Below are positions 1-45,108 of a stretch of DNA of 45,108 nucleotides, piece after piece. Position numbers and translations under genes: made by a program. The stretch comes from an uncultured Porphyromonadaceae bacterium (GTDB lineage Bacteria > Bacteroidota > Bacteroidia > Bacteroidales > Muribaculaceae), in contig CAMWUY010000003.1 of assembly GCA_947177615.1 (NCBI GenBank), forward strand, positions 1-45,108, in the 5' to 3' direction. Below the pieces are notes generated by a model. It was not told the DNA's origin, did no database searches, and saw only the letters and a program-made list of their open reading frames with translations. Numbering within the stretch: position 1 is the stretch's first letter; each line of letters starts with the position of its first letter.

Positions 1-145
1 TCCTTATTAGTTTATGGCGAGCAAATTTTATAAAAAGACAATAAGGGCCGATAATTACAATATATACAATGGTCAAAGTTGTATTGACAATAATATGGCT
101 TATCTTTTTACCTGCTATGACAAGTATATTCAATATCTTCCTCAT
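1..145 (-). CDS. SxtJ-like small membrane protein (partial, runs off the left edge)
   Basis: The reading frame starts at an ATG at 145-143 and stays open to the window edge, giving 48 residues that begin MRKILNILVIAGKKISHI. A hydrophobic stretch at about residues 20-38 (TLTIVYIVIIGPYCLFIKF) looks like one membrane span. A small protein of this look, a basic N-terminus followed by a 'ΦYΦΦΦGP' membrane segment, is the usual neighbour of DUF5989 and NodU-type carbamoyltransferases and is often annotated SxtJ-like (family knowledge). It begins 1 nt after the DUF5989 stop, so the two are probably translationally coupled. The role is unknown, and the C-terminus lies outside the window. Confidence 0.6.
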   Translation of the reverse strand, partial: MRKILNILVIAGKKISHIIVNTTLTIVYIVIIGPYCLFIKFARHKLIR

Positions 146-146
146 T

Positions 147-293
147 TTAAAATAGAGTATAAATAAACGGAGTTATCATACTATCTGCAAATATTACCAA
201 CAGACTCACGATTAACAGGATAAAAAGCAGGGGGACTAACCACCACTTTTTTGTTTCATTGATAAATGCGATTATTTCTTTAAGGAACTGCAT
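147..293 (-). CDS. DUF5989 family small membrane protein
   Basis: This 48-residue protein starts MQFLKEIIAFINETKKWW and ends FIYTLF. Those are the hallmarks I recognise for DUF5989: an amphipathic start, a KKWW pair, one membrane helix (residues 18-37) and a C-terminal PFIYTLF. The ATG at 293 overlaps the stop region of the upstream carbamoyltransferase gene (TAATATG), and the SxtJ-like gene follows directly. In many genomes this trio accompanies envelope or exopolysaccharide carbamoylation and O-acylation genes. Its biochemical function is unknown; an accessory membrane subunit of the modification machinery is a reasonable inference. Confidence 0.75.
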   Translation of the reverse strand: MQFLKEIIAFINETKKWWLVPLLFILLIVSLLVIFADSMITPFIYTLF

Positions 294-294
294 A

Positions 295-2004
295 TTATTT
301 TTTAACGATATAATTACCAATTATGAGATAGTCAAGTCCACTTTTTTTGAAAGTGGTTAGGGCATCCGTCGGAGAACAGACTATCGGTTCTCCCATAACA
401 TTAAAGCTGGTATTTAGAATAGCCGGACATCCAGTGCGCTTATGAAATTTTGACAAAAGATTGTGATAAAGTGGATTATCTGACTTTGTGACAGTCTGTA
501 TTCTCGCAGTAGCATCTACATGTGTAATCGCAGGCAATTCATCTGTTTTCACCGGGACAGTAAACATCATATAGGGAGACTCTACTGCTGTCTTAAATAG
601 AATATCTGCATATTCAGCCAAAACCGATGGAGCAAACGGTCTGAATGACTCTCTGAATTTGATTCGAGAATTAACTTCATCCTTAATACTCGCTTTTCGT
701 GCATCTGCAATAATACTACGATTGCCTAACGCCCGAGGCCCAACCTCCATTCTACCTTGAAACCATCCAATAATATGTCCTTCATCAATAAGTCGGGCAG
801 CTACTGAACATACTTCATCAAAATCATCTATTTTTTCATAATGGACCCCGGAGTTTTGTAAAGCAGCATTGATTTCAATATTTGAGTATTCAGGCCCAAG
901 ATATGGAGATAAGGAAAAATATCTTTTGCCGGTTGTCAACATTGAATAAACCATGGCGGCCCCAATTGAACAGCCGCAATCCCCGGGAGCAAATGGAATG
1001 TAAATATTTTTATAAAGACTATTATTAAGCAAGAATCCGTTAGCGGCACAATTAAGTGCGACGCCTCCTGTCAGACATAGATTTCCGTTCGAACTACTCT
1101 TATTTGATGAAGCAGCTAAACGATATAAAATATTCTCTGTCACAAACTGTATCGCTAATGCAAGGTTTTTATGTGATTGGGTAATCTCGCCTCCCATGAT
1201 TCTTGATTTGATACCAAATAACTTTTCCCATTTCCGGGTGTGTATCATCTTATCTGAATAATGGAATTTGAAATATTCGAGATTAAGATGTATACTTCCA
1301 TCATCCTTAATACCAACGATTCTGGAGGTAATCAATTCAATAAACTTAATGGTCTCTTCAGCATTCCGCTCACCGTATGGAGCTAAGCCCATAACTTTAT
1401 ATTCGTCAGAATTTACATTAAAACCAATAAACTGTGTGAATGATGAATATAGAAGCCCGACGGAATCAGGAAAACGTTCTTCGGAAACTACTTCAATATT
1501 ATTCTGATTAGCTCTGAATATTGAAGTTGTAGCCCATTCACCTACAGCATCAACAACGATAATATCTGCTGAATCAAATCCGGAAGTACAATAAGCGAAT
1601 GCCGCATGTGCCAGATGATGTTCCACAAATTTTATATTGCTAGGTGCATATCCAAATTCAGCTTTCAATACGTTGCGGATATTACGGCGCATATTGAGTT
1701 TATCTTTCAGCCATATAGGAATAGTTTTAGTAAACATCTTGTAACTCCTCGGGAATGTAGTGATGTACGAAACAAGCAGTCGTTCGAATTTAAGAAATGG
1801 TTTCTCAAAGAATACAACAGCATCAATTTCTGATAAATTCAAACATGCATTTTCAAGACAAAACCGACACGCGTTAATAGGGAACGAATTGTCATGCTTA
1901 ATCCGTGAGAATCTTTCCTCTTGAGCGGCAGCTACCACTGTGTCATCAACGATTAGGGCGGCCGAGGAATCGTGATAATATGCAGATACGCCAAGTATTT
2001 TCAT
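295..2004 (-). CDS. NodU/CmcH-family carbamoyltransferase
   Basis: The protein has 569 residues and is full length for the family. The N-terminus MKILGVSAYYHDSSAALI is the classic start of NodU/CmcH O-carbamoyltransferases. The Kae1-like half carries the metal-binding EHHLAHA motif (H129, H133). The C-terminal YrdC-like half has the MEVGPRALGNRSI motif near residue 418, followed by FRPFAPSVL. Such enzymes move a carbamoyl group from carbamoyl phosphate to a hydroxyl of a sugar or secondary metabolite (family knowledge). The gene starts 2 nt after the MBOAT gene and is followed by DUF5989, so it belongs to an O-acylation/carbamoylation set that probably decorates an envelope glycan. The acceptor cannot be deduced. 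Confidence 0.93.
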   Translation of the reverse strand: MKILGVSAYYHDSSAALIVDDTVVAAAQEERFSRIKHDNSFPINACRFCLENACLNLSEIDAVVFFEKPFLKFERLLVSYITTFPRSYKMFTKTIPIWLKDKLNMRRNIRNVLKAEFGYAPSNIKFVEHHLAHAAFAYCTSGFDSADIIVVDAVGEWATTSIFRANQNNIEVVSEERFPDSVGLLYSSFTQFIGFNVNSDEYKVMGLAPYGERNAEETIKFIELITSRIVGIKDDGSIHLNLEYFKFHYSDKMIHTRKWEKLFGIKSRIMGGEITQSHKNLALAIQFVTENILYRLAASSNKSSSNGNLCLTGGVALNCAANGFLLNNSLYKNIYIPFAPGDCGCSIGAAMVYSMLTTGKRYFSLSPYLGPEYSNIEINAALQNSGVHYEKIDDFDEVCSVAARLIDEGHIIGWFQGRMEVGPRALGNRSIIADARKASIKDEVNSRIKFRESFRPFAPSVLAEYADILFKTAVESPYMMFTVPVKTDELPAITHVDATARIQTVTKSDNPLYHNLLSKFHKRTGCPAILNTSFNVMGEPIVCSPTDALTTFKKSGLDYLIIGNYIVKK

Positions 2005-2006
2005 GA

Positions 2007-3275
2007 TTAAAACCTGAAATAGAAGAAGTTAAAGGAAATATGGCAGTTGAGTAGCAAGAGAGAGACTAACATCAGTGATAGAACGGAAACTTCAGTTATA
2101 ATGGAACTCATGTTTGATTGTTGACCGTTTAAAATCATAATAGCCTTCTTAGATGTTAAAAGAAACAGGCCAATCAAACATATACCAAATTGATATAGAA
2201 TTTGAGTAGCTAATGGTTCGTAGATGAACAATGAACGAATCTGTGGTACAATATCTTTGATTGAATCAATCAGGAATAGCTGCCATAGTAAGGCTACAAG
2301 TGTAATGATGACTATGCGGTAGACGACCACTCCAAAGCAATTGAATCTTTCAGGTTTTATAATCTTTCTTTCTACACATAGTAATACTCCGTGACATAAT
2401 CCCCATAAGATAAATGGGAGTGTTGAACCATGCCACAAACCGCTCAATAGAAATACAAGCATAACAATAGCAATCCATTTGAAGGTACTATTCCTATTAC
2501 CACCCAACGGTATATAGATATAGTCCCGAAGCCACGTTCCGAGTGTTATGTTCCATCTATGCCAAAACTCTTGCAATGTACGAGATTCATAAGGCCTTTT
2601 GAAACTTATGGATAGAGTATATCCGAAAAGTTTACCGACACCAATAGCCATGAGGGTATAACTCCAGAAATCGAAAAAAAATCCGAAAGCAAATATAAAG
2701 ACATTAGCCAACTGGTTGATGCCGAATGCCGACATCTCTGTTTTGCCGAACATATCTCCCATAACGAATTTTATGAAGGCTGCGAAGATGAGGTATTTAA
2801 GCCCCGTATAAAATTCCATCCCATTAAACCTTGTCGGCGTATCTATCATAAAGCGCGAAGCGCGCTCAATAGGTCCTGCAAATATTTTCGGAAAAAATAA
2901 AAGATAACTCAATACCTCAAAGCTTGTATATTTCTGAGTATAATGATATTGGTCAATCAATAAACTTAGTGCCGTGAAAGATAGGACGGAAAAGCCTAAC
3001 GGTAATCCCCATCCTATAATTCGCTCACGTAGAAGCAGAAATGAGGATACTATACAAAATATCGGAAGTATCAAATATACCTTCTTTTTTTGCTTAGAAA
3101 GAAGCTTGCAAAACGCAAGGCTAAACAAAGCAATGATTCCGATTATAATTATACTCCATTCAGCTACCTGCCAATATACATAGAGACTCAGCACTATCAG
3201 AATAACACACTGATAGCGAATCCCAAAAGTATAATATGCAGTAAGCGCAATAAGGAATATCAATACTGTAATCAT
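2007..3275 (-). CDS. MBOAT family O-acyltransferase (AlgI-like)
   Basis: A polytopic membrane protein of 422 residues. MBOAT signatures are the FPKIFAGPIERASRF block (residues 128-142), the FWHRWNITLGTWLRDYIYIP block (238-257, H239), and the putative catalytic histidine in SGLWHG (H282). AlgI/DltB/PatA-type proteins pass acyl groups across the membrane to extracytoplasmic glycans together with an SGNH partner (family knowledge). Here the SGNH protein is encoded immediately upstream and overlaps by 4 nt (ATGA), so an acyltransferase pair is likely. The usual family length is 450-500 residues, so this is slightly compact but complete. Confidence 0.93.
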   Translation of the reverse strand: MITVLIFLIALTAYYTFGIRYQCVILIVLSLYVYWQVAEWSIIIIGIIALFSLAFCKLLSKQKKKVYLILPIFCIVSSFLLLRERIIGWGLPLGFSVLSFTALSLLIDQYHYTQKYTSFEVLSYLLFFPKIFAGPIERASRFMIDTPTRFNGMEFYTGLKYLIFAAFIKFVMGDMFGKTEMSAFGINQLANVFIFAFGFFFDFWSYTLMAIGVGKLFGYTLSISFKRPYESRTLQEFWHRWNITLGTWLRDYIYIPLGGNRNSTFKWIAIVMLVFLLSGLWHGSTLPFILWGLCHGVLLCVERKIIKPERFNCFGVVVYRIVIITLVALLWQLFLIDSIKDIVPQIRSLFIYEPLATQILYQFGICLIGLFLLTSKKAIMILNGQQSNMSSIITEVSVLSLMLVSLLLLNCHISFNFFYFRF

Positions 3276-5236
3276 TTCAATCGAAGATAGTATATTCCGT
3301 TGTTAATTCCGAACTCACCGGCGAACCATATTTCATTATCATTGTAAAATACAGGGTCCCATTCATTGCCTATCGTTTTAGTAATCTGACAAACCTTGTT
3401 TGATGCCATGTCAAATAAAAATAGATCCCAGTTTCCATCCTTATTCCCAGCAAATACTATCTTCTCTCCATTCGGAGAGATGGCAATATCCCAGATATTA
3501 TAGCATGTTTTCAAAACTTGTTTATCTTCGTTTGAGGCAATGTCAAATTTTCTAATACCAAACAAACCGTCTGATTCCATTCTAATATAGTATATTAGAG
3601 AATCATCAGGAGCAAAAATTGGCCGCCAACATTCTGCTTTTTTGTCCCCTATTGAAAGAATCTCTTTCTTGGCACTTATATCGTAAATGCTTATTACAGG
3701 GTTCTCATTATCTTTCCACTTAGGATAAACAATGAATCGTGAGTCGTTGCTGAACGCTGGTATGGCTGCTCTATACCCAACCGTATTGATCCTAAAATCG
3801 GTTCCAGTGTCTCGGTTATACAATATGACATCTGTTTCACCTCTATCTTGATCTCCCTGTGTAAATGCAAGCCAAGTCCCATTTCGCGATATTATCGGAT
3901 GGATAAGTTCTTTGGGACTCGACCAAATAATATCTTCCCGAGAATGAATAAGATTTGATGCTTCAATAAGATAGGTTTCAGCCTCCTGAGATTGGAATAA
4001 CACGGACATACCGTCATAAAAGAAAGTCGGGTATCTTTCATTCTTATTGCCCTGACTGAATACATTATATTTTGATTTTTCCTTGACAAAAGCTGATTTC
4101 AACTCAGATGCAATAAGCCTATGACCATCAGAATTAAGATGTTCATCCCTCTGGAAGAATGGAAACTTTTCACTGCCTCTGAAACTATCGTACAAATCAA
4201 TGAGCCCAATTCTTAAGTGGGTACAAATTTCTCTTGTCAGCTTATTTGTCGCTGTCATATCCAACTCGTTCTTATTGATGTCAAACCGCTTGCACACATC
4301 ATTAAGCAACTCTTCTGAGACCTGTTCCTTGGATGGAATAAGCATAACCACTAATTCCGCACCTATATTATCAGCTTCTATCTTAAACTTTGATAATACT
4401 TCACCGAAAGCTGCTATATCGGCTTCTTTTTCCGTGGATGACTCTTTATAGAAAATATTATATTTTGTGTTTTCTTCTTTATTATCAAAAAACGGTTCCG
4501 TCCATCTTCCAAGAGAAAGCGCAGGTTTTTCTATCAGATTATACTGAATGTATCGGAATAATTCTGAATGCTCCATCAGATATTCACTCAATCCGGCCTC
4601 GTGTTCCCTAATATTATAGAAATCGTTGAAAGCACAAATTTGCAGGATTATTCGTTTGGGATGTAAATTGACTCCATCATTTTGCAGATAGTTTAGACTC
4701 TCATAAAGTCCCGCACCACTCATACCGGCATTTACAATAACCTTATCAGGGAAATCACGATACAATAATGATGAAAACATTTCATCGTAGTTGACTTGGG
4801 CACCCTGCGTAAAGGAATCTCCCAAGAACAACCAATCACACTGCGTTATCGAATCATTTGGATTAGACAATAAATCAATCCGGTATCCCTGGCAATTCGT
4901 TAGATAATGACTGTTAAATTCCTCATCATCAAATCTTTTATTCAGATGCGGCTTATTAAAATAGTATTTTCCTCTAACCTCATAGATGTTAGGAACGCCT
5001 TTATCTGCATATAAACTCCTGAAAATCAGCTCTGCATTAAGAAAAATCCCAATGATAGCAAAAATATTGAAAAGCCAAACAACCCAGCGTAGATTCTTTA
5101 TCTTGCAAACATAATATCCGCCCAGTACTACTACAAGAGGAATCAGCAATGATATCCAGTAACTCTTGAATATAAGCAATATAACTACCGGATTAAAGAA
5201 TATGAATGTGAAAAGAATTGGTTTTAGCCACTTCAT
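3272..5236 (-). CDS. Membrane SGNH hydrolase/acyltransferase fused to a TolB/WD40-like beta-propeller
   Basis: The protein has 654 residues. Two or three membrane segments occupy about residues 5-72. An SGNH domain follows, with the block I serine in FLGDSFTQG (S141) and the Asp-His pair in RDEHLNSDGH (D364, H366), resembling AlgJ/AlgX-type partners of MBOAT proteins. From about residue 395 to the end are five or six PD40/TolB-like blades (for example FSNDSRFIVYPKW, FAPDDSLIYYIRM, ISPNGEKIVFAGNKDGNWDL). I infer that the propeller binds glycan or a partner protein outside the membrane. The gene starts 3 nt after the upstream membrane-protein gene, so it appears to be part of the long operon. 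The fusion to a propeller is unusual compared with AlgJ. Confidence 0.85.
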   Translation of the reverse strand: MKWLKPILFTFIFFNPVVILLIFKSYWISLLIPLVVVLGGYYVCKIKNLRWVVWLFNIFAIIGIFLNAELIFRSLYADKGVPNIYEVRGKYYFNKPHLNKRFDDEEFNSHYLTNCQGYRIDLLSNPNDSITQCDWLFLGDSFTQGAQVNYDEMFSSLLYRDFPDKVIVNAGMSGAGLYESLNYLQNDGVNLHPKRIILQICAFNDFYNIREHEAGLSEYLMEHSELFRYIQYNLIEKPALSLGRWTEPFFDNKEENTKYNIFYKESSTEKEADIAAFGEVLSKFKIEADNIGAELVVMLIPSKEQVSEELLNDVCKRFDINKNELDMTATNKLTREICTHLRIGLIDLYDSFRGSEKFPFFQRDEHLNSDGHRLIASELKSAFVKEKSKYNVFSQGNKNERYPTFFYDGMSVLFQSQEAETYLIEASNLIHSREDIIWSSPKELIHPIISRNGTWLAFTQGDQDRGETDVILYNRDTGTDFRINTVGYRAAIPAFSNDSRFIVYPKWKDNENPVISIYDISAKKEILSIGDKKAECWRPIFAPDDSLIYYIRMESDGLFGIRKFDIASNEDKQVLKTCYNIWDIAISPNGEKIVFAGNKDGNWDLFLFDMASNKVCQITKTIGNEWDPVFYNDNEIWFAGEFGINNGIYYLRLK

Positions 5237-5239
5237 ATG

Positions 5240-7048
5240 CTATATTTCATTGATTGCATTTTTATGATTATGCAGTCGACGAAGACTGTCAGCTAATTGT
5301 GTCGCTTTCATAATTGAATCCTTTTGGAATTGCAGATATTTTAGTCGTCGTTCTTCCTCTTCCTTTTCCAGCTTTTTCTTGGTGGCTACATCATTAGCTA
5401 ACGTGAAAAATGATGATGGCAGGTAGGTTATATATTCCGTCGTGAGTCTGACAATTCCATTCTTGAAAGTCCATTCATATATGGTATTATCAGGATAAGA
5501 GTTATCGTCATAATATGCTCTATCACGTATGATCTCCGGTTCTCCATATTTCCTTTTATATAACTTCACAAAATCATCGTAATCTTCAAAAGACCAATAC
5601 GGAGAAACATCTGATGGAGTAATAACAATTGCATAGACCTTGTCCTTTACACCAAATATTCTAACACTTACCTCGTTATTATCAATTGTTGTGTTAAATT
5701 TAAGCAGTTTGCCTGTTAGATAATGATATTCCGTAGAATCTTCGGGGGCATAGCTCTCATCGGCCTTGGTTAAGGTTTCTATTACTTCATTATTTTCTCG
5801 GAAACGCGTATAAAAATATTTTTCTATAAAATCATTTGCATATCGATTGGATGATGAATCCGACTCAACGATAGTTTTAGCGTAGCCGATCGCGGTATCC
5901 CAAGAAATACCTAATTTTATATCCTTAAATGATAAATCTTTTACTATAGTTGCTCGAGATGAAATAAGAGCATCATTACGTTCCTTCAGTGATACCATTT
6001 GTGCCCTTATATTCGCTTCTCTTTGTAAGAAATTTTCTTCTTGAGTCTTATGCTTTATGGTAGGATAAATGAATATGCACGCCTCCGGTATCATCATTAA
6101 GAATAGTGATAAGAGACAATACTTTATCTTCAATTTTAATCCGGAATGATTTTTGCAAAATTCAATTGCGCAACCTATGGGGCATGCAAAAAAGATAATT
6201 CCGGCTAAAATACTGAAGAAACTTGGGCTTTCTAATGTGTTATGAGTGAATTGATACATTTCAGCTGCTCCAACATGAGACAGTCCTTCTGCATATTTAG
6301 GTTGCCAATCTCCAAAATAGTTAAAAGCAACCCATCTGAATCCGGACCCTTGGAAAAAGAATGACAATAGTACATTTACACAATAAGCAACTATAAATGG
6401 GAATCCGACTGATGCAATGTCACTTTTCCTCTTTTGATTATTTGCATTATTAATCATTCTGAACCAATAGCCACAATACCACATTTGCATAATGCCCATT
6501 ATAACCAGAATAAAGAACATCCACCATCCATAAAAGAGGTAAAGCCCGTATAATAGTGTACTTATACTTACAGTGAGTATGCCTGCAATTAGTATTCGGG
6601 TGTAATTCTTTATAATACTTCCAAATGTTGCGATTACATTTCTGTAAAAGGACCGATTATGAGATGACGAGGTATTAGGATTTTTGCATGGATGTGGATT
6701 ATTAGGATTAATGAAATCATAATAATCTTTCTTGTTGCAAGATCCGATAGCGATAGCTACACTATAAAGAACCGCAGAGTATTCTTTTCCCTTACCCGGA
6801 TTTAACTTGTTTTCCTTATTAACTAAATGATTGATTTCAGTTTTAGTTTTCTTTGAATTTCCTTTAATGGCAACGAGTTTGGAAATATATCCGGTATTAA
6901 GACAACGTTTGAATATGTCTTTAAGGACGTATTCATTACCAAACGAGTAGCTATCAGACAGAATATACCAAAACTTAGGATCAGAAAGTATATTAATCCC
7001 ATAAGCTTTTACTATCTTTGAAACTGTATCAATCAGACTCAAATACAT
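5240..7048 (-). CDS. Polytopic membrane protein with N-terminal shared helical domain and C-terminal FxGI-type domain
   Basis: I chose the ATG at 7048 (602 aa); a GTG at 7060 would add 4 residues. Relative to the GTG start, residues 7-107 carry the helical domain shared by seven proteins of this operon (SKIVKAYGINILSD, then WYILSDSYSF, then LNTGYIS). A linker leads to about five membrane helices (roughly 153-174, 175-197, 216-236, 281-300, 313-333). After a coiled coil (340-375) a C-terminal domain starts with IKLGISWDTA and runs to about 545. It matches the tails of the genes at 9348 and 13624 (LGI..., KYGEP..., E-rich RR tail ending NEI). The family is not recognised. It probably links the cytosolic adaptor network to the membrane. 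Confidence 0.8.
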   Translation of the reverse strand: MYLSLIDTVSKIVKAYGINILSDPKFWYILSDSYSFGNEYVLKDIFKRCLNTGYISKLVAIKGNSKKTKTEINHLVNKENKLNPGKGKEYSAVLYSVAIAIGSCNKKDYYDFINPNNPHPCKNPNTSSSHNRSFYRNVIATFGSIIKNYTRILIAGILTVSISTLLYGLYLFYGWWMFFILVIMGIMQMWYCGYWFRMINNANNQKRKSDIASVGFPFIVAYCVNVLLSFFFQGSGFRWVAFNYFGDWQPKYAEGLSHVGAAEMYQFTHNTLESPSFFSILAGIIFFACPIGCAIEFCKNHSGLKLKIKYCLLSLFLMMIPEACIFIYPTIKHKTQEENFLQREANIRAQMVSLKERNDALISSRATIVKDLSFKDIKLGISWDTAIGYAKTIVESDSSSNRYANDFIEKYFYTRFRENNEVIETLTKADESYAPEDSTEYHYLTGKLLKFNTTIDNNEVSVRIFGVKDKVYAIVITPSDVSPYWSFEDYDDFVKLYKRKYGEPEIIRDRAYYDDNSYPDNTIYEWTFKNGIVRLTTEYITYLPSSFFTLANDVATKKKLEKEEEERRLKYLQFQKDSIMKATQLADSLRRLHNHKNAINEI

Positions 7049-7063
7049 AGCTAACCTCACAAA

Positions 7064-8239
7064 TTATTTGAAATAGACCTCTGAACTCATGTCCTCAATC
7101 CCGGTCTCTGCTTTAGCCAGTGCGATTGCATTTATGAAACTGTTGGCATCCATTGTGTCAAATTGAGATGCACCTCTGACCATTCTTAGTGCATCGACAC
7201 GCGGCCAATCATAATAGTTTAGCATGGGATTGACTGTTCTCATACTGAGTTTTGAGAACTTGTCACGTTCAAATTGAATCCAGATTAGGCCATCTCTTTT
7301 CCCTTCAAACCAGACAGTTACTCGTTGAGTACGGATATTGATAGCTGCGTTGAACAGCGAGGCAGCGACATAATAAATCATACTTACGATGGTCTCGGTC
7401 TTGAACTGTGTCATTTCTTTAACGAGCTTGTCTTTGACCGAAATCTTACCCGTTGAAAGAATATTAGTCTTATTAGCAGGAAGATTCATGTCTCCATGAA
7501 ATTCAATATCAGTGTTGAGTAATCCGGATTTTTCATCATAATCACAGGAGATTTCAACTCGATATGGAAGAGAAAGCTCACCGAGAATCATTCTTATATT
7601 CCTTTCGGTCACATTCGTCTCACCATTGATATAGTCCTCAATTTCCTTCTTCTGTAGTTCGTATTCTTTCTGAAACGTAGCGTTCGCACGAGCCTCTTTT
7701 TCATCTTGCAGCTCACTGAAAAATGATTGAATTTCCTCGTAGGCGCGGAGTCTGGCCGTCATTGCATCTTTCTCATGTTCATTGACGAATGTTATCCGCT
7801 CTTTTCGCTTATCATCGTATAGGTCAGCGAAGCGAATTTCAGCCTCCGCTTCAAGTTCACGACGTACATCCTCCCTCATCGGACGAGATAGAGGGAAGTC
7901 CTCCCTTTCGTACTGCTTGGGAGATAGAGCATCAATCTTCTTCTGATGTTCTGAAAGCTTTTGCATTCTCGCAGCCTTTTTATGCATTGCTGTGAACGCG
8001 GCATCTCTCTTTTCAAAAGCAGCCACCATTTTTAATGAAATATCGCTTACCGTCGGCTTATAGTTAGTATCGCGTTTGGCACTGTTTTCTTGGCTTGAAA
8101 AACGAGAACCATTGACCATCACCTCATAGTTGCCAAGACTATCAACCTGCACAGTGGCAGTTCCACCGTTAAAACGGTAGCTCTTGCTTATTGCCGCTAT
8201 ATGGGAATTAACCCTAGGAAATATAGTTTGTTGTATCAT
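7064..8239 (-). CDS. Uncharacterised coiled-coil protein
   Basis: The protein has 391 residues. No family is recognised. Residues 1-60 look like a small beta-rich segment (RFNGGTATVQVDSLGNYEVMVNG). Residues 70-205 are strongly charged and helical, a likely coiled coil rich in E, K and R. The C-terminal 180 residues look like a mixed alpha/beta domain with hydrophobic strands (VTVWFEGKRDGLIWIQFERD). There is no signal peptide or membrane span. The start overlaps the stop of the upstream gene at 8236 as ATGA, so the two products are probably made together, and the next gene follows after about 15 nt. A structural or adaptor role is only an inference. Confidence 0.75.
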   Translation of the reverse strand: MIQQTIFPRVNSHIAAISKSYRFNGGTATVQVDSLGNYEVMVNGSRFSSQENSAKRDTNYKPTVSDISLKMVAAFEKRDAAFTAMHKKAARMQKLSEHQKKIDALSPKQYEREDFPLSRPMREDVRRELEAEAEIRFADLYDDKRKERITFVNEHEKDAMTARLRAYEEIQSFFSELQDEKEARANATFQKEYELQKKEIEDYINGETNVTERNIRMILGELSLPYRVEISCDYDEKSGLLNTDIEFHGDMNLPANKTNILSTGKISVKDKLVKEMTQFKTETIVSMIYYVAASLFNAAINIRTQRVTVWFEGKRDGLIWIQFERDKFSKLSMRTVNPMLNYYDWPRVDALRMVRGASQFDTMDANSFINAIALAKAETGIEDMSSEVYFK

Positions 8240-9345
8240 ATCATCCGGTTGCTGTTAACTTGATTGAGAACGTTCATGACGAACCATGCGTCAAAACCTT
8301 GGAAGACCGTACGCCTTGGCTTTGCTTCTTCTTTGTGAACTTCAAGACCATCCGAATAGGGGGTGACACCAACAAGTCTTGAATACGGAATTTTCACACT
8401 CGCCGTAGGGCAATGAAAGAAGAGGTGCTTATTGGTCACGACGAGAGAACCGACACCAACTTTGTCCATATGGCTTCTTTCAACAGGATGACCTTTGAAC
8501 GAACCGGTACGGTAGGTGACGCCTTTACATATTCGATAACTCATACCGCGGCTACCCCCAACATATTCGCGTGTAATTTTCTCTTGAAACAATGTCACAT
8601 TGTCATAGACCCAAAGCGCACATTCTCCTCGACCTAACATTACCGGTACTGTAAGTGGCTTTTGTGGGAGGACACCACTCTGCAAATCTTTCAGTACGAT
8701 AGCCTGACCAATACGTGCCAGACTCTCACTTTGATATTGCATAGGGAGGCAGTTAAGAGCAATCCCAAGGGATGATGTGTATGATTCTATCAGCTGCTGT
8801 TCATTATCGGCCAACCATCCATCTGCCATAAACTTATCAGCCGCCTTATTCAAGACATTGTAATAGGCTTCATCTTTCTTTTGTTGGCTTAATGGAAGTA
8901 CAGATGTCACGGAGTCAGTACTGATTTTAATTTGACTCAATGATACTCCTTTAGCAAAGAAGTCCACTACATATCCCTGAAACATCTTCATTGCTAAAGC
9001 ATCCATATCGTCTTTTTCATTTAATTTCGCGTATGGAATTACAATCGCATTTAGAAATGCTTTAATTCTGGGTAATGTGTCAGTTGGGTAAGGACGTTTT
9101 AGAGAGTCTCCAAAAGCCTTAATTGCAGTAATCGCCACAGTTGCAATATCCTCATCAGATAAGAAATATGGCAGTCTGTTCTTTGTCAGTTTTGCTCTCA
9201 AATCGTCAGCTGATACGCTTCCACTGAAGTATCTACGCATAAGGTCACCCATTCCCTTAAGTCCACGCTCATGCTTTTCCTCACATTCTTTATGAACACG
9301 AGAAAATAATCCGGCCGATTGTCCACAATACCTACACGTTCCCAT
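8236..9345 (-). CDS. Zinc-ribbon protein with C-terminal PH-like domain
   Basis: The protein has 369 residues. The N-terminus MGTCRYCGQSAGLFSRVHKE holds a CxxC pair (C4, C7) with H18 and C21 completing a likely small zinc finger. The middle (about 30-230) is helical. From about residue 245 there is a beta-rich module ending in a helix (GSLVVTNKHLFFHC, then KIPYSRLVGVTPYSDGLEVH, then FVMNVLNQV) that looks like a bacterial PH domain. The gene starts 2 nt after the previous stop and overlaps the next gene by 4 nt. A decayed copy of its first 50 codons lies at 12637-12807. The exact function is unknown; binding to membrane or partner proteins is plausible. Confidence 0.8.
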   Translation of the reverse strand: MGTCRYCGQSAGLFSRVHKECEEKHERGLKGMGDLMRRYFSGSVSADDLRAKLTKNRLPYFLSDEDIATVAITAIKAFGDSLKRPYPTDTLPRIKAFLNAIVIPYAKLNEKDDMDALAMKMFQGYVVDFFAKGVSLSQIKISTDSVTSVLPLSQQKKDEAYYNVLNKAADKFMADGWLADNEQQLIESYTSSLGIALNCLPMQYQSESLARIGQAIVLKDLQSGVLPQKPLTVPVMLGRGECALWVYDNVTLFQEKITREYVGGSRGMSYRICKGVTYRTGSFKGHPVERSHMDKVGVGSLVVTNKHLFFHCPTASVKIPYSRLVGVTPYSDGLEVHKEEAKPRRTVFQGFDAWFVMNVLNQVNSNRMI

Positions 9346-9347
9346 AA

Positions 9348-10319
9348 TCAGATATCGTTAAGAGATTGCTCTCGTATTTTCTGTTTTCTTATTCGTTCTT
9401 GCTCTTCCTTCTGTTTTCTAATACTCATCTCTTCCTCGCGCTTCTTCTGCTTTTCTGCTAATAAGGCGGCATCTTTCTTACGTCGTTCTATTAAATCCGA
9501 CTTTATTAATTGGGGATTTGAGTATGAATATTTTAATTTCACACTACCCCAAACTCCGTCTTCCCAAAATCGCTTAAGTTTTATCTCAATATCACATAAT
9601 CCAATTCGCCAGCTTGTAGATTTGCTATTATTAGGGGAATATTTCTCCACATACAATCCTTGAATGTCTTTATAGACTTTATCAATCTCACCTCTTGAAC
9701 TGTGATTATTGGGAAATGTTACCACAATATTTTTTACTACAGAAGAAAACTCATAAGTGTAGAATTCTATCTTTACATCTTTATATGATAGAAAACTTTG
9801 TATCTTGAATGTTTTAGAAGCGCTACCAGGAACAATTCTTGCAGATCTTCTTTTTAGTTCATCAGCAAAAATCTCAATAGAACTTCCCAAAGTTATACCT
9901 AAAAATTTAACTGTCTCAACATGATTCGAGAGTTGTGATGAACTCTCATCATTATTATGTTTAGTCACTGAATCTTGCTGTCCATTCGGAATTTTAGGTA
10001 TCTCTATATTTACGTTTGGTAAATTTCTTTCTCCATAAAGCACATTCAGAATAATACTTATCAATTCAAGTGCTTTCTTTTCATTTATACCAGTATTTTC
10101 CACAAATTGCTTCATTAACAGTTTTTGACGTTCTATGCCTTGGCAATTTGTATATTCTTTCAAAGAAAGTTCAGAAAGAAGTAATTTATATATTACCTTG
10201 TATGCCGGAACTTCTTTGAAGGCTCCATAGTCGGCTAATATGGATATAATCCTTTTTTCAAAAAGTATCTCCATTCCGAAATCATTGCATACTTTATCTA
10301 ATGCACTTCTTAAATCCAT
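9348..10319 (-). CDS. Adaptor-like protein: shared helical domain plus FxGI-type C-terminal domain
   Basis: The protein has 323 residues. Residues 1-100 are the operon's shared helical domain (LDKVCNDFGMEIL, then ISILADYGAFKEVPAYKVIYKLL). After a polar linker, a beta-rich domain begins VKFLGITLGSSIEIFADELK (about 137-156) and is followed by a long E/K/R-rich coiled coil ending LNDI. A domain with an F-x-G-I-x-L start and a charged tail is common in Bacteroidetes proteins of unknown role. The same two-domain layout occurs in the gene at 13624, and with membrane helices in between in the gene at 5240. There is no signal peptide, so it is cytosolic. Function unknown; a scaffold is inferred. Confidence 0.8.
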   Translation of the reverse strand: MDLRSALDKVCNDFGMEILFEKRIISILADYGAFKEVPAYKVIYKLLLSELSLKEYTNCQGIERQKLLMKQFVENTGINEKKALELISIILNVLYGERNLPNVNIEIPKIPNGQQDSVTKHNNDESSSQLSNHVETVKFLGITLGSSIEIFADELKRRSARIVPGSASKTFKIQSFLSYKDVKIEFYTYEFSSVVKNIVVTFPNNHSSRGEIDKVYKDIQGLYVEKYSPNNSKSTSWRIGLCDIEIKLKRFWEDGVWGSVKLKYSYSNPQLIKSDLIERRKKDAALLAEKQKKREEEMSIRKQKEEQERIRKQKIREQSLNDI

Positions 10320-10322
10320 AAT

Positions 10323-10541
10323 TCAATACATTAAAGATTTCTTATCATTCTTCCTCCAGCCTGCAAGATATTCTTTATCGATGAAGAATACTTTGAGGTC
10401 AGCCTTGTATTCGGCATCTACCACGAACACCTTTACATCAGCTTGATATTCGTGCTCAACCGAGTAAACCTTCTGTCCGAAAGCTACGGCTACTTTAACA
10501 ACCGAGAATATTAAAATCAATATAAAACCTTTCATTGACAT
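10323..10541 (-). CDS. Small secreted septoil-knot / DUF6150-like protein
   Basis: A 72-residue protein; an ATG at 10535 is an alternative start that removes two residues. A signal peptide (about residues 3-22, ending VAVAFGQ) precedes three tandem units of about 13 residues each: KVYSVEHEYQADV, KVFVVDAEYKADL and KVFFIDKEYLAGW. The C-terminus RKNDKKSLMY matches what I know of the DUF6150 / 7(1) septoil knot family of Bacteroidetes. Typical members have more units, so this one is short. It lies 3 nt after the FtsK-like gene and 3 nt before the next gene, so it is a real operon member. Secretion to periplasm or surface is likely; role unknown. Confidence 0.75.
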   Translation of the reverse strand: MSMKGFILILIFSVVKVAVAFGQKVYSVEHEYQADVKVFVVDAEYKADLKVFFIDKEYLAGWRKNDKKSLMY

Positions 10542-10544
10542 AAT

Positions 10545-12596
10545 TCAAGCATTTAAAATTGATTCAAGTGTAATGGTGTTAACAAGAACCACACGTGGTT
10601 TTCCCCCATTTGATGGGCCTACTATGCCAGCAGTTTCAAGTTGATCCATTATTAAACTAGCTCGATTATACCCAATACTATATTGACGTTGAATAGAAGA
10701 GGTACTTGCTCTATAGGATGTTACTACGAATCTCGCTACTTCATCAAAAAGCGGATCTTTGTCAAATACAGAGAGTGCTGTTGGTGCTATTGTATCATAT
10801 AATTCTTTTTCAGGAAGGATATACTCACTTCCTGTAAGATTTCTTTGATTTATCTCGTTGATAATAATCTCAAGATGTCTGGGCTCAAAATTTGAGGTTT
10901 GGCATCTGCGAACTCCATTGTCCTTGACCACGAGAACGTCTCCCTTATCAAGTAAGTTTGTAGCATCAATTTTACCCATAGCCAATCGACTCTCATTAGG
11001 CAAATTTATCCTAAAACAAATCTTGTTAGGCAGATAACTCCGAATCAATGGAGTTAGAGACTCTGCTGAAGTATATCGAGTTGTGAAAATAAAATGAACT
11101 CCTACACCCTTCGTCTTTTCAAACATCTGAGATAACGTATCATCCCATTCTTTACCATTAAAGAATGGTTGTATTTCGTCCACAATACATATCAGTCGAG
11201 GCAAATAATGATGTCCATCTGCTGGATTTAATGTACTGTTCACATATTGGTTATTATATTCATCGATAGATTTAACCCTCGCTAACTGTAACAATTTTAT
11301 TCTTTGTTCCATCTCCTCCGTTAGACATACGAATGTTTGATACAAATCTGGTCGTTCAGTTATCAAACCTTCTACATCATTTGAATGCGCAAAGTAGTCC
11401 TTCGGGAGGTGAGAGAGTTCATATAACTCTAATTGATTAGAATGAACAATGATAAATTTCAGATTATCAGGAGAAACCTTAAAAATCAAGGATGCAACAA
11501 TTTGATATACTAAAGTAGTTTTACCTTGTTCCAAACCTCCACATATAAGCAAATTACTTAATTCAGCGAGGTCTTCACAGATAACCTTTGACGTAGAATC
11601 TATACCGATTGCTACAGGTAGAGTATGATTTGACGTATTGAACTCTTTTGAGTTGAATATATCCCCCGGCATAATATTATCATCTTCTATCGGATTAGGT
11701 ATCTCGAATCCTATTGCCAACTTATTGCGTAACGGATTGATAATACGACACCCACGATACCCTATAGCTAAAATAATATCCTTCTCATTACGTGCTAACT
11801 TTGCCAATTTTGTAGGTGCTACTTGAATTTCATATAACGAACTGCGAGGTCCGGGAATTATATTTATAATTTTACCATCAACACCATACCCACTTAGAAC
11901 CCACTCTAATCTTTTAACCGTTGGATTAAGACTATTATAATCTGGTAATGATATTCCACGTTTTATTAATATGCTTGTTTCAGGTAATCTATATGAAGCG
12001 TAAGGCGCTTTATATTTAGTAGAAACTTGCGTCGTTATTGCATCTTTCTTTTTCAATATCTGTGGTTCTACTACTGTCTTATTCACATTGATAAATGAAT
12101 GTATATCTGAAGTCGTACACTTGCCAAATCCTAACAGAATGTTGGCCATTACTTGTCTTACAAGTTCCTCTTTGTATCCGAACTGATTCGATATACGATT
12201 GCAAGCCTTCTCTATCTCATTACTCCAGTTAGTTGTGTTTGGAAGATTAATGAACGTTGAATAAATTCCCTCGGAATATAAAACTTTAACAATTGCACGG
12301 GCAGGATAGCAATCTTCAAATGCTTTGTAGTCACCCAACGCATTAAGGACAGCCTGCGAACGTACGAAGTCTTCACCACAATCCATCCTCAGTTTGAATA
12401 TAGCCAAAGCAAGCGGGAACTTTGTCAGCTCACTATAGTACAGCTCTTCATGGGTTGAAGTTTCATCGGTTATTGAGACAGAATCATAAGGTGGATGTAC
12501 GTTATTTGTATATCCACTTTCCGTATCCATTTTAGGTGTAGTATTTAAGGATACTTGCTCTTGTTTACGGAAAATATTCCTAATCTTATTCCACAT
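10545..12596 (-). CDS. Soluble FtsK/SpoIIIE-type ATPase with gamma domain, carrying the shared helical domain
   Basis: The protein has 683 residues and no membrane spans. Residues 58-160 are the shared helical domain (LRMDCGEDFVRSQAVLNALG, then YKAFEDCYPARAIVKVLYSE). An FtsK alpha/beta motor follows, with Walker A GGLEQGKT (353-360) and Walker B LICIVDE (468-474). The C-terminus (612-672) is a recognisable FtsK gamma winged helix (YRASTSSIQRQYSIGYNRAS, then GIVGP). In housekeeping FtsK this domain reads KOPS sequences on DNA. Normal FtsK has four N-terminal membrane helices, which are replaced here by the adaptor domain. It is therefore a specialised, probably DNA-translocating motor of this system rather than the cell-division protein. 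Confidence 0.92.
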   Translation of the reverse strand: MWNKIRNIFRKQEQVSLNTTPKMDTESGYTNNVHPPYDSVSITDETSTHEELYYSELTKFPLALAIFKLRMDCGEDFVRSQAVLNALGDYKAFEDCYPARAIVKVLYSEGIYSTFINLPNTTNWSNEIEKACNRISNQFGYKEELVRQVMANILLGFGKCTTSDIHSFINVNKTVVEPQILKKKDAITTQVSTKYKAPYASYRLPETSILIKRGISLPDYNSLNPTVKRLEWVLSGYGVDGKIINIIPGPRSSLYEIQVAPTKLAKLARNEKDIILAIGYRGCRIINPLRNKLAIGFEIPNPIEDDNIMPGDIFNSKEFNTSNHTLPVAIGIDSTSKVICEDLAELSNLLICGGLEQGKTTLVYQIVASLIFKVSPDNLKFIIVHSNQLELYELSHLPKDYFAHSNDVEGLITERPDLYQTFVCLTEEMEQRIKLLQLARVKSIDEYNNQYVNSTLNPADGHHYLPRLICIVDEIQPFFNGKEWDDTLSQMFEKTKGVGVHFIFTTRYTSAESLTPLIRSYLPNKICFRINLPNESRLAMGKIDATNLLDKGDVLVVKDNGVRRCQTSNFEPRHLEIIINEINQRNLTGSEYILPEKELYDTIAPTALSVFDKDPLFDEVARFVVTSYRASTSSIQRQYSIGYNRASLIMDQLETAGIVGPSNGGKPRVVLVNTITLESILNA

Positions 12597-12630
12597 TATA
12601 CTTATTCTGTGTTGAAGAACTAATTATTCT

Positions 12631-12657
12631 GTAAAGTCAGGTGTTTGCCTGATTTAC
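12631..12657. promoter_or_regulatory. Imperfect hairpin, overlapping a weak candidate promoter for the FtsK-like gene
   Basis: GTAAA-(G)-TCAGG pairs with CCTGATTTAC around a 6-nt loop: ten base pairs with one bulged G. On the minus strand, TTTTG (12665-12661) is followed after 21 nt by TGACTTTA (12639-12632), a degenerate match to the -33/-7 pattern, and this overlaps the hairpin. There is no clear T-tract, so a terminator is not convincing. It lies between the decayed gene and the FtsK-like gene, the only gap above 20 nt in the operon. Confidence 0.3.
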
Positions 12658-12807
12658 TCTCAAAACATTAGAGTATACTCTTTCGCTGAAGGTACTGCGC
12701 ATGGGAACACCCAAACCTTTCAGCTTACGCTCATGCATTTCTTCACATTCTTTTTGAATGCGAGACAAGAATCCAGTCGATTATCCACAATACTTACAGG
12801 TTCCCAT
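12637..12807 (-). pseudogene. Decayed N-terminal fragment of a zinc-ribbon/PH-like gene
   Basis: Reading the minus strand from the ATG at 12807 gives MGTCKYCG, a stop (TAA) at codon 9, then STGFLSRIQKECEEMHER and further residues to a TGA at 12639-12637. This aligns throughout its 56 codons with the first residues of the intact protein at 8236-9345 (MGTCRYCGQSAGLFSRVHKE and onward), including the later FS...V...LR pattern. The in-frame stop replaces the glutamine at position 9, and everything after about residue 56 is missing. It is a remnant of a duplicated or displaced copy and should not make a working protein. Confidence 0.85.
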
Positions 12808-12841
12808 ATAGATTACTTAACATCACTTTTCTTTAACACTA

Positions 12842-13615
12842 TTATGAGAAACAATAACTACCGTCAAAGACTACACTACCTAGTTTATCAAGATCCTTAT
12901 TGAAAAACACATTTATTTCTCCTATCCTATCCTTAGATTCTTTGGTCATATAAAACCCTGTTCCATATGCACATATTCTTCCATTTGAGTCAAAGGCGAT
13001 GTATGTGATATTTAAATGAACTGTTTTAATTCTACCTTCAATTTCAAACTGTATTCGGAAGCCAGTGTAACAATTAAACGGAGTTATATGATAATTCTTG
13101 AATGACACACCTGCAATATCTTCAATTATATGATCCCATTCTATTTTTGACCAAATAAACGTCTCAAATTCATCATCATTCATTTTTTCTACCGCTTTAA
13201 TTGATTTCTTTGTAGATTGTTTGTTTATAGAGGTATTAGTTCGGGACACATTCGAACCAGATCTTTGTAATGTTGAGGTTTGTACAGAAATTGGTTTTGC
13301 TGATATATTCTCCCATTCTTTTATCCAACCAAAACCATAAGCAAGTGATTTGAATAGAAGCTCTACTAAATCCGGCTTAAATCCGGTTGTTGAGGCAAAT
13401 CCGGATGCAAGATTGATTGCATCATTATTCCATCTCCCAATATGCAAGAATTTCTGTGCAAAACCGTCGTTTATGATTGCTCTCAATATATACTTGCCGC
13501 CTTTAATGTCTTGCCAGGCATTCAAATCATTCAACATATTGACGAGACGAAGGTCAGTAACTATGTCATTACCTTCAGTACGTATTATATGTTTCAGAGT
13601 CTGGTGAAGTTCCAT
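12842..13615 (-). CDS. Protein with shared N-terminal helical domain and unknown C-terminal domain
   Basis: The protein has 257 residues. Residues 1-100 are the shared domain (LKHIIRTEGNDIVTDLRLVN, then MLNDLNAWQDIKGGKYILRA, then IINDGF). A Ser/Thr/Lys-rich linker (110-140) leads to a C-terminal domain of about 110 residues beginning MNDDEFETFIWSKIEWDHII, with several beta strands. I do not recognise that domain. It has no signal peptide and no membrane span. The gene starts 8 nt after the upstream adaptor gene and is followed by the decayed fragment at 12637-12807. It is probably another scaffold or effector branch of the system. Confidence 0.78.
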   Translation of the reverse strand: MELHQTLKHIIRTEGNDIVTDLRLVNMLNDLNAWQDIKGGKYILRAIINDGFAQKFLHIGRWNNDAINLASGFASTTGFKPDLVELLFKSLAYGFGWIKEWENISAKPISVQTSTLQRSGSNVSRTNTSINKQSTKKSIKAVEKMNDDEFETFIWSKIEWDHIIEDIAGVSFKNYHITPFNCYTGFRIQFEIEGRIKTVHLNITYIAFDSNGRICAYGTGFYMTKESKDRIGEINVFFNKDLDKLGSVVFDGSYCFS

Positions 13616-13623
13616 ATCTCAAA

Positions 13624-14517
13624 TTAAATACTATCCAGATTTCGTTGTTCGGTTTCCTTTCGCGAGATTTCAGTATTTATTTCATCCACGAAGTCGATTC
13701 TTAATGAGCCAATAATTGTGGTAACATGGATGTGCCCTCCTTTGACATCCCACTTATAATCAAGTGCCTCAATTTTTTTCTCATCAATGTTTTTGAAGAG
13801 AAGCAGACCATCAAACTCATCACAATCATAATAATTACGTATAGCAACTATAGGCTCCCCATATTTTTTCGTCAATAGAGATAATACATGTTCTTCATTA
13901 GCTTTATATTGAGAGAAGAATGTATTATTGATGTTGACTGCAACTTCAGAGACATAGCTATTAGGTCTTCCGAATACACGAATTTCAGCATTATCTAATC
14001 CAATGTATTCGCCTGTCAGTTCGATTAATTTATTATTAGACGCAACGACTTGGTATCCTTTCGATAGAAGTTGGTCGACTATTTTTTCTCTGTTTTCAGA
14101 CAAAGATATTCCATAAAAAGAAATATGATTTGAAGAATCGGTTGAAAGATTGATTACATCACTGGTGTCGCTGGCTATTTTACATTCTTCTTGATTCAAA
14201 TTAATCAATGCATCGAAACCAAGGGCTTCAAGAAGTGAATTTAGAACAAACGCTGCGACATCTTGACGGAAGCCTAATTTCATGTATAGTTCCGAAAGAT
14301 ACGTATGTGGAGCATCTCCGAGTGGAAGTTGATTATCATAGAAGAATGCAATCTTTTCAAGGTAACCCTCACTGATAATATTCTTTAGGATGTTTTTTGA
14401 GGAGGGATATTCATTGAACGCGTTATAGTCGCTCAATATATTGAGTGCCATAGGGGATGTAAGTATAGATAATCCTTTTGCCTCAACAAGACTTTTTATT
14501 GCTTGTGATAAGTTCAT
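13624..14517 (-). CDS. Adaptor-like protein: shared helical domain plus FxGI-type C-terminal domain
   Basis: The protein has 297 residues. Residues 1-103 are the shared helical domain (IKSLVEAKGLSILTSPMALN, then ILSDYNAFNEYPSSKNILKN, then IISEGYLEKI). The C-terminal domain starts ISFYGISLSENREKIVDQLL (about 132), contains the KKYGEP motif also seen in the protein encoded at 5240, and ends with a charged tail RKETEQRNLDSI. It is a compact relative of the gene at 9348. Its start overlaps the hxsC stop as ATGA, which ties it translationally to the HXS genes. No catalytic motif is visible, so a non-enzymatic linker role is inferred. Confidence 0.8.
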   Translation of the reverse strand: MNLSQAIKSLVEAKGLSILTSPMALNILSDYNAFNEYPSSKNILKNIISEGYLEKIAFFYDNQLPLGDAPHTYLSELYMKLGFRQDVAAFVLNSLLEALGFDALINLNQEECKIASDTSDVINLSTDSSNHISFYGISLSENREKIVDQLLSKGYQVVASNNKLIELTGEYIGLDNAEIRVFGRPNSYVSEVAVNINNTFFSQYKANEEHVLSLLTKKYGEPIVAIRNYYDCDEFDGLLLFKNIDEKKIEALDYKWDVKGGHIHVTTIIGSLRIDFVDEINTEISRKETEQRNLDSI

Positions 14518-15392
14518 ATAATGGGGTTTATTTGTTTAAATGGTTTCTGACTGGTTGCGAAGAGGCCGCAACATTTTGATTTGAGAGAGCATTGGTCGCA
14601 TTCCGGAAGGTATTTGTTCTTCCAATCGCTGATACTCTTTTGTGCGTACGGGTAGATTGACTCGGGGATAAGACATAGCGGTACATTATAAACTGCTACT
14701 TCCTTTCGCCATTGGGCGAGGGTTAGTACTGCCTCTTCTAATTGCCCGGCATAATCAATCGGCTCAATCCATATATTCCGCTCATTGGAAACCGCATGAC
14801 CGATGTGTTCCATTGCCATGAACGCTGTCCATGCCACAAACGGTAAATTTTTATGAATGAAGTCAGCCATCTGTGGCAAACGCATATAATTGAGTTTGTT
14901 GATTACAATACGTAACTCAATTGCGGCTCCAAATGCGGCAAGATTGAATATTCCTGCGATTGTTTCGTTATAAGCCTCCTTTGCTCCGGCTATTATGTCA
15001 TGGTCTTTATAATAGTCAGAGTGCAACGGAATCCCGACAAAAAGTTTGTCGTCAGCAGCCTCAACAACTCTATGGGTATAATCTATATCCTTGAAATTCC
15101 TTCCGTTGGATAAGATATGAATATCAGCACAAGGGAGTGTCTGACGTATATGTTTAATCAAGTCAATTAGTCTATCGCCAAGTAGCGTCGGCTCTCCACC
15201 GGATATGCCAACGACCGGGATATCTTTAGGAGCACGATTGATAATGGCAATATTACGTTCAAATAGTTCATCTATATCGTCATTATTCAATGGTGGCTGA
15301 CAGCACATGATGCACTTGTTGTTACACCTTGCAGTGGTGAACAACGTGTTATCATTACTATCTATTCTGAAATCACCTCTCATGATACCCAA
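14514..15392 (-). CDS. hxsC: His-Xaa-Ser system radical SAM maturase HxsC
   Basis: The protein has 292 residues. The radical SAM 4Fe-4S motif is CNNKCIMC (C23, C27, C30), followed by QPP, the GISGGEPTL motif near residue 63-71 and an ILSNGRNF strand. The C-terminus has further cysteines (CDQCSLKSKCCG) for an auxiliary site. The location directly after hxsB with a 13-nt overlap, and hxsD/hxsA further upstream, matches the HXS gene set (TIGR03976-TIGR03979). HxsC is thought to modify the repeat protein HxsA with HxsB; the chemistry is not established. It is somewhat short compared with typical members, mainly at the N-terminus. Confidence 0.9.
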   Translation of the reverse strand: MGIMRGDFRIDSNDNTLFTTARCNNKCIMCCQPPLNNDDIDELFERNIAIINRAPKDIPVVGISGGEPTLLGDRLIDLIKHIRQTLPCADIHILSNGRNFKDIDYTHRVVEAADDKLFVGIPLHSDYYKDHDIIAGAKEAYNETIAGIFNLAAFGAAIELRIVINKLNYMRLPQMADFIHKNLPFVAWTAFMAMEHIGHAVSNERNIWIEPIDYAGQLEEAVLTLAQWRKEVAVYNVPLCLIPESIYPYAQKSISDWKNKYLPECDQCSLKSKCCGLFATSQKPFKQINPII

Positions 15393-16801
15393 CTTCTGAA
15401 AATTGGCATCACTTCATCGTGACGCTCGATGATTAATGATATGAGATATTCTATAATCGCTTTGTTCTTTCGACAAAGAAGTGATGTAGCTCTATTACCG
15501 TACATATCGCCTTGCGTAGAATAGTTTCTTACAGGGTCGGCACCGCAATACTGTTTCAGTGCGCAATCCGAGCATCCGGCAAGAGCCTCATTTGCCCATA
15601 CATTGGCAATCTCTTTAGCTTTCTTTCCAAAGACAAGGTCTTCGTATTTATCATCAACACTGCCAAGTCGGAAAGTGTAATCATTGAACTCTGCAAGCAT
15701 TCTTGATTCGTCCGAACAGTACACGCCACCATCATAATTATAAATTAGGACGGAGTTAATAACCCCCGCCGGAGATTGGAGGTCAACAAAACCGGTGCAA
15801 TACGGGGTAAGCATTTTTCTCAGAACAATAGCGGCAAACTCTTCTACAAAATAGGTTCCCTTTTTATTAAGTTCCAAGATATGCTCAAAAGCCTTCTTAT
15901 AGAAGTCAATGAATCGGTCTGTATATTCACTCCAATTATCATTATGAGTCGCAAGACCGTATGGATTCAAGGCCCGAAGGAACATCGCATGAAAACCGAG
16001 CTTTACATATTCATCAACTATCTCAATGGGATAATTCAGACCTTCAACCGAGGTAGTCATCAATGCTGAAACCTTCTCATTCCCCACAGCCTGACGTCCT
16101 CTCTCAATACCGGCGACAACTCTCTCGTAACTATCTTTCTTGCCACGATTAGCATTATGTAAAAAGGCTGGACCATCTAATGAAGTAGAAATAACCACAC
16201 CATATTTCTCACAAATGTCTAACATCCTATCTGTAAGATGAATACTGTTTGTGCATAGCACATAGTGTATTTCTTTCTGTTCTGTTTTGTTGATCTCCTC
16301 CGCAAGCTGTATTCCATACTCAAAAATATCGGGAACGAGAGAAGGCTCCCCTCCTTGAAATTCCATTGTTATTGAGTCGGAAGGTGAGCGGAACATCAGT
16401 TCGACAGACTTCTCCATAGTCTCCTTACTCATTGTGCATCCATTGCTTTCCTCGTTCTGACTTGAAGCCTGGCAATACACACAATTCTGATTGCACCGGA
16501 GTGTCAAAACAAAGATATGAAGCCCGGTCCATGATTCCAAAAACCGTTTCTTCTCCCTCAGACGTTCAGCATATATCTCTGCCAATGGTGGTACTATTTG
16601 TTCAGAGATGAAGAAATTAGCAACAAGCGATTTATAAAGGTCATCTTTGGGTAAAGATCTGTCCACTATCTTCTGCACAGTCCCCTTTGGGGATATAATC
16701 ATATCTCCTAATTCATTTACCAATACTTCTTTCCCAGAGATCTCAGTAAAGTCAAACGGCAAAAGATAATATTCCTTATCAGTCATGTATATCCTCTTCA
16801 C
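15380..16801 (-). CDS. hxsB: His-Xaa-Ser system radical SAM/SPASM maturase HxsB
   Basis: The protein has 473 residues. The N-terminal region (YYLLPFDFTEISGKEVLVNE) fits HxsB. The radical SAM motif is CNQNCVYC (C103, C107, C110), with EFQGGEP downstream. The C-terminal SPASM region has many cysteines (CSDCALKQYCGADPVRNYST and a final LLC). SPASM enzymes modify peptide side chains or form crosslinks using extra Fe-S clusters (family knowledge). The annotated start overlaps hxsD by 23 nt; a second ATG at 16786 would shorten the overlap to 8 nt. The expected substrate is HxsA, encoded two genes upstream. Confidence 0.93.
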   Translation of the reverse strand: MKRIYMTDKEYYLLPFDFTEISGKEVLVNELGDMIISPKGTVQKIVDRSLPKDDLYKSLVANFFISEQIVPPLAEIYAERLREKKRFLESWTGLHIFVLTLRCNQNCVYCQASSQNEESNGCTMSKETMEKSVELMFRSPSDSITMEFQGGEPSLVPDIFEYGIQLAEEINKTEQKEIHYVLCTNSIHLTDRMLDICEKYGVVISTSLDGPAFLHNANRGKKDSYERVVAGIERGRQAVGNEKVSALMTTSVEGLNYPIEIVDEYVKLGFHAMFLRALNPYGLATHNDNWSEYTDRFIDFYKKAFEHILELNKKGTYFVEEFAAIVLRKMLTPYCTGFVDLQSPAGVINSVLIYNYDGGVYCSDESRMLAEFNDYTFRLGSVDDKYEDLVFGKKAKEIANVWANEALAGCSDCALKQYCGADPVRNYSTQGDMYGNRATSLLCRKNKAIIEYLISLIIERHDEVMPIFRSWVS

Positions 16802-17084
16802 TTAAATCTTCATCCTCAGCAAAAGCTTTGGCATAGAGAATTGTTTTAATATCGCGAGTCTCGTCCGCTACAATTTGGCGTAGTTTGAAGTCGTTAAGTG
16901 TCTGCATCAGTCTTGTTTCCAATTCAGTTTCACTGATATCAGTTGCTGAGTTAGCAGTGATTGTAACAGACTCAGTATTGTTATCAGAAAGACTACGTTC
17001 GATTAGATAATCTCCCGATAACCAATAAAGAGCTTTAGATATCACGCTGTCATTATATATTCGTCTATCTATCGTTATAGTCAT
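16779..17084 (-). CDS. hxsD: His-Xaa-Ser system protein HxsD
   Basis: The protein has 101 residues, close to the usual HxsD length. It starts MTITIDRRIYNDSVISKALY (a beta strand then a helix, as in HxsD) and ends in an acidic tail (EDEDLSEEDIHD). It lies between hxsA and hxsB, with a 4-nt ATGA overlap with hxsA. Assignment rests on size, the start pattern and this gene order. HxsD has no known enzymatic activity; a recognition or chaperone role for HxsA maturation, similar to RiPP recognition elements, is plausible but unproven. Confidence 0.85.
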   Translation of the reverse strand: MTITIDRRIYNDSVISKALYWLSGDYLIERSLSDNNTESVTITANSATDISETELETRLMQTLNDFKLRQIVADETRDIKTILYAKAFAEDEDLSEEDIHD

Positions 17085-17998
17085 TTTGTGTATGATTTAA
17101 GCTTCGTCAAAGTTGTGGCATTCAGTTCACCGCTTGGCTGTATGCCATGATATGCTTGAAATGCCTTCAATGCGGTATGAACATCTTCTGTAAAGACATA
17201 GTGCGAGCCGCTCTTCTTTAACTTGGCAGGGTCGGGAGAATATCCTGTGTTAATCAGAAGTTTAATCAACTCATCTACATCAAAACCGGATGTTTCGGCT
17301 GAAGCAGACATATCACGGAAGCCTAAAGGTATCGTGGTTTGTGAAGCACTCCATGATTTCAGTTTCGTTACCACCTCAGAAGTCAATTTGCCATCCTGAG
17401 TCAGACCGGCATCTTTTTGGAAATGCTTGACAGCATTAACAACGTTGCTATCATATACATAATAGCCACCTTTCTTTGATACGACTCCATCTTTGAGATA
17501 GTAGTAGCGCACGAGGTAGGGCACCAATTGGTCAACATCAGAACCATGAATACCGGTGGACAGAGTGCGGTCTCCGAGCGAGTAGTCACCTGCTGTCTTT
17601 GCTGGAGGAGTATATACTGATGACCGACTTCCACTACCATAAGAACTTGAACTGTGGGAATAGTGAGAACCACCACCGGAACTGCGATGGCTGCTATGAC
17701 TGCGATGGCTGCTTGAACTTGAATGTGAATAATGTCCACCACGTGAAGAACGGTGAGAAGAGTGAGAACGATGACCGGCAATCAATTTGGCATCTCCGTT
17801 TCTCATTATCTTATACACATTCTTGACTATTGGCTGCTGTCCTTTTGAAACTTCAGGAGTTGCACCTCCATTCGGAAGTCCAAGATTTAAATCCAAAGAT
17901 AAAGATTTCTTTGCTTCTGCTTTTGCCGAGCCTTGGAACAGTGCGACAGTTGCAGACAGCAATAATGTCTTTATTATCCTTTTTGACTTATTCTTCAT
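17081..17998 (-). CDS. hxsA: His-Xaa-Ser repeat protein HxsA with two peptidoglycan-binding domains
   Basis: I chose the ATG at 17998 (305 aa), which overlaps the previous stop as ATGA; an upstream start at 18028 would only add 10 residues. A signal peptide ends near residue 27 (FQGSAKAEA). Residues 76-118 hold ten H-x-S triplets (HRS, HSS, HRS, HYS, HSS, then the same order again) in two copies of a module of about 20 residues separated by glycines. Two PG_binding_1-type domains follow, with VVNAVKHFQKDAGLTQDG and VHTALKAFQAYHGIQPSGEL. This is the presumed substrate of HxsB/HxsC, exported and anchored to the cell wall. Its final function is unknown. Confidence 0.93.
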   Translation of the reverse strand: MKNKSKRIIKTLLLSATVALFQGSAKAEAKKSLSLDLNLGLPNGGATPEVSKGQQPIVKNVYKIMRNGDAKLIAGHRSHSSHRSSRGGHYSHSSSSSHRSHSSHRSSGGGSHYSHSSSSYGSGSRSSVYTPPAKTAGDYSLGDRTLSTGIHGSDVDQLVPYLVRYYYLKDGVVSKKGGYYVYDSNVVNAVKHFQKDAGLTQDGKLTSEVVTKLKSWSASQTTIPLGFRDMSASAETSGFDVDELIKLLINTGYSPDPAKLKKSGSHYVFTEDVHTALKAFQAYHGIQPSGELNATTLTKLKSYTK

Positions 17999-19683
17999 TT
18001 CGCATTCTCCTTTATGAATTTCAACCAATAATTATCCGGCACGACTTTAATCATCTCATTCAGTTCTGCTTTTCTTGCCTCGGACAGCTTCCCTTGATGA
18101 GTATAGATATCATTTAACAGTTCATCCACTATTTCTGTAGTTCGTTTTGCTAAATCTGAATCTATCTGTTCTGATAATGATTTAAATACCTGTTCAGAAT
18201 TTCCACCAAGTACAAGATTTGCTGGTAACGCGAGAGTTAATGATTTTGCCTGTGCAACCTTTTTTGATTCGAGAAGCGGACGTACTTTCTCCTCCCAATT
18301 CGCAATTATCTTGTCAGATGCCTCTACGGCTTTAGCGCGAGCCTCTGATTTGTAACTTGAGGATGAATACGAAGCGGTGTAATCATGTTCGGCTTTCTGA
18401 AATAAATCTAAAGCTGTTGCATAATTGCCTTGTTCATACTCAGAGTTTGCGGATGCTATCGTCGCTTCATAAGCCGCCCTTGCATCGGCTGATGTCGTAT
18501 ATGAGATACCTTGCCAACCGCCAATTAAGAGAGCAACTCCGGCGACAGCGCTTACAACTACATTTCGCTTTTTACGCTTTGAAGCTCTTTCCTCACGATC
18601 CTTTGATAATTTATCATTCTCATCATTACACCATTGCTCCATATTTTTACCGAGCAATGAACCAAGATTAATGAGTTTGCGGCGAATGTCTTTAAGAGAG
18701 ATATCTGAAAAGTCTATCTCTCCGGAGTTAGTCGAACGGTCAAGTTCAGATAATCTTGAAAGATAATCATTTTTTAATTGGTCAAGAACGCCGTTGCGGG
18801 CAGAAGCAGGCGAACTCTTGGATGCTAAAAAGTCACTCTTGGTTTTGTCTATCCAGGATTGCCGGTTTTCTTTCCGTTTGTTTCCAATGATAATTATCTT
18901 CTTCTCGATTGATTGTAAATCAGAAACTACATCTGTTGCGAATCTTGCAGACCTAAGGCCGAATTCGTCATCCTCAACTACAAGTCCTTTCTCCATCAGG
19001 GCTTTATAATCCCTCTCAAGAGTTGACATTACATCATCAAGAGCTTGTTTTAATTGAGCTGTTGTAGGTCTGTTCTTATTCTCAACCTTACTCTTTTCGG
19101 CTGTAAGCCATGAGTCAATATTAGATTCTCCAACCTCTGTCGCAATAAGCCGAATTTTAGCATCAATTACATACAGTTGAGTATTAGCCTCTGTAGAATA
19201 GTAACCATACTTATGACCATACTCATCCGTTGTAATTGTTAGCAGTTCAGAAAGTGCCGCAATATATTCTTGCTTTAACGCATAAAGCAGTTCCTTCGGA
19301 TCTTTTATTCTATATCCGGACGCTGTTGTAGGCTTTGTTTGAACTCCGTTCTCAATCTTTGGCAGTTCATCAATTAAGCCAACGCTATAAAGCAACTGTG
19401 CAGCAATTTTATTAATGAGTTCATCCTTATATCCGGATTTAGCAGCATAATCGCTTACACATTTACGGACTGAATTCTGCCAATTAGCATCTTTCTTTTC
19501 AGAAAGTTTGTATAGTAGTTCTCCGAAGCCACTATCCAATAGCCCCTTCATAACTTTCTTGGACGCCGCAGGTTCATCTTTAAACCCGCCAACATCGTCA
19601 AGCAAATTGACAAATTGGCGAGTTGATAAAACCTTGGTTCCAAATCGGCTGATAATATCTTTTATAGCTTTACTCAGTTCCAT
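17995..19683 (-). CDS. Membrane protein: shared helical domain, three internal repeats, one membrane span, TPR-like end
   Basis: The protein has 562 residues. Residues 1-104 are the shared helical domain (IKDIISRFGTKVLSTRQFVN, then LLDDVGGFKDEPAASKKVMK). Residues 131-200, 215-285 and 298-360 look like three related helical repeats (L..dY...L.EL..., I..KI..., W...EKSK). A basic stretch (364-374) precedes a single membrane span (374-392). The C-terminus begins with a TPR-like hairpin (YEQGNYATALDLFQKAEHDY, 416-435) and is probably extracytoplasmic. It starts inside the PP2C gene (14-nt overlap) and couples to hxsA. It could join the cytosolic phospho-switch to secreted HxsA (inference). Confidence 0.8.
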   Translation of the reverse strand: MELSKAIKDIISRFGTKVLSTRQFVNLLDDVGGFKDEPAASKKVMKGLLDSGFGELLYKLSEKKDANWQNSVRKCVSDYAAKSGYKDELINKIAAQLLYSVGLIDELPKIENGVQTKPTTASGYRIKDPKELLYALKQEYIAALSELLTITTDEYGHKYGYYSTEANTQLYVIDAKIRLIATEVGESNIDSWLTAEKSKVENKNRPTTAQLKQALDDVMSTLERDYKALMEKGLVVEDDEFGLRSARFATDVVSDLQSIEKKIIIIGNKRKENRQSWIDKTKSDFLASKSSPASARNGVLDQLKNDYLSRLSELDRSTNSGEIDFSDISLKDIRRKLINLGSLLGKNMEQWCNDENDKLSKDREERASKRKKRNVVVSAVAGVALLIGGWQGISYTTSADARAAYEATIASANSEYEQGNYATALDLFQKAEHDYTASYSSSSYKSEARAKAVEASDKIIANWEEKVRPLLESKKVAQAKSLTLALPANLVLGGNSEQVFKSLSEQIDSDLAKRTTEIVDELLNDIYTHQGKLSEARKAELNEMIKVVPDNYWLKFIKENAK

Positions 19684-20914
19684 TGTTTAACTCATTATCG
19701 CCATGAGTCGTTTCGATTGATGATTCTTCTTCGGAGACAACACTATTCTCAGAATCTGAATTATCTTCGGTTGAATCACGACCATTTAACTCTCTCAACA
19801 AGGAGTCAAGCCTACCTTGCAGTTTTGTACGATTTTCGATTGCTCTTTTCTCATCAGCATTGGCATATTGCAGGTCTATCATGTTCTGACGTGTCGGACG
19901 TTCAACAGATTCCAAGGATTGCTGAATCTTGTTGGCCTTTTCAATTTTAGCAGACTCATCGGCAATGGATTTCTTTACATTGGATACTTGCCATTCAATC
20001 ATCTTGGGAACGGCCGACTTTACCTTGTCAAAATCAAATACCATTGCGATAGACATGTCATCCTGACTACCTATTTTGCTAAGCTGCGGGAGCGTTGTTT
20101 CTATCTCAGATAATGTCGCAACATAGCCTGACCTTGCTATTGATTTCAAAATCTGAACATAAAAGTTCGCTTGATTCTCTTCTGAACCAAAAGAATCATC
20201 TATGCCATCAGAGCCAAGGATTACAGCGACAGGAGATTGCCCGTTACCTTCATAACAATACCTGAATTCATCAATAGCACCGCTATCGCAAATTGAAGTT
20301 GTCTTGTTAAGAAAACAGCGCTCATCCCACGGGATCGGTTCACTCCAATTCCCTGTCGAATCACAAGCGAAACATTTTCCGTCACCAATCTGGAAAGCAA
20401 GCCAAAACTCGGGGGTATAGGCATACACAATCAACGTACAGCCATAGACCTTCTCCAAATTGACATTCTCTTCAAACTCTTTTATCCAACGCTCTTCCAA
20501 TCCTTCTTTTTCCAATTCGGAAATCGGATTTTGCGTTGCATGAGCCAAGACTTTTGCATTCCACTCATATATTATTGAGCCAAACAGTTGTCGGAATGCC
20601 CGTTCGATATTACTTGTCTTATCGAAATCCTGATTGGATATCTGTTCAGATATGGTTCCATGTTGAGTGAACGGTTCACTCTTTAACAAGGAGAGCCCGA
20701 CTTCCTCTATGAAAGCCTTGACCTTATGCTCTGTCACTTCGGCCGCAATCTTCGCTCCTGTGTCACTGCGAAAATAACGCTTTCCGCCATGACCGTCACA
20801 GACAATAGCTATGGCATTACCGTTCTCATAGACGTTGCTATAAGAATAGTCCTGACAGACCTTGCCTGTTGCGATATGACTTTCGCCTTGACAGCTGAAG
20901 TTTAATGAGTCCAT
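19670..20914 (-). CDS. PP2C-family protein phosphatase of a TerY-P triad
   Basis: The protein has 414 residues. PP2C metal-binding motifs are visible: VCDGHGG (D40, G41), QIGDGKCF, LGSDGIDDSF and the final QDDMS. These make it a likely active Mn/Mg-dependent Ser/Thr phosphatase. After about residue 300 a coiled coil (KIEKANKIQQSLESV and RLDSLLRELN) is followed by a Ser/Glu/Asp-rich tail. It lies between the vWA gene (10 nt upstream) and the membrane/TPR gene. Kinase, vWA and PP2C genes in a row form the TerY-P triad described in tellurite-resistance-type systems; the phosphatase reverses the kinase there (family knowledge). Confidence 0.92.
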   Translation of the reverse strand: MDSLNFSCQGESHIATGKVCQDYSYSNVYENGNAIAIVCDGHGGKRYFRSDTGAKIAAEVTEHKVKAFIEEVGLSLLKSEPFTQHGTISEQISNQDFDKTSNIERAFRQLFGSIIYEWNAKVLAHATQNPISELEKEGLEERWIKEFEENVNLEKVYGCTLIVYAYTPEFWLAFQIGDGKCFACDSTGNWSEPIPWDERCFLNKTTSICDSGAIDEFRYCYEGNGQSPVAVILGSDGIDDSFGSEENQANFYVQILKSIARSGYVATLSEIETTLPQLSKIGSQDDMSIAMVFDFDKVKSAVPKMIEWQVSNVKKSIADESAKIEKANKIQQSLESVERPTRQNMIDLQYANADEKRAIENRTKLQGRLDSLLRELNGRDSTEDNSDSENSVVSEEESSIETTHGDNELNNGTE

Positions 20915-20924
20915 TTGCTAATGT

Positions 20925-21665
20925 TTAATCCCAATCGTCATCATACGAGCTGCTGTCAACAGCGGTTGCCGCTTCTGCTCCTTGTATGTTCTCGACTGCA
21001 TCCTTAACTTCTTCTACTACCTGATCCTGTTTAGTCGTGTCACCAGCAGTGCTGCTCTTGCTGCCAATCTGAGAAGATGTTACAGCGACTACGCGGATTA
21101 TCTGCTTGAGAGCGTCGATATTGTGAACTGTAAACACGGCTTCGCTATTACCTGCGAACTGCTTGAGCACGTCCTTGTCTGCATCATCGCCGATTGCAAT
21201 GGCAATCTTGATAGCGGCTTTGAACCAATTGTTCCCTTTCAGTTTATTGAGACCGCTCTCATAATCGTCAGTAGGACCACCATCAGAGAGAAGAATGATA
21301 GCAGGAGCAAACGAGCCGCTCGCAGACTGCATATATCCGCTGCGCGAGAGTTTCGTGGAAAGTTCTGCACATGCAGCTCCCAGAGATGTCAAACCTCCGG
21401 CCTTTACATCTTGCCATACAAAGTCTGAGGCAAGCTTGGGCTCAGAATAAAGCCAGTTGACACCACTTGAAAATTCAAGTGCTGCAACTTTGATTTCGGC
21501 ATCGGGATTTTCTGCTGATATTTCATCAAGCATGGGAAGTACGTTGGCTACAGCATCATTGACTGCACCAATCTTGTTTCCTTCCATCGAACCGGATGTG
21601 TCGATAAGAAAGAAGAGGGTCATTGTTCGGCGTGGTACGCTTACTTGTTCATCTAAGAGTGACAT
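20925..21665 (-). CDS. terY: TerY-like von Willebrand factor A domain protein
   Basis: The protein has 246 residues. The vWA MIDAS is intact: DTSGSM (D22-M27), a later threonine in AGGLTSLG, and an ILLSDGGPTDDY aspartate motif. The sequence between (KIGAVNDAVANVLPMLDEIS, then AALEFSSG) is of the TerY type. The last 40 residues are acidic and end DDDWD. The usual C-terminal TerY-C zinc ribbon is absent; a separate gene at 24148-24507 encodes that ribbon. It sits between the kinase and PP2C genes. vWA proteins of such triads are thought to bind partner proteins in a metal-dependent way (family knowledge). Confidence 0.92.
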   Translation of the reverse strand: MSLLDEQVSVPRRTMTLFFLIDTSGSMEGNKIGAVNDAVANVLPMLDEISAENPDAEIKVAALEFSSGVNWLYSEPKLASDFVWQDVKAGGLTSLGAACAELSTKLSRSGYMQSASGSFAPAIILLSDGGPTDDYESGLNKLKGNNWFKAAIKIAIAIGDDADKDVLKQFAGNSEAVFTVHNIDALKQIIRVVAVTSSQIGSKSSTAGDTTKQDQVVEEVKDAVENIQGAEAATAVDSSSYDDDWD

Positions 21666-21679
21666 ATCTTGTTTTGTTG

Positions 21680-22951
21680 TTAATTGTTTGTTTCCTGAAT
21701 AAATTCTCCTTTGTGAGTGTTGGAGAAAGTTATTTTGATTCCGGGATTAACCGGCATCATATTGTTGGGTTCAACTACCTTTATTTTCCCGCTTGGAGTT
21801 TCTGCCGTCCAATTCGAGTTGGACAGATTTTTGAGAAGGAGCTTTGACGGGTCATTAGGATGGGCAACCACTTCGGCATCAGGTATATTGTCATTGTCAA
21901 TATATACTTTCGTACCTTTGGTAAGAATCACAGAGCGGGTTCCAATCTTTAGTCGGTGTGTTGAATCAATGTCTTTTCCGCAATCCATACACTTTGAAGA
22001 CTCCTCTATGAAGGTTTCCTCGCCACAGTGAGGGCAACGCACCAATGTATCACGTATGCCAGCAATGAGCTTCTCCCACAGAGATTCAATCATTCGGGTG
22101 TTAGGATTTTTGAGTTTATCCTGTGAGAACTCCTGTATGAAGGTCTCTCTAAGCTTGGCAGGAAACGCCGGCCAACGTCGTATGACGTTTTGGTGAATAC
22201 CGCGCACGGGGAGATTGCTCTTGTCCGCTGGGTCATAGATAAATATAGCCTCTGTACCGTAGAACTTTTTTTCAAACGTCTCTGTCATGCAGGGGCAAGC
22301 GACAACCTTTGCTCCTTCAAAAGGATGATTGGCGTAGAAAAGCATAAATAGAATGACAGACAAAGAGAACCGATCGCTATACTTGTCTGGAACTCCACCT
22401 GCAACAATCTCAGGAGCCATATAGCGGGCTTTACCCATTATACCGGACTTTTCTCCCTGGGGCATTACATTATCATTGTCACAGATGAGAACGTCACCGG
22501 TAGTTGGATCGATAAAGAAGTTGCCGTCGTTGAGGTCTTGATAGCTGTATCCGCAACGGTGAAGCATCATGAAGCCGTTGCATATCTTCATTGCAGCAGC
22601 AAGCATAGCTGAATATGAACGGAATGATTTTTTTGCAAGGAGAAAGTTCCCGAACTCAAAGTAGTTTTGAGGACGAAGCTTCATCACATATCCATAGCTC
22701 CCTTTCTCTTTTCGTGTAAGATACTCAGGCCATAAGAATGCAGCAGAAGGGGCGCCACTCATGATGTTGTGTTCGAGATTTTTGTAAAACTTATCATCGG
22801 GAGCGTTTAAATACCACTTTAAGGCTTTTTTCTCTCCGTTCAAATCAACAAGGTAAACTATACCTTGTCCGCCACGACCAAGTTCCTTTTCAATCGTGAC
22901 ATAGCCTCCGGAAGTGAGGCTGACTTTATCTCCTTTTTTTAGTTCTGCCAT
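21680..22951 (-). CDS. Eukaryote-like protein kinase with zinc ribbon, TerY-P type
   Basis: The protein has 423 residues. The glycine-rich loop is GRGGQG (25-30), the likely ATP-binding lysine is K45 (ALKWY), and the catalytic loop is YSYQDLNDGNFF (D139, N144). The metal-binding motif is DND (158-160) instead of DFG, and MAPE (178-181) is the APE motif. After the kinase core come a zinc ribbon (C306, C309, C321, C324) and a beta-rich end (339-418) that could be an FHA-like or OB-fold domain. The architecture fits TerY-P kinases. It ends 14 nt before the vWA gene. Probable substrates are operon proteins (inference). Confidence 0.9.
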   Translation of the reverse strand: MAELKKGDKVSLTSGGYVTIEKELGRGGQGIVYLVDLNGEKKALKWYLNAPDDKFYKNLEHNIMSGAPSAAFLWPEYLTRKEKGSYGYVMKLRPQNYFEFGNFLLAKKSFRSYSAMLAAAMKICNGFMMLHRCGYSYQDLNDGNFFIDPTTGDVLICDNDNVMPQGEKSGIMGKARYMAPEIVAGGVPDKYSDRFSLSVILFMLFYANHPFEGAKVVACPCMTETFEKKFYGTEAIFIYDPADKSNLPVRGIHQNVIRRWPAFPAKLRETFIQEFSQDKLKNPNTRMIESLWEKLIAGIRDTLVRCPHCGEETFIEESSKCMDCGKDIDSTHRLKIGTRSVILTKGTKVYIDNDNIPDAEVVAHPNDPSKLLLKNLSNSNWTAETPSGKIKVVEPNNMMPVNPGIKITFSNTHKGEFIQETNN

Positions 22952-22953
22952 TA

Positions 22954-24144
22954 TTAAGAGTTTAATTGTAATCCATAACCTAAAAACGCGAGGACAGTAT
23001 TCATTTCGTCCTCATCATGATTAATTGTTGGAGAGATGTTGTGTTTTACATCTTCCAAAAATGAGTATCCTGTATCAGGTTCTATGAGTCGGCTCATATA
23101 ACCATGTTGTTGCATGTGTTCATATATTGATATGATATTGGGATACTCCCTTGTGAATTTGTAATCTTTTAAAAGATTGATAAAAACTCGATAGGTCAAG
23201 ATGTCTTTACCATGCTCAGCAACAATGGCTCGAATCTGGCTTGCATATTCATTTGATGATAGATTTACATCGATGATTCGTTTCGATAATCCAATAGGAT
23301 ATGTTTTCAGATCTTGCTGGAACCGACGTAAGGATTTAAATAAAGTATCTACGGTTTGACCCGAAGCAGCCACAAACTGCATTTCAAAACTACCACTATT
23401 TAGTCTAAAAATTCTATGGCAGTAAACTGGAGTTGAGGGATTATTCTTGTATCTTCGATCCGGTCCCCCATTAACTCTTTGATGTAAATACTCATAGAAA
23501 ACCGGAGAAGCTCCTCTAATTAATCTACCTGATTGCTCTGTCACATAAATACATTCATCATTAGTTAGCTCTATATTGTGATAGTCTAATATATGATATG
23601 TACAGTTAATTTCAGCAATCACAAAATTTGGATAGAAGAACATTTTGCATCCCTTACACTTTAGTAGAAATGAAAAGTCAGAATATATAGAAATATCCAT
23701 AAACCTTCTTTCCTCAAATGAAATGTTGTGACGAGTCAGAGAAGAACTGTTACACGAAACACCTTTCAATAATTCATCGTTACTCCAGATTGAGGCCGAT
23801 GTGATTGCTTGATTAAAATTAGATTTAAACTTACTAAACGCATTAATAATATTGGGGCTCAGGCTTTGCATTGCCAATATCTGAGAAATAGCATCTTTTA
23901 GTAACTCATCAATCTTTTTCTCCTCTGTAGTTATTGAAAGATTATATTTCGAGATAAGATCTTCATAAAACAATCTCTTATTCTCTCTCCGTAATTTAGT
24001 TTCTTTTATTGTCTTTACTGACCAACTAATTAAAAACGACAGACCAATTCCCAAGCCGATAATAGCTGCAACAGCACCAATGGCAATAAGAGCATAGCCA
24101 ATGATGAAAAGGATAATTAGACCAATAACACCAGAATTTTTCAT
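22954..24144 (-). CDS. Membrane protein with GGPDRR-type domain and C-terminal shared helical domain
   Basis: The protein has 396 residues. One or two membrane helices lie at about residues 5-45. A helical region follows, then a beta-rich central domain with the motif GGPDRRYKNN (about 230-240), which I have seen in many uncharacterised bacterial proteins. Residues 298-396 form the shared operon domain, here at the C-terminus (IRAIVAEHGKDILTYRVFIN, then LLKDYKFTREYPNIISIYEH). It starts 3 nt after the operon's first gene and ends 2 nt before the kinase start. It could be the membrane sensor or anchor for the triad (inference). No enzymatic motif is seen. Confidence 0.8.
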   Translation of the reverse strand: MKNSGVIGLIILFIIGYALIAIGAVAAIIGLGIGLSFLISWSVKTIKETKLRRENKRLFYEDLISKYNLSITTEEKKIDELLKDAISQILAMQSLSPNIINAFSKFKSNFNQAITSASIWSNDELLKGVSCNSSSLTRHNISFEERRFMDISIYSDFSFLLKCKGCKMFFYPNFVIAEINCTYHILDYHNIELTNDECIYVTEQSGRLIRGASPVFYEYLHQRVNGGPDRRYKNNPSTPVYCHRIFRLNSGSFEMQFVAASGQTVDTLFKSLRRFQQDLKTYPIGLSKRIIDVNLSSNEYASQIRAIVAEHGKDILTYRVFINLLKDYKFTREYPNIISIYEHMQQHGYMSRLIEPDTGYSFLEDVKHNISPTINHDEDEMNTVLAFLGYGLQLNS

Positions 24145-24147
24145 ACC

Positions 24148-24507
24148 TTAAAAACCTCCTCCGTGAAGGTAAACTGATGAAACTGATGAAACCTCTCCTG
24201 TTTGCCCACAAGAAGGGCATGTTACTTTGCGTTGCCCATGCCAACACATTACCGCTCCACATGAGCAAAAAATGAATTGCTTACTTTTGCAATAGGGACA
24301 ACCGGGATACTCTGTATCAAGCTCGACACTGCCATGAACCTGTTGGGACGCATATCCTTCACGTTTGGCCTTATCTTTGTCTATCTTAAATGCCCATACG
24401 AATTTATAGGCATTCTTCCGCAAGTAATCCACGGTAATGCCATAATATTTCTTCGACTCAGGGCAAACTGCCATAACTGCGAATGCTTTGTCACTGACTG
24501 TTGTCAT
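24148..24507 (-). CDS. Stand-alone TerY-C-like zinc-ribbon protein, first gene of the long operon
   Basis: The protein has 119 residues. After a short alpha/beta start (MTTVSDKAFAVMAVCPESKK, then YYGITVDYL) come eight cysteines in a double-ribbon order: CPYC, CSC, C (MCW), and CPSC followed by GQTGEV. This resembles the TerY-C metal-binding domain that normally ends TerY proteins (family knowledge); here it is a separate gene and the vWA gene in the operon lacks it. It is the first minus-strand gene, preceded by 628 nt without genes. Likely a zinc-stabilised partner of the vWA protein. Confidence 0.75.
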   Translation of the reverse strand: MTTVSDKAFAVMAVCPESKKYYGITVDYLRKNAYKFVWAFKIDKDKAKREGYASQQVHGSVELDTEYPGCPYCKSKQFIFCSCGAVMCWHGQRKVTCPSCGQTGEVSSVSSVYLHGGGF

Positions 24508-24700
24508 GATATTGTCTTAGTTCAATCAATTACGCTATATAGTTGGGATTAACAAAAACGTAAGCGTCTTTCACTACTCGCCCTACACATAGAGGCTCTG
24601 ACATTGTCCATCGAAGTTGAACGATCTACGCCTGATACCAAACATCGTATGTATACACCAATATCTCACACTAATAGAATGAAACACAGGTCTGATAAAC

Positions 24701-24714
24701 ACACCCATGGGTGT
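24701..24714. promoter_or_regulatory. Perfect 14-bp palindrome, candidate operator
   Basis: ACACCCATGGGTGT is a perfect palindrome. AAAC on the left and GTTT on the right extend the symmetry with one extra base. It lies about 195 nt upstream of the first gene of the minus-strand operon, inside the long intergenic region. Such a site suits a dimeric regulator, but no regulator gene is evident next to it. Confidence 0.35.
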
Positions 24715-25015
24715 CGTTTGTTGCTTCGAGCTTGACTACGATTCGCTCATATCACTATGGGAAAGAAATTGTCAGATTTCTACAGGTCATGGACAAAAAA
24801 AATCGTAAAACGCTTTTCTTATGTCTTGATTAATCATATTTGTAATAAAACATGAGTAGTCACGGCAAATTTAGCAAAAATATCTGAATTTTAGCTGCAT
24901 TGTGCGATTAATTAGTATTAGATCCTTTCTAGCTGCCCGTTCCCCCGGAGTATAATTCTGATGCAATTACGGTATAAAAGACGGATAGCTTATGGAATAA
25001 GATGATACTACGGAC

Positions 25016-25046
25016 TTTGACGCTAAGGAATTATTTCTTAACTTTA
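25016..25046 (+). promoter_or_regulatory. Bacteroidetes-type promoter of the DUF2130 gene
   Basis: TTTG at 25016-25019 is followed after 19 nt by TAACTTTA at 25039-25046, a good match to the Bacteroidetes -33 TTTG and -7 TAnnTTTG pattern. Transcription should begin near 25052, leaving a leader of about 85 nt before the ATG at 25136. Confidence 0.6.
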
Positions 25047-25135
25047 CAACCAGAACATAGGCAATTAGAGCGCGTTCCCTGTTATTCTTTTTTTACTTAC
25101 ATTTTTTAATGCAAACTGATTTATAAAACTTGATT

Positions 25136-26518
25136 ATGAAAGATATTGTCTGTCCTAACTGCCACACCACGTTTCAGGTCGACGAATCGGTCTATTCCAC
25201 CATTCTCGCTCAGGTGAGAACCAAAGAATTTAACGAGGAGGTGGAGCGTCGTGTCTCAGATATCGAAAACCGCTATAAAACGCGCGAAGAGGCTATTCAG
25301 CTCAAGGCTGAGAAAGAGTATGAGACACGTCTCTCCGACAAGAATGAGGAGATCAACGCACTGAAAAACGATCGTATACGGCTCCAGAGCGAATTAGAGG
25401 CCTTCAATTCTAAAAAGGAGGCTGACATAACGTCACTCGAGGCCACCAAGGATAAGGAACTCAGCCATGCACTCGCGGAGAAAGATCGTGTCATCTCGGA
25501 TCTAAACTACAGGATTACGGAAAAGGAGCAGGAGATCAAGGTCAAAGTGCTCGAAACTCGCGATGCCTGCAAATCTGATCTGCACGCACGAGAGAGAAAA
25601 ATTCTTGAGCTCGAGGCACAGATTGAGTCGGACAAGCTGGCTGCAAAGAATAAAGAGACCGAACTCCGCAACTTTCACACCAGGGAACTGATGGCCAAAC
25701 AGGAAGAGATCGACCGGCTCAAAGACTTCAAGATGCGCCTTTCGACCAAAATGCTCGGTGAGACCCTCGAACAGCACTGCTATATCCAGTTCAACCAGGC
25801 CAAGAGTTTCGGACAGTTTCCGGAGGCTTCGCTGGAAAAGGATAACACCGTGGAGGAGGGTACGAAAGGGGACTTCATTTTTCGCGATTATGTAGATGGC
25901 GAAGAGTGTGTCTCCATAATGTTCGAGATGAAAAACGAAGCTGACACGACCGCCACGAAACATAAGAACGAGCATTTCTTCGATAAACTCGACAAGGACC
26001 GGCATAAGAAGCGTTGTGAATATGCCGTGCTCGTTTCCATGCTCGAACAAGGCAACGAACTCTATGATGCAGGCATCGTCGATGTCGGTTACCGTTATCC
26101 GAAAATGCTGGTCATCAGGCCTCAATTCTTTCTCCCGGTCCTGCGACTTATCTCTGAAGGGGCGCGCAAGGGACACATTCAGAACCGAAAACTCCTGGCA
26201 GAGCTGGAGACAGCCCGCAACGAAACCAGAGATTTCACCCGATTCGAAGAGAAGATCAACAACTTCGTCCATATGTTCGGCAAGCATGTTCAGGGGGCAC
26301 ACGCCAAATTTGTGTCTGCCAACGAGGGTATCGACAAGGTCATCAAAAGTCTTGAAAACCAGATAGAACAGCTACGCAAGGTAAAGTCCGCCTTTGAGGC
26401 GGCAGACCAGAAACTGCTGAAGGCTGACAACTATGTCGGCGAGACACTGACTGTCCGGAAGCTCACTCACGGAGCCCCGTCCGTTCGCAAGATGATAGAG
26501 GACGCCAAGGATGACTGA
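25136..26518 (+). CDS. DUF2130 domain protein (coiled coil plus nuclease-like domain)
   Basis: I chose the ATG at 25136 (460 aa); a TTG at 25130 adds only two residues. A possible zinc knuckle starts the protein (CPNC, C6/C9), a long coiled coil follows (about 30-200), and then a conserved domain from about 208 (MLGETLEQHCYIQFN). GDF (D246) followed by EMK (E264, K266) fits the D...E-x-K pattern of the PD-(D/E)XK fold, suggested for this family. DUF2130 proteins are widespread with no settled function. It has its own promoter and opposite orientation to the long operon, so it is probably not part of that system. Confidence 0.88.
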   Translation: MKDIVCPNCHTTFQVDESVYSTILAQVRTKEFNEEVERRVSDIENRYKTREEAIQLKAEKEYETRLSDKNEEINALKNDRIRLQSELEAFNSKKEADITSLEATKDKELSHALAEKDRVISDLNYRITEKEQEIKVKVLETRDACKSDLHARERKILELEAQIESDKLAAKNKETELRNFHTRELMAKQEEIDRLKDFKMRLSTKMLGETLEQHCYIQFNQAKSFGQFPEASLEKDNTVEEGTKGDFIFRDYVDGEECVSIMFEMKNEADTTATKHKNEHFFDKLDKDRHKKRCEYAVLVSMLEQGNELYDAGIVDVGYRYPKMLVIRPQFFLPVLRLISEGARKGHIQNRKLLAELETARNETRDFTRFEEKINNFVHMFGKHVQGAHAKFVSANEGIDKVIKSLENQIEQLRKVKSAFEAADQKLLKADNYVGETLTVRKLTHGAPSVRKMIEDAKDD

Positions 26519-26537
26519 TCCCCTCAACAGCCGAGCG

Positions 26538-26921
26538 TCACGACCGCTTTGAGACGGATAGGCTCAACTCATAGACATTCAGCGACACGACCACACATAC
26601 CAGCGCTGTCACTATCCACGAGATCAGCATGTAATGATCTATTATGACATTCAGGCCGGCTATCGAGGGCATTGCCCCCTGCACCTTCATAACCGCTCCC
26701 TGCAGATACGGCATCAGCCACATCAAGATCATTCCCGTTATCAGACCGACAACCGCCGCCGATACGACGGCACGTCTGCTACGCCGGCGTACCTCGGCAG
26801 CATGGCGTTTTATCATCTCCACCGACTCCAGATTACGACTCAGCTCGCTCATGAAACGTTCTGACGAACTCAGCTGAGGATTAAATCGCCCCAATATATC
26901 TCTTATCTTATCATCATCCAT
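26538..26921 (-). CDS. Small two-helix membrane protein, probable anti-sigma partner
   Basis: I place the start at the ATG at 26921 (127 aa). A longer frame exists but would overlap the sigma gene without any sense. The N-terminal 50 residues are soluble and charged (MDDDKIRDILGRFNPQLSSS). Two membrane helices follow (about 56-76 and 95-118). It begins 4 nt after the sigma factor stop. A short cytosolic domain with membrane helices, next to an ECF sigma factor, suggests an anti-sigma factor, but no known anti-sigma signature is seen. Confidence 0.7.
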   Translation of the reverse strand: MDDDKIRDILGRFNPQLSSSERFMSELSRNLESVEMIKRHAAEVRRRSRRAVVSAAVVGLITGMILMWLMPYLQGAVMKVQGAMPSIAGLNVIIDHYMLISWIVTALVCVVVSLNVYELSLSVSKRS

Positions 26922-26925
26922 ATAT

Positions 26926-27408
26926 CTATTCCTCCTCTGATAGTAATATCCGCAATTTTTTGCGGCCTCGTGACAGATATTGACGCACGGCCTCGTCAGA
27001 AGTCTCCATGAGTTCGGCAATCTCTCCGGCACTGTAATTCTGCATATAATATAGCAATACCGCCATGCGCTCCTTGTCTGGCAATTCACCGACGGCCGCA
27101 TATAGCGACTGATAATCAAATGCCTTGTCGGCCCGTTCCGGGGTGCATACATCATCCACAGCGTCATAGCTCGTGAACATCCGCACACCGCGTCTGTGAT
27201 TGAGATATGTATTGTACCCTATCTTATATATCCACGCATTGAAGTGACTCAATTCCCTGATATTGTCAATAGCCAGATATGCCTTGATATACGACTCCTG
27301 CGCCACGTCATCCGCCAGAGCACCATCCCCACAACACATAGCTAACAGGAAGCGACGGAACGCCCCCTGTGTAGCTGTCACATATTCTGTATATTGCTCC
27401 CGCGTCAT
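26926..27408 (-). CDS. ECF-type RNA polymerase sigma factor
   Basis: The protein has 160 residues. Region 2 is visible at about 25-85 (DDVAQESYIKAYLAIDNI, then FNAWIYKIGYNTYLNHRR), and region 4 at about 105-155 (LPDKERMAVLLYYMQNYSAG, then EIAELMETSDEAVRQYLSRG and RKKLR). It lies between the DUF6249 gene (7 nt upstream) and the small membrane protein gene. Genes in this order form a typical Bacteroidetes ECF operon that controls its own promoter. Target genes cannot be told from the window. Confidence 0.93.
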   Translation of the reverse strand: MTREQYTEYVTATQGAFRRFLLAMCCGDGALADDVAQESYIKAYLAIDNIRELSHFNAWIYKIGYNTYLNHRRGVRMFTSYDAVDDVCTPERADKAFDYQSLYAAVGELPDKERMAVLLYYMQNYSAGEIAELMETSDEAVRQYLSRGRKKLRILLSEEE

Positions 27409-27415
27409 CGTTGGC

Positions 27416-27796
27416 TTATCCCTTTACCTCCTTGCGGGTGATAAGATAGACGGCAAGATAGCTTATACCTATCGCCATGATGATACCACCCACTACGATG
27501 CCGAATTCATCAGTCCAGGACGACACGAGTTCTGTCACTATCAGCACCAAACCTATGAGCGTGTATATAAATCCGCGCAGCAGTCGTGTGTTCAGGATAT
27601 CACGCGCACTCTTCCTGCGCGGATCCTGCAGAGCCTCCGTCAGCTTATCGCTGTCTATTTGATTGTTAAGCTCAAGTGCCTTGAGCAGTATCTGGGCACG
27701 TTTGTTGGTGCGATTGATCGAGGCGTAATAGATGATGCCCACTATGGCCACAGGCAGCACTACGCATATAAAGATCGGAACGAGTATCTGTTGCAT
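27416..27796 (-). CDS. DUF6249 family membrane protein
   Basis: The protein has 126 residues, with a membrane helix at residues 4-24, a soluble middle containing LNTRLLRGFIY, and further helices at about 76-90 and 100-120 (GIVVGGIIMAIGISYLAVYL). This is the pattern of DUF6249, found next to ECF sigma genes in Bacteroidetes. It is the first gene of the sigma operon and is preceded by an ECF-like promoter. It may take part in signal sensing; function unknown. Confidence 0.8.
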   Translation of the reverse strand: MQQILVPIFICVVLPVAIVGIIYYASINRTNKRAQILLKALELNNQIDSDKLTEALQDPRRKSARDILNTRLLRGFIYTLIGLVLIVTELVSSWTDEFGIVVGGIIMAIGISYLAVYLITRKEVKG

Positions 27797-27850
27797 AATT
27801 TTTATTGTTTATATGATGAGAATTATTAATACATTTCTGAGACATCTCAC

Positions 27851-27887
27851 TATATAGACACATCCGCGCAACAAAACGTGACACGTT
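27851..27887 (-). promoter_or_regulatory. Candidate ECF-type promoter of the DUF6249/sigma operon
   Basis: On the minus strand AACGTGTCACGTTTTG (from 27887) is followed by GTCTATATAG (27860-27851). The layout fits autoregulated ECF promoters in Bacteroidetes, and the standard -33/-7 boxes are absent. AACGTG-n-CACGTT (27875-27887) is also a perfect inverted repeat. Confidence 0.4.
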
Positions 27888-27955
27888 CCCCCGTTTTTTT
27901 TCAAAATATACCGGTGTCCCCCCTATATCTCCCACATCTACATCCCGTACAGTGA

Positions 27956-28915
27956 CTATCGGGATAACAGATAGCGGAGCGGTATAGAGACCCGTCGCGC
28001 CCATGAGCGCTCCTCATGAGCGGCACCTTCATCCACGATATTGAGCAGTGTGCCCTCGCCATAACCCTTACCGCGCACCAACTCCAGGATGCGCTCCTCC
28101 GACGGACCGTACCAGGCATCGATCGTCTCGGTGCCGTGATCGAAATAGAGTCTGTGCCCATGCTCTGAGTCGATAGGTTCCGCTACAGGGAGTGTCTGCT
28201 CCAGATAGTCATACATGGCCCGGGTAAATTCCTCTGATACCGACGGTGCCCCGATCCAGTGTGTAGAGAGACACAACGCATTGCCAAAAACCGCCGGATA
28301 CTCACAGAGAGCATATATCGACATCAGGCCACCCATGCTCGAGCCCATCACCGTCGTATGACGCATATCAGACTCGGTACGGTAACGCTCATCCACGACA
28401 GGCTTGAGAGTCTCCACCATAAAGGCTGCATACGCATCACCTCGCGGAGTCATCCCATGTAGTTTCACCTGTTCCAAAGTCTCGGCCAATGCCCTGCTGC
28501 CACTCACAGCCTTCTCAGGCATCAAGTCTGCGACACGTGTCTCCGCCGAACTATGTATGCCTACTATAATGGCCGGATCGATTTCACCGGTTGTCAACAG
28601 CGCACACATCACCGAGTCCATCTCCCACGACTGATGATTCCACGTCGTCGCGGCATCATACAGATTCTGACCATCGTGCATATATATTACCGGATAACGC
28701 TCTGAGCCGCCGGCATAATACATCGGTGGCAACCAAGTGTCTATGGTTATTGTATCACCCATCTGCGGTGAATACAGACTCATCCGCTCTATCCGTCCGC
28801 AGTCGGCTGACTGCACCGGGGGAGCCGCAACCGCACCGACACCGCTCAACAGAGCCATCGCACCGACCATACAACCTCTCACCGACTTCGCAATATTGAA
28901 ATTCACTACTATCAT
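27956..28915 (-). CDS. Secreted alpha/beta-hydrolase, putative esterase (Fes/esterase D type)
   Basis: The protein has 319 residues. A signal peptide covers about residues 1-32 (ending SGVGAVAAPP). The fold has PVIYMHDGQNLYD (oxyanion region, 75-87), the nucleophile elbow GSSMGG (S193), and a C-terminal histidine in EGAAHEERSWARR. These fit the PF00756 putative-esterase family, whose members hydrolyse siderophore or carbohydrate esters. The protein is probably periplasmic or surface-exposed. It has its own promoter (28956-28986), divergent from the AlbA_2 gene. Substrate unknown. Confidence 0.88.
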   Translation of the reverse strand: MIVVNFNIAKSVRGCMVGAMALLSGVGAVAAPPVQSADCGRIERMSLYSPQMGDTITIDTWLPPMYYAGGSERYPVIYMHDGQNLYDAATTWNHQSWEMDSVMCALLTTGEIDPAIIVGIHSSAETRVADLMPEKAVSGSRALAETLEQVKLHGMTPRGDAYAAFMVETLKPVVDERYRTESDMRHTTVMGSSMGGLMSIYALCEYPAVFGNALCLSTHWIGAPSVSEEFTRAMYDYLEQTLPVAEPIDSEHGHRLYFDHGTETIDAWYGPSEERILELVRGKGYGEGTLLNIVDEGAAHEERSWARRVSIPLRYLLSR

Positions 28916-28955
28916 AAAAATTATATCTGATAATCAATTACACTAATTCATAATA

Positions 28956-28986
28956 CAAATTTAACTATTTACATCCTTTCCCACAA
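28956..28986 (-). promoter_or_regulatory. Bacteroidetes-type promoter of the esterase gene
   Basis: On the minus strand TTG (28986-28984) is followed after 20 nt by TAAATTTG (28963-28956), a full match to the -7 consensus TAnnTTTG. The start codon is about 40 nt downstream. The -33 box lies inside the 37-nt repeated element at 28975-29011. Confidence 0.55.
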
Positions 28987-29011
28987 GAACTGTTAGAGCG
29001 CGTTCCTTAAA
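28975..29011 (-). repeat. Copy 1 of a 37-nt promoter-associated element
   Basis: Minus-strand reading begins TTTAAGGAACGCGCTCTAAC and ends TTGTGGGAAAGG. A second copy at 38637-38673 on the plus strand differs at three positions plus two single-base gaps. Both copies include the candidate -33 TTG of a following promoter. A shorter core (GGAACGCGCTCTAA) also occurs on the minus strand at 25065-25078. Confidence 0.6.
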
Positions 29012-29066
29012 CTTCCTGCAACAGAAGCTAAGGCGTGGATCGAAGATCCCGCCGGGTCCGGCCCTA

Positions 29067-29097
29067 TTGCGCGATAACACGATTTTTGCTAACTTTG
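29067..29097 (+). promoter_or_regulatory. Bacteroidetes-type promoter of the AlbA_2-WYL gene
   Basis: TTG at 29067-29069 is followed after 20 nt by TAACTTTG at 29090-29097, a perfect -7 consensus. The transcript should start near 29104, giving a leader of about 90 nt of A-rich sequence before the ATG at 29193. Confidence 0.6.
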
Positions 29098-29192
29098 AAA
29101 ATCGGACATACAAAGCCCTACAACCACAAACAAACAACAATACACAATATACTAAAATCAATATTAATATTCAATCAATTACATAACAAATC

Positions 29193-32183
29193 ATGAATAC
29201 CTGGCTACCGATCAAAGAGGAATACCTCATCGAAAATTTTGACAATCTACTCACTTTTCTTTCTGAAGCTGACTATAACAATCCGGATGATGGATTTCTG
29301 CGGGAAACTATAATAAAACTCGAAGATGTCGCCTACACCATTCTCAATAATAACTTCTCACACAAATTAGGATATTTAGATACACAAGACTCCGGATGGA
29401 TCAAAAATTTAAAGATTGTCTCCACATCTATTTACGCTTCATACAGATATAATCGTGATATAATCCAACTGCTCACTCTGCTGTTAGACACTCTGATCAT
29501 CAATCAGGTATTTGACGACGAACATTCATTCAGCAAGATAAAAAGCCTGCTCATCGATATGGCCAATCACCGGATGGTACGCAATCTGACATACAATCTG
29601 CGCGACATCATGGACGATGACTTCAATACCAATCTCTTTGCACAAAAGCTGCTCCGCATCAGTTTCAATATTACTACCCCTGAAAGACTGACATACGAAA
29701 ATAAGGGCACATGTATCTTTAACGGCAATGATATCACCATTATACCGGCTATCACTGAAAGAGGTAAGACCGACAGACTCAAGACTCTGCTCAACGTTGC
29801 TCCGGGTATTGAACTCAAGTCGGATGACAAGACCAAGATCAATGAGGCCGACTTCAAGGACCAGGTATCCATGCTCAATATTCTCCTCCAGACACAGTCA
29901 CAGATAGTGCGACAACCGGAACGCAGCCTCAAGCAATATACCGACGATGACCTCTTCTATGTCGAAGTCACCGAGGTCAAGCCCGCATTAGGATGGGTAA
30001 AGTGTCGCACCATCGATCCTGCGTATGAGCAAATGGAGCTCTATCTGTATATCCCTCAGACATTACAGATCAATCCCTCAATCGCCATCTCACGCAATAA
30101 GTTTATTGAGCACATCCACACAGGGCTACATCTCAGGGTCTCGCTATTCCGCAAGGAGTGCAATCTTTTTTTCAGTTTCCTGGAGTCACTGTGGGATTAC
30201 TATTACGACATCGATGACCTCGGCATACAGCAAGCCATATTTATCCGTGAATACGCATACGGCACACGATGGATCACGGAGATGGGCAAGATCGTAAACA
30301 TAAAACGCGATCCCAAAGATCTCGAAATCTCGCATGCATTCAACCCGGAGAATGCCTGCGCCATAGAGATCAAATACAACTATGTACGCACCGACAACAA
30401 TGGCATCGACGTCATTAATGCCGAGCGTGTAGGCTCCATAATAACCGATGTCGACCACTACGAGTTTCTGGTCAATATGGCCGACACTATCGTCACAGAC
30501 TTCTACGAATATACGGACTCGCAATGTCCTCCCTATCCCGCCGTCAATGTTGAAGTCCGCAAGCAGCTCGCGCCGCAATACGTCACCTCGCTCTGCCATC
30601 TCCTGGTCTGCCGCGGTGAAGACCCGGCGCTCACCCACTACGAGCGATATGTCAATGTCATCGCGGCGCAGTCGCTCGCTGTCATGACCGATTCGGAATA
30701 TGACAATATCTATTGCCAATACTCCATAACATATCTCCGCGCCCTGTGGGCATTCGGTCAAGACTGCGGACATGAATGGCTCCAGCCGCCCGTCATACCA
30801 CTACAGCTCATCAGTTCACCTATAGTGGACCATAAGCAACAGATCATCAAGATTCTCTCGGGATACAAGGAGGATAACAACAATCGTCTGCCGGAGATCA
30901 ACGGAGAGATCAATGTCATAAGATTGCAGCGTCTCGTCGAGGGATCAAACGCACTGCTCGGTAACATCACCAATACGGAGATCAACCGTATCAAGCGATC
31001 CATAGCGCAATACCTAGGCATTGAGTCCATATACAAGGAACCGACCTCGGACAAGTTCTGGTTTGGCGAAGAGACAGAGATGCTCGAATTCAAGAAGTCC
31101 ATCGTATTCCCGCCATCTTCCAAGGGGGTGATGCCCGTACCTAACCCTAATGTCCAGATATGGGCCATTCTCAAGACTATCAACGGATTTCTCAACAGCC
31201 TGCACGGCGGCACACTGCTGATCGGTGTCAATGACTACGGCAATGCCGACGGCGTGGAGCCGGATATTGAATGGCTATATCGCAACGGACTTATGCTCAG
31301 CAATAACGTCGACAGATACATACAGTATATCAAGATGCGTGTCGACAATGCATACGAGGCATACAAGCGCAACGATCGCGGACGTGAGATCACATCCACA
31401 CGTGTTCGCTACACATCATTCATCACTGATGGATACAGCATACTCCGTATCGATGTCCTGCCTTACGAGATGGGGTGCGTCAGGATGGTCAATGACATAA
31501 CGCTACCCAACACATTCGTCATACACCGCCCGGCGTACATCAAGGATGCATATCTGCGCAATACCGTCACCACCGAGCAGCTTACCGACAAAATGCGCCG
31601 TAAACTCGAGGCTGACAAACGCAATGTCATCAAGGACAGTGAGAAACAGAAACTCATCACCATCCAGGAGGCCATCGATACCAACCGCATGATACGGCTC
31701 ACTGCCTATCAGTCATCAACCTCTGAGGCCGACAGGGATATCATACCTATTGAATTATTACCGCAACGCGGTCTCGTCATCGGACAACAACGTGACACCA
31801 AGGATCTGCGTGTCTACAAGTTAGCCCGTTGCAACGGCGCCGAGATACTCACCGATACTTTCCGCCCGGTCACACGTCTCACATACTCCATCGACCCATT
31901 CAATATGCTGGTCAGCAGCCCGCAGAAACCAATCAAAGTCAACGTCCGGCTCAAACGTCCGGCATGGCTTATGCTTCTGGAGATGTATCCCTACACCGAA
32001 AACTATCTTACCGCCACCAAGGATCCGGACTACCCATACGCTTTGCAATGTGATATATCGGATGTACGGGGCATAGGGGCATTCTGCATGTCCATGCTCG
32101 ACCATATCGACATTATGGAGGGTGATGCACTGCGTGACTTCATCCGTCGCCAATGCACCACCCACGTACAGCAAGAAATGTAA
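29193..32183 (+). CDS. AlbA_2 (Schlafen-like) and WYL domain protein
   Basis: The protein has 996 residues. The first 600 residues are not recognised. At about 622-800 lies an AlbA_2 DNA-binding domain (TEMLEFKKS, then a GGTLLIGVNDYGNADGVEPD motif), which is typical of transcription regulators and some defence proteins. From about 819 a WYL-like domain follows (IQEAIDTNRMIRLTAYQSS, R-D-IIPIELLPQRGLVIG, DTFRPV), a ligand-sensing module. There is no signal peptide. It has its own promoter and stands alone, converging on the amylase gene. A regulatory role is likely; a defence role is possible but unsupported by neighbours. Confidence 0.8.
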   Translation: MNTWLPIKEEYLIENFDNLLTFLSEADYNNPDDGFLRETIIKLEDVAYTILNNNFSHKLGYLDTQDSGWIKNLKIVSTSIYASYRYNRDIIQLLTLLLDTLIINQVFDDEHSFSKIKSLLIDMANHRMVRNLTYNLRDIMDDDFNTNLFAQKLLRISFNITTPERLTYENKGTCIFNGNDITIIPAITERGKTDRLKTLLNVAPGIELKSDDKTKINEADFKDQVSMLNILLQTQSQIVRQPERSLKQYTDDDLFYVEVTEVKPALGWVKCRTIDPAYEQMELYLYIPQTLQINPSIAISRNKFIEHIHTGLHLRVSLFRKECNLFFSFLESLWDYYYDIDDLGIQQAIFIREYAYGTRWITEMGKIVNIKRDPKDLEISHAFNPENACAIEIKYNYVRTDNNGIDVINAERVGSIITDVDHYEFLVNMADTIVTDFYEYTDSQCPPYPAVNVEVRKQLAPQYVTSLCHLLVCRGEDPALTHYERYVNVIAAQSLAVMTDSEYDNIYCQYSITYLRALWAFGQDCGHEWLQPPVIPLQLISSPIVDHKQQIIKILSGYKEDNNNRLPEINGEINVIRLQRLVEGSNALLGNITNTEINRIKRSIAQYLGIESIYKEPTSDKFWFGEETEMLEFKKSIVFPPSSKGVMPVPNPNVQIWAILKTINGFLNSLHGGTLLIGVNDYGNADGVEPDIEWLYRNGLMLSNNVDRYIQYIKMRVDNAYEAYKRNDRGREITSTRVRYTSFITDGYSILRIDVLPYEMGCVRMVNDITLPNTFVIHRPAYIKDAYLRNTVTTEQLTDKMRRKLEADKRNVIKDSEKQKLITIQEAIDTNRMIRLTAYQSSTSEADRDIIPIELLPQRGLVIGQQRDTKDLRVYKLARCNGAEILTDTFRPVTRLTYSIDPFNMLVSSPQKPIKVNVRLKRPAWLMLLEMYPYTENYLTATKDPDYPYALQCDISDVRGIGAFCMSMLDHIDIMEGDALRDFIRRQCTTHVQQEM

Positions 32184-32200
32184 TAATGTAAATAATCTAA

Positions 32201-34060
32201 TCAGAAGTTCTGGAGCAGAAGTGTCTCGCGGGGCGCAAGACGCAGCGTCTCGCCTATCTCGATATCTTCACCGCCTAACGATCGGTGCATACGGATGCCG
32301 TCCGGCAATATCTCGGCATAGCGGGTCATATCAAGATCCATCTCTTCGTCCGTACCGTTGATGATCACTACCACCTGTTTATCACCCAATCGGCGTTCAT
32401 ACACGTACGCACAGTTGATGGGCATGAAATGTTTCAGTTTACCCTTGGCTATCACCTCATTGGCCGCACCTTTACGCCAGTTGAGAACCGATGACAGATA
32501 GTCCCAGGCTTCATTCTGCAGCGCTGTGCGACCCTCACGGCAGAAGGCATTGACTGTATCACCCTCAAATCCTCCGGGCATATCTCGACGCACGAAACCG
32601 TCACTCCCCTCCTTGGAGCCGCTCATCAGCAGCTCGGTGCCGTAATATATCTGAGGGATGCCGCGCGATGTCAGTAGAAATGTCACTGCCTGTTTCCATA
32701 CATCAAGCGAGTCAGGCTCCGAGAGCAGGAAACGGTCCGTATCATGATTGTCCAGAAAGGTCAGTATACGCTGCGGATCATCATACAGAAAGTCATTGGA
32801 GAGATGATCATACAGATTATTGAGTCCGGTCCAGGGAGTTGTCGGCTCATCAAACATCTTATGACCGTCGATGACCAGCTTAAAGTCCATCACCGTTGGC
32901 AATTCCGTACGCTTGTCATTGACACGCGAACCATCCTGCCAGAATGCCGAGCCGGCCTCATTACCATACCAGCATTCACCGACTATATTGAAGTTGGGAT
33001 ACTCACGCATCACATCCCGCGCCCACGATGCCATCCCATCCATATCAGCGTATGGATATGTATCCATACGGATACCGCTGATCCCGCTGCTTTCAACCCA
33101 CCATATACTGTTCTGGGTCAGATACTTCATCAGATGCGGATTGCGCTGATTGAGATCGGGCATTGACGGGACAAACCATCCGTTGACCGTCGCATCCTTA
33201 TCATAATCCGACACATACGGATCATGTACCGTTGTCAGGCGGAAATTGGTCATCACATCACCCTCCGGATGATTGTACCAATCCGCCATAGGCATATTCT
33301 CCAGCCAACGGTGCGCAGATCCGGAGTGATTGAAGATCATATCCATCACCACTTTGATATCACGCTTACCGGCCTCCGCTATCAGCTCTGCCCACTCCTC
33401 ATTGGTGCCGAAACGCGGATCTATCCGATAATAATCGGTCGTAGCATACCCGTGATATGAACCGCCCGGCATATCATTCTCCAACACGGGACATACCCAT
33501 ATAGCCGTAACGCCCAGATCCTTGATATAGTCCAGATGCTCACGTATGCCCGCTATATTACCCCCGTGACGGGCATTGGGATTGTTGCGGTCAGGGTGAG
33601 CCTTGTATTCCAATGTCGAGTATGGATCGGACACTGCCGGCTTACCCTCCGCAAACCGGTCGGGCATCAACAGATAGAGCACATCGCCCGCATCAAAGCC
33701 GGTATGGGCCGCACCGGGCTTCTGACGCGCCTTCAGCTGATAATCGACAGTTTCAGTCTGATCACCTGACGTGAAACGCAGCTTCATGTCGCCCGGACGT
33801 GTCTGCGGAGATACTCGCAGATATAATATCTTATAATCCGGAGTCACATCATCCACATCCCGCAACAATTCAACACCGGGATAATCTACCGAAACACGGG
33901 CTGACGAGATACCGGGACCGCTCACCATCAGCTGGAGAGTGTCGTTCTCCATTCCGGTCCACCAGTACGGAGGATCTATTCTCTCTATCATGTTATCGCC
34001 CATTGCTGACAATGTCGCCAAAATACATAGTAATATTGATAATATGCTCTTCAGATTCAT
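32201..34060 (-). CDS. Secreted GH13 alpha-amylase family enzyme (neopullulanase/cyclomaltodextrinase, SusA-like)
   Basis: I chose the ATG at 34060 (619 aa) because the signal peptide begins there (MNLKSILSILLCILATLSAM); a start at 34087 is possible. An N-terminal beta domain (about 25-125) precedes the GH13 barrel. Catalytic motifs: GIRMDTYPY (nucleophile Asp, about 328), NIVGECWYG (acid Glu, about 360) and FLDNHDTDRF (about 438); VMDMIFNHSGSAH is conserved region I. Such enzymes cut alpha-1,4 linkages of starch, pullulan or cyclodextrins, in the periplasm for SusA (family knowledge). It follows the aminotransferase after 36 nt and probably serves the susCDE operon at 38923. Confidence 0.93.
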   Translation of the reverse strand: MNLKSILSILLCILATLSAMGDNMIERIDPPYWWTGMENDTLQLMVSGPGISSARVSVDYPGVELLRDVDDVTPDYKILYLRVSPQTRPGDMKLRFTSGDQTETVDYQLKARQKPGAAHTGFDAGDVLYLLMPDRFAEGKPAVSDPYSTLEYKAHPDRNNPNARHGGNIAGIREHLDYIKDLGVTAIWVCPVLENDMPGGSYHGYATTDYYRIDPRFGTNEEWAELIAEAGKRDIKVVMDMIFNHSGSAHRWLENMPMADWYNHPEGDVMTNFRLTTVHDPYVSDYDKDATVNGWFVPSMPDLNQRNPHLMKYLTQNSIWWVESSGISGIRMDTYPYADMDGMASWARDVMREYPNFNIVGECWYGNEAGSAFWQDGSRVNDKRTELPTVMDFKLVIDGHKMFDEPTTPWTGLNNLYDHLSNDFLYDDPQRILTFLDNHDTDRFLLSEPDSLDVWKQAVTFLLTSRGIPQIYYGTELLMSGSKEGSDGFVRRDMPGGFEGDTVNAFCREGRTALQNEAWDYLSSVLNWRKGAANEVIAKGKLKHFMPINCAYVYERRLGDKQVVVIINGTDEEMDLDMTRYAEILPDGIRMHRSLGGEDIEIGETLRLAPRETLLLQNF

Positions 34061-34096
34061 AATACTTCCGGTTTGCGGACACTGCACGTCGTGTCG

Positions 34097-35290
34097 TTAC
34101 TGCAATTTTGCTGACGCCTCGCGGATACGGCGCATTGCCTCGCGTATATTATCATCTGAGGTGGCATACGAGAGACGCATATATCCGGGCGCACAGAATG
34201 CCGCACCATCCACACACGCTACGTGCGCCTCCTCAAGCAGATACATCACATAGTCATTCACACTCTCGATGACACGGTCACCGCAACGCTTGCCTACATA
34301 GCCGCTCACCTCCGGGAAGAGATAGAACGCACCGTCAGGACGGTTTACACGCCAGCCGGGTATCTGCTGTGCCAGCTCTACGATGATATCACGACGACGC
34401 TCGAAGGCCCGGCGCATATCCTCTACACATTGTTGCGAACCGTTATAAGCCGCCTCGGCAGCCTTCTGCGCGATCGAGGAGACACCGGATGTATATTGAC
34501 CTTGCAGTTTCGTCACTGCCTTGGCGATAGCCGGAGGACCGGCCATATAGCCTATACGCCATCCCGTCATCGCATACGCCTTGGAGACACCGTTGATGAT
34601 CACCACGCGGTCACGGATAGCCTCAAATTCCGAGATGCTGTGCACTCTCTCTACAAAGTTGATATGCTCATATATCTCGTCAGCGAGAATTATGATCTCC
34701 GGATGACGGGCCAGCACCTCGGCCAACGCCTTAAGCTCTTCGTATGTATAGATACTGCCGGTAGGATTAGAAGGACTGTTGAGCATCAACACCTTGGAGC
34801 GCTCAGTGATAGCGGCCTCAAGTTGAGCGGCGCTGATCTTGAAGTCGGACTCGATGCCGGCACTGACTGTCACCGGGACACCCTCTGCAAGCTTGACCAT
34901 CTCGACATAGCTCACCCACGCCGGCACCGGAATGATGACCTCATCACCGGGATTGACCAACGCCATGACCGCATTGCACAGTTCATGCTTGGCTCCGTTG
35001 CCTACCACGATCTGTTCAGGGGCAAAATCGATACCATTCTCACGACTCAGCTTGTCACATACAGCCTTACGAAGTGACAGATACCCCGGCACAGGACTGT
35101 AACGGGAATAATTCTCATCTATGGCACGCTTGGCAGCTTCCTTGATATGGTCGGGAGTGTCAAAATCGGGCTCACCTACCGACATATTTATGACATCGAC
35201 ACCTGCAGCCTTGAGTTCCGCACTCTTCTGGGACATCGCGAGAGTCGCTGACGGTGCAAGACTCTCCACTCGATTGGATATGATACTCAT
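34097..35290 (-). CDS. Class I/II PLP-dependent aminotransferase (aspartate aminotransferase type)
   Basis: The protein has 397 residues, full length. Conserved points are the N of NSPSNPTG (N175), the D-x-x-Y of LADEIYEH (D204, Y207) and the PLP lysine in NGVSKAYAMTGWRIGY (K237). The start MSIISNRVESLAPSATLAMS is typical of the AspC/AatA subgroup Ib enzymes. It transfers amino groups between aspartate or related amino acids and 2-oxoglutarate in the cytosol. The amylase gene is downstream on the same strand, but there is no metabolic reason for the pairing. Confidence 0.93.
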   Translation of the reverse strand: MSIISNRVESLAPSATLAMSQKSAELKAAGVDVINMSVGEPDFDTPDHIKEAAKRAIDENYSRYSPVPGYLSLRKAVCDKLSRENGIDFAPEQIVVGNGAKHELCNAVMALVNPGDEVIIPVPAWVSYVEMVKLAEGVPVTVSAGIESDFKISAAQLEAAITERSKVLMLNSPSNPTGSIYTYEELKALAEVLARHPEIIILADEIYEHINFVERVHSISEFEAIRDRVVIINGVSKAYAMTGWRIGYMAGPPAIAKAVTKLQGQYTSGVSSIAQKAAEAAYNGSQQCVEDMRRAFERRRDIIVELAQQIPGWRVNRPDGAFYLFPEVSGYVGKRCGDRVIESVNDYVMYLLEEAHVACVDGAAFCAPGYMRLSYATSDDNIREAMRRIREASAKLQ

Positions 35291-35336
35291 TTTAATGTTT
35301 TTTACGGTATTTTACGCGAAGATAAGGATTTTTTCT

Positions 35337-35344
35337 TAACTTTG
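35337..35344 (+). promoter_or_regulatory. -7 box of the lipoprotein/ABC operon
   Basis: TAACTTTG matches the -7 consensus TAnnTTTG exactly. No clear -33 TTTG lies 19-21 nt upstream; only TTTA at 35311. The start codon is about 45 nt downstream at 35390, a fitting distance. Confidence 0.45.
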
Positions 35345-35389
35345 GAGTATATTATCGTCAACTCTGTTGAATAACACCTATTTTATTAT

Positions 35390-36706
35390 ATGAAATTTCC
35401 CACTTTCCATCTCTTGTCAGGCGTCGCAATTCTATTGCTCACAACTGTTTTGACCACCGCCTGCTCCACGAGCGATGCCCCCGCTGACGCGGAGACATTA
35501 CTGCAGACAGTCCCGGCCAACACGGCCAAGGTCATTCTCATCAACATAACAGACCTCATCAATCACAATGGAGGTAAGGTCGATGCCACTCAGATCAAGG
35601 ATGGAGAGAATATCAGGAAGTCTCTCGCCAAGCAGTATCCTGCACTCGACGTCACATCACTCTTCGACGGAGAGTCGGGTATAAGATTTACAGCCGCCGT
35701 CAATTTCACCGACAATGCCGCTGACTACCTCACATTCCTTGTTGAGGATGGCGAACAGTTTCGCAATTACATTACTGCCAAAGCCGGCACTCAATGGACC
35801 AAAACGGGTAAGCTCTATACCACTCACTCCATGGCGCAACTCGGCAATCAGGTATGGTACAGCAACTCGCTTGACCCGGACAAAGTCACCGAATATGCCG
35901 GACTCACCAAGGCTCGCAGCTTTCTGAGCAACGATTATTCAAAAAAGCTTACCGAGTGCGACCATGACGCTATCTTCTATATTTCTGTCGCCGGCATGCT
36001 CGACATGAGCAATATATCCTTTTCCGAACGCACCACTATCCGCATGGCGACATCGATGCTCTTTGACGACCTTGCCGCAATTGCCGGATATGCTGACTTT
36101 AAGGATAAGGAGATCACCGTTGTCGGAGATATGATCAACACCAAGGGTGAGATCGCCGGTTGCAATCTGAAATTAGGCAAGCTCGACATCAAACAGATAG
36201 CCGCCCTCAACGGAAATGCCAACTATCTCATTGCCCTCTCGCTCCCTCACGAACTTATCGATCAGATACTCAAAAGCGCCGAGTCATTCGGTGGAACCAT
36301 GCCGTCACTCTACAAGAATATCCTGACTCCGATAGATGGCACTATTGCCTTTGCAACATCTACACGACTTGACCGCCCCAGTACTGACGCTGCTTTCACG
36401 GCCTCGATCGCTACTCAAGGCAACCAGGCCTCACTCATGGAGTTCCTGTATTCCGTCAATCTCAAGCCTGTATCCGACGGCAATCTGCTCAAGATCAACT
36501 CCGGCAACTACGGCGATGGAGCATTCAAGATAGCAGATGCAGCCAAGGACCTGGAGGGGGCATCATTCGGTCTGGTGATGCACAGCGATGACAGCAATAC
36601 GGTCATCACCATCCTGAAGCATGAAGGGGGTCTGCGCATAAAGGGCAGCTGCCATACCGACAACCCCATCATCGACGCATTTCCAATGCTCTTAGGCCAC
36701 AAATAG
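35390..36706 (+). CDS. DUF4836-like lipoprotein
   Basis: The protein has 438 residues. A lipoprotein signal peptide ends at C25 (VLTTACSTSD). The body starts with a repeated-looking pattern (LLQTVPANTAKVILINITDL) seen in Bacteroides DUF4836-type proteins, where an early motif with V-P-x-x and D-x-x-x-L is typical. No catalytic motifs are visible. It is the first gene of a three-gene operon with an ABC ATPase (7 nt later) and a permease, so it may work with that transporter at the envelope. Function unknown. Confidence 0.7.
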   Translation: MKFPTFHLLSGVAILLLTTVLTTACSTSDAPADAETLLQTVPANTAKVILINITDLINHNGGKVDATQIKDGENIRKSLAKQYPALDVTSLFDGESGIRFTAAVNFTDNAADYLTFLVEDGEQFRNYITAKAGTQWTKTGKLYTTHSMAQLGNQVWYSNSLDPDKVTEYAGLTKARSFLSNDYSKKLTECDHDAIFYISVAGMLDMSNISFSERTTIRMATSMLFDDLAAIAGYADFKDKEITVVGDMINTKGEIAGCNLKLGKLDIKQIAALNGNANYLIALSLPHELIDQILKSAESFGGTMPSLYKNILTPIDGTIAFATSTRLDRPSTDAAFTASIATQGNQASLMEFLYSVNLKPVSDGNLLKINSGNYGDGAFKIADAAKDLEGASFGLVMHSDDSNTVITILKHEGGLRIKGSCHTDNPIIDAFPMLLGHK

Positions 36707-36713
36707 TATTCTT

Positions 36714-37385
36714 ATGTCCACCTCCGCTTATCTACCGCATATCGAAGAGATTACGCTCAGCGAGATGCTGCCGCGGGTCTTTGTCGGCGAGTCAATACCC
36801 AACTCGGCCGTGTGGCTCACCAATCTTACTTTCAGACGCGGCAAGAATTATCTCGTCGAGGCTCCATCCGGAGGCGGCAAATCATCACTGATGTCCTACC
36901 TCTACGGCAACCGACGGGACTTCAAGGGTAAACTCCTCTTCAATGGTGTCGACACTGCCGCACTGCGCCTCCCTGACTGGCAGGAGATACGCAGACGGCA
37001 TATCGCATACCTGCCGCAAGATCTGTCACTCTTCCCGGAGCTTACCGCCATCGACAATATCAAACTCAAGAACTCACTCACCGACCATCTTGACATGCAG
37101 CGCATTATGGAGTGGATGAGACGACTCGGCATCGATACCCGTGCTGATTATCCCGCCCGAAAAATGTCTATCGGACAGCAACAGCGCCTCGCCATCATCC
37201 GAGCACTCGCCATGCCATTCGACTTTCTGATACTCGATGAGCCGGTCAGTCACCTCGACTCGGCCAATAACCTTATCGCTGCCGAGATTATCGCCGAGGA
37301 GGTTGCTCGTCAGGGAGCAGCTGTCATTTCAACGTCCGTCGGCAATCCCATACTACTCCACTCCGCCATAAATATCAAGCTATGA
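36714..37385 (+). CDS. ABC transporter ATP-binding protein (LolD/MacB type)
   Basis: The protein has 223 residues. Walker A is APSGGGKSS (50-58), the Q-loop YLPQDLSLFPELTAIDNI, the signature MSIGQQQRLAIIRAL and Walker B FLILDEPVSHLD. The short size and the partner with one large extracytoplasmic loop fit the FtsE/LolD/MacB class, which use ATP to work on lipoproteins or envelope substrates rather than import. The next gene starts within its end (4-nt overlap), and the lipoprotein gene lies 7 nt before. Confidence 0.92.
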   Translation: MSTSAYLPHIEEITLSEMLPRVFVGESIPNSAVWLTNLTFRRGKNYLVEAPSGGGKSSLMSYLYGNRRDFKGKLLFNGVDTAALRLPDWQEIRRRHIAYLPQDLSLFPELTAIDNIKLKNSLTDHLDMQRIMEWMRRLGIDTRADYPARKMSIGQQQRLAIIRALAMPFDFLILDEPVSHLDSANNLIAAEIIAEEVARQGAAVISTSVGNPILLHSAINIKL

Positions 37386-38629
37386 AATATCCCCTCGTCA
37401 GCCGGTTGCTAAGACGCAATACCTCTACGGCCCGCATCGCGGGATTCATACTCTCCAACTTTATCGGTCTGACCATCGTGGCCGGAGCTCTGCAGTTCTA
37501 CAACGATGCCAGATCATTATGGCATGAGGAGGACTCTTTCGTACGCTCGGATTATCTCGTTGTCAACAAGAAGGTCACCTCAGTACATACGCTCGACCTC
37601 TCAGCCAACGACTTCACTCCTGAAGATATCGCTGATATCGAGGCTCAACCCTGGGTGCGCTCGGTCGGAGAATTCAAGAAGGCTGCATTCCGCGTCAATA
37701 CGCATGTCGGATTTGCTGACATCGAACGTCACGGACGGGGCAATCCCTCCAGATCATCCGGCACATTATCCACCGCAATGTTCTTTGAGGCTGTACCCGA
37801 CTCATTTCTCGATATTCCCCTCCACGAGTGGCACTGGACACCGGAGTCGCCCGAAGTACCGGTCGTTATCTCCAAAGACTATTTAGCTCTTTATAATTTC
37901 GGTTTCGCTGCGGCCGCCGGACTTCCCCAGCTATCGGGAACTACGGTCAGCGGCATACCGCTCGCCCTCGAACTCACATCCGAGGATGGCAGCAAACGGC
38001 TGACTCTCAACGGCCGGGTAGCCGCCTACTCCAAACGGTTCAACACGATCCTTGTCCCTGAGACATTTATCGATTATATGAATGAGGAACTCACAGACGG
38101 GCAACATTCAGCTGACACAGTCGCTCAAAATCCCAGTCGCCTCATCATCGATGTCTCATCACCGGGCGACACAGCCATCGGACCATGGCTTGAACAACAT
38201 AATCTGGAGGTTGCCGGTGACAAATCTGCGTCATCAGCCGCGTATCTGCTCAAGATCATCGTCACCATAGTCGTCTCCATCGGATCGGTAATATCGCTGC
38301 TCTCATTATTTATCCTGATGCTCAGCATATCGCTGCTGATGGAAAAAAACCGCTCCAAACTCCATTCACTCCTGATGCTCGGATATAATCCCGACGATGT
38401 TGCGACACCCTACTGGAATATCATAACCATCTCTTGTTGCGGAGCCACGTTAATGTCCGCCGCGGCCATCGCCATAATGCGTGCTTTCTATCTCACACCA
38501 CTCAAAGCATTGGGCGCAGAGGGAGGTACATTCTGGACCACAATCCTGACACTCGCCATAATGGCCGCACTCATCATCGGTCTCAACTTCCTCTCGGTCT
38601 ACCGTCGTGTCATTTCCACATGGCGATAA
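37382..38629 (+). CDS. ABC transporter permease of the FtsX/MacB type
   Basis: The protein has 415 residues. One membrane helix lies near the N-terminus (about 20-42), a large extracytoplasmic domain follows (about 45-280), then three C-terminal helices (about 293-320, 342-365, 382-405), the classic FtsX-like topology. It overlaps the ATPase gene by 4 nt. These pairs act on lipoprotein transport, peptidoglycan hydrolase control or export (family knowledge); the substrate is unknown, and the upstream lipoprotein gene is a candidate partner. Confidence 0.88.
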   Translation: MKYPLVSRLLRRNTSTARIAGFILSNFIGLTIVAGALQFYNDARSLWHEEDSFVRSDYLVVNKKVTSVHTLDLSANDFTPEDIADIEAQPWVRSVGEFKKAAFRVNTHVGFADIERHGRGNPSRSSGTLSTAMFFEAVPDSFLDIPLHEWHWTPESPEVPVVISKDYLALYNFGFAAAAGLPQLSGTTVSGIPLALELTSEDGSKRLTLNGRVAAYSKRFNTILVPETFIDYMNEELTDGQHSADTVAQNPSRLIIDVSSPGDTAIGPWLEQHNLEVAGDKSASSAAYLLKIIVTIVVSIGSVISLLSLFILMLSISLLMEKNRSKLHSLLMLGYNPDDVATPYWNIITISCCGATLMSAAAIAIMRAFYLTPLKALGAEGGTFWTTILTLAIMAALIIGLNFLSVYRRVISTWR

Positions 38630-38636
38630 CCGAAAT

Positions 38637-38673
38637 TTTAAGGAACGCACTCTTAACATTTTTTGTGGAAAGG
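38637..38673 (+). repeat. Copy 2 of a 37-nt promoter-associated element
   Basis: It begins TTTAAGGAACGCACTCTTAA and ends TTGTGGAAAGG, and matches the minus-strand copy at 28975-29011. It starts 7 nt after the permease stop and overlaps the candidate -33 of the susC promoter. It could be an operator or a conserved promoter-linked element. Confidence 0.6.
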
Positions 38674-38694
38674 GGCGGCGGCGATTAACATTTG
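38662..38694 (+). promoter_or_regulatory. Candidate promoter P1 of the susC operon
   Basis: TTTG at 38662-38665 is followed after 21 nt by AACATTTG at 38687-38694, a -7-like box with one mismatch at its first base. The -33 lies in the repeated 37-nt element, as it does at the esterase promoter. If used, the leader to the susC ATG is about 220 nt. Confidence 0.35.
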
Positions 38695-38736
38695 TTAAAA
38701 AAATCGCTAAATAACGTTACATATCTAAATTTTTGT

Positions 38737-38744
38737 TATTTTTG
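38737..38744 (+). promoter_or_regulatory. Candidate -7 box P2 of the susC operon
   Basis: TATTTTTG matches TAnnTTTG exactly, but no TTTG stands 19-21 nt upstream. The start of the transcript would fall around 38751, within the inverted repeat at 38745-38765. Confidence 0.35.
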
Positions 38745-38765
38745 CACTACGTTAGCATCGTAGTG
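38745..38765 (+). promoter_or_regulatory. Perfect 7-bp inverted repeat at the susC transcript start
   Basis: CACTACG (38745-38751) and CGTAGTG (38759-38765) flank a 7-nt loop TTAGCAT. It directly follows the TATTTTTG box. With P1 it would form a 5' leader hairpin; with P2 it overlaps the start site and could be an operator. Confidence 0.45.
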
Positions 38766-38847
38766 TAGAGGCCTGTCGTGTCCTGATGTCAGCAGCGACG
38801 ATTCTGAAGACACCTATTATATAATGCAAATACCGGAAAGACTCTGC

Positions 38848-38925
38848 CATGCAGGGTAATGTAAATGACTCAAAATTAAATCATAATATTAACCACAATG
38901 TTGAACTAAATTAAATTCCTGCATG
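38848..38925 (+). promoter_or_regulatory. Long-range inverted repeat that includes the susC start codon
   Basis: CATGCAGG (38848-38855) can pair with CCTGCATG (38918-38925); the last three bases are the susC ATG, and the loop is 62 nt. The pairing would hide the start codon in the mRNA, so it may regulate translation. Confidence 0.35.
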
Positions 38926-41900
38926 AAAAAACTGACTTTTCATCTGAATCGGAAACTCTGGGTCACCATGGCAATGGTGATAGCACTGGCGTTTCCTGCT
39001 TTAGCTCAAAAAATTACCGTCCACGGTACCGTAATCGATGAGTATGGTGATCCTCTGATCGGAGCCACCGTCATGGAGAAGGGTACCAGCAATGGTACCG
39101 CCGCCGACGTCGACGGCAACTTCGAGCTGAGCGTCAATCCCAATGCCACTCTCGTGGTAAGTTATGTAGGTTATGACCCCATGGACGTCGCTGTCAATGG
39201 TCGTACCAGCCTGCACATCGAAATGAAAGAGAACGCTACACTGCTCACCGAACACGTGGTGATCGGTTACGGCTCTGTCAAGAAATCTGACGCTACCGGC
39301 TCTGTCGCTATGGTGGTGCCTGACGAAGTTGAGGCTAATATCGCGACTTCCGCTCAGGATCTTCTGACCGGTGCAAGCCCCGGTGTCGTTGTTACTTCAG
39401 ACGGTGGTAGCCCGCAGGGCGGTGCAACTATCCGTATCCGCGGTGGTGCATCACTCAACGCTTCCAATGACCCCCTCATCGTCCTTGACGGTGTACCCTT
39501 GGTATCAGGTGAAGTATCCGGTATGGGCAACCCGCTCGCCATGATCGCTCCTGACAACATCGAGTCCATGACCATCCTTAAGGACGCATCAGCAACCGCC
39601 ATCTACGGTTCTCGCGCATCTAACGGTGTCATCATCATCACTACCAAGAAGGGTAAGTCCGGCCGCCCGCAGGTCAACTTCTCGGCCAACATGTCTGTCA
39701 ATACTCCCCGCAAGACCTGGAAGGTCCTCGGTGCAGCTGAGTATTCTGACATGATCCGCAACTACTGGGGCGCTGACTCTGACGCTGCCAAGGCTCTCGG
39801 AGATGCCGACACTGACTGGCAGAAACAGGTGCTCCGCACTGCCATCTCTCACGAGTACAACCTCTCTGTAGGCGGTACACTCGGTTTCCTCCCCTATCGC
39901 GTCAGCGGTTCATACACTTCCAACTCCGGTATCCTCAAAAAGACCCGCATGGAACGTGTCACCGCCGGCCTCAGCCTGACTCCCCAATTCTTTGACGGTC
40001 TCCTCAAGATCAATGCCAACGTCAAGGGTTACTACATCCACAATGACTGGGGTGACACCGGCGCTATCGGTTCTGCCGTAAGCTTCAACCCGACTCTCCC
40101 CATCTACAACTATTCTGATGACAATCTCACAGGCAACAGCAAGTTCCCGTACTTCTACAACGGTTACACTGTGACTTCCGGCAAAAAGCACGTATACAAC
40201 GTCAACGCCTCACAGAACCCCGTATCTATTCTCGAGGATAAGGAGAACTACTCAAGCGTATATCGTTCTAACGGTAATATCCAGATCGACTACGCAATGC
40301 ACTTCCTCCCAGAATTGCACGCCAACCTCAACCTTGGTTATGACGTGGCTCGCTCCACTTCTGTCACCAACGTCGGTCAGAACACTCCCACTGCGTGGAA
40401 GAACGAGCGCCAGAACGGTATGGGTTACCACTCATGGTATTATGAGCTCCGCCGCAACACACTGTTGGACTTCTACCTCAACTATAAGAAATACTTTGAC
40501 AAGATCGAGTCTGACGTCGACGTTATGGCCGGCTACTCATGGCAGCGTTTCGACTACCACAACCGTAGCAACGGTACTATCCTGACAACTCCCGGCTTCT
40601 ACAGCCCGGACCAGACCAACGGTCAGCTCGTCATCAACCCCGAGACAATCGCCCTCGTCGGCACTCCTCAAGGTGTTGTATATCCCTACCACTCAGGCAA
40701 CCTGATGCTCGTATCATTCTTCGGTCGTTTGAACTACAACTTCAAGGACACTTACCTCTTGACATTCACTCTGCGTGATGACGGTACTTCACGTTTCGCT
40801 AAGGAGAACCGCTGGGGTCTCTTCCCCGCACTCGCGCTCGGTTGGAAGATCAACAACATGCCCTTCATGGAGAAGTATCGCGCCAACATGAACGAGTTTA
40901 AGATGCGTCTCGGTTGGGGTGTCACCGGTCAGCAGGACGTCGGTGGTTACTTCCCGGCACTCGCCACTTACTCTCAGTCTACTCAGGGTTCTTGGTATCC
41001 CAACATGTTCACAGGTCAGTACCTCATCAATCCGGCTGCCGGAGAGGTCGCTTCCAATATCCAGGGTAACACTTACTATCCCAACGGTTATTCTGCCAAC
41101 CTCAAGTGGGAGGAAACCACCACTTGGAACGTCGGCTTTGACTTGGGATGGTGGAACAGCCGCCTGACTGTATCTTTGGACTGGTATCTGCGCAACTCTA
41201 AGGACCTGCTCTCATTCGTGACAGTAGCTCCCGGTGCATTCACCACCAACATGCTTGACCAGAACATCGGTACTCTCCGCAATATCGGTGTCGAGGCCAA
41301 CATCGGCGCACGTATCATCGATACTGATGCATTCCAGTGGAAATCAAGCCTCAACGTCGCTTGGAACCAGAACAAGATCACTAAGCTCAACAATGAGGGC
41401 ACATACGTTCTCACAGGAGGTATCTCCGGTGGTAACGGCAACACCGCTCAGGTACACGCCGTTGGTTATCCCGCCAACTCATTCTACCTCTATGAGCAGA
41501 TCTACGACAAGGATGGTCTCCCCATCGAGGGCGCATACGTAGACCAGGACGGTAACGGCCAGATCGACTCCAACGACCTCATCATCAAGCACAGCAAGGA
41601 TCCCAAGGTGACTATGGCATGGAGCAACAACTTCACTTGGAAGAACTGGGACCTCGGCTTCCAGCTCCGCGCTTCTATCGGCAACTACGTCTACAACAAT
41701 GCATTGGCCGGCAACAGCACTCTGAGCGAGACATTCCGCAACGGTCTTAGCAACATGATGAAGACTGACTTCTACTTCCAGGGTGGACAGACTACCAACA
41801 CTTACCTGTCTGACTACTGGTTGGAGAACGCCGGCTTCGTACGCTGCGACAACATCACTCTCGGCTATACCTGGCCCGGCTTGCTCAACGACAAGCTGCG

Positions 41901-42042
41901 TCTCCGCGTCTTCGGCGCCGTTCAGAACCCCTTCGTCATCACCAAGTACAAAGGTCTTGATCCCGAGGTGTTCGGTGGTATCGACAACGACGTATATCCC
42001 CGCCCCGTCACCTTCAACTTTGGTGTTGTGGCTACATTCTAA
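38923..42042 (+). CDS. susC: SusC-type TonB-dependent outer membrane transporter
   Basis: The protein has 1039 residues. A signal peptide (about 1-29, ending ALAQ) is followed by a carboxypeptidase-regulatory-like domain (ITVHGTVIDEYGDPLIGATV, then GNFELSV and SYVGY), a plug with VIGYGSVKKSDATGSVAMV and the SusC signature TILKDASATAIYGSRASNGV, and a beta-barrel ending in F. It imports oligosaccharides across the outer membrane with SusD as the lid. The gene is directly followed by susD, and its codon use is strongly biased to C-ending codons, as in highly expressed genes. The neighbouring GH13 gene suggests starch or malto-oligosaccharides. Confidence 0.96.
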   Translation: MKKLTFHLNRKLWVTMAMVIALAFPALAQKITVHGTVIDEYGDPLIGATVMEKGTSNGTAADVDGNFELSVNPNATLVVSYVGYDPMDVAVNGRTSLHIEMKENATLLTEHVVIGYGSVKKSDATGSVAMVVPDEVEANIATSAQDLLTGASPGVVVTSDGGSPQGGATIRIRGGASLNASNDPLIVLDGVPLVSGEVSGMGNPLAMIAPDNIESMTILKDASATAIYGSRASNGVIIITTKKGKSGRPQVNFSANMSVNTPRKTWKVLGAAEYSDMIRNYWGADSDAAKALGDADTDWQKQVLRTAISHEYNLSVGGTLGFLPYRVSGSYTSNSGILKKTRMERVTAGLSLTPQFFDGLLKINANVKGYYIHNDWGDTGAIGSAVSFNPTLPIYNYSDDNLTGNSKFPYFYNGYTVTSGKKHVYNVNASQNPVSILEDKENYSSVYRSNGNIQIDYAMHFLPELHANLNLGYDVARSTSVTNVGQNTPTAWKNERQNGMGYHSWYYELRRNTLLDFYLNYKKYFDKIESDVDVMAGYSWQRFDYHNRSNGTILTTPGFYSPDQTNGQLVINPETIALVGTPQGVVYPYHSGNLMLVSFFGRLNYNFKDTYLLTFTLRDDGTSRFAKENRWGLFPALALGWKINNMPFMEKYRANMNEFKMRLGWGVTGQQDVGGYFPALATYSQSTQGSWYPNMFTGQYLINPAAGEVASNIQGNTYYPNGYSANLKWEETTTWNVGFDLGWWNSRLTVSLDWYLRNSKDLLSFVTVAPGAFTTNMLDQNIGTLRNIGVEANIGARIIDTDAFQWKSSLNVAWNQNKITKLNNEGTYVLTGGISGGNGNTAQVHAVGYPANSFYLYEQIYDKDGLPIEGAYVDQDGNGQIDSNDLIIKHSKDPKVTMAWSNNFTWKNWDLGFQLRASIGNYVYNNALAGNSTLSETFRNGLSNMMKTDFYFQGGQTTNTYLSDYWLENAGFVRCDNITLGYTWPGLLNDKLRLRVFGAVQNPFVITKYKGLDPEVFGGIDNDVYPRPVTFNFGVVATF

Positions 42043-42069
42043 TTGTTTCACCTAATGCGTAACAATATA

Positions 42070-43833
42070 ATGAAATCATATATCAATCGTTTCCTTATCG
42101 GCAGCGTGCTTGTAGCTACTGCGGGCATGACCTCCTGCGTTGGTGACCTTGACCAGTTCCCCCAGGATGAGCGTACTATGACCGCCTCCGATTTCAAGAA
42201 CAACCCCAAAGAGTACCTCGCCGGTGCTATGGGCAAGTGCTACTCCGGTATCGCTATCGCCGGTCAGAGCGGTGCGGGTTCTTCCGACATCTCCCGTCTC
42301 GACAATGGCCGTAGCTGCTGGAGCCGCGCAATCTTCATGCTCAACGAGTTCACTACAGATGAATGTAACTGGATCTGGAAAGACTCAGGCGTTTTCGACC
42401 TCTGCACCATGACCTGGTCCACCAACAACGAGAATGTCTTCGGTACATACTCACGTCTGCTGACTCACATCGCTATATGCAATGACTTCCTGCGCCTTAC
42501 CACTCCCGAAAGCCTCAACTCTTACGGCATCGAGATCGGTGGCACAGGAGAAAAGGCTATCTCACAGGCTGATATCGATCAGTTCCGTCTTGAGGCTCGC
42601 GCCCTCCGTGGTCTCTCATATTACTATATGATCGACCTCTTCGGCAACTCCGTACGCTGCTGGGATGACACCCCCGCCGGTGAAGCTCCCGCACCCACCA
42701 AGCGTGCTGACCTCTTCAAGCTCGTCACCGACGACCTCGAGGATGTTCTCAAGGCTTTCCCGGACAACACACCTGTATATGGCCGTATCGGTCGTGACGC
42801 TGTCGAGGCTCTCCTCGCCAAGTATTACCTCAACGGTGAGGTATGGACCGGCACCAAGTACTTTGACAAGTGTCTCCAGCACTGCCAGACTATCATCACC
42901 CGTCACCAGGGCGGTGGCTTCCAGGGTTCAGGTCTGACATACTGCTATCACTACAACTTCTGTAAGAACAATCACCTCTTCGCTCCCGGCGGTTCTATGG
43001 CTGACCAGAACGAGATCCTCTGGAACATCCCCTACGAATATCGTATGACAGAGTCTTACGGCGGATCTTCATTCCTCATCCTCGCCGCTATCTCTGACCA
43101 GAACAAGTCGGCTATGTCATGGTTCGGTATCAACGGCCAGTGGACATGTATGCACGCTCGCACACAGTTCTCCGAGAAGTTCTCCTTCTCAAGCGGACAG
43201 ACTCGCGACAAGCGCGCTTACCTCTGGCTCACCGAGGCTGACGACTTCAATATCAACAACCGCGAGTTCTCTACCTATAAGGATGGTTACGTGCCCATCA
43301 AGTTCACTAACGTAGATTGCGATCCCTCACAGACAGATTACACTACCGAGAACTATTGGAACGATCCCGAGACCGGTCTCAACCGTTTCGGTAAGCACAA
43401 CATCAATGACGAGGCTCACAACTATGGTATCGACGCTTCTGCCACATTCGCTGACACTGACCTCCCCGTCATCCGTCTGGCAGAGATTTATCTGACAGCT
43501 GCCGAGGCTATCCAGCGTGGCGGTGGCGGCAGCGTGGCTGACGCACTCCAGTACATCAACTACGTACGTGAGCGTGCAGGCGTACCCGCATGGTCACCCT
43601 CTGACCTCACTCTCCAGCACATCCTCGACGAGCGTGCACGTGAGCTCTACTGGGAGAACAACCGTCGTACCGACCTCGTCCGTTTCGATCAGTACACTAA
43701 GGGTTACACTTGGAACTGGAAGAACAACGTCGCTCTCGGTGCCGACGTGTCCGACCACATGAAGGTATTCCCCATCCCGACTCAGGTTATCTCTTCTTAC
43801 AGCATTGAGTATCCTCAGAATACGGGTTATTAA
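42070..43833 (+). CDS. susD: SusD/RagB family surface glycan-binding lipoprotein
   Basis: I chose the ATG at 42070 (587 aa), where a lipoprotein signal peptide starts (MKSYINRFLIGSVLVATAGM, C23 in MTSC). ATG at 42055 is an alternative. SusD features are the TPR-type helices (FRLEARALRGLSYYYMIDLF, VEALLAKYYLNGEVW) and the C-terminal block (LPVIRLAEIYLTAAEAIQRG, ERARELYWENNRRTDLVRFD). It binds glycan on the cell surface and closes the SusC channel. It follows susC after about 27 nt in one operon with the same biased codon use. Confidence 0.96.
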   Translation: MKSYINRFLIGSVLVATAGMTSCVGDLDQFPQDERTMTASDFKNNPKEYLAGAMGKCYSGIAIAGQSGAGSSDISRLDNGRSCWSRAIFMLNEFTTDECNWIWKDSGVFDLCTMTWSTNNENVFGTYSRLLTHIAICNDFLRLTTPESLNSYGIEIGGTGEKAISQADIDQFRLEARALRGLSYYYMIDLFGNSVRCWDDTPAGEAPAPTKRADLFKLVTDDLEDVLKAFPDNTPVYGRIGRDAVEALLAKYYLNGEVWTGTKYFDKCLQHCQTIITRHQGGGFQGSGLTYCYHYNFCKNNHLFAPGGSMADQNEILWNIPYEYRMTESYGGSSFLILAAISDQNKSAMSWFGINGQWTCMHARTQFSEKFSFSSGQTRDKRAYLWLTEADDFNINNREFSTYKDGYVPIKFTNVDCDPSQTDYTTENYWNDPETGLNRFGKHNINDEAHNYGIDASATFADTDLPVIRLAEIYLTAAEAIQRGGGGSVADALQYINYVRERAGVPAWSPSDLTLQHILDERARELYWENNRRTDLVRFDQYTKGYTWNWKNNVALGADVSDHMKVFPIPTQVISSYSIEYPQNTGY

Positions 43834-43872
43834 TCCATTTTCAAAATCTAAACAATTCAATTAGAAAGTAAT

Positions 43873-44865
43873 ATGAATAAGTTATCGATTTTGTCGGTAC
43901 TCACAGCAGTGGCAGCCCTCGGTCTCACCGGCTGTAAGGATGACACTCAACCGCGCCTGCAGGATCCCACTCCGGGTACCTTCAAGGTGTTTGAGCCGGC
44001 ACTTAACAATTATACTTACTATCTCGCTCCCGACGCCACCATCGAGCTCGTGACCTCACAGCCCGATTACGGTCTGGGTACTGTCACTCAATATGAGTTG
44101 CAGGCATGTCTGTCAGAGGACTTCAAAGAGGCAACCGTCGATCCGGCGACCGGCGAGGTAGCCAACGAGGCCAACTATCAGATTCTCACCACTGTCAATA
44201 CTCAGGCTCGCATCCAGATGAGCTGTCAGGAGCTCGCTGTAGCTATGTGTGCTCTCTACGGCATCACTACTGACGAGGATGTGGACAAGTGGGACGTAAC
44301 CGCAGCAAATGGTCTTAAGCCCAGCGACGTTCAGCCCGTATATATCCGCGTGGCTGCCTACGTAGCTGACCCCAAGACTCCCACCGGCTACGCTACAGGA
44401 TCTTATATCACTTCCAACGTTGTGAAGCTCAACTCTGTCAAGCCTTTCTTCGCTGTACGTGTTCCTGCTGAGATCTATCTCATCGGTAAACCTCAGGGTT
44501 GGAATATCGAGTCCGGCGAAATGGCTCTCACTGAGGCTGAAAACGGCATCGGTTCTGACATCTACACCGGCGTCTTCGAGTTTGACTCCGAGATACTGGC
44601 TTCAGGTGGCGGTGGTTTCCGCTTCTATAAGGAGCTCGACAACTGGGGTGATAACGGTGCTTATCCCTCTATCGGTGCCAATGCCAATGACGGTGACAAC
44701 ACCAAGGTCACACTCGACGAGGAGTCTCTCTCTGCTGACGTAGACGTCGTAGCCGGTAAGGGTAACTTCCAGATCGAAAACTGGCCGGGCGGTTGGATGA
44801 AGATGACTGTCAACCTCGTGGATATGAACGCTAACTTCAAACCGGGCGATGCCCCCACTGAATAA
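43873..44865 (+). CDS. susE: SusE-like surface starch-binding lipoprotein
   Basis: The protein has 330 residues. The lipoprotein signal ends at C21 (LGLTGCKDD). An N-terminal Ig-like SusE domain (PGTFKVFEPALNNYTYYLAP) is followed by a second beta domain, and from about residue 195 by a starch-binding-like module (VPAEIYLIGKPQGWNIESGE, then GGFRFYKELDNWGDNGAYPS). In B. thetaiotaomicron SusE and SusF hold starch at the surface. It comes 39 nt after susD and just before a second such lipoprotein. The single C-terminal binding module makes it shorter than usual SusE/SusF. Confidence 0.88.
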   Translation: MNKLSILSVLTAVAALGLTGCKDDTQPRLQDPTPGTFKVFEPALNNYTYYLAPDATIELVTSQPDYGLGTVTQYELQACLSEDFKEATVDPATGEVANEANYQILTTVNTQARIQMSCQELAVAMCALYGITTDEDVDKWDVTAANGLKPSDVQPVYIRVAAYVADPKTPTGYATGSYITSNVVKLNSVKPFFAVRVPAEIYLIGKPQGWNIESGEMALTEAENGIGSDIYTGVFEFDSEILASGGGGFRFYKELDNWGDNGAYPSIGANANDGDNTKVTLDEESLSADVDVVAGKGNFQIENWPGGWMKMTVNLVDMNANFKPGDAPTE

Positions 44866-44876
44866 TGCATACTGTA

Positions 44877-45108
44877 ATGAAAAAGTCAATCTTATTTTTA
44901 GCAGGCATCGTGGGGCTCAGCCTCGTATCCTGCGACGATACTTCCGATCTGGGCAAGCCTCAGGTCAATACACCCCCGACGGTGATCGCCGCCAATGGTG
45001 TGGTTGCTGCTCCTAATGCAGCCATCACCGGAGATGCGATCAATCTCAACAACTATACCAACATTGATATCCCTGTCATCGACGTTACCATCGAGAGCGA
45101 CTTCCCCG
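44877..45108 (+). CDS. SusE/SusF-like outer membrane lipoprotein (partial, runs off the right edge)
   Basis: The reading frame is open to the end of the window (77 residues). A lipoprotein signal peptide is clear: MKKSILFLAGIVGLSLVSC, with the lipobox cysteine at C19. The following residues (PTVIAANGVVAAPNAAITGD) look like the start of an Ig-like domain. An in-frame ATG at 44865 overlaps the susE stop (TAATG) and would add four residues; I prefer 44877 because of the signal peptide. Position after susE suggests SusF or a second surface glycan-binding protein; the rest of the gene is needed to decide. Confidence 0.75.
   Translation, partial: MKKSILFLAGIVGLSLVSCDDTSDLGKPQVNTPPTVIAANGVVAAPNAAITGDAINLNNYTNIDIPVIDVTIESDFP

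Follow-up and report, generated by a model that had tools for sequence, protein, structure and literature searches.

The locus described here can be compared with several known bacterial systems. TerY-P triads, as portrayed in the available excerpts of PMC11090510 and PMC10889362, consist of a vWA protein, a PP2C phosphatase and a kinase with a Cys-rich C-terminus, accompanied by a TerY_C protein. FtsK-superfamily ATPases and restriction systems have been recorded near them (excerpt of PMC11090510), and anti-phage activity has been reported for TerY-P systems (excerpt of PMC10889362). Effector-associated domains (EADs), according to the accessible part of Kaur et al. 2020 (PMC7159879), are small, apparently non-enzymatic, helical domains attached N- or C-terminally to many different members of one system, frequently in neighboring genes and in some cases with many paralogues per genome. 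The HxsABCD His-Xaa-Ser system is mentioned in the excerpt of PMC9062424.

The stretch of DNA analyzed (the window, 45,108 nucleotides), from a gut bacterium, contains an operon on the minus strand that, judged by its predicted gene content, combines a TerY-P triad (a TerY-like vWA protein, a PP2C and a Ser/Thr kinase) with a His-Xaa-Ser radical-SAM cassette. The triad occupies adjacent genes, namely the PP2C phosphatase (19670..20914; PF13672, 97.9 bits), the TerY-like vWA protein (20925..21665; PF00092, 48.5 bits), which ends in an acidic-Trp tail (SSYDDDWD, 20928-20951), and the kinase with its Cys-rich C-terminal region (21680..22951; PF00069, 54.2 bits). A zinc ribbon C-terminal to the kinase is matched only weakly (Zn_ribbon_3, 16 bits against a cut-off of 27), with CxxC pairs visible, and a stand-alone TerY_C metal-binding protein (24148..24507; PF15616, 45.2 bits, cut-off 28.4) stands at the operon head. 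Within the cassette, HxsD (16779..17084; TIGR03976, 76.2 bits, cut-off 50) and the radical SAM maturases HxsB (15380..16801; TIGR03978, 563.9 bits, cut-off 370) and HxsC (14514..15392; TIGR03977, 334.8 bits, cut-off 267.9) exceed the curated NCBIfam cut-offs. Unlike in HxsABCD, the adjacent HxsA-like repeat protein (17081..18028) stays below its cut-off (TIGR03979, 32.1 against 121.65 bits), though His-Xaa-Ser runs and PG_binding_1 domains (PF01471, 64.8 bits) are present, and the genes lie within a triad operon beside a 562-aa transmembrane (TM) protein bearing the domain described below. Two further minus-strand operon proteins of 391 and 369 aa (7064..9345), in which no domain was detected by profile, have homologs of one or both in the syntenic relatives L050, L051, L052 and L053. 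A first-pass annotation of this DNA had named neither the triad nor the His-Xaa-Ser genes.

That annotation had proposed that one helical domain recurs in seven genes of the operon. All seven open reading frames are present at the starts it gave, on the minus strand, and each segment was recovered by a profile of the other six (7/7), with held-out E-values of 1.5e-9 (gene 5240), 2.5e-10 (9348), 3.6e-13 (10545), 1.4e-14 (12842), 8.3e-17 (13624), 2.0e-16 (17995) and 6.6e-8 (22954). These leave-one-out profiles were searched against the six frames of the window (stop-to-stop frames of at least 50 aa); the best non-member in any run scored E 0.021, and the window's kinase, TerY and PP2C did not come up as carriers of the domain. 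With two domain profiles, the best matches in a set of 5064 reversed or shuffled decoy proteins reached E 0.10 and 0.12. By this profile check, the segments are homologous (E 7e-8 to 8e-17); their alignment (A1) has 16-27% identity to the first row and three invariant columns (G15, L28 and D30).

The copies, all located by profile on the minus strand, were said to be N-terminal in six proteins and C-terminal in one, which holds overall. N-terminal copies occur in a 606-aa membrane protein (gene 5240-7060; copy 6722..7039), where a hydropathy scan places several predicted TM segments after the domain, in a 323-aa protein (gene 9348-10319; copy 10047..10319), in a 257-aa protein (gene 12842-13615; copy 13310..13615), in a 297-aa protein (gene 13624-14517; copy 14203..14517) and in the 562-aa single-TM protein (gene 17995-19683; copy 19357..19683). 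The copy in the FtsK-like protein (gene 10545-12596; copy 12102..12413) covers approximately residues 65-158 and is thus near the N-terminus rather than at it, while that of the 396-aa protein (gene 22954-24144; copy 22957..23250) is C-terminal, following N-terminal TM segment(s) in the hydropathy scan. Describing the carriers as otherwise unrelated was only partly right, as three of them have a second common region C-terminal to the domain (13849..14130, minus strand, in the 297-aa protein; 9633-9911 in the 323-aa protein; 5534-5755 in the 606-aa protein). In this region, direct single-sequence comparison relates 13624 to 5240 only weakly (E 5e-4 to 3e-3), and iteration is needed to bring in 9348. 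The assembly includes an eighth copy of the domain on a different small contig (G000:C93:884-1174), in a reading frame that looks split over two overlapping ORFs.

Structure prediction with AlphaFold2 yielded a confident helical bundle for the window copy of the 562-aa protein (pLDDT 87.5), and models from two separate alignments agree on seven helical elements at near-identical positions (pLDDT 87.5 and 90.8). No clear solved structural relative of the predicted bundle was found; a six-helical bundle fold is common to the Death-like superfamily (excerpt of PMC8195603). Scans for known families gave no match to the domain, for which the annotation had offered no family name. The 34 segments of alignment A3 match 21 Pfam families at E-values up to 1, and the 22 segments of alignment A5 match 11 at E-values up to 0.5; neither set includes an EAD model, and no catalytic Pfam family is common to these segments. 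Profile-profile comparison with one EAD1 sequence gave a probability of 0.7%, a weak, single-sequence comparison. In the open-licence literature, which does not cover a 2012 Ter paper that may describe some of the neighborhoods, no description of the domain and no link between TerY and His-Xaa-Ser genes was found; term counts in PMC12839542 and PMC10853773 returned 0 matches. The copies form a real, apparently undescribed family.

Beyond the window, the domain is linked to TerY-P triads. Among the loci listed from a TerY scan, it occurs in 28 of 51 triad-type loci (50 of which have at least two triad genes called) versus 0 of 22 distant-vWA loci, the Bacteroidota counts not being independent events. 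A profile frozen before locus retrieval gave 20/51 versus 0/22 among the same loci, one of the 20 positives, L062, being a contig that had also supplied a seed locus. After clustering at 80% TerY identity, 11 of 22 clusters among the loci listed have the domain (Fisher p 2e-4), and all 49 domain genes share the TerY strand, compared with 351 of 526 other unassigned genes. Domain-bearing triad loci in this list come from Bacteroidota, Spirochaetaceae, Helicobacteraceae and Ruminococcus bins, among others; in an independent locus, on plasmid pE2-28 of the sheep isolate Prevotella sp. E2-28, the frozen profile finds five copies in one triad operon (E 3e-21 to 4e-16). For 23 of the 51 triad-type loci listed, no domain was found in the DNA available, some of these loci being cut by contig ends. 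Across 297 sampled genomes of the family, 12 have both domain and TerY, 10 the domain only, 5 TerY only and 270 neither (Fisher p 4e-12), and in all 12 co-positive genomes a domain copy and a TerY match share a contig. Six of the 10 domain-only genomes belong to genus g105, where the domain gene sits among unrelated genes in the five loci examined. In genomes G799-G804, the A5 profile gave 19 matches. Of these, 17 correspond to the rows of A5, located next to triads; the only two further copies are both in G804, on other contigs.

The proteins to which the domain is fused vary widely. FtsK fusions occur in the window and in L065, L077, L131 and L220, FGE-sulfatase fusions in L089 and L132, and other fused partners include Sel1, TPR, WG, RDD, DUF805 and DUF975. 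Besides the window, 12 distinct triad loci encode domain-bearing homologs of the body of the 562-aa protein. The single clear case of a domain-less homolog (L190, E 9e-23) comes from a 98% complete genome with no TerY match; a further, weak match (289 aa, E 8e-6) comes from L066, a triad locus in which another protein carries the domain. Helicase-nuclease fusions of effector type in L069 and L059 resemble the PDC-S37/Hhe defense candidates of PADLOC (PDC-S37, 1255.4 and 1171.5 bits; Hhe, 555.2 and 495.3 bits, respectively) but differ from them in carrying the new domain near the N-terminus and in lying by triad genes: in L069, the kinase, TerY and PP2C are directly upstream, and in L059, a kinase and a TerY match are on the same contig. 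The annotation's link to conflict systems gains from these two loci with defense-candidate helicase-nucleases and from the anti-phage activity reported for this type of triad (excerpt of PMC10889362).

Taken together, these results suggest that the domain is probably an adaptor that plugs variable proteins, as clients, into a switch formed by the TerY-P kinase, PP2C and TerY-vWA. A helical bundle of ~100 residues, added usually at the N-terminus to very different proteins, would make them clients of the co-encoded triad. The preferred mechanism is that the domain, in the cytoplasm, would dock its carrier on a triad component or a triad-built platform, with additional domain-domain contacts possible where copies are many; kinase and phosphatase might in turn determine the carriers' state. 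Clients in the window would include the TM protein tied to the peptidoglycan-binding HxsA module, itself the expected target of HxsB/HxsC, along with the other membrane proteins, the FtsK-type motor and accessory proteins. The arrangement suggests a route by which envelope sensing would lead to a DNA-acting response of the defense or stress type.

The reading offered in the first-pass annotation, in which the copies bind each other in the manner of EADs and assemble the operon proteins into one complex, is judged considerably less probable. Its architectural logic fits EADs (excerpt of PMC7159879) and stands in part: the domain is small, mostly all-helical and without enzymatic family match, is common to co-operonic proteins and has variable partners in relatives. 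Copies can also be numerous, with up to 6 detected per locus (L086) and 33 matches in genome G797. Of 20 copies in six multi-copy loci whose records carry a non-Bacteroidota title, 17 find their top match within their own locus. The pattern of the window is reversed in several other loci (L079, L084, L086, L094 and L102), which leaves homotypic use some probability. Against it, exactly one match was found in 7 of the 24 genomes searched, among them that of Segatella baroniae B14, titled complete in its record; a divergent profile revealed no convincing second copy in these seven, and G800 and G803 have one match each with the A5 profile. Moreover, the best match lies within the same locus for none of the seven window copies (0/7) and, across nine Bacteroidota-type loci with several copies, for just one copy in 26; pairing across genomes tends to follow the partner protein. 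Because of the single-copy genomes and the window pattern, the purely homotypic version with a single seven-protein complex is weakened and, in that form, unsupported; the single-copy genomes likewise argue against obligatory bridging of different carriers.

It is improbable that the domain, frequently located beside a kinase and a phosphatase, is itself a kinase substrate or a ligand-binding sensor instead of a scaffold, given that alignment A3 contains no invariant Ser/Thr and that only D30 is invariant, with L28 nearly so. Least plausible of all is mere hitch-hiking, whereby a promiscuous helical domain was duplicated within a mobile island and has no common binding role; the triad-less copies of genus g105 and the plasmid-borne operon would accord with such an origin, while the invariably shared TerY strand among the loci listed, the shared contig in every co-positive genome and the fusion to unrelated proteins speak against it.

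With the adaptor reading preferred, the domain may be said by analogy to work like an EAD, membership of that class being a matter of likeness. It departs from EADs in that the core here is the TerY-P triad, to which the domain is fused in one locus only (a TerY-like vWA protein in L079), in that no EAD Pfam model matched (A3, A5), and in that the window and Bacteroidota-type copies in adjacent genes are not closest to each other, a property of EADs found here only in the other loci. Relative to TerY-P systems as described in the excerpts of PMC11090510 and PMC10889362, the window adds a common domain on many clients and a His-Xaa-Ser cassette, neither of which is mentioned in those excerpts. 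More speculatively, and with considerable doubt, the unnamed adaptor family could define a modular trans-envelope class in which radical-SAM-modified, peptidoglycan-bound HxsA is read via a single-TM protein plugged through its cytoplasmic domain into a TerY-P switch. DNA-acting effectors that can replace one another (FtsK motors and Hhe-like helicase-nucleases) would be recruited by this plug as well, so that the domain marks inputs and outputs across several phyla.

To our knowledge, no function has been assigned to the His-Xaa-Ser radical-SAM system, and a plug of this kind would connect it with TerY-P systems. No account of how TerY-P systems pick their clients was found in the literature consulted. 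A sequence-recognizable plug would allow candidate inputs and outputs to be listed by profile search in any genome and would make the switch testable with small soluble fragments.

The claim of the first-pass annotation that one helical domain is common to seven genes of the window was borne out by leave-one-out profiles, which regained 7/7 held-out copies at E-values of 6.6e-8 to 8.3e-17, the best non-member scoring 0.021. A search of the same genome returned these seven and a weaker eighth copy on another contig (C93), whose reading frame looks split. AlphaFold2 models the copy of the 562-aa protein (gene 17995) with helices at residues 3-14, 16-20, 23-30, 39-50, 53-62, 68-83 and 87-101 (mean pLDDT 87.5, pTM 0.74). 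No curated family was found in scans of the window proteins and of the segments of two domain alignments (A3, 34 Bacteroidota-type segments, of which three come from a record with proteobacterium in its title; A5, 22 other segments), and solved structures yielded no clear fold relative. Downstream of the domain, a second region is common to the 297-, 323- and 606-aa proteins (13849-14130, 9633-9911 and 5534-5755); the last residues of its carriers are often alike and, on visual inspection, fit or come close to hydrophobic-x-[DN]-x-[ILV], as in NLDSI, SLNDI, AINEI, AINDI and SINKI (ends of window genes 13624, 9348 and 5240 and of genes in loci L050, L053 and L220).

The carriers belong to an operon-like array on the minus strand, from position 24507 down to 5240, of contig C3 (assembly 2.2 Mb, 82% complete). 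The array opens with a metal-binding TerY_C protein (PF15616, 45.2 bits) and a 396-aa membrane protein. Behind them, a Ser/Thr kinase, a vWA protein of TerY type and a PP2C phosphatase make up a TerY-P triad, which is followed by the 562-aa single-TM protein, a His-Xaa-Ser radical-SAM cassette (HxsA-like, HxsD, HxsB, HxsC) and proteins of 297, 257, 683 (FtsK), 323, 369, 391 and 606 aa, all on the minus strand. A hydropathy scan predicts one TM segment in the 562-aa protein (residues 375-394, preceded by a basic stretch) and a TM region at residues 1-46 of the 396-aa protein, whose domain is C-terminal; with orientation taken from the positive-inside rule, this topology is consistent with a cytoplasmic domain in both. 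Directly downstream, 295-5236 encodes what we take to be carbamoyltransferase-like, MBOAT-like and SGNH-like proteins, and homologues of all three also trail the operon in locus L050. A 462-aa coiled-coil-looking protein (25130-26518, plus strand) adjoins the operon head, with similar genes in triad-type loci L096 and L098.

Linkage to the triad was assessed by a contig scan with a TerY alignment, which gave at least 71 loci. Among the matches listed were 49 close TerY relatives (L060-L108; best-segment identity 45-96%) and 22 distant vWA loci (L109-L130), the latter serving as controls; 2 additional loci, from viral contigs, brought the triad-type set to 51. Among these listed matches, a profile frozen before the loci were fetched detected the domain in 20/51 triad-type loci (one of which, L062, sits on a contig that also gave a seed) versus 0/22 controls, and an iterated profile in 28/51 versus 0/22. 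Again among the matches listed, the domain was present in 27 of the 44 loci where kinase, PP2C and TerY genes were all called and in 11/22 clusters once loci were collapsed at 80% TerY identity. Domain genes in these loci lay on the TerY strand in 49/49 cases, at a median distance of 1.7 kb, versus 351/526 other unassigned genes on that strand. Across 297 family genomes (thresholds of E 0.001 or better for the domain and 1e-25 or better for TerY), the domain was found in 22, TerY in 17, both in 12 and neither in 270; a domain copy and TerY shared a contig in 12/12 co-positive genomes. Of the 10 genomes that have the domain and lack a TerY match, six belong to genus g105 and another is G237, where HxsB/HxsC adjoin domain genes on a short contig; in the loci inspected, five of g105 and that of G254, the domain gene stands, by eye, among seemingly unrelated genes. 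The g105 domain genes without a TerY match (L022, L023, L148, L151, L152) appear by eye to have a C-terminal part in common.

TerY proteins terminate in a run of acidic residues with Trp in the final position or close to it (SSYDDDWD in the window, 20928-20951). In the 51 triad-type loci (L060-L108, L131, L132) among the matches listed, this tail was found in 48/53 TerY proteins versus 14/695 other genes, both with and without the domain.

The domain appears to extend beyond Bacteroidota: the iterated search brought in further copies, from bins whose titles name Spirochaetaceae, Helicobacteraceae, Ruminococcus, Oscillospiraceae and Candidatus Roslinia, two of whose loci (L089, L094) the frozen profile had already matched. 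The A3 and A5 profiles match over 104 columns (probability 97.3%, E 2.5e-11), an agreement that is not wholly independent, as the A5 rows were gathered with profiles descended from Bacteroidota copies. The two structure models were built from separate alignments, and the A5 model (pLDDT 90.8) has seven helical elements at nearly the positions of those in the 562-aa copy.

Fusion partners are diverse, including FtsK motors (window, L065, L077, L131, L220), FGE-sulfatase domains (L089, L132), TPR, Sel1 and WG repeats, RDD, DUF975 and DUF805 domains, and DUF4011-helicase-MTES_1575-nuclease-DUF3320 proteins (L069, L059), which PADLOC labels PDC-S37 and, at lower score, Hhe. In one case, L079, the domain is fused to a TerY-like vWA protein and precedes a retained acidic-Trp tail. 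The genome holding L079 (G797, titled uncultured proteobacterium RUG347, 2.9 Mb) has 33 domain matches, one copy being matched by the A5 profile at E 1.2e-5; in the regions inspected its carriers mostly show Sel1-like repeats by eye, and Pfam agrees in 2/2 tested. Several TerY/kinase/PP2C genes lie on a single contig there. Prevotella sp. E2-28 carries a plasmid, pE2-28, with an operon that encodes TerY_C, kinase, VWA and PP2C. Five domain proteins lie in the stretch behind these genes (two annotated FtsK, one formylglycine-generating enzyme), interspersed with proteins annotated as an exonuclease, an OmpA-family member and an M48 peptidase.

Whether the domain is a plug-in was examined with the body of the 562-aa protein, without its domain, as query. 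Twelve further distinct triad loci (L050, L051, L052 (= L062), L063, L064, L065, L070, L072, L073, L074, L076, L192) encode homologues, each of which carries the domain N-terminally. In L190, where His-Xaa-Ser genes occur but no triad, a domain-less 280-aa homologue (E 9e-23) spans later parts of the protein, TM segment included, and the 98%-complete genome of that locus gave no TerY match; L190 is the single clear case of what the plug-in model predicts. L066, a triad locus without Hxs genes, counts against that model, since a weak homologue of 289 aa (E 8e-6) lacks the domain there while another protein of the locus has it. Strong HxsB was found in 9 triad loci among the matches listed, with the domain in 9/9; of the other HxsB loci sampled within the taxonomic order, 12/13 had neither triad nor domain in the available sequence, indicating that the His-Xaa-Ser genes form a module of their own. 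No report joining TerY and His-Xaa-Ser was found in the open-licence literature.

An adaptor is the most likely role, one that we consider fairly probable, given that copies of the domain share a place beside a kinase/phosphatase/vWA switch and sit on carriers of many kinds. A purely homotypic scaffold, in which copies bind each other, seems rather unlikely. Bridging different proteins by such contacts needs at least two copies, so single-copy genomes bear on it: exactly one match was found in 7/24 genomes searched. One of the seven, Segatella baroniae B14, has a record with complete in its title, and the rest are mostly bins from which sequence may be missing. The A5 profile revealed no further convincing copy in any of the seven, and it added two further single-match genomes (G800, G803). 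With one copy per genome, the domain would have to find a different binding partner, plausibly from the triad, or pair solely with itself. Kinship points both ways, as the best match lies in the same locus for only 1/26 copies in nine multi-copy Bacteroidota-type loci (0/7 in the window), but for 17/20 copies in six other loci, as in effector-associated domains (EADs).

The first-pass annotation had likened the shared domain to EADs; the logic matches their description (PMC7159879), and one EAD mark is present, but another, closest kinship of neighbouring copies, fails in the window. With these marks only partly present, the domain is, by analogy, one that works like an EAD, and is not filed as one. 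Anti-phage activity of TerY-P triads is reported from Pseudomonas aeruginosa PAO1 (PMC10889362), and such triads are reported to accompany CoCoNuT systems frequently (PMC11090510). Among adaptor roles, we tentatively prefer, at slightly under an even chance, that the domain would dock its carrier onto a triad protein. The closest match of a Bacteroidota-type copy tends to sit on an equivalent partner protein in another genome, which would fit surfaces that are each tuned to a particular place.
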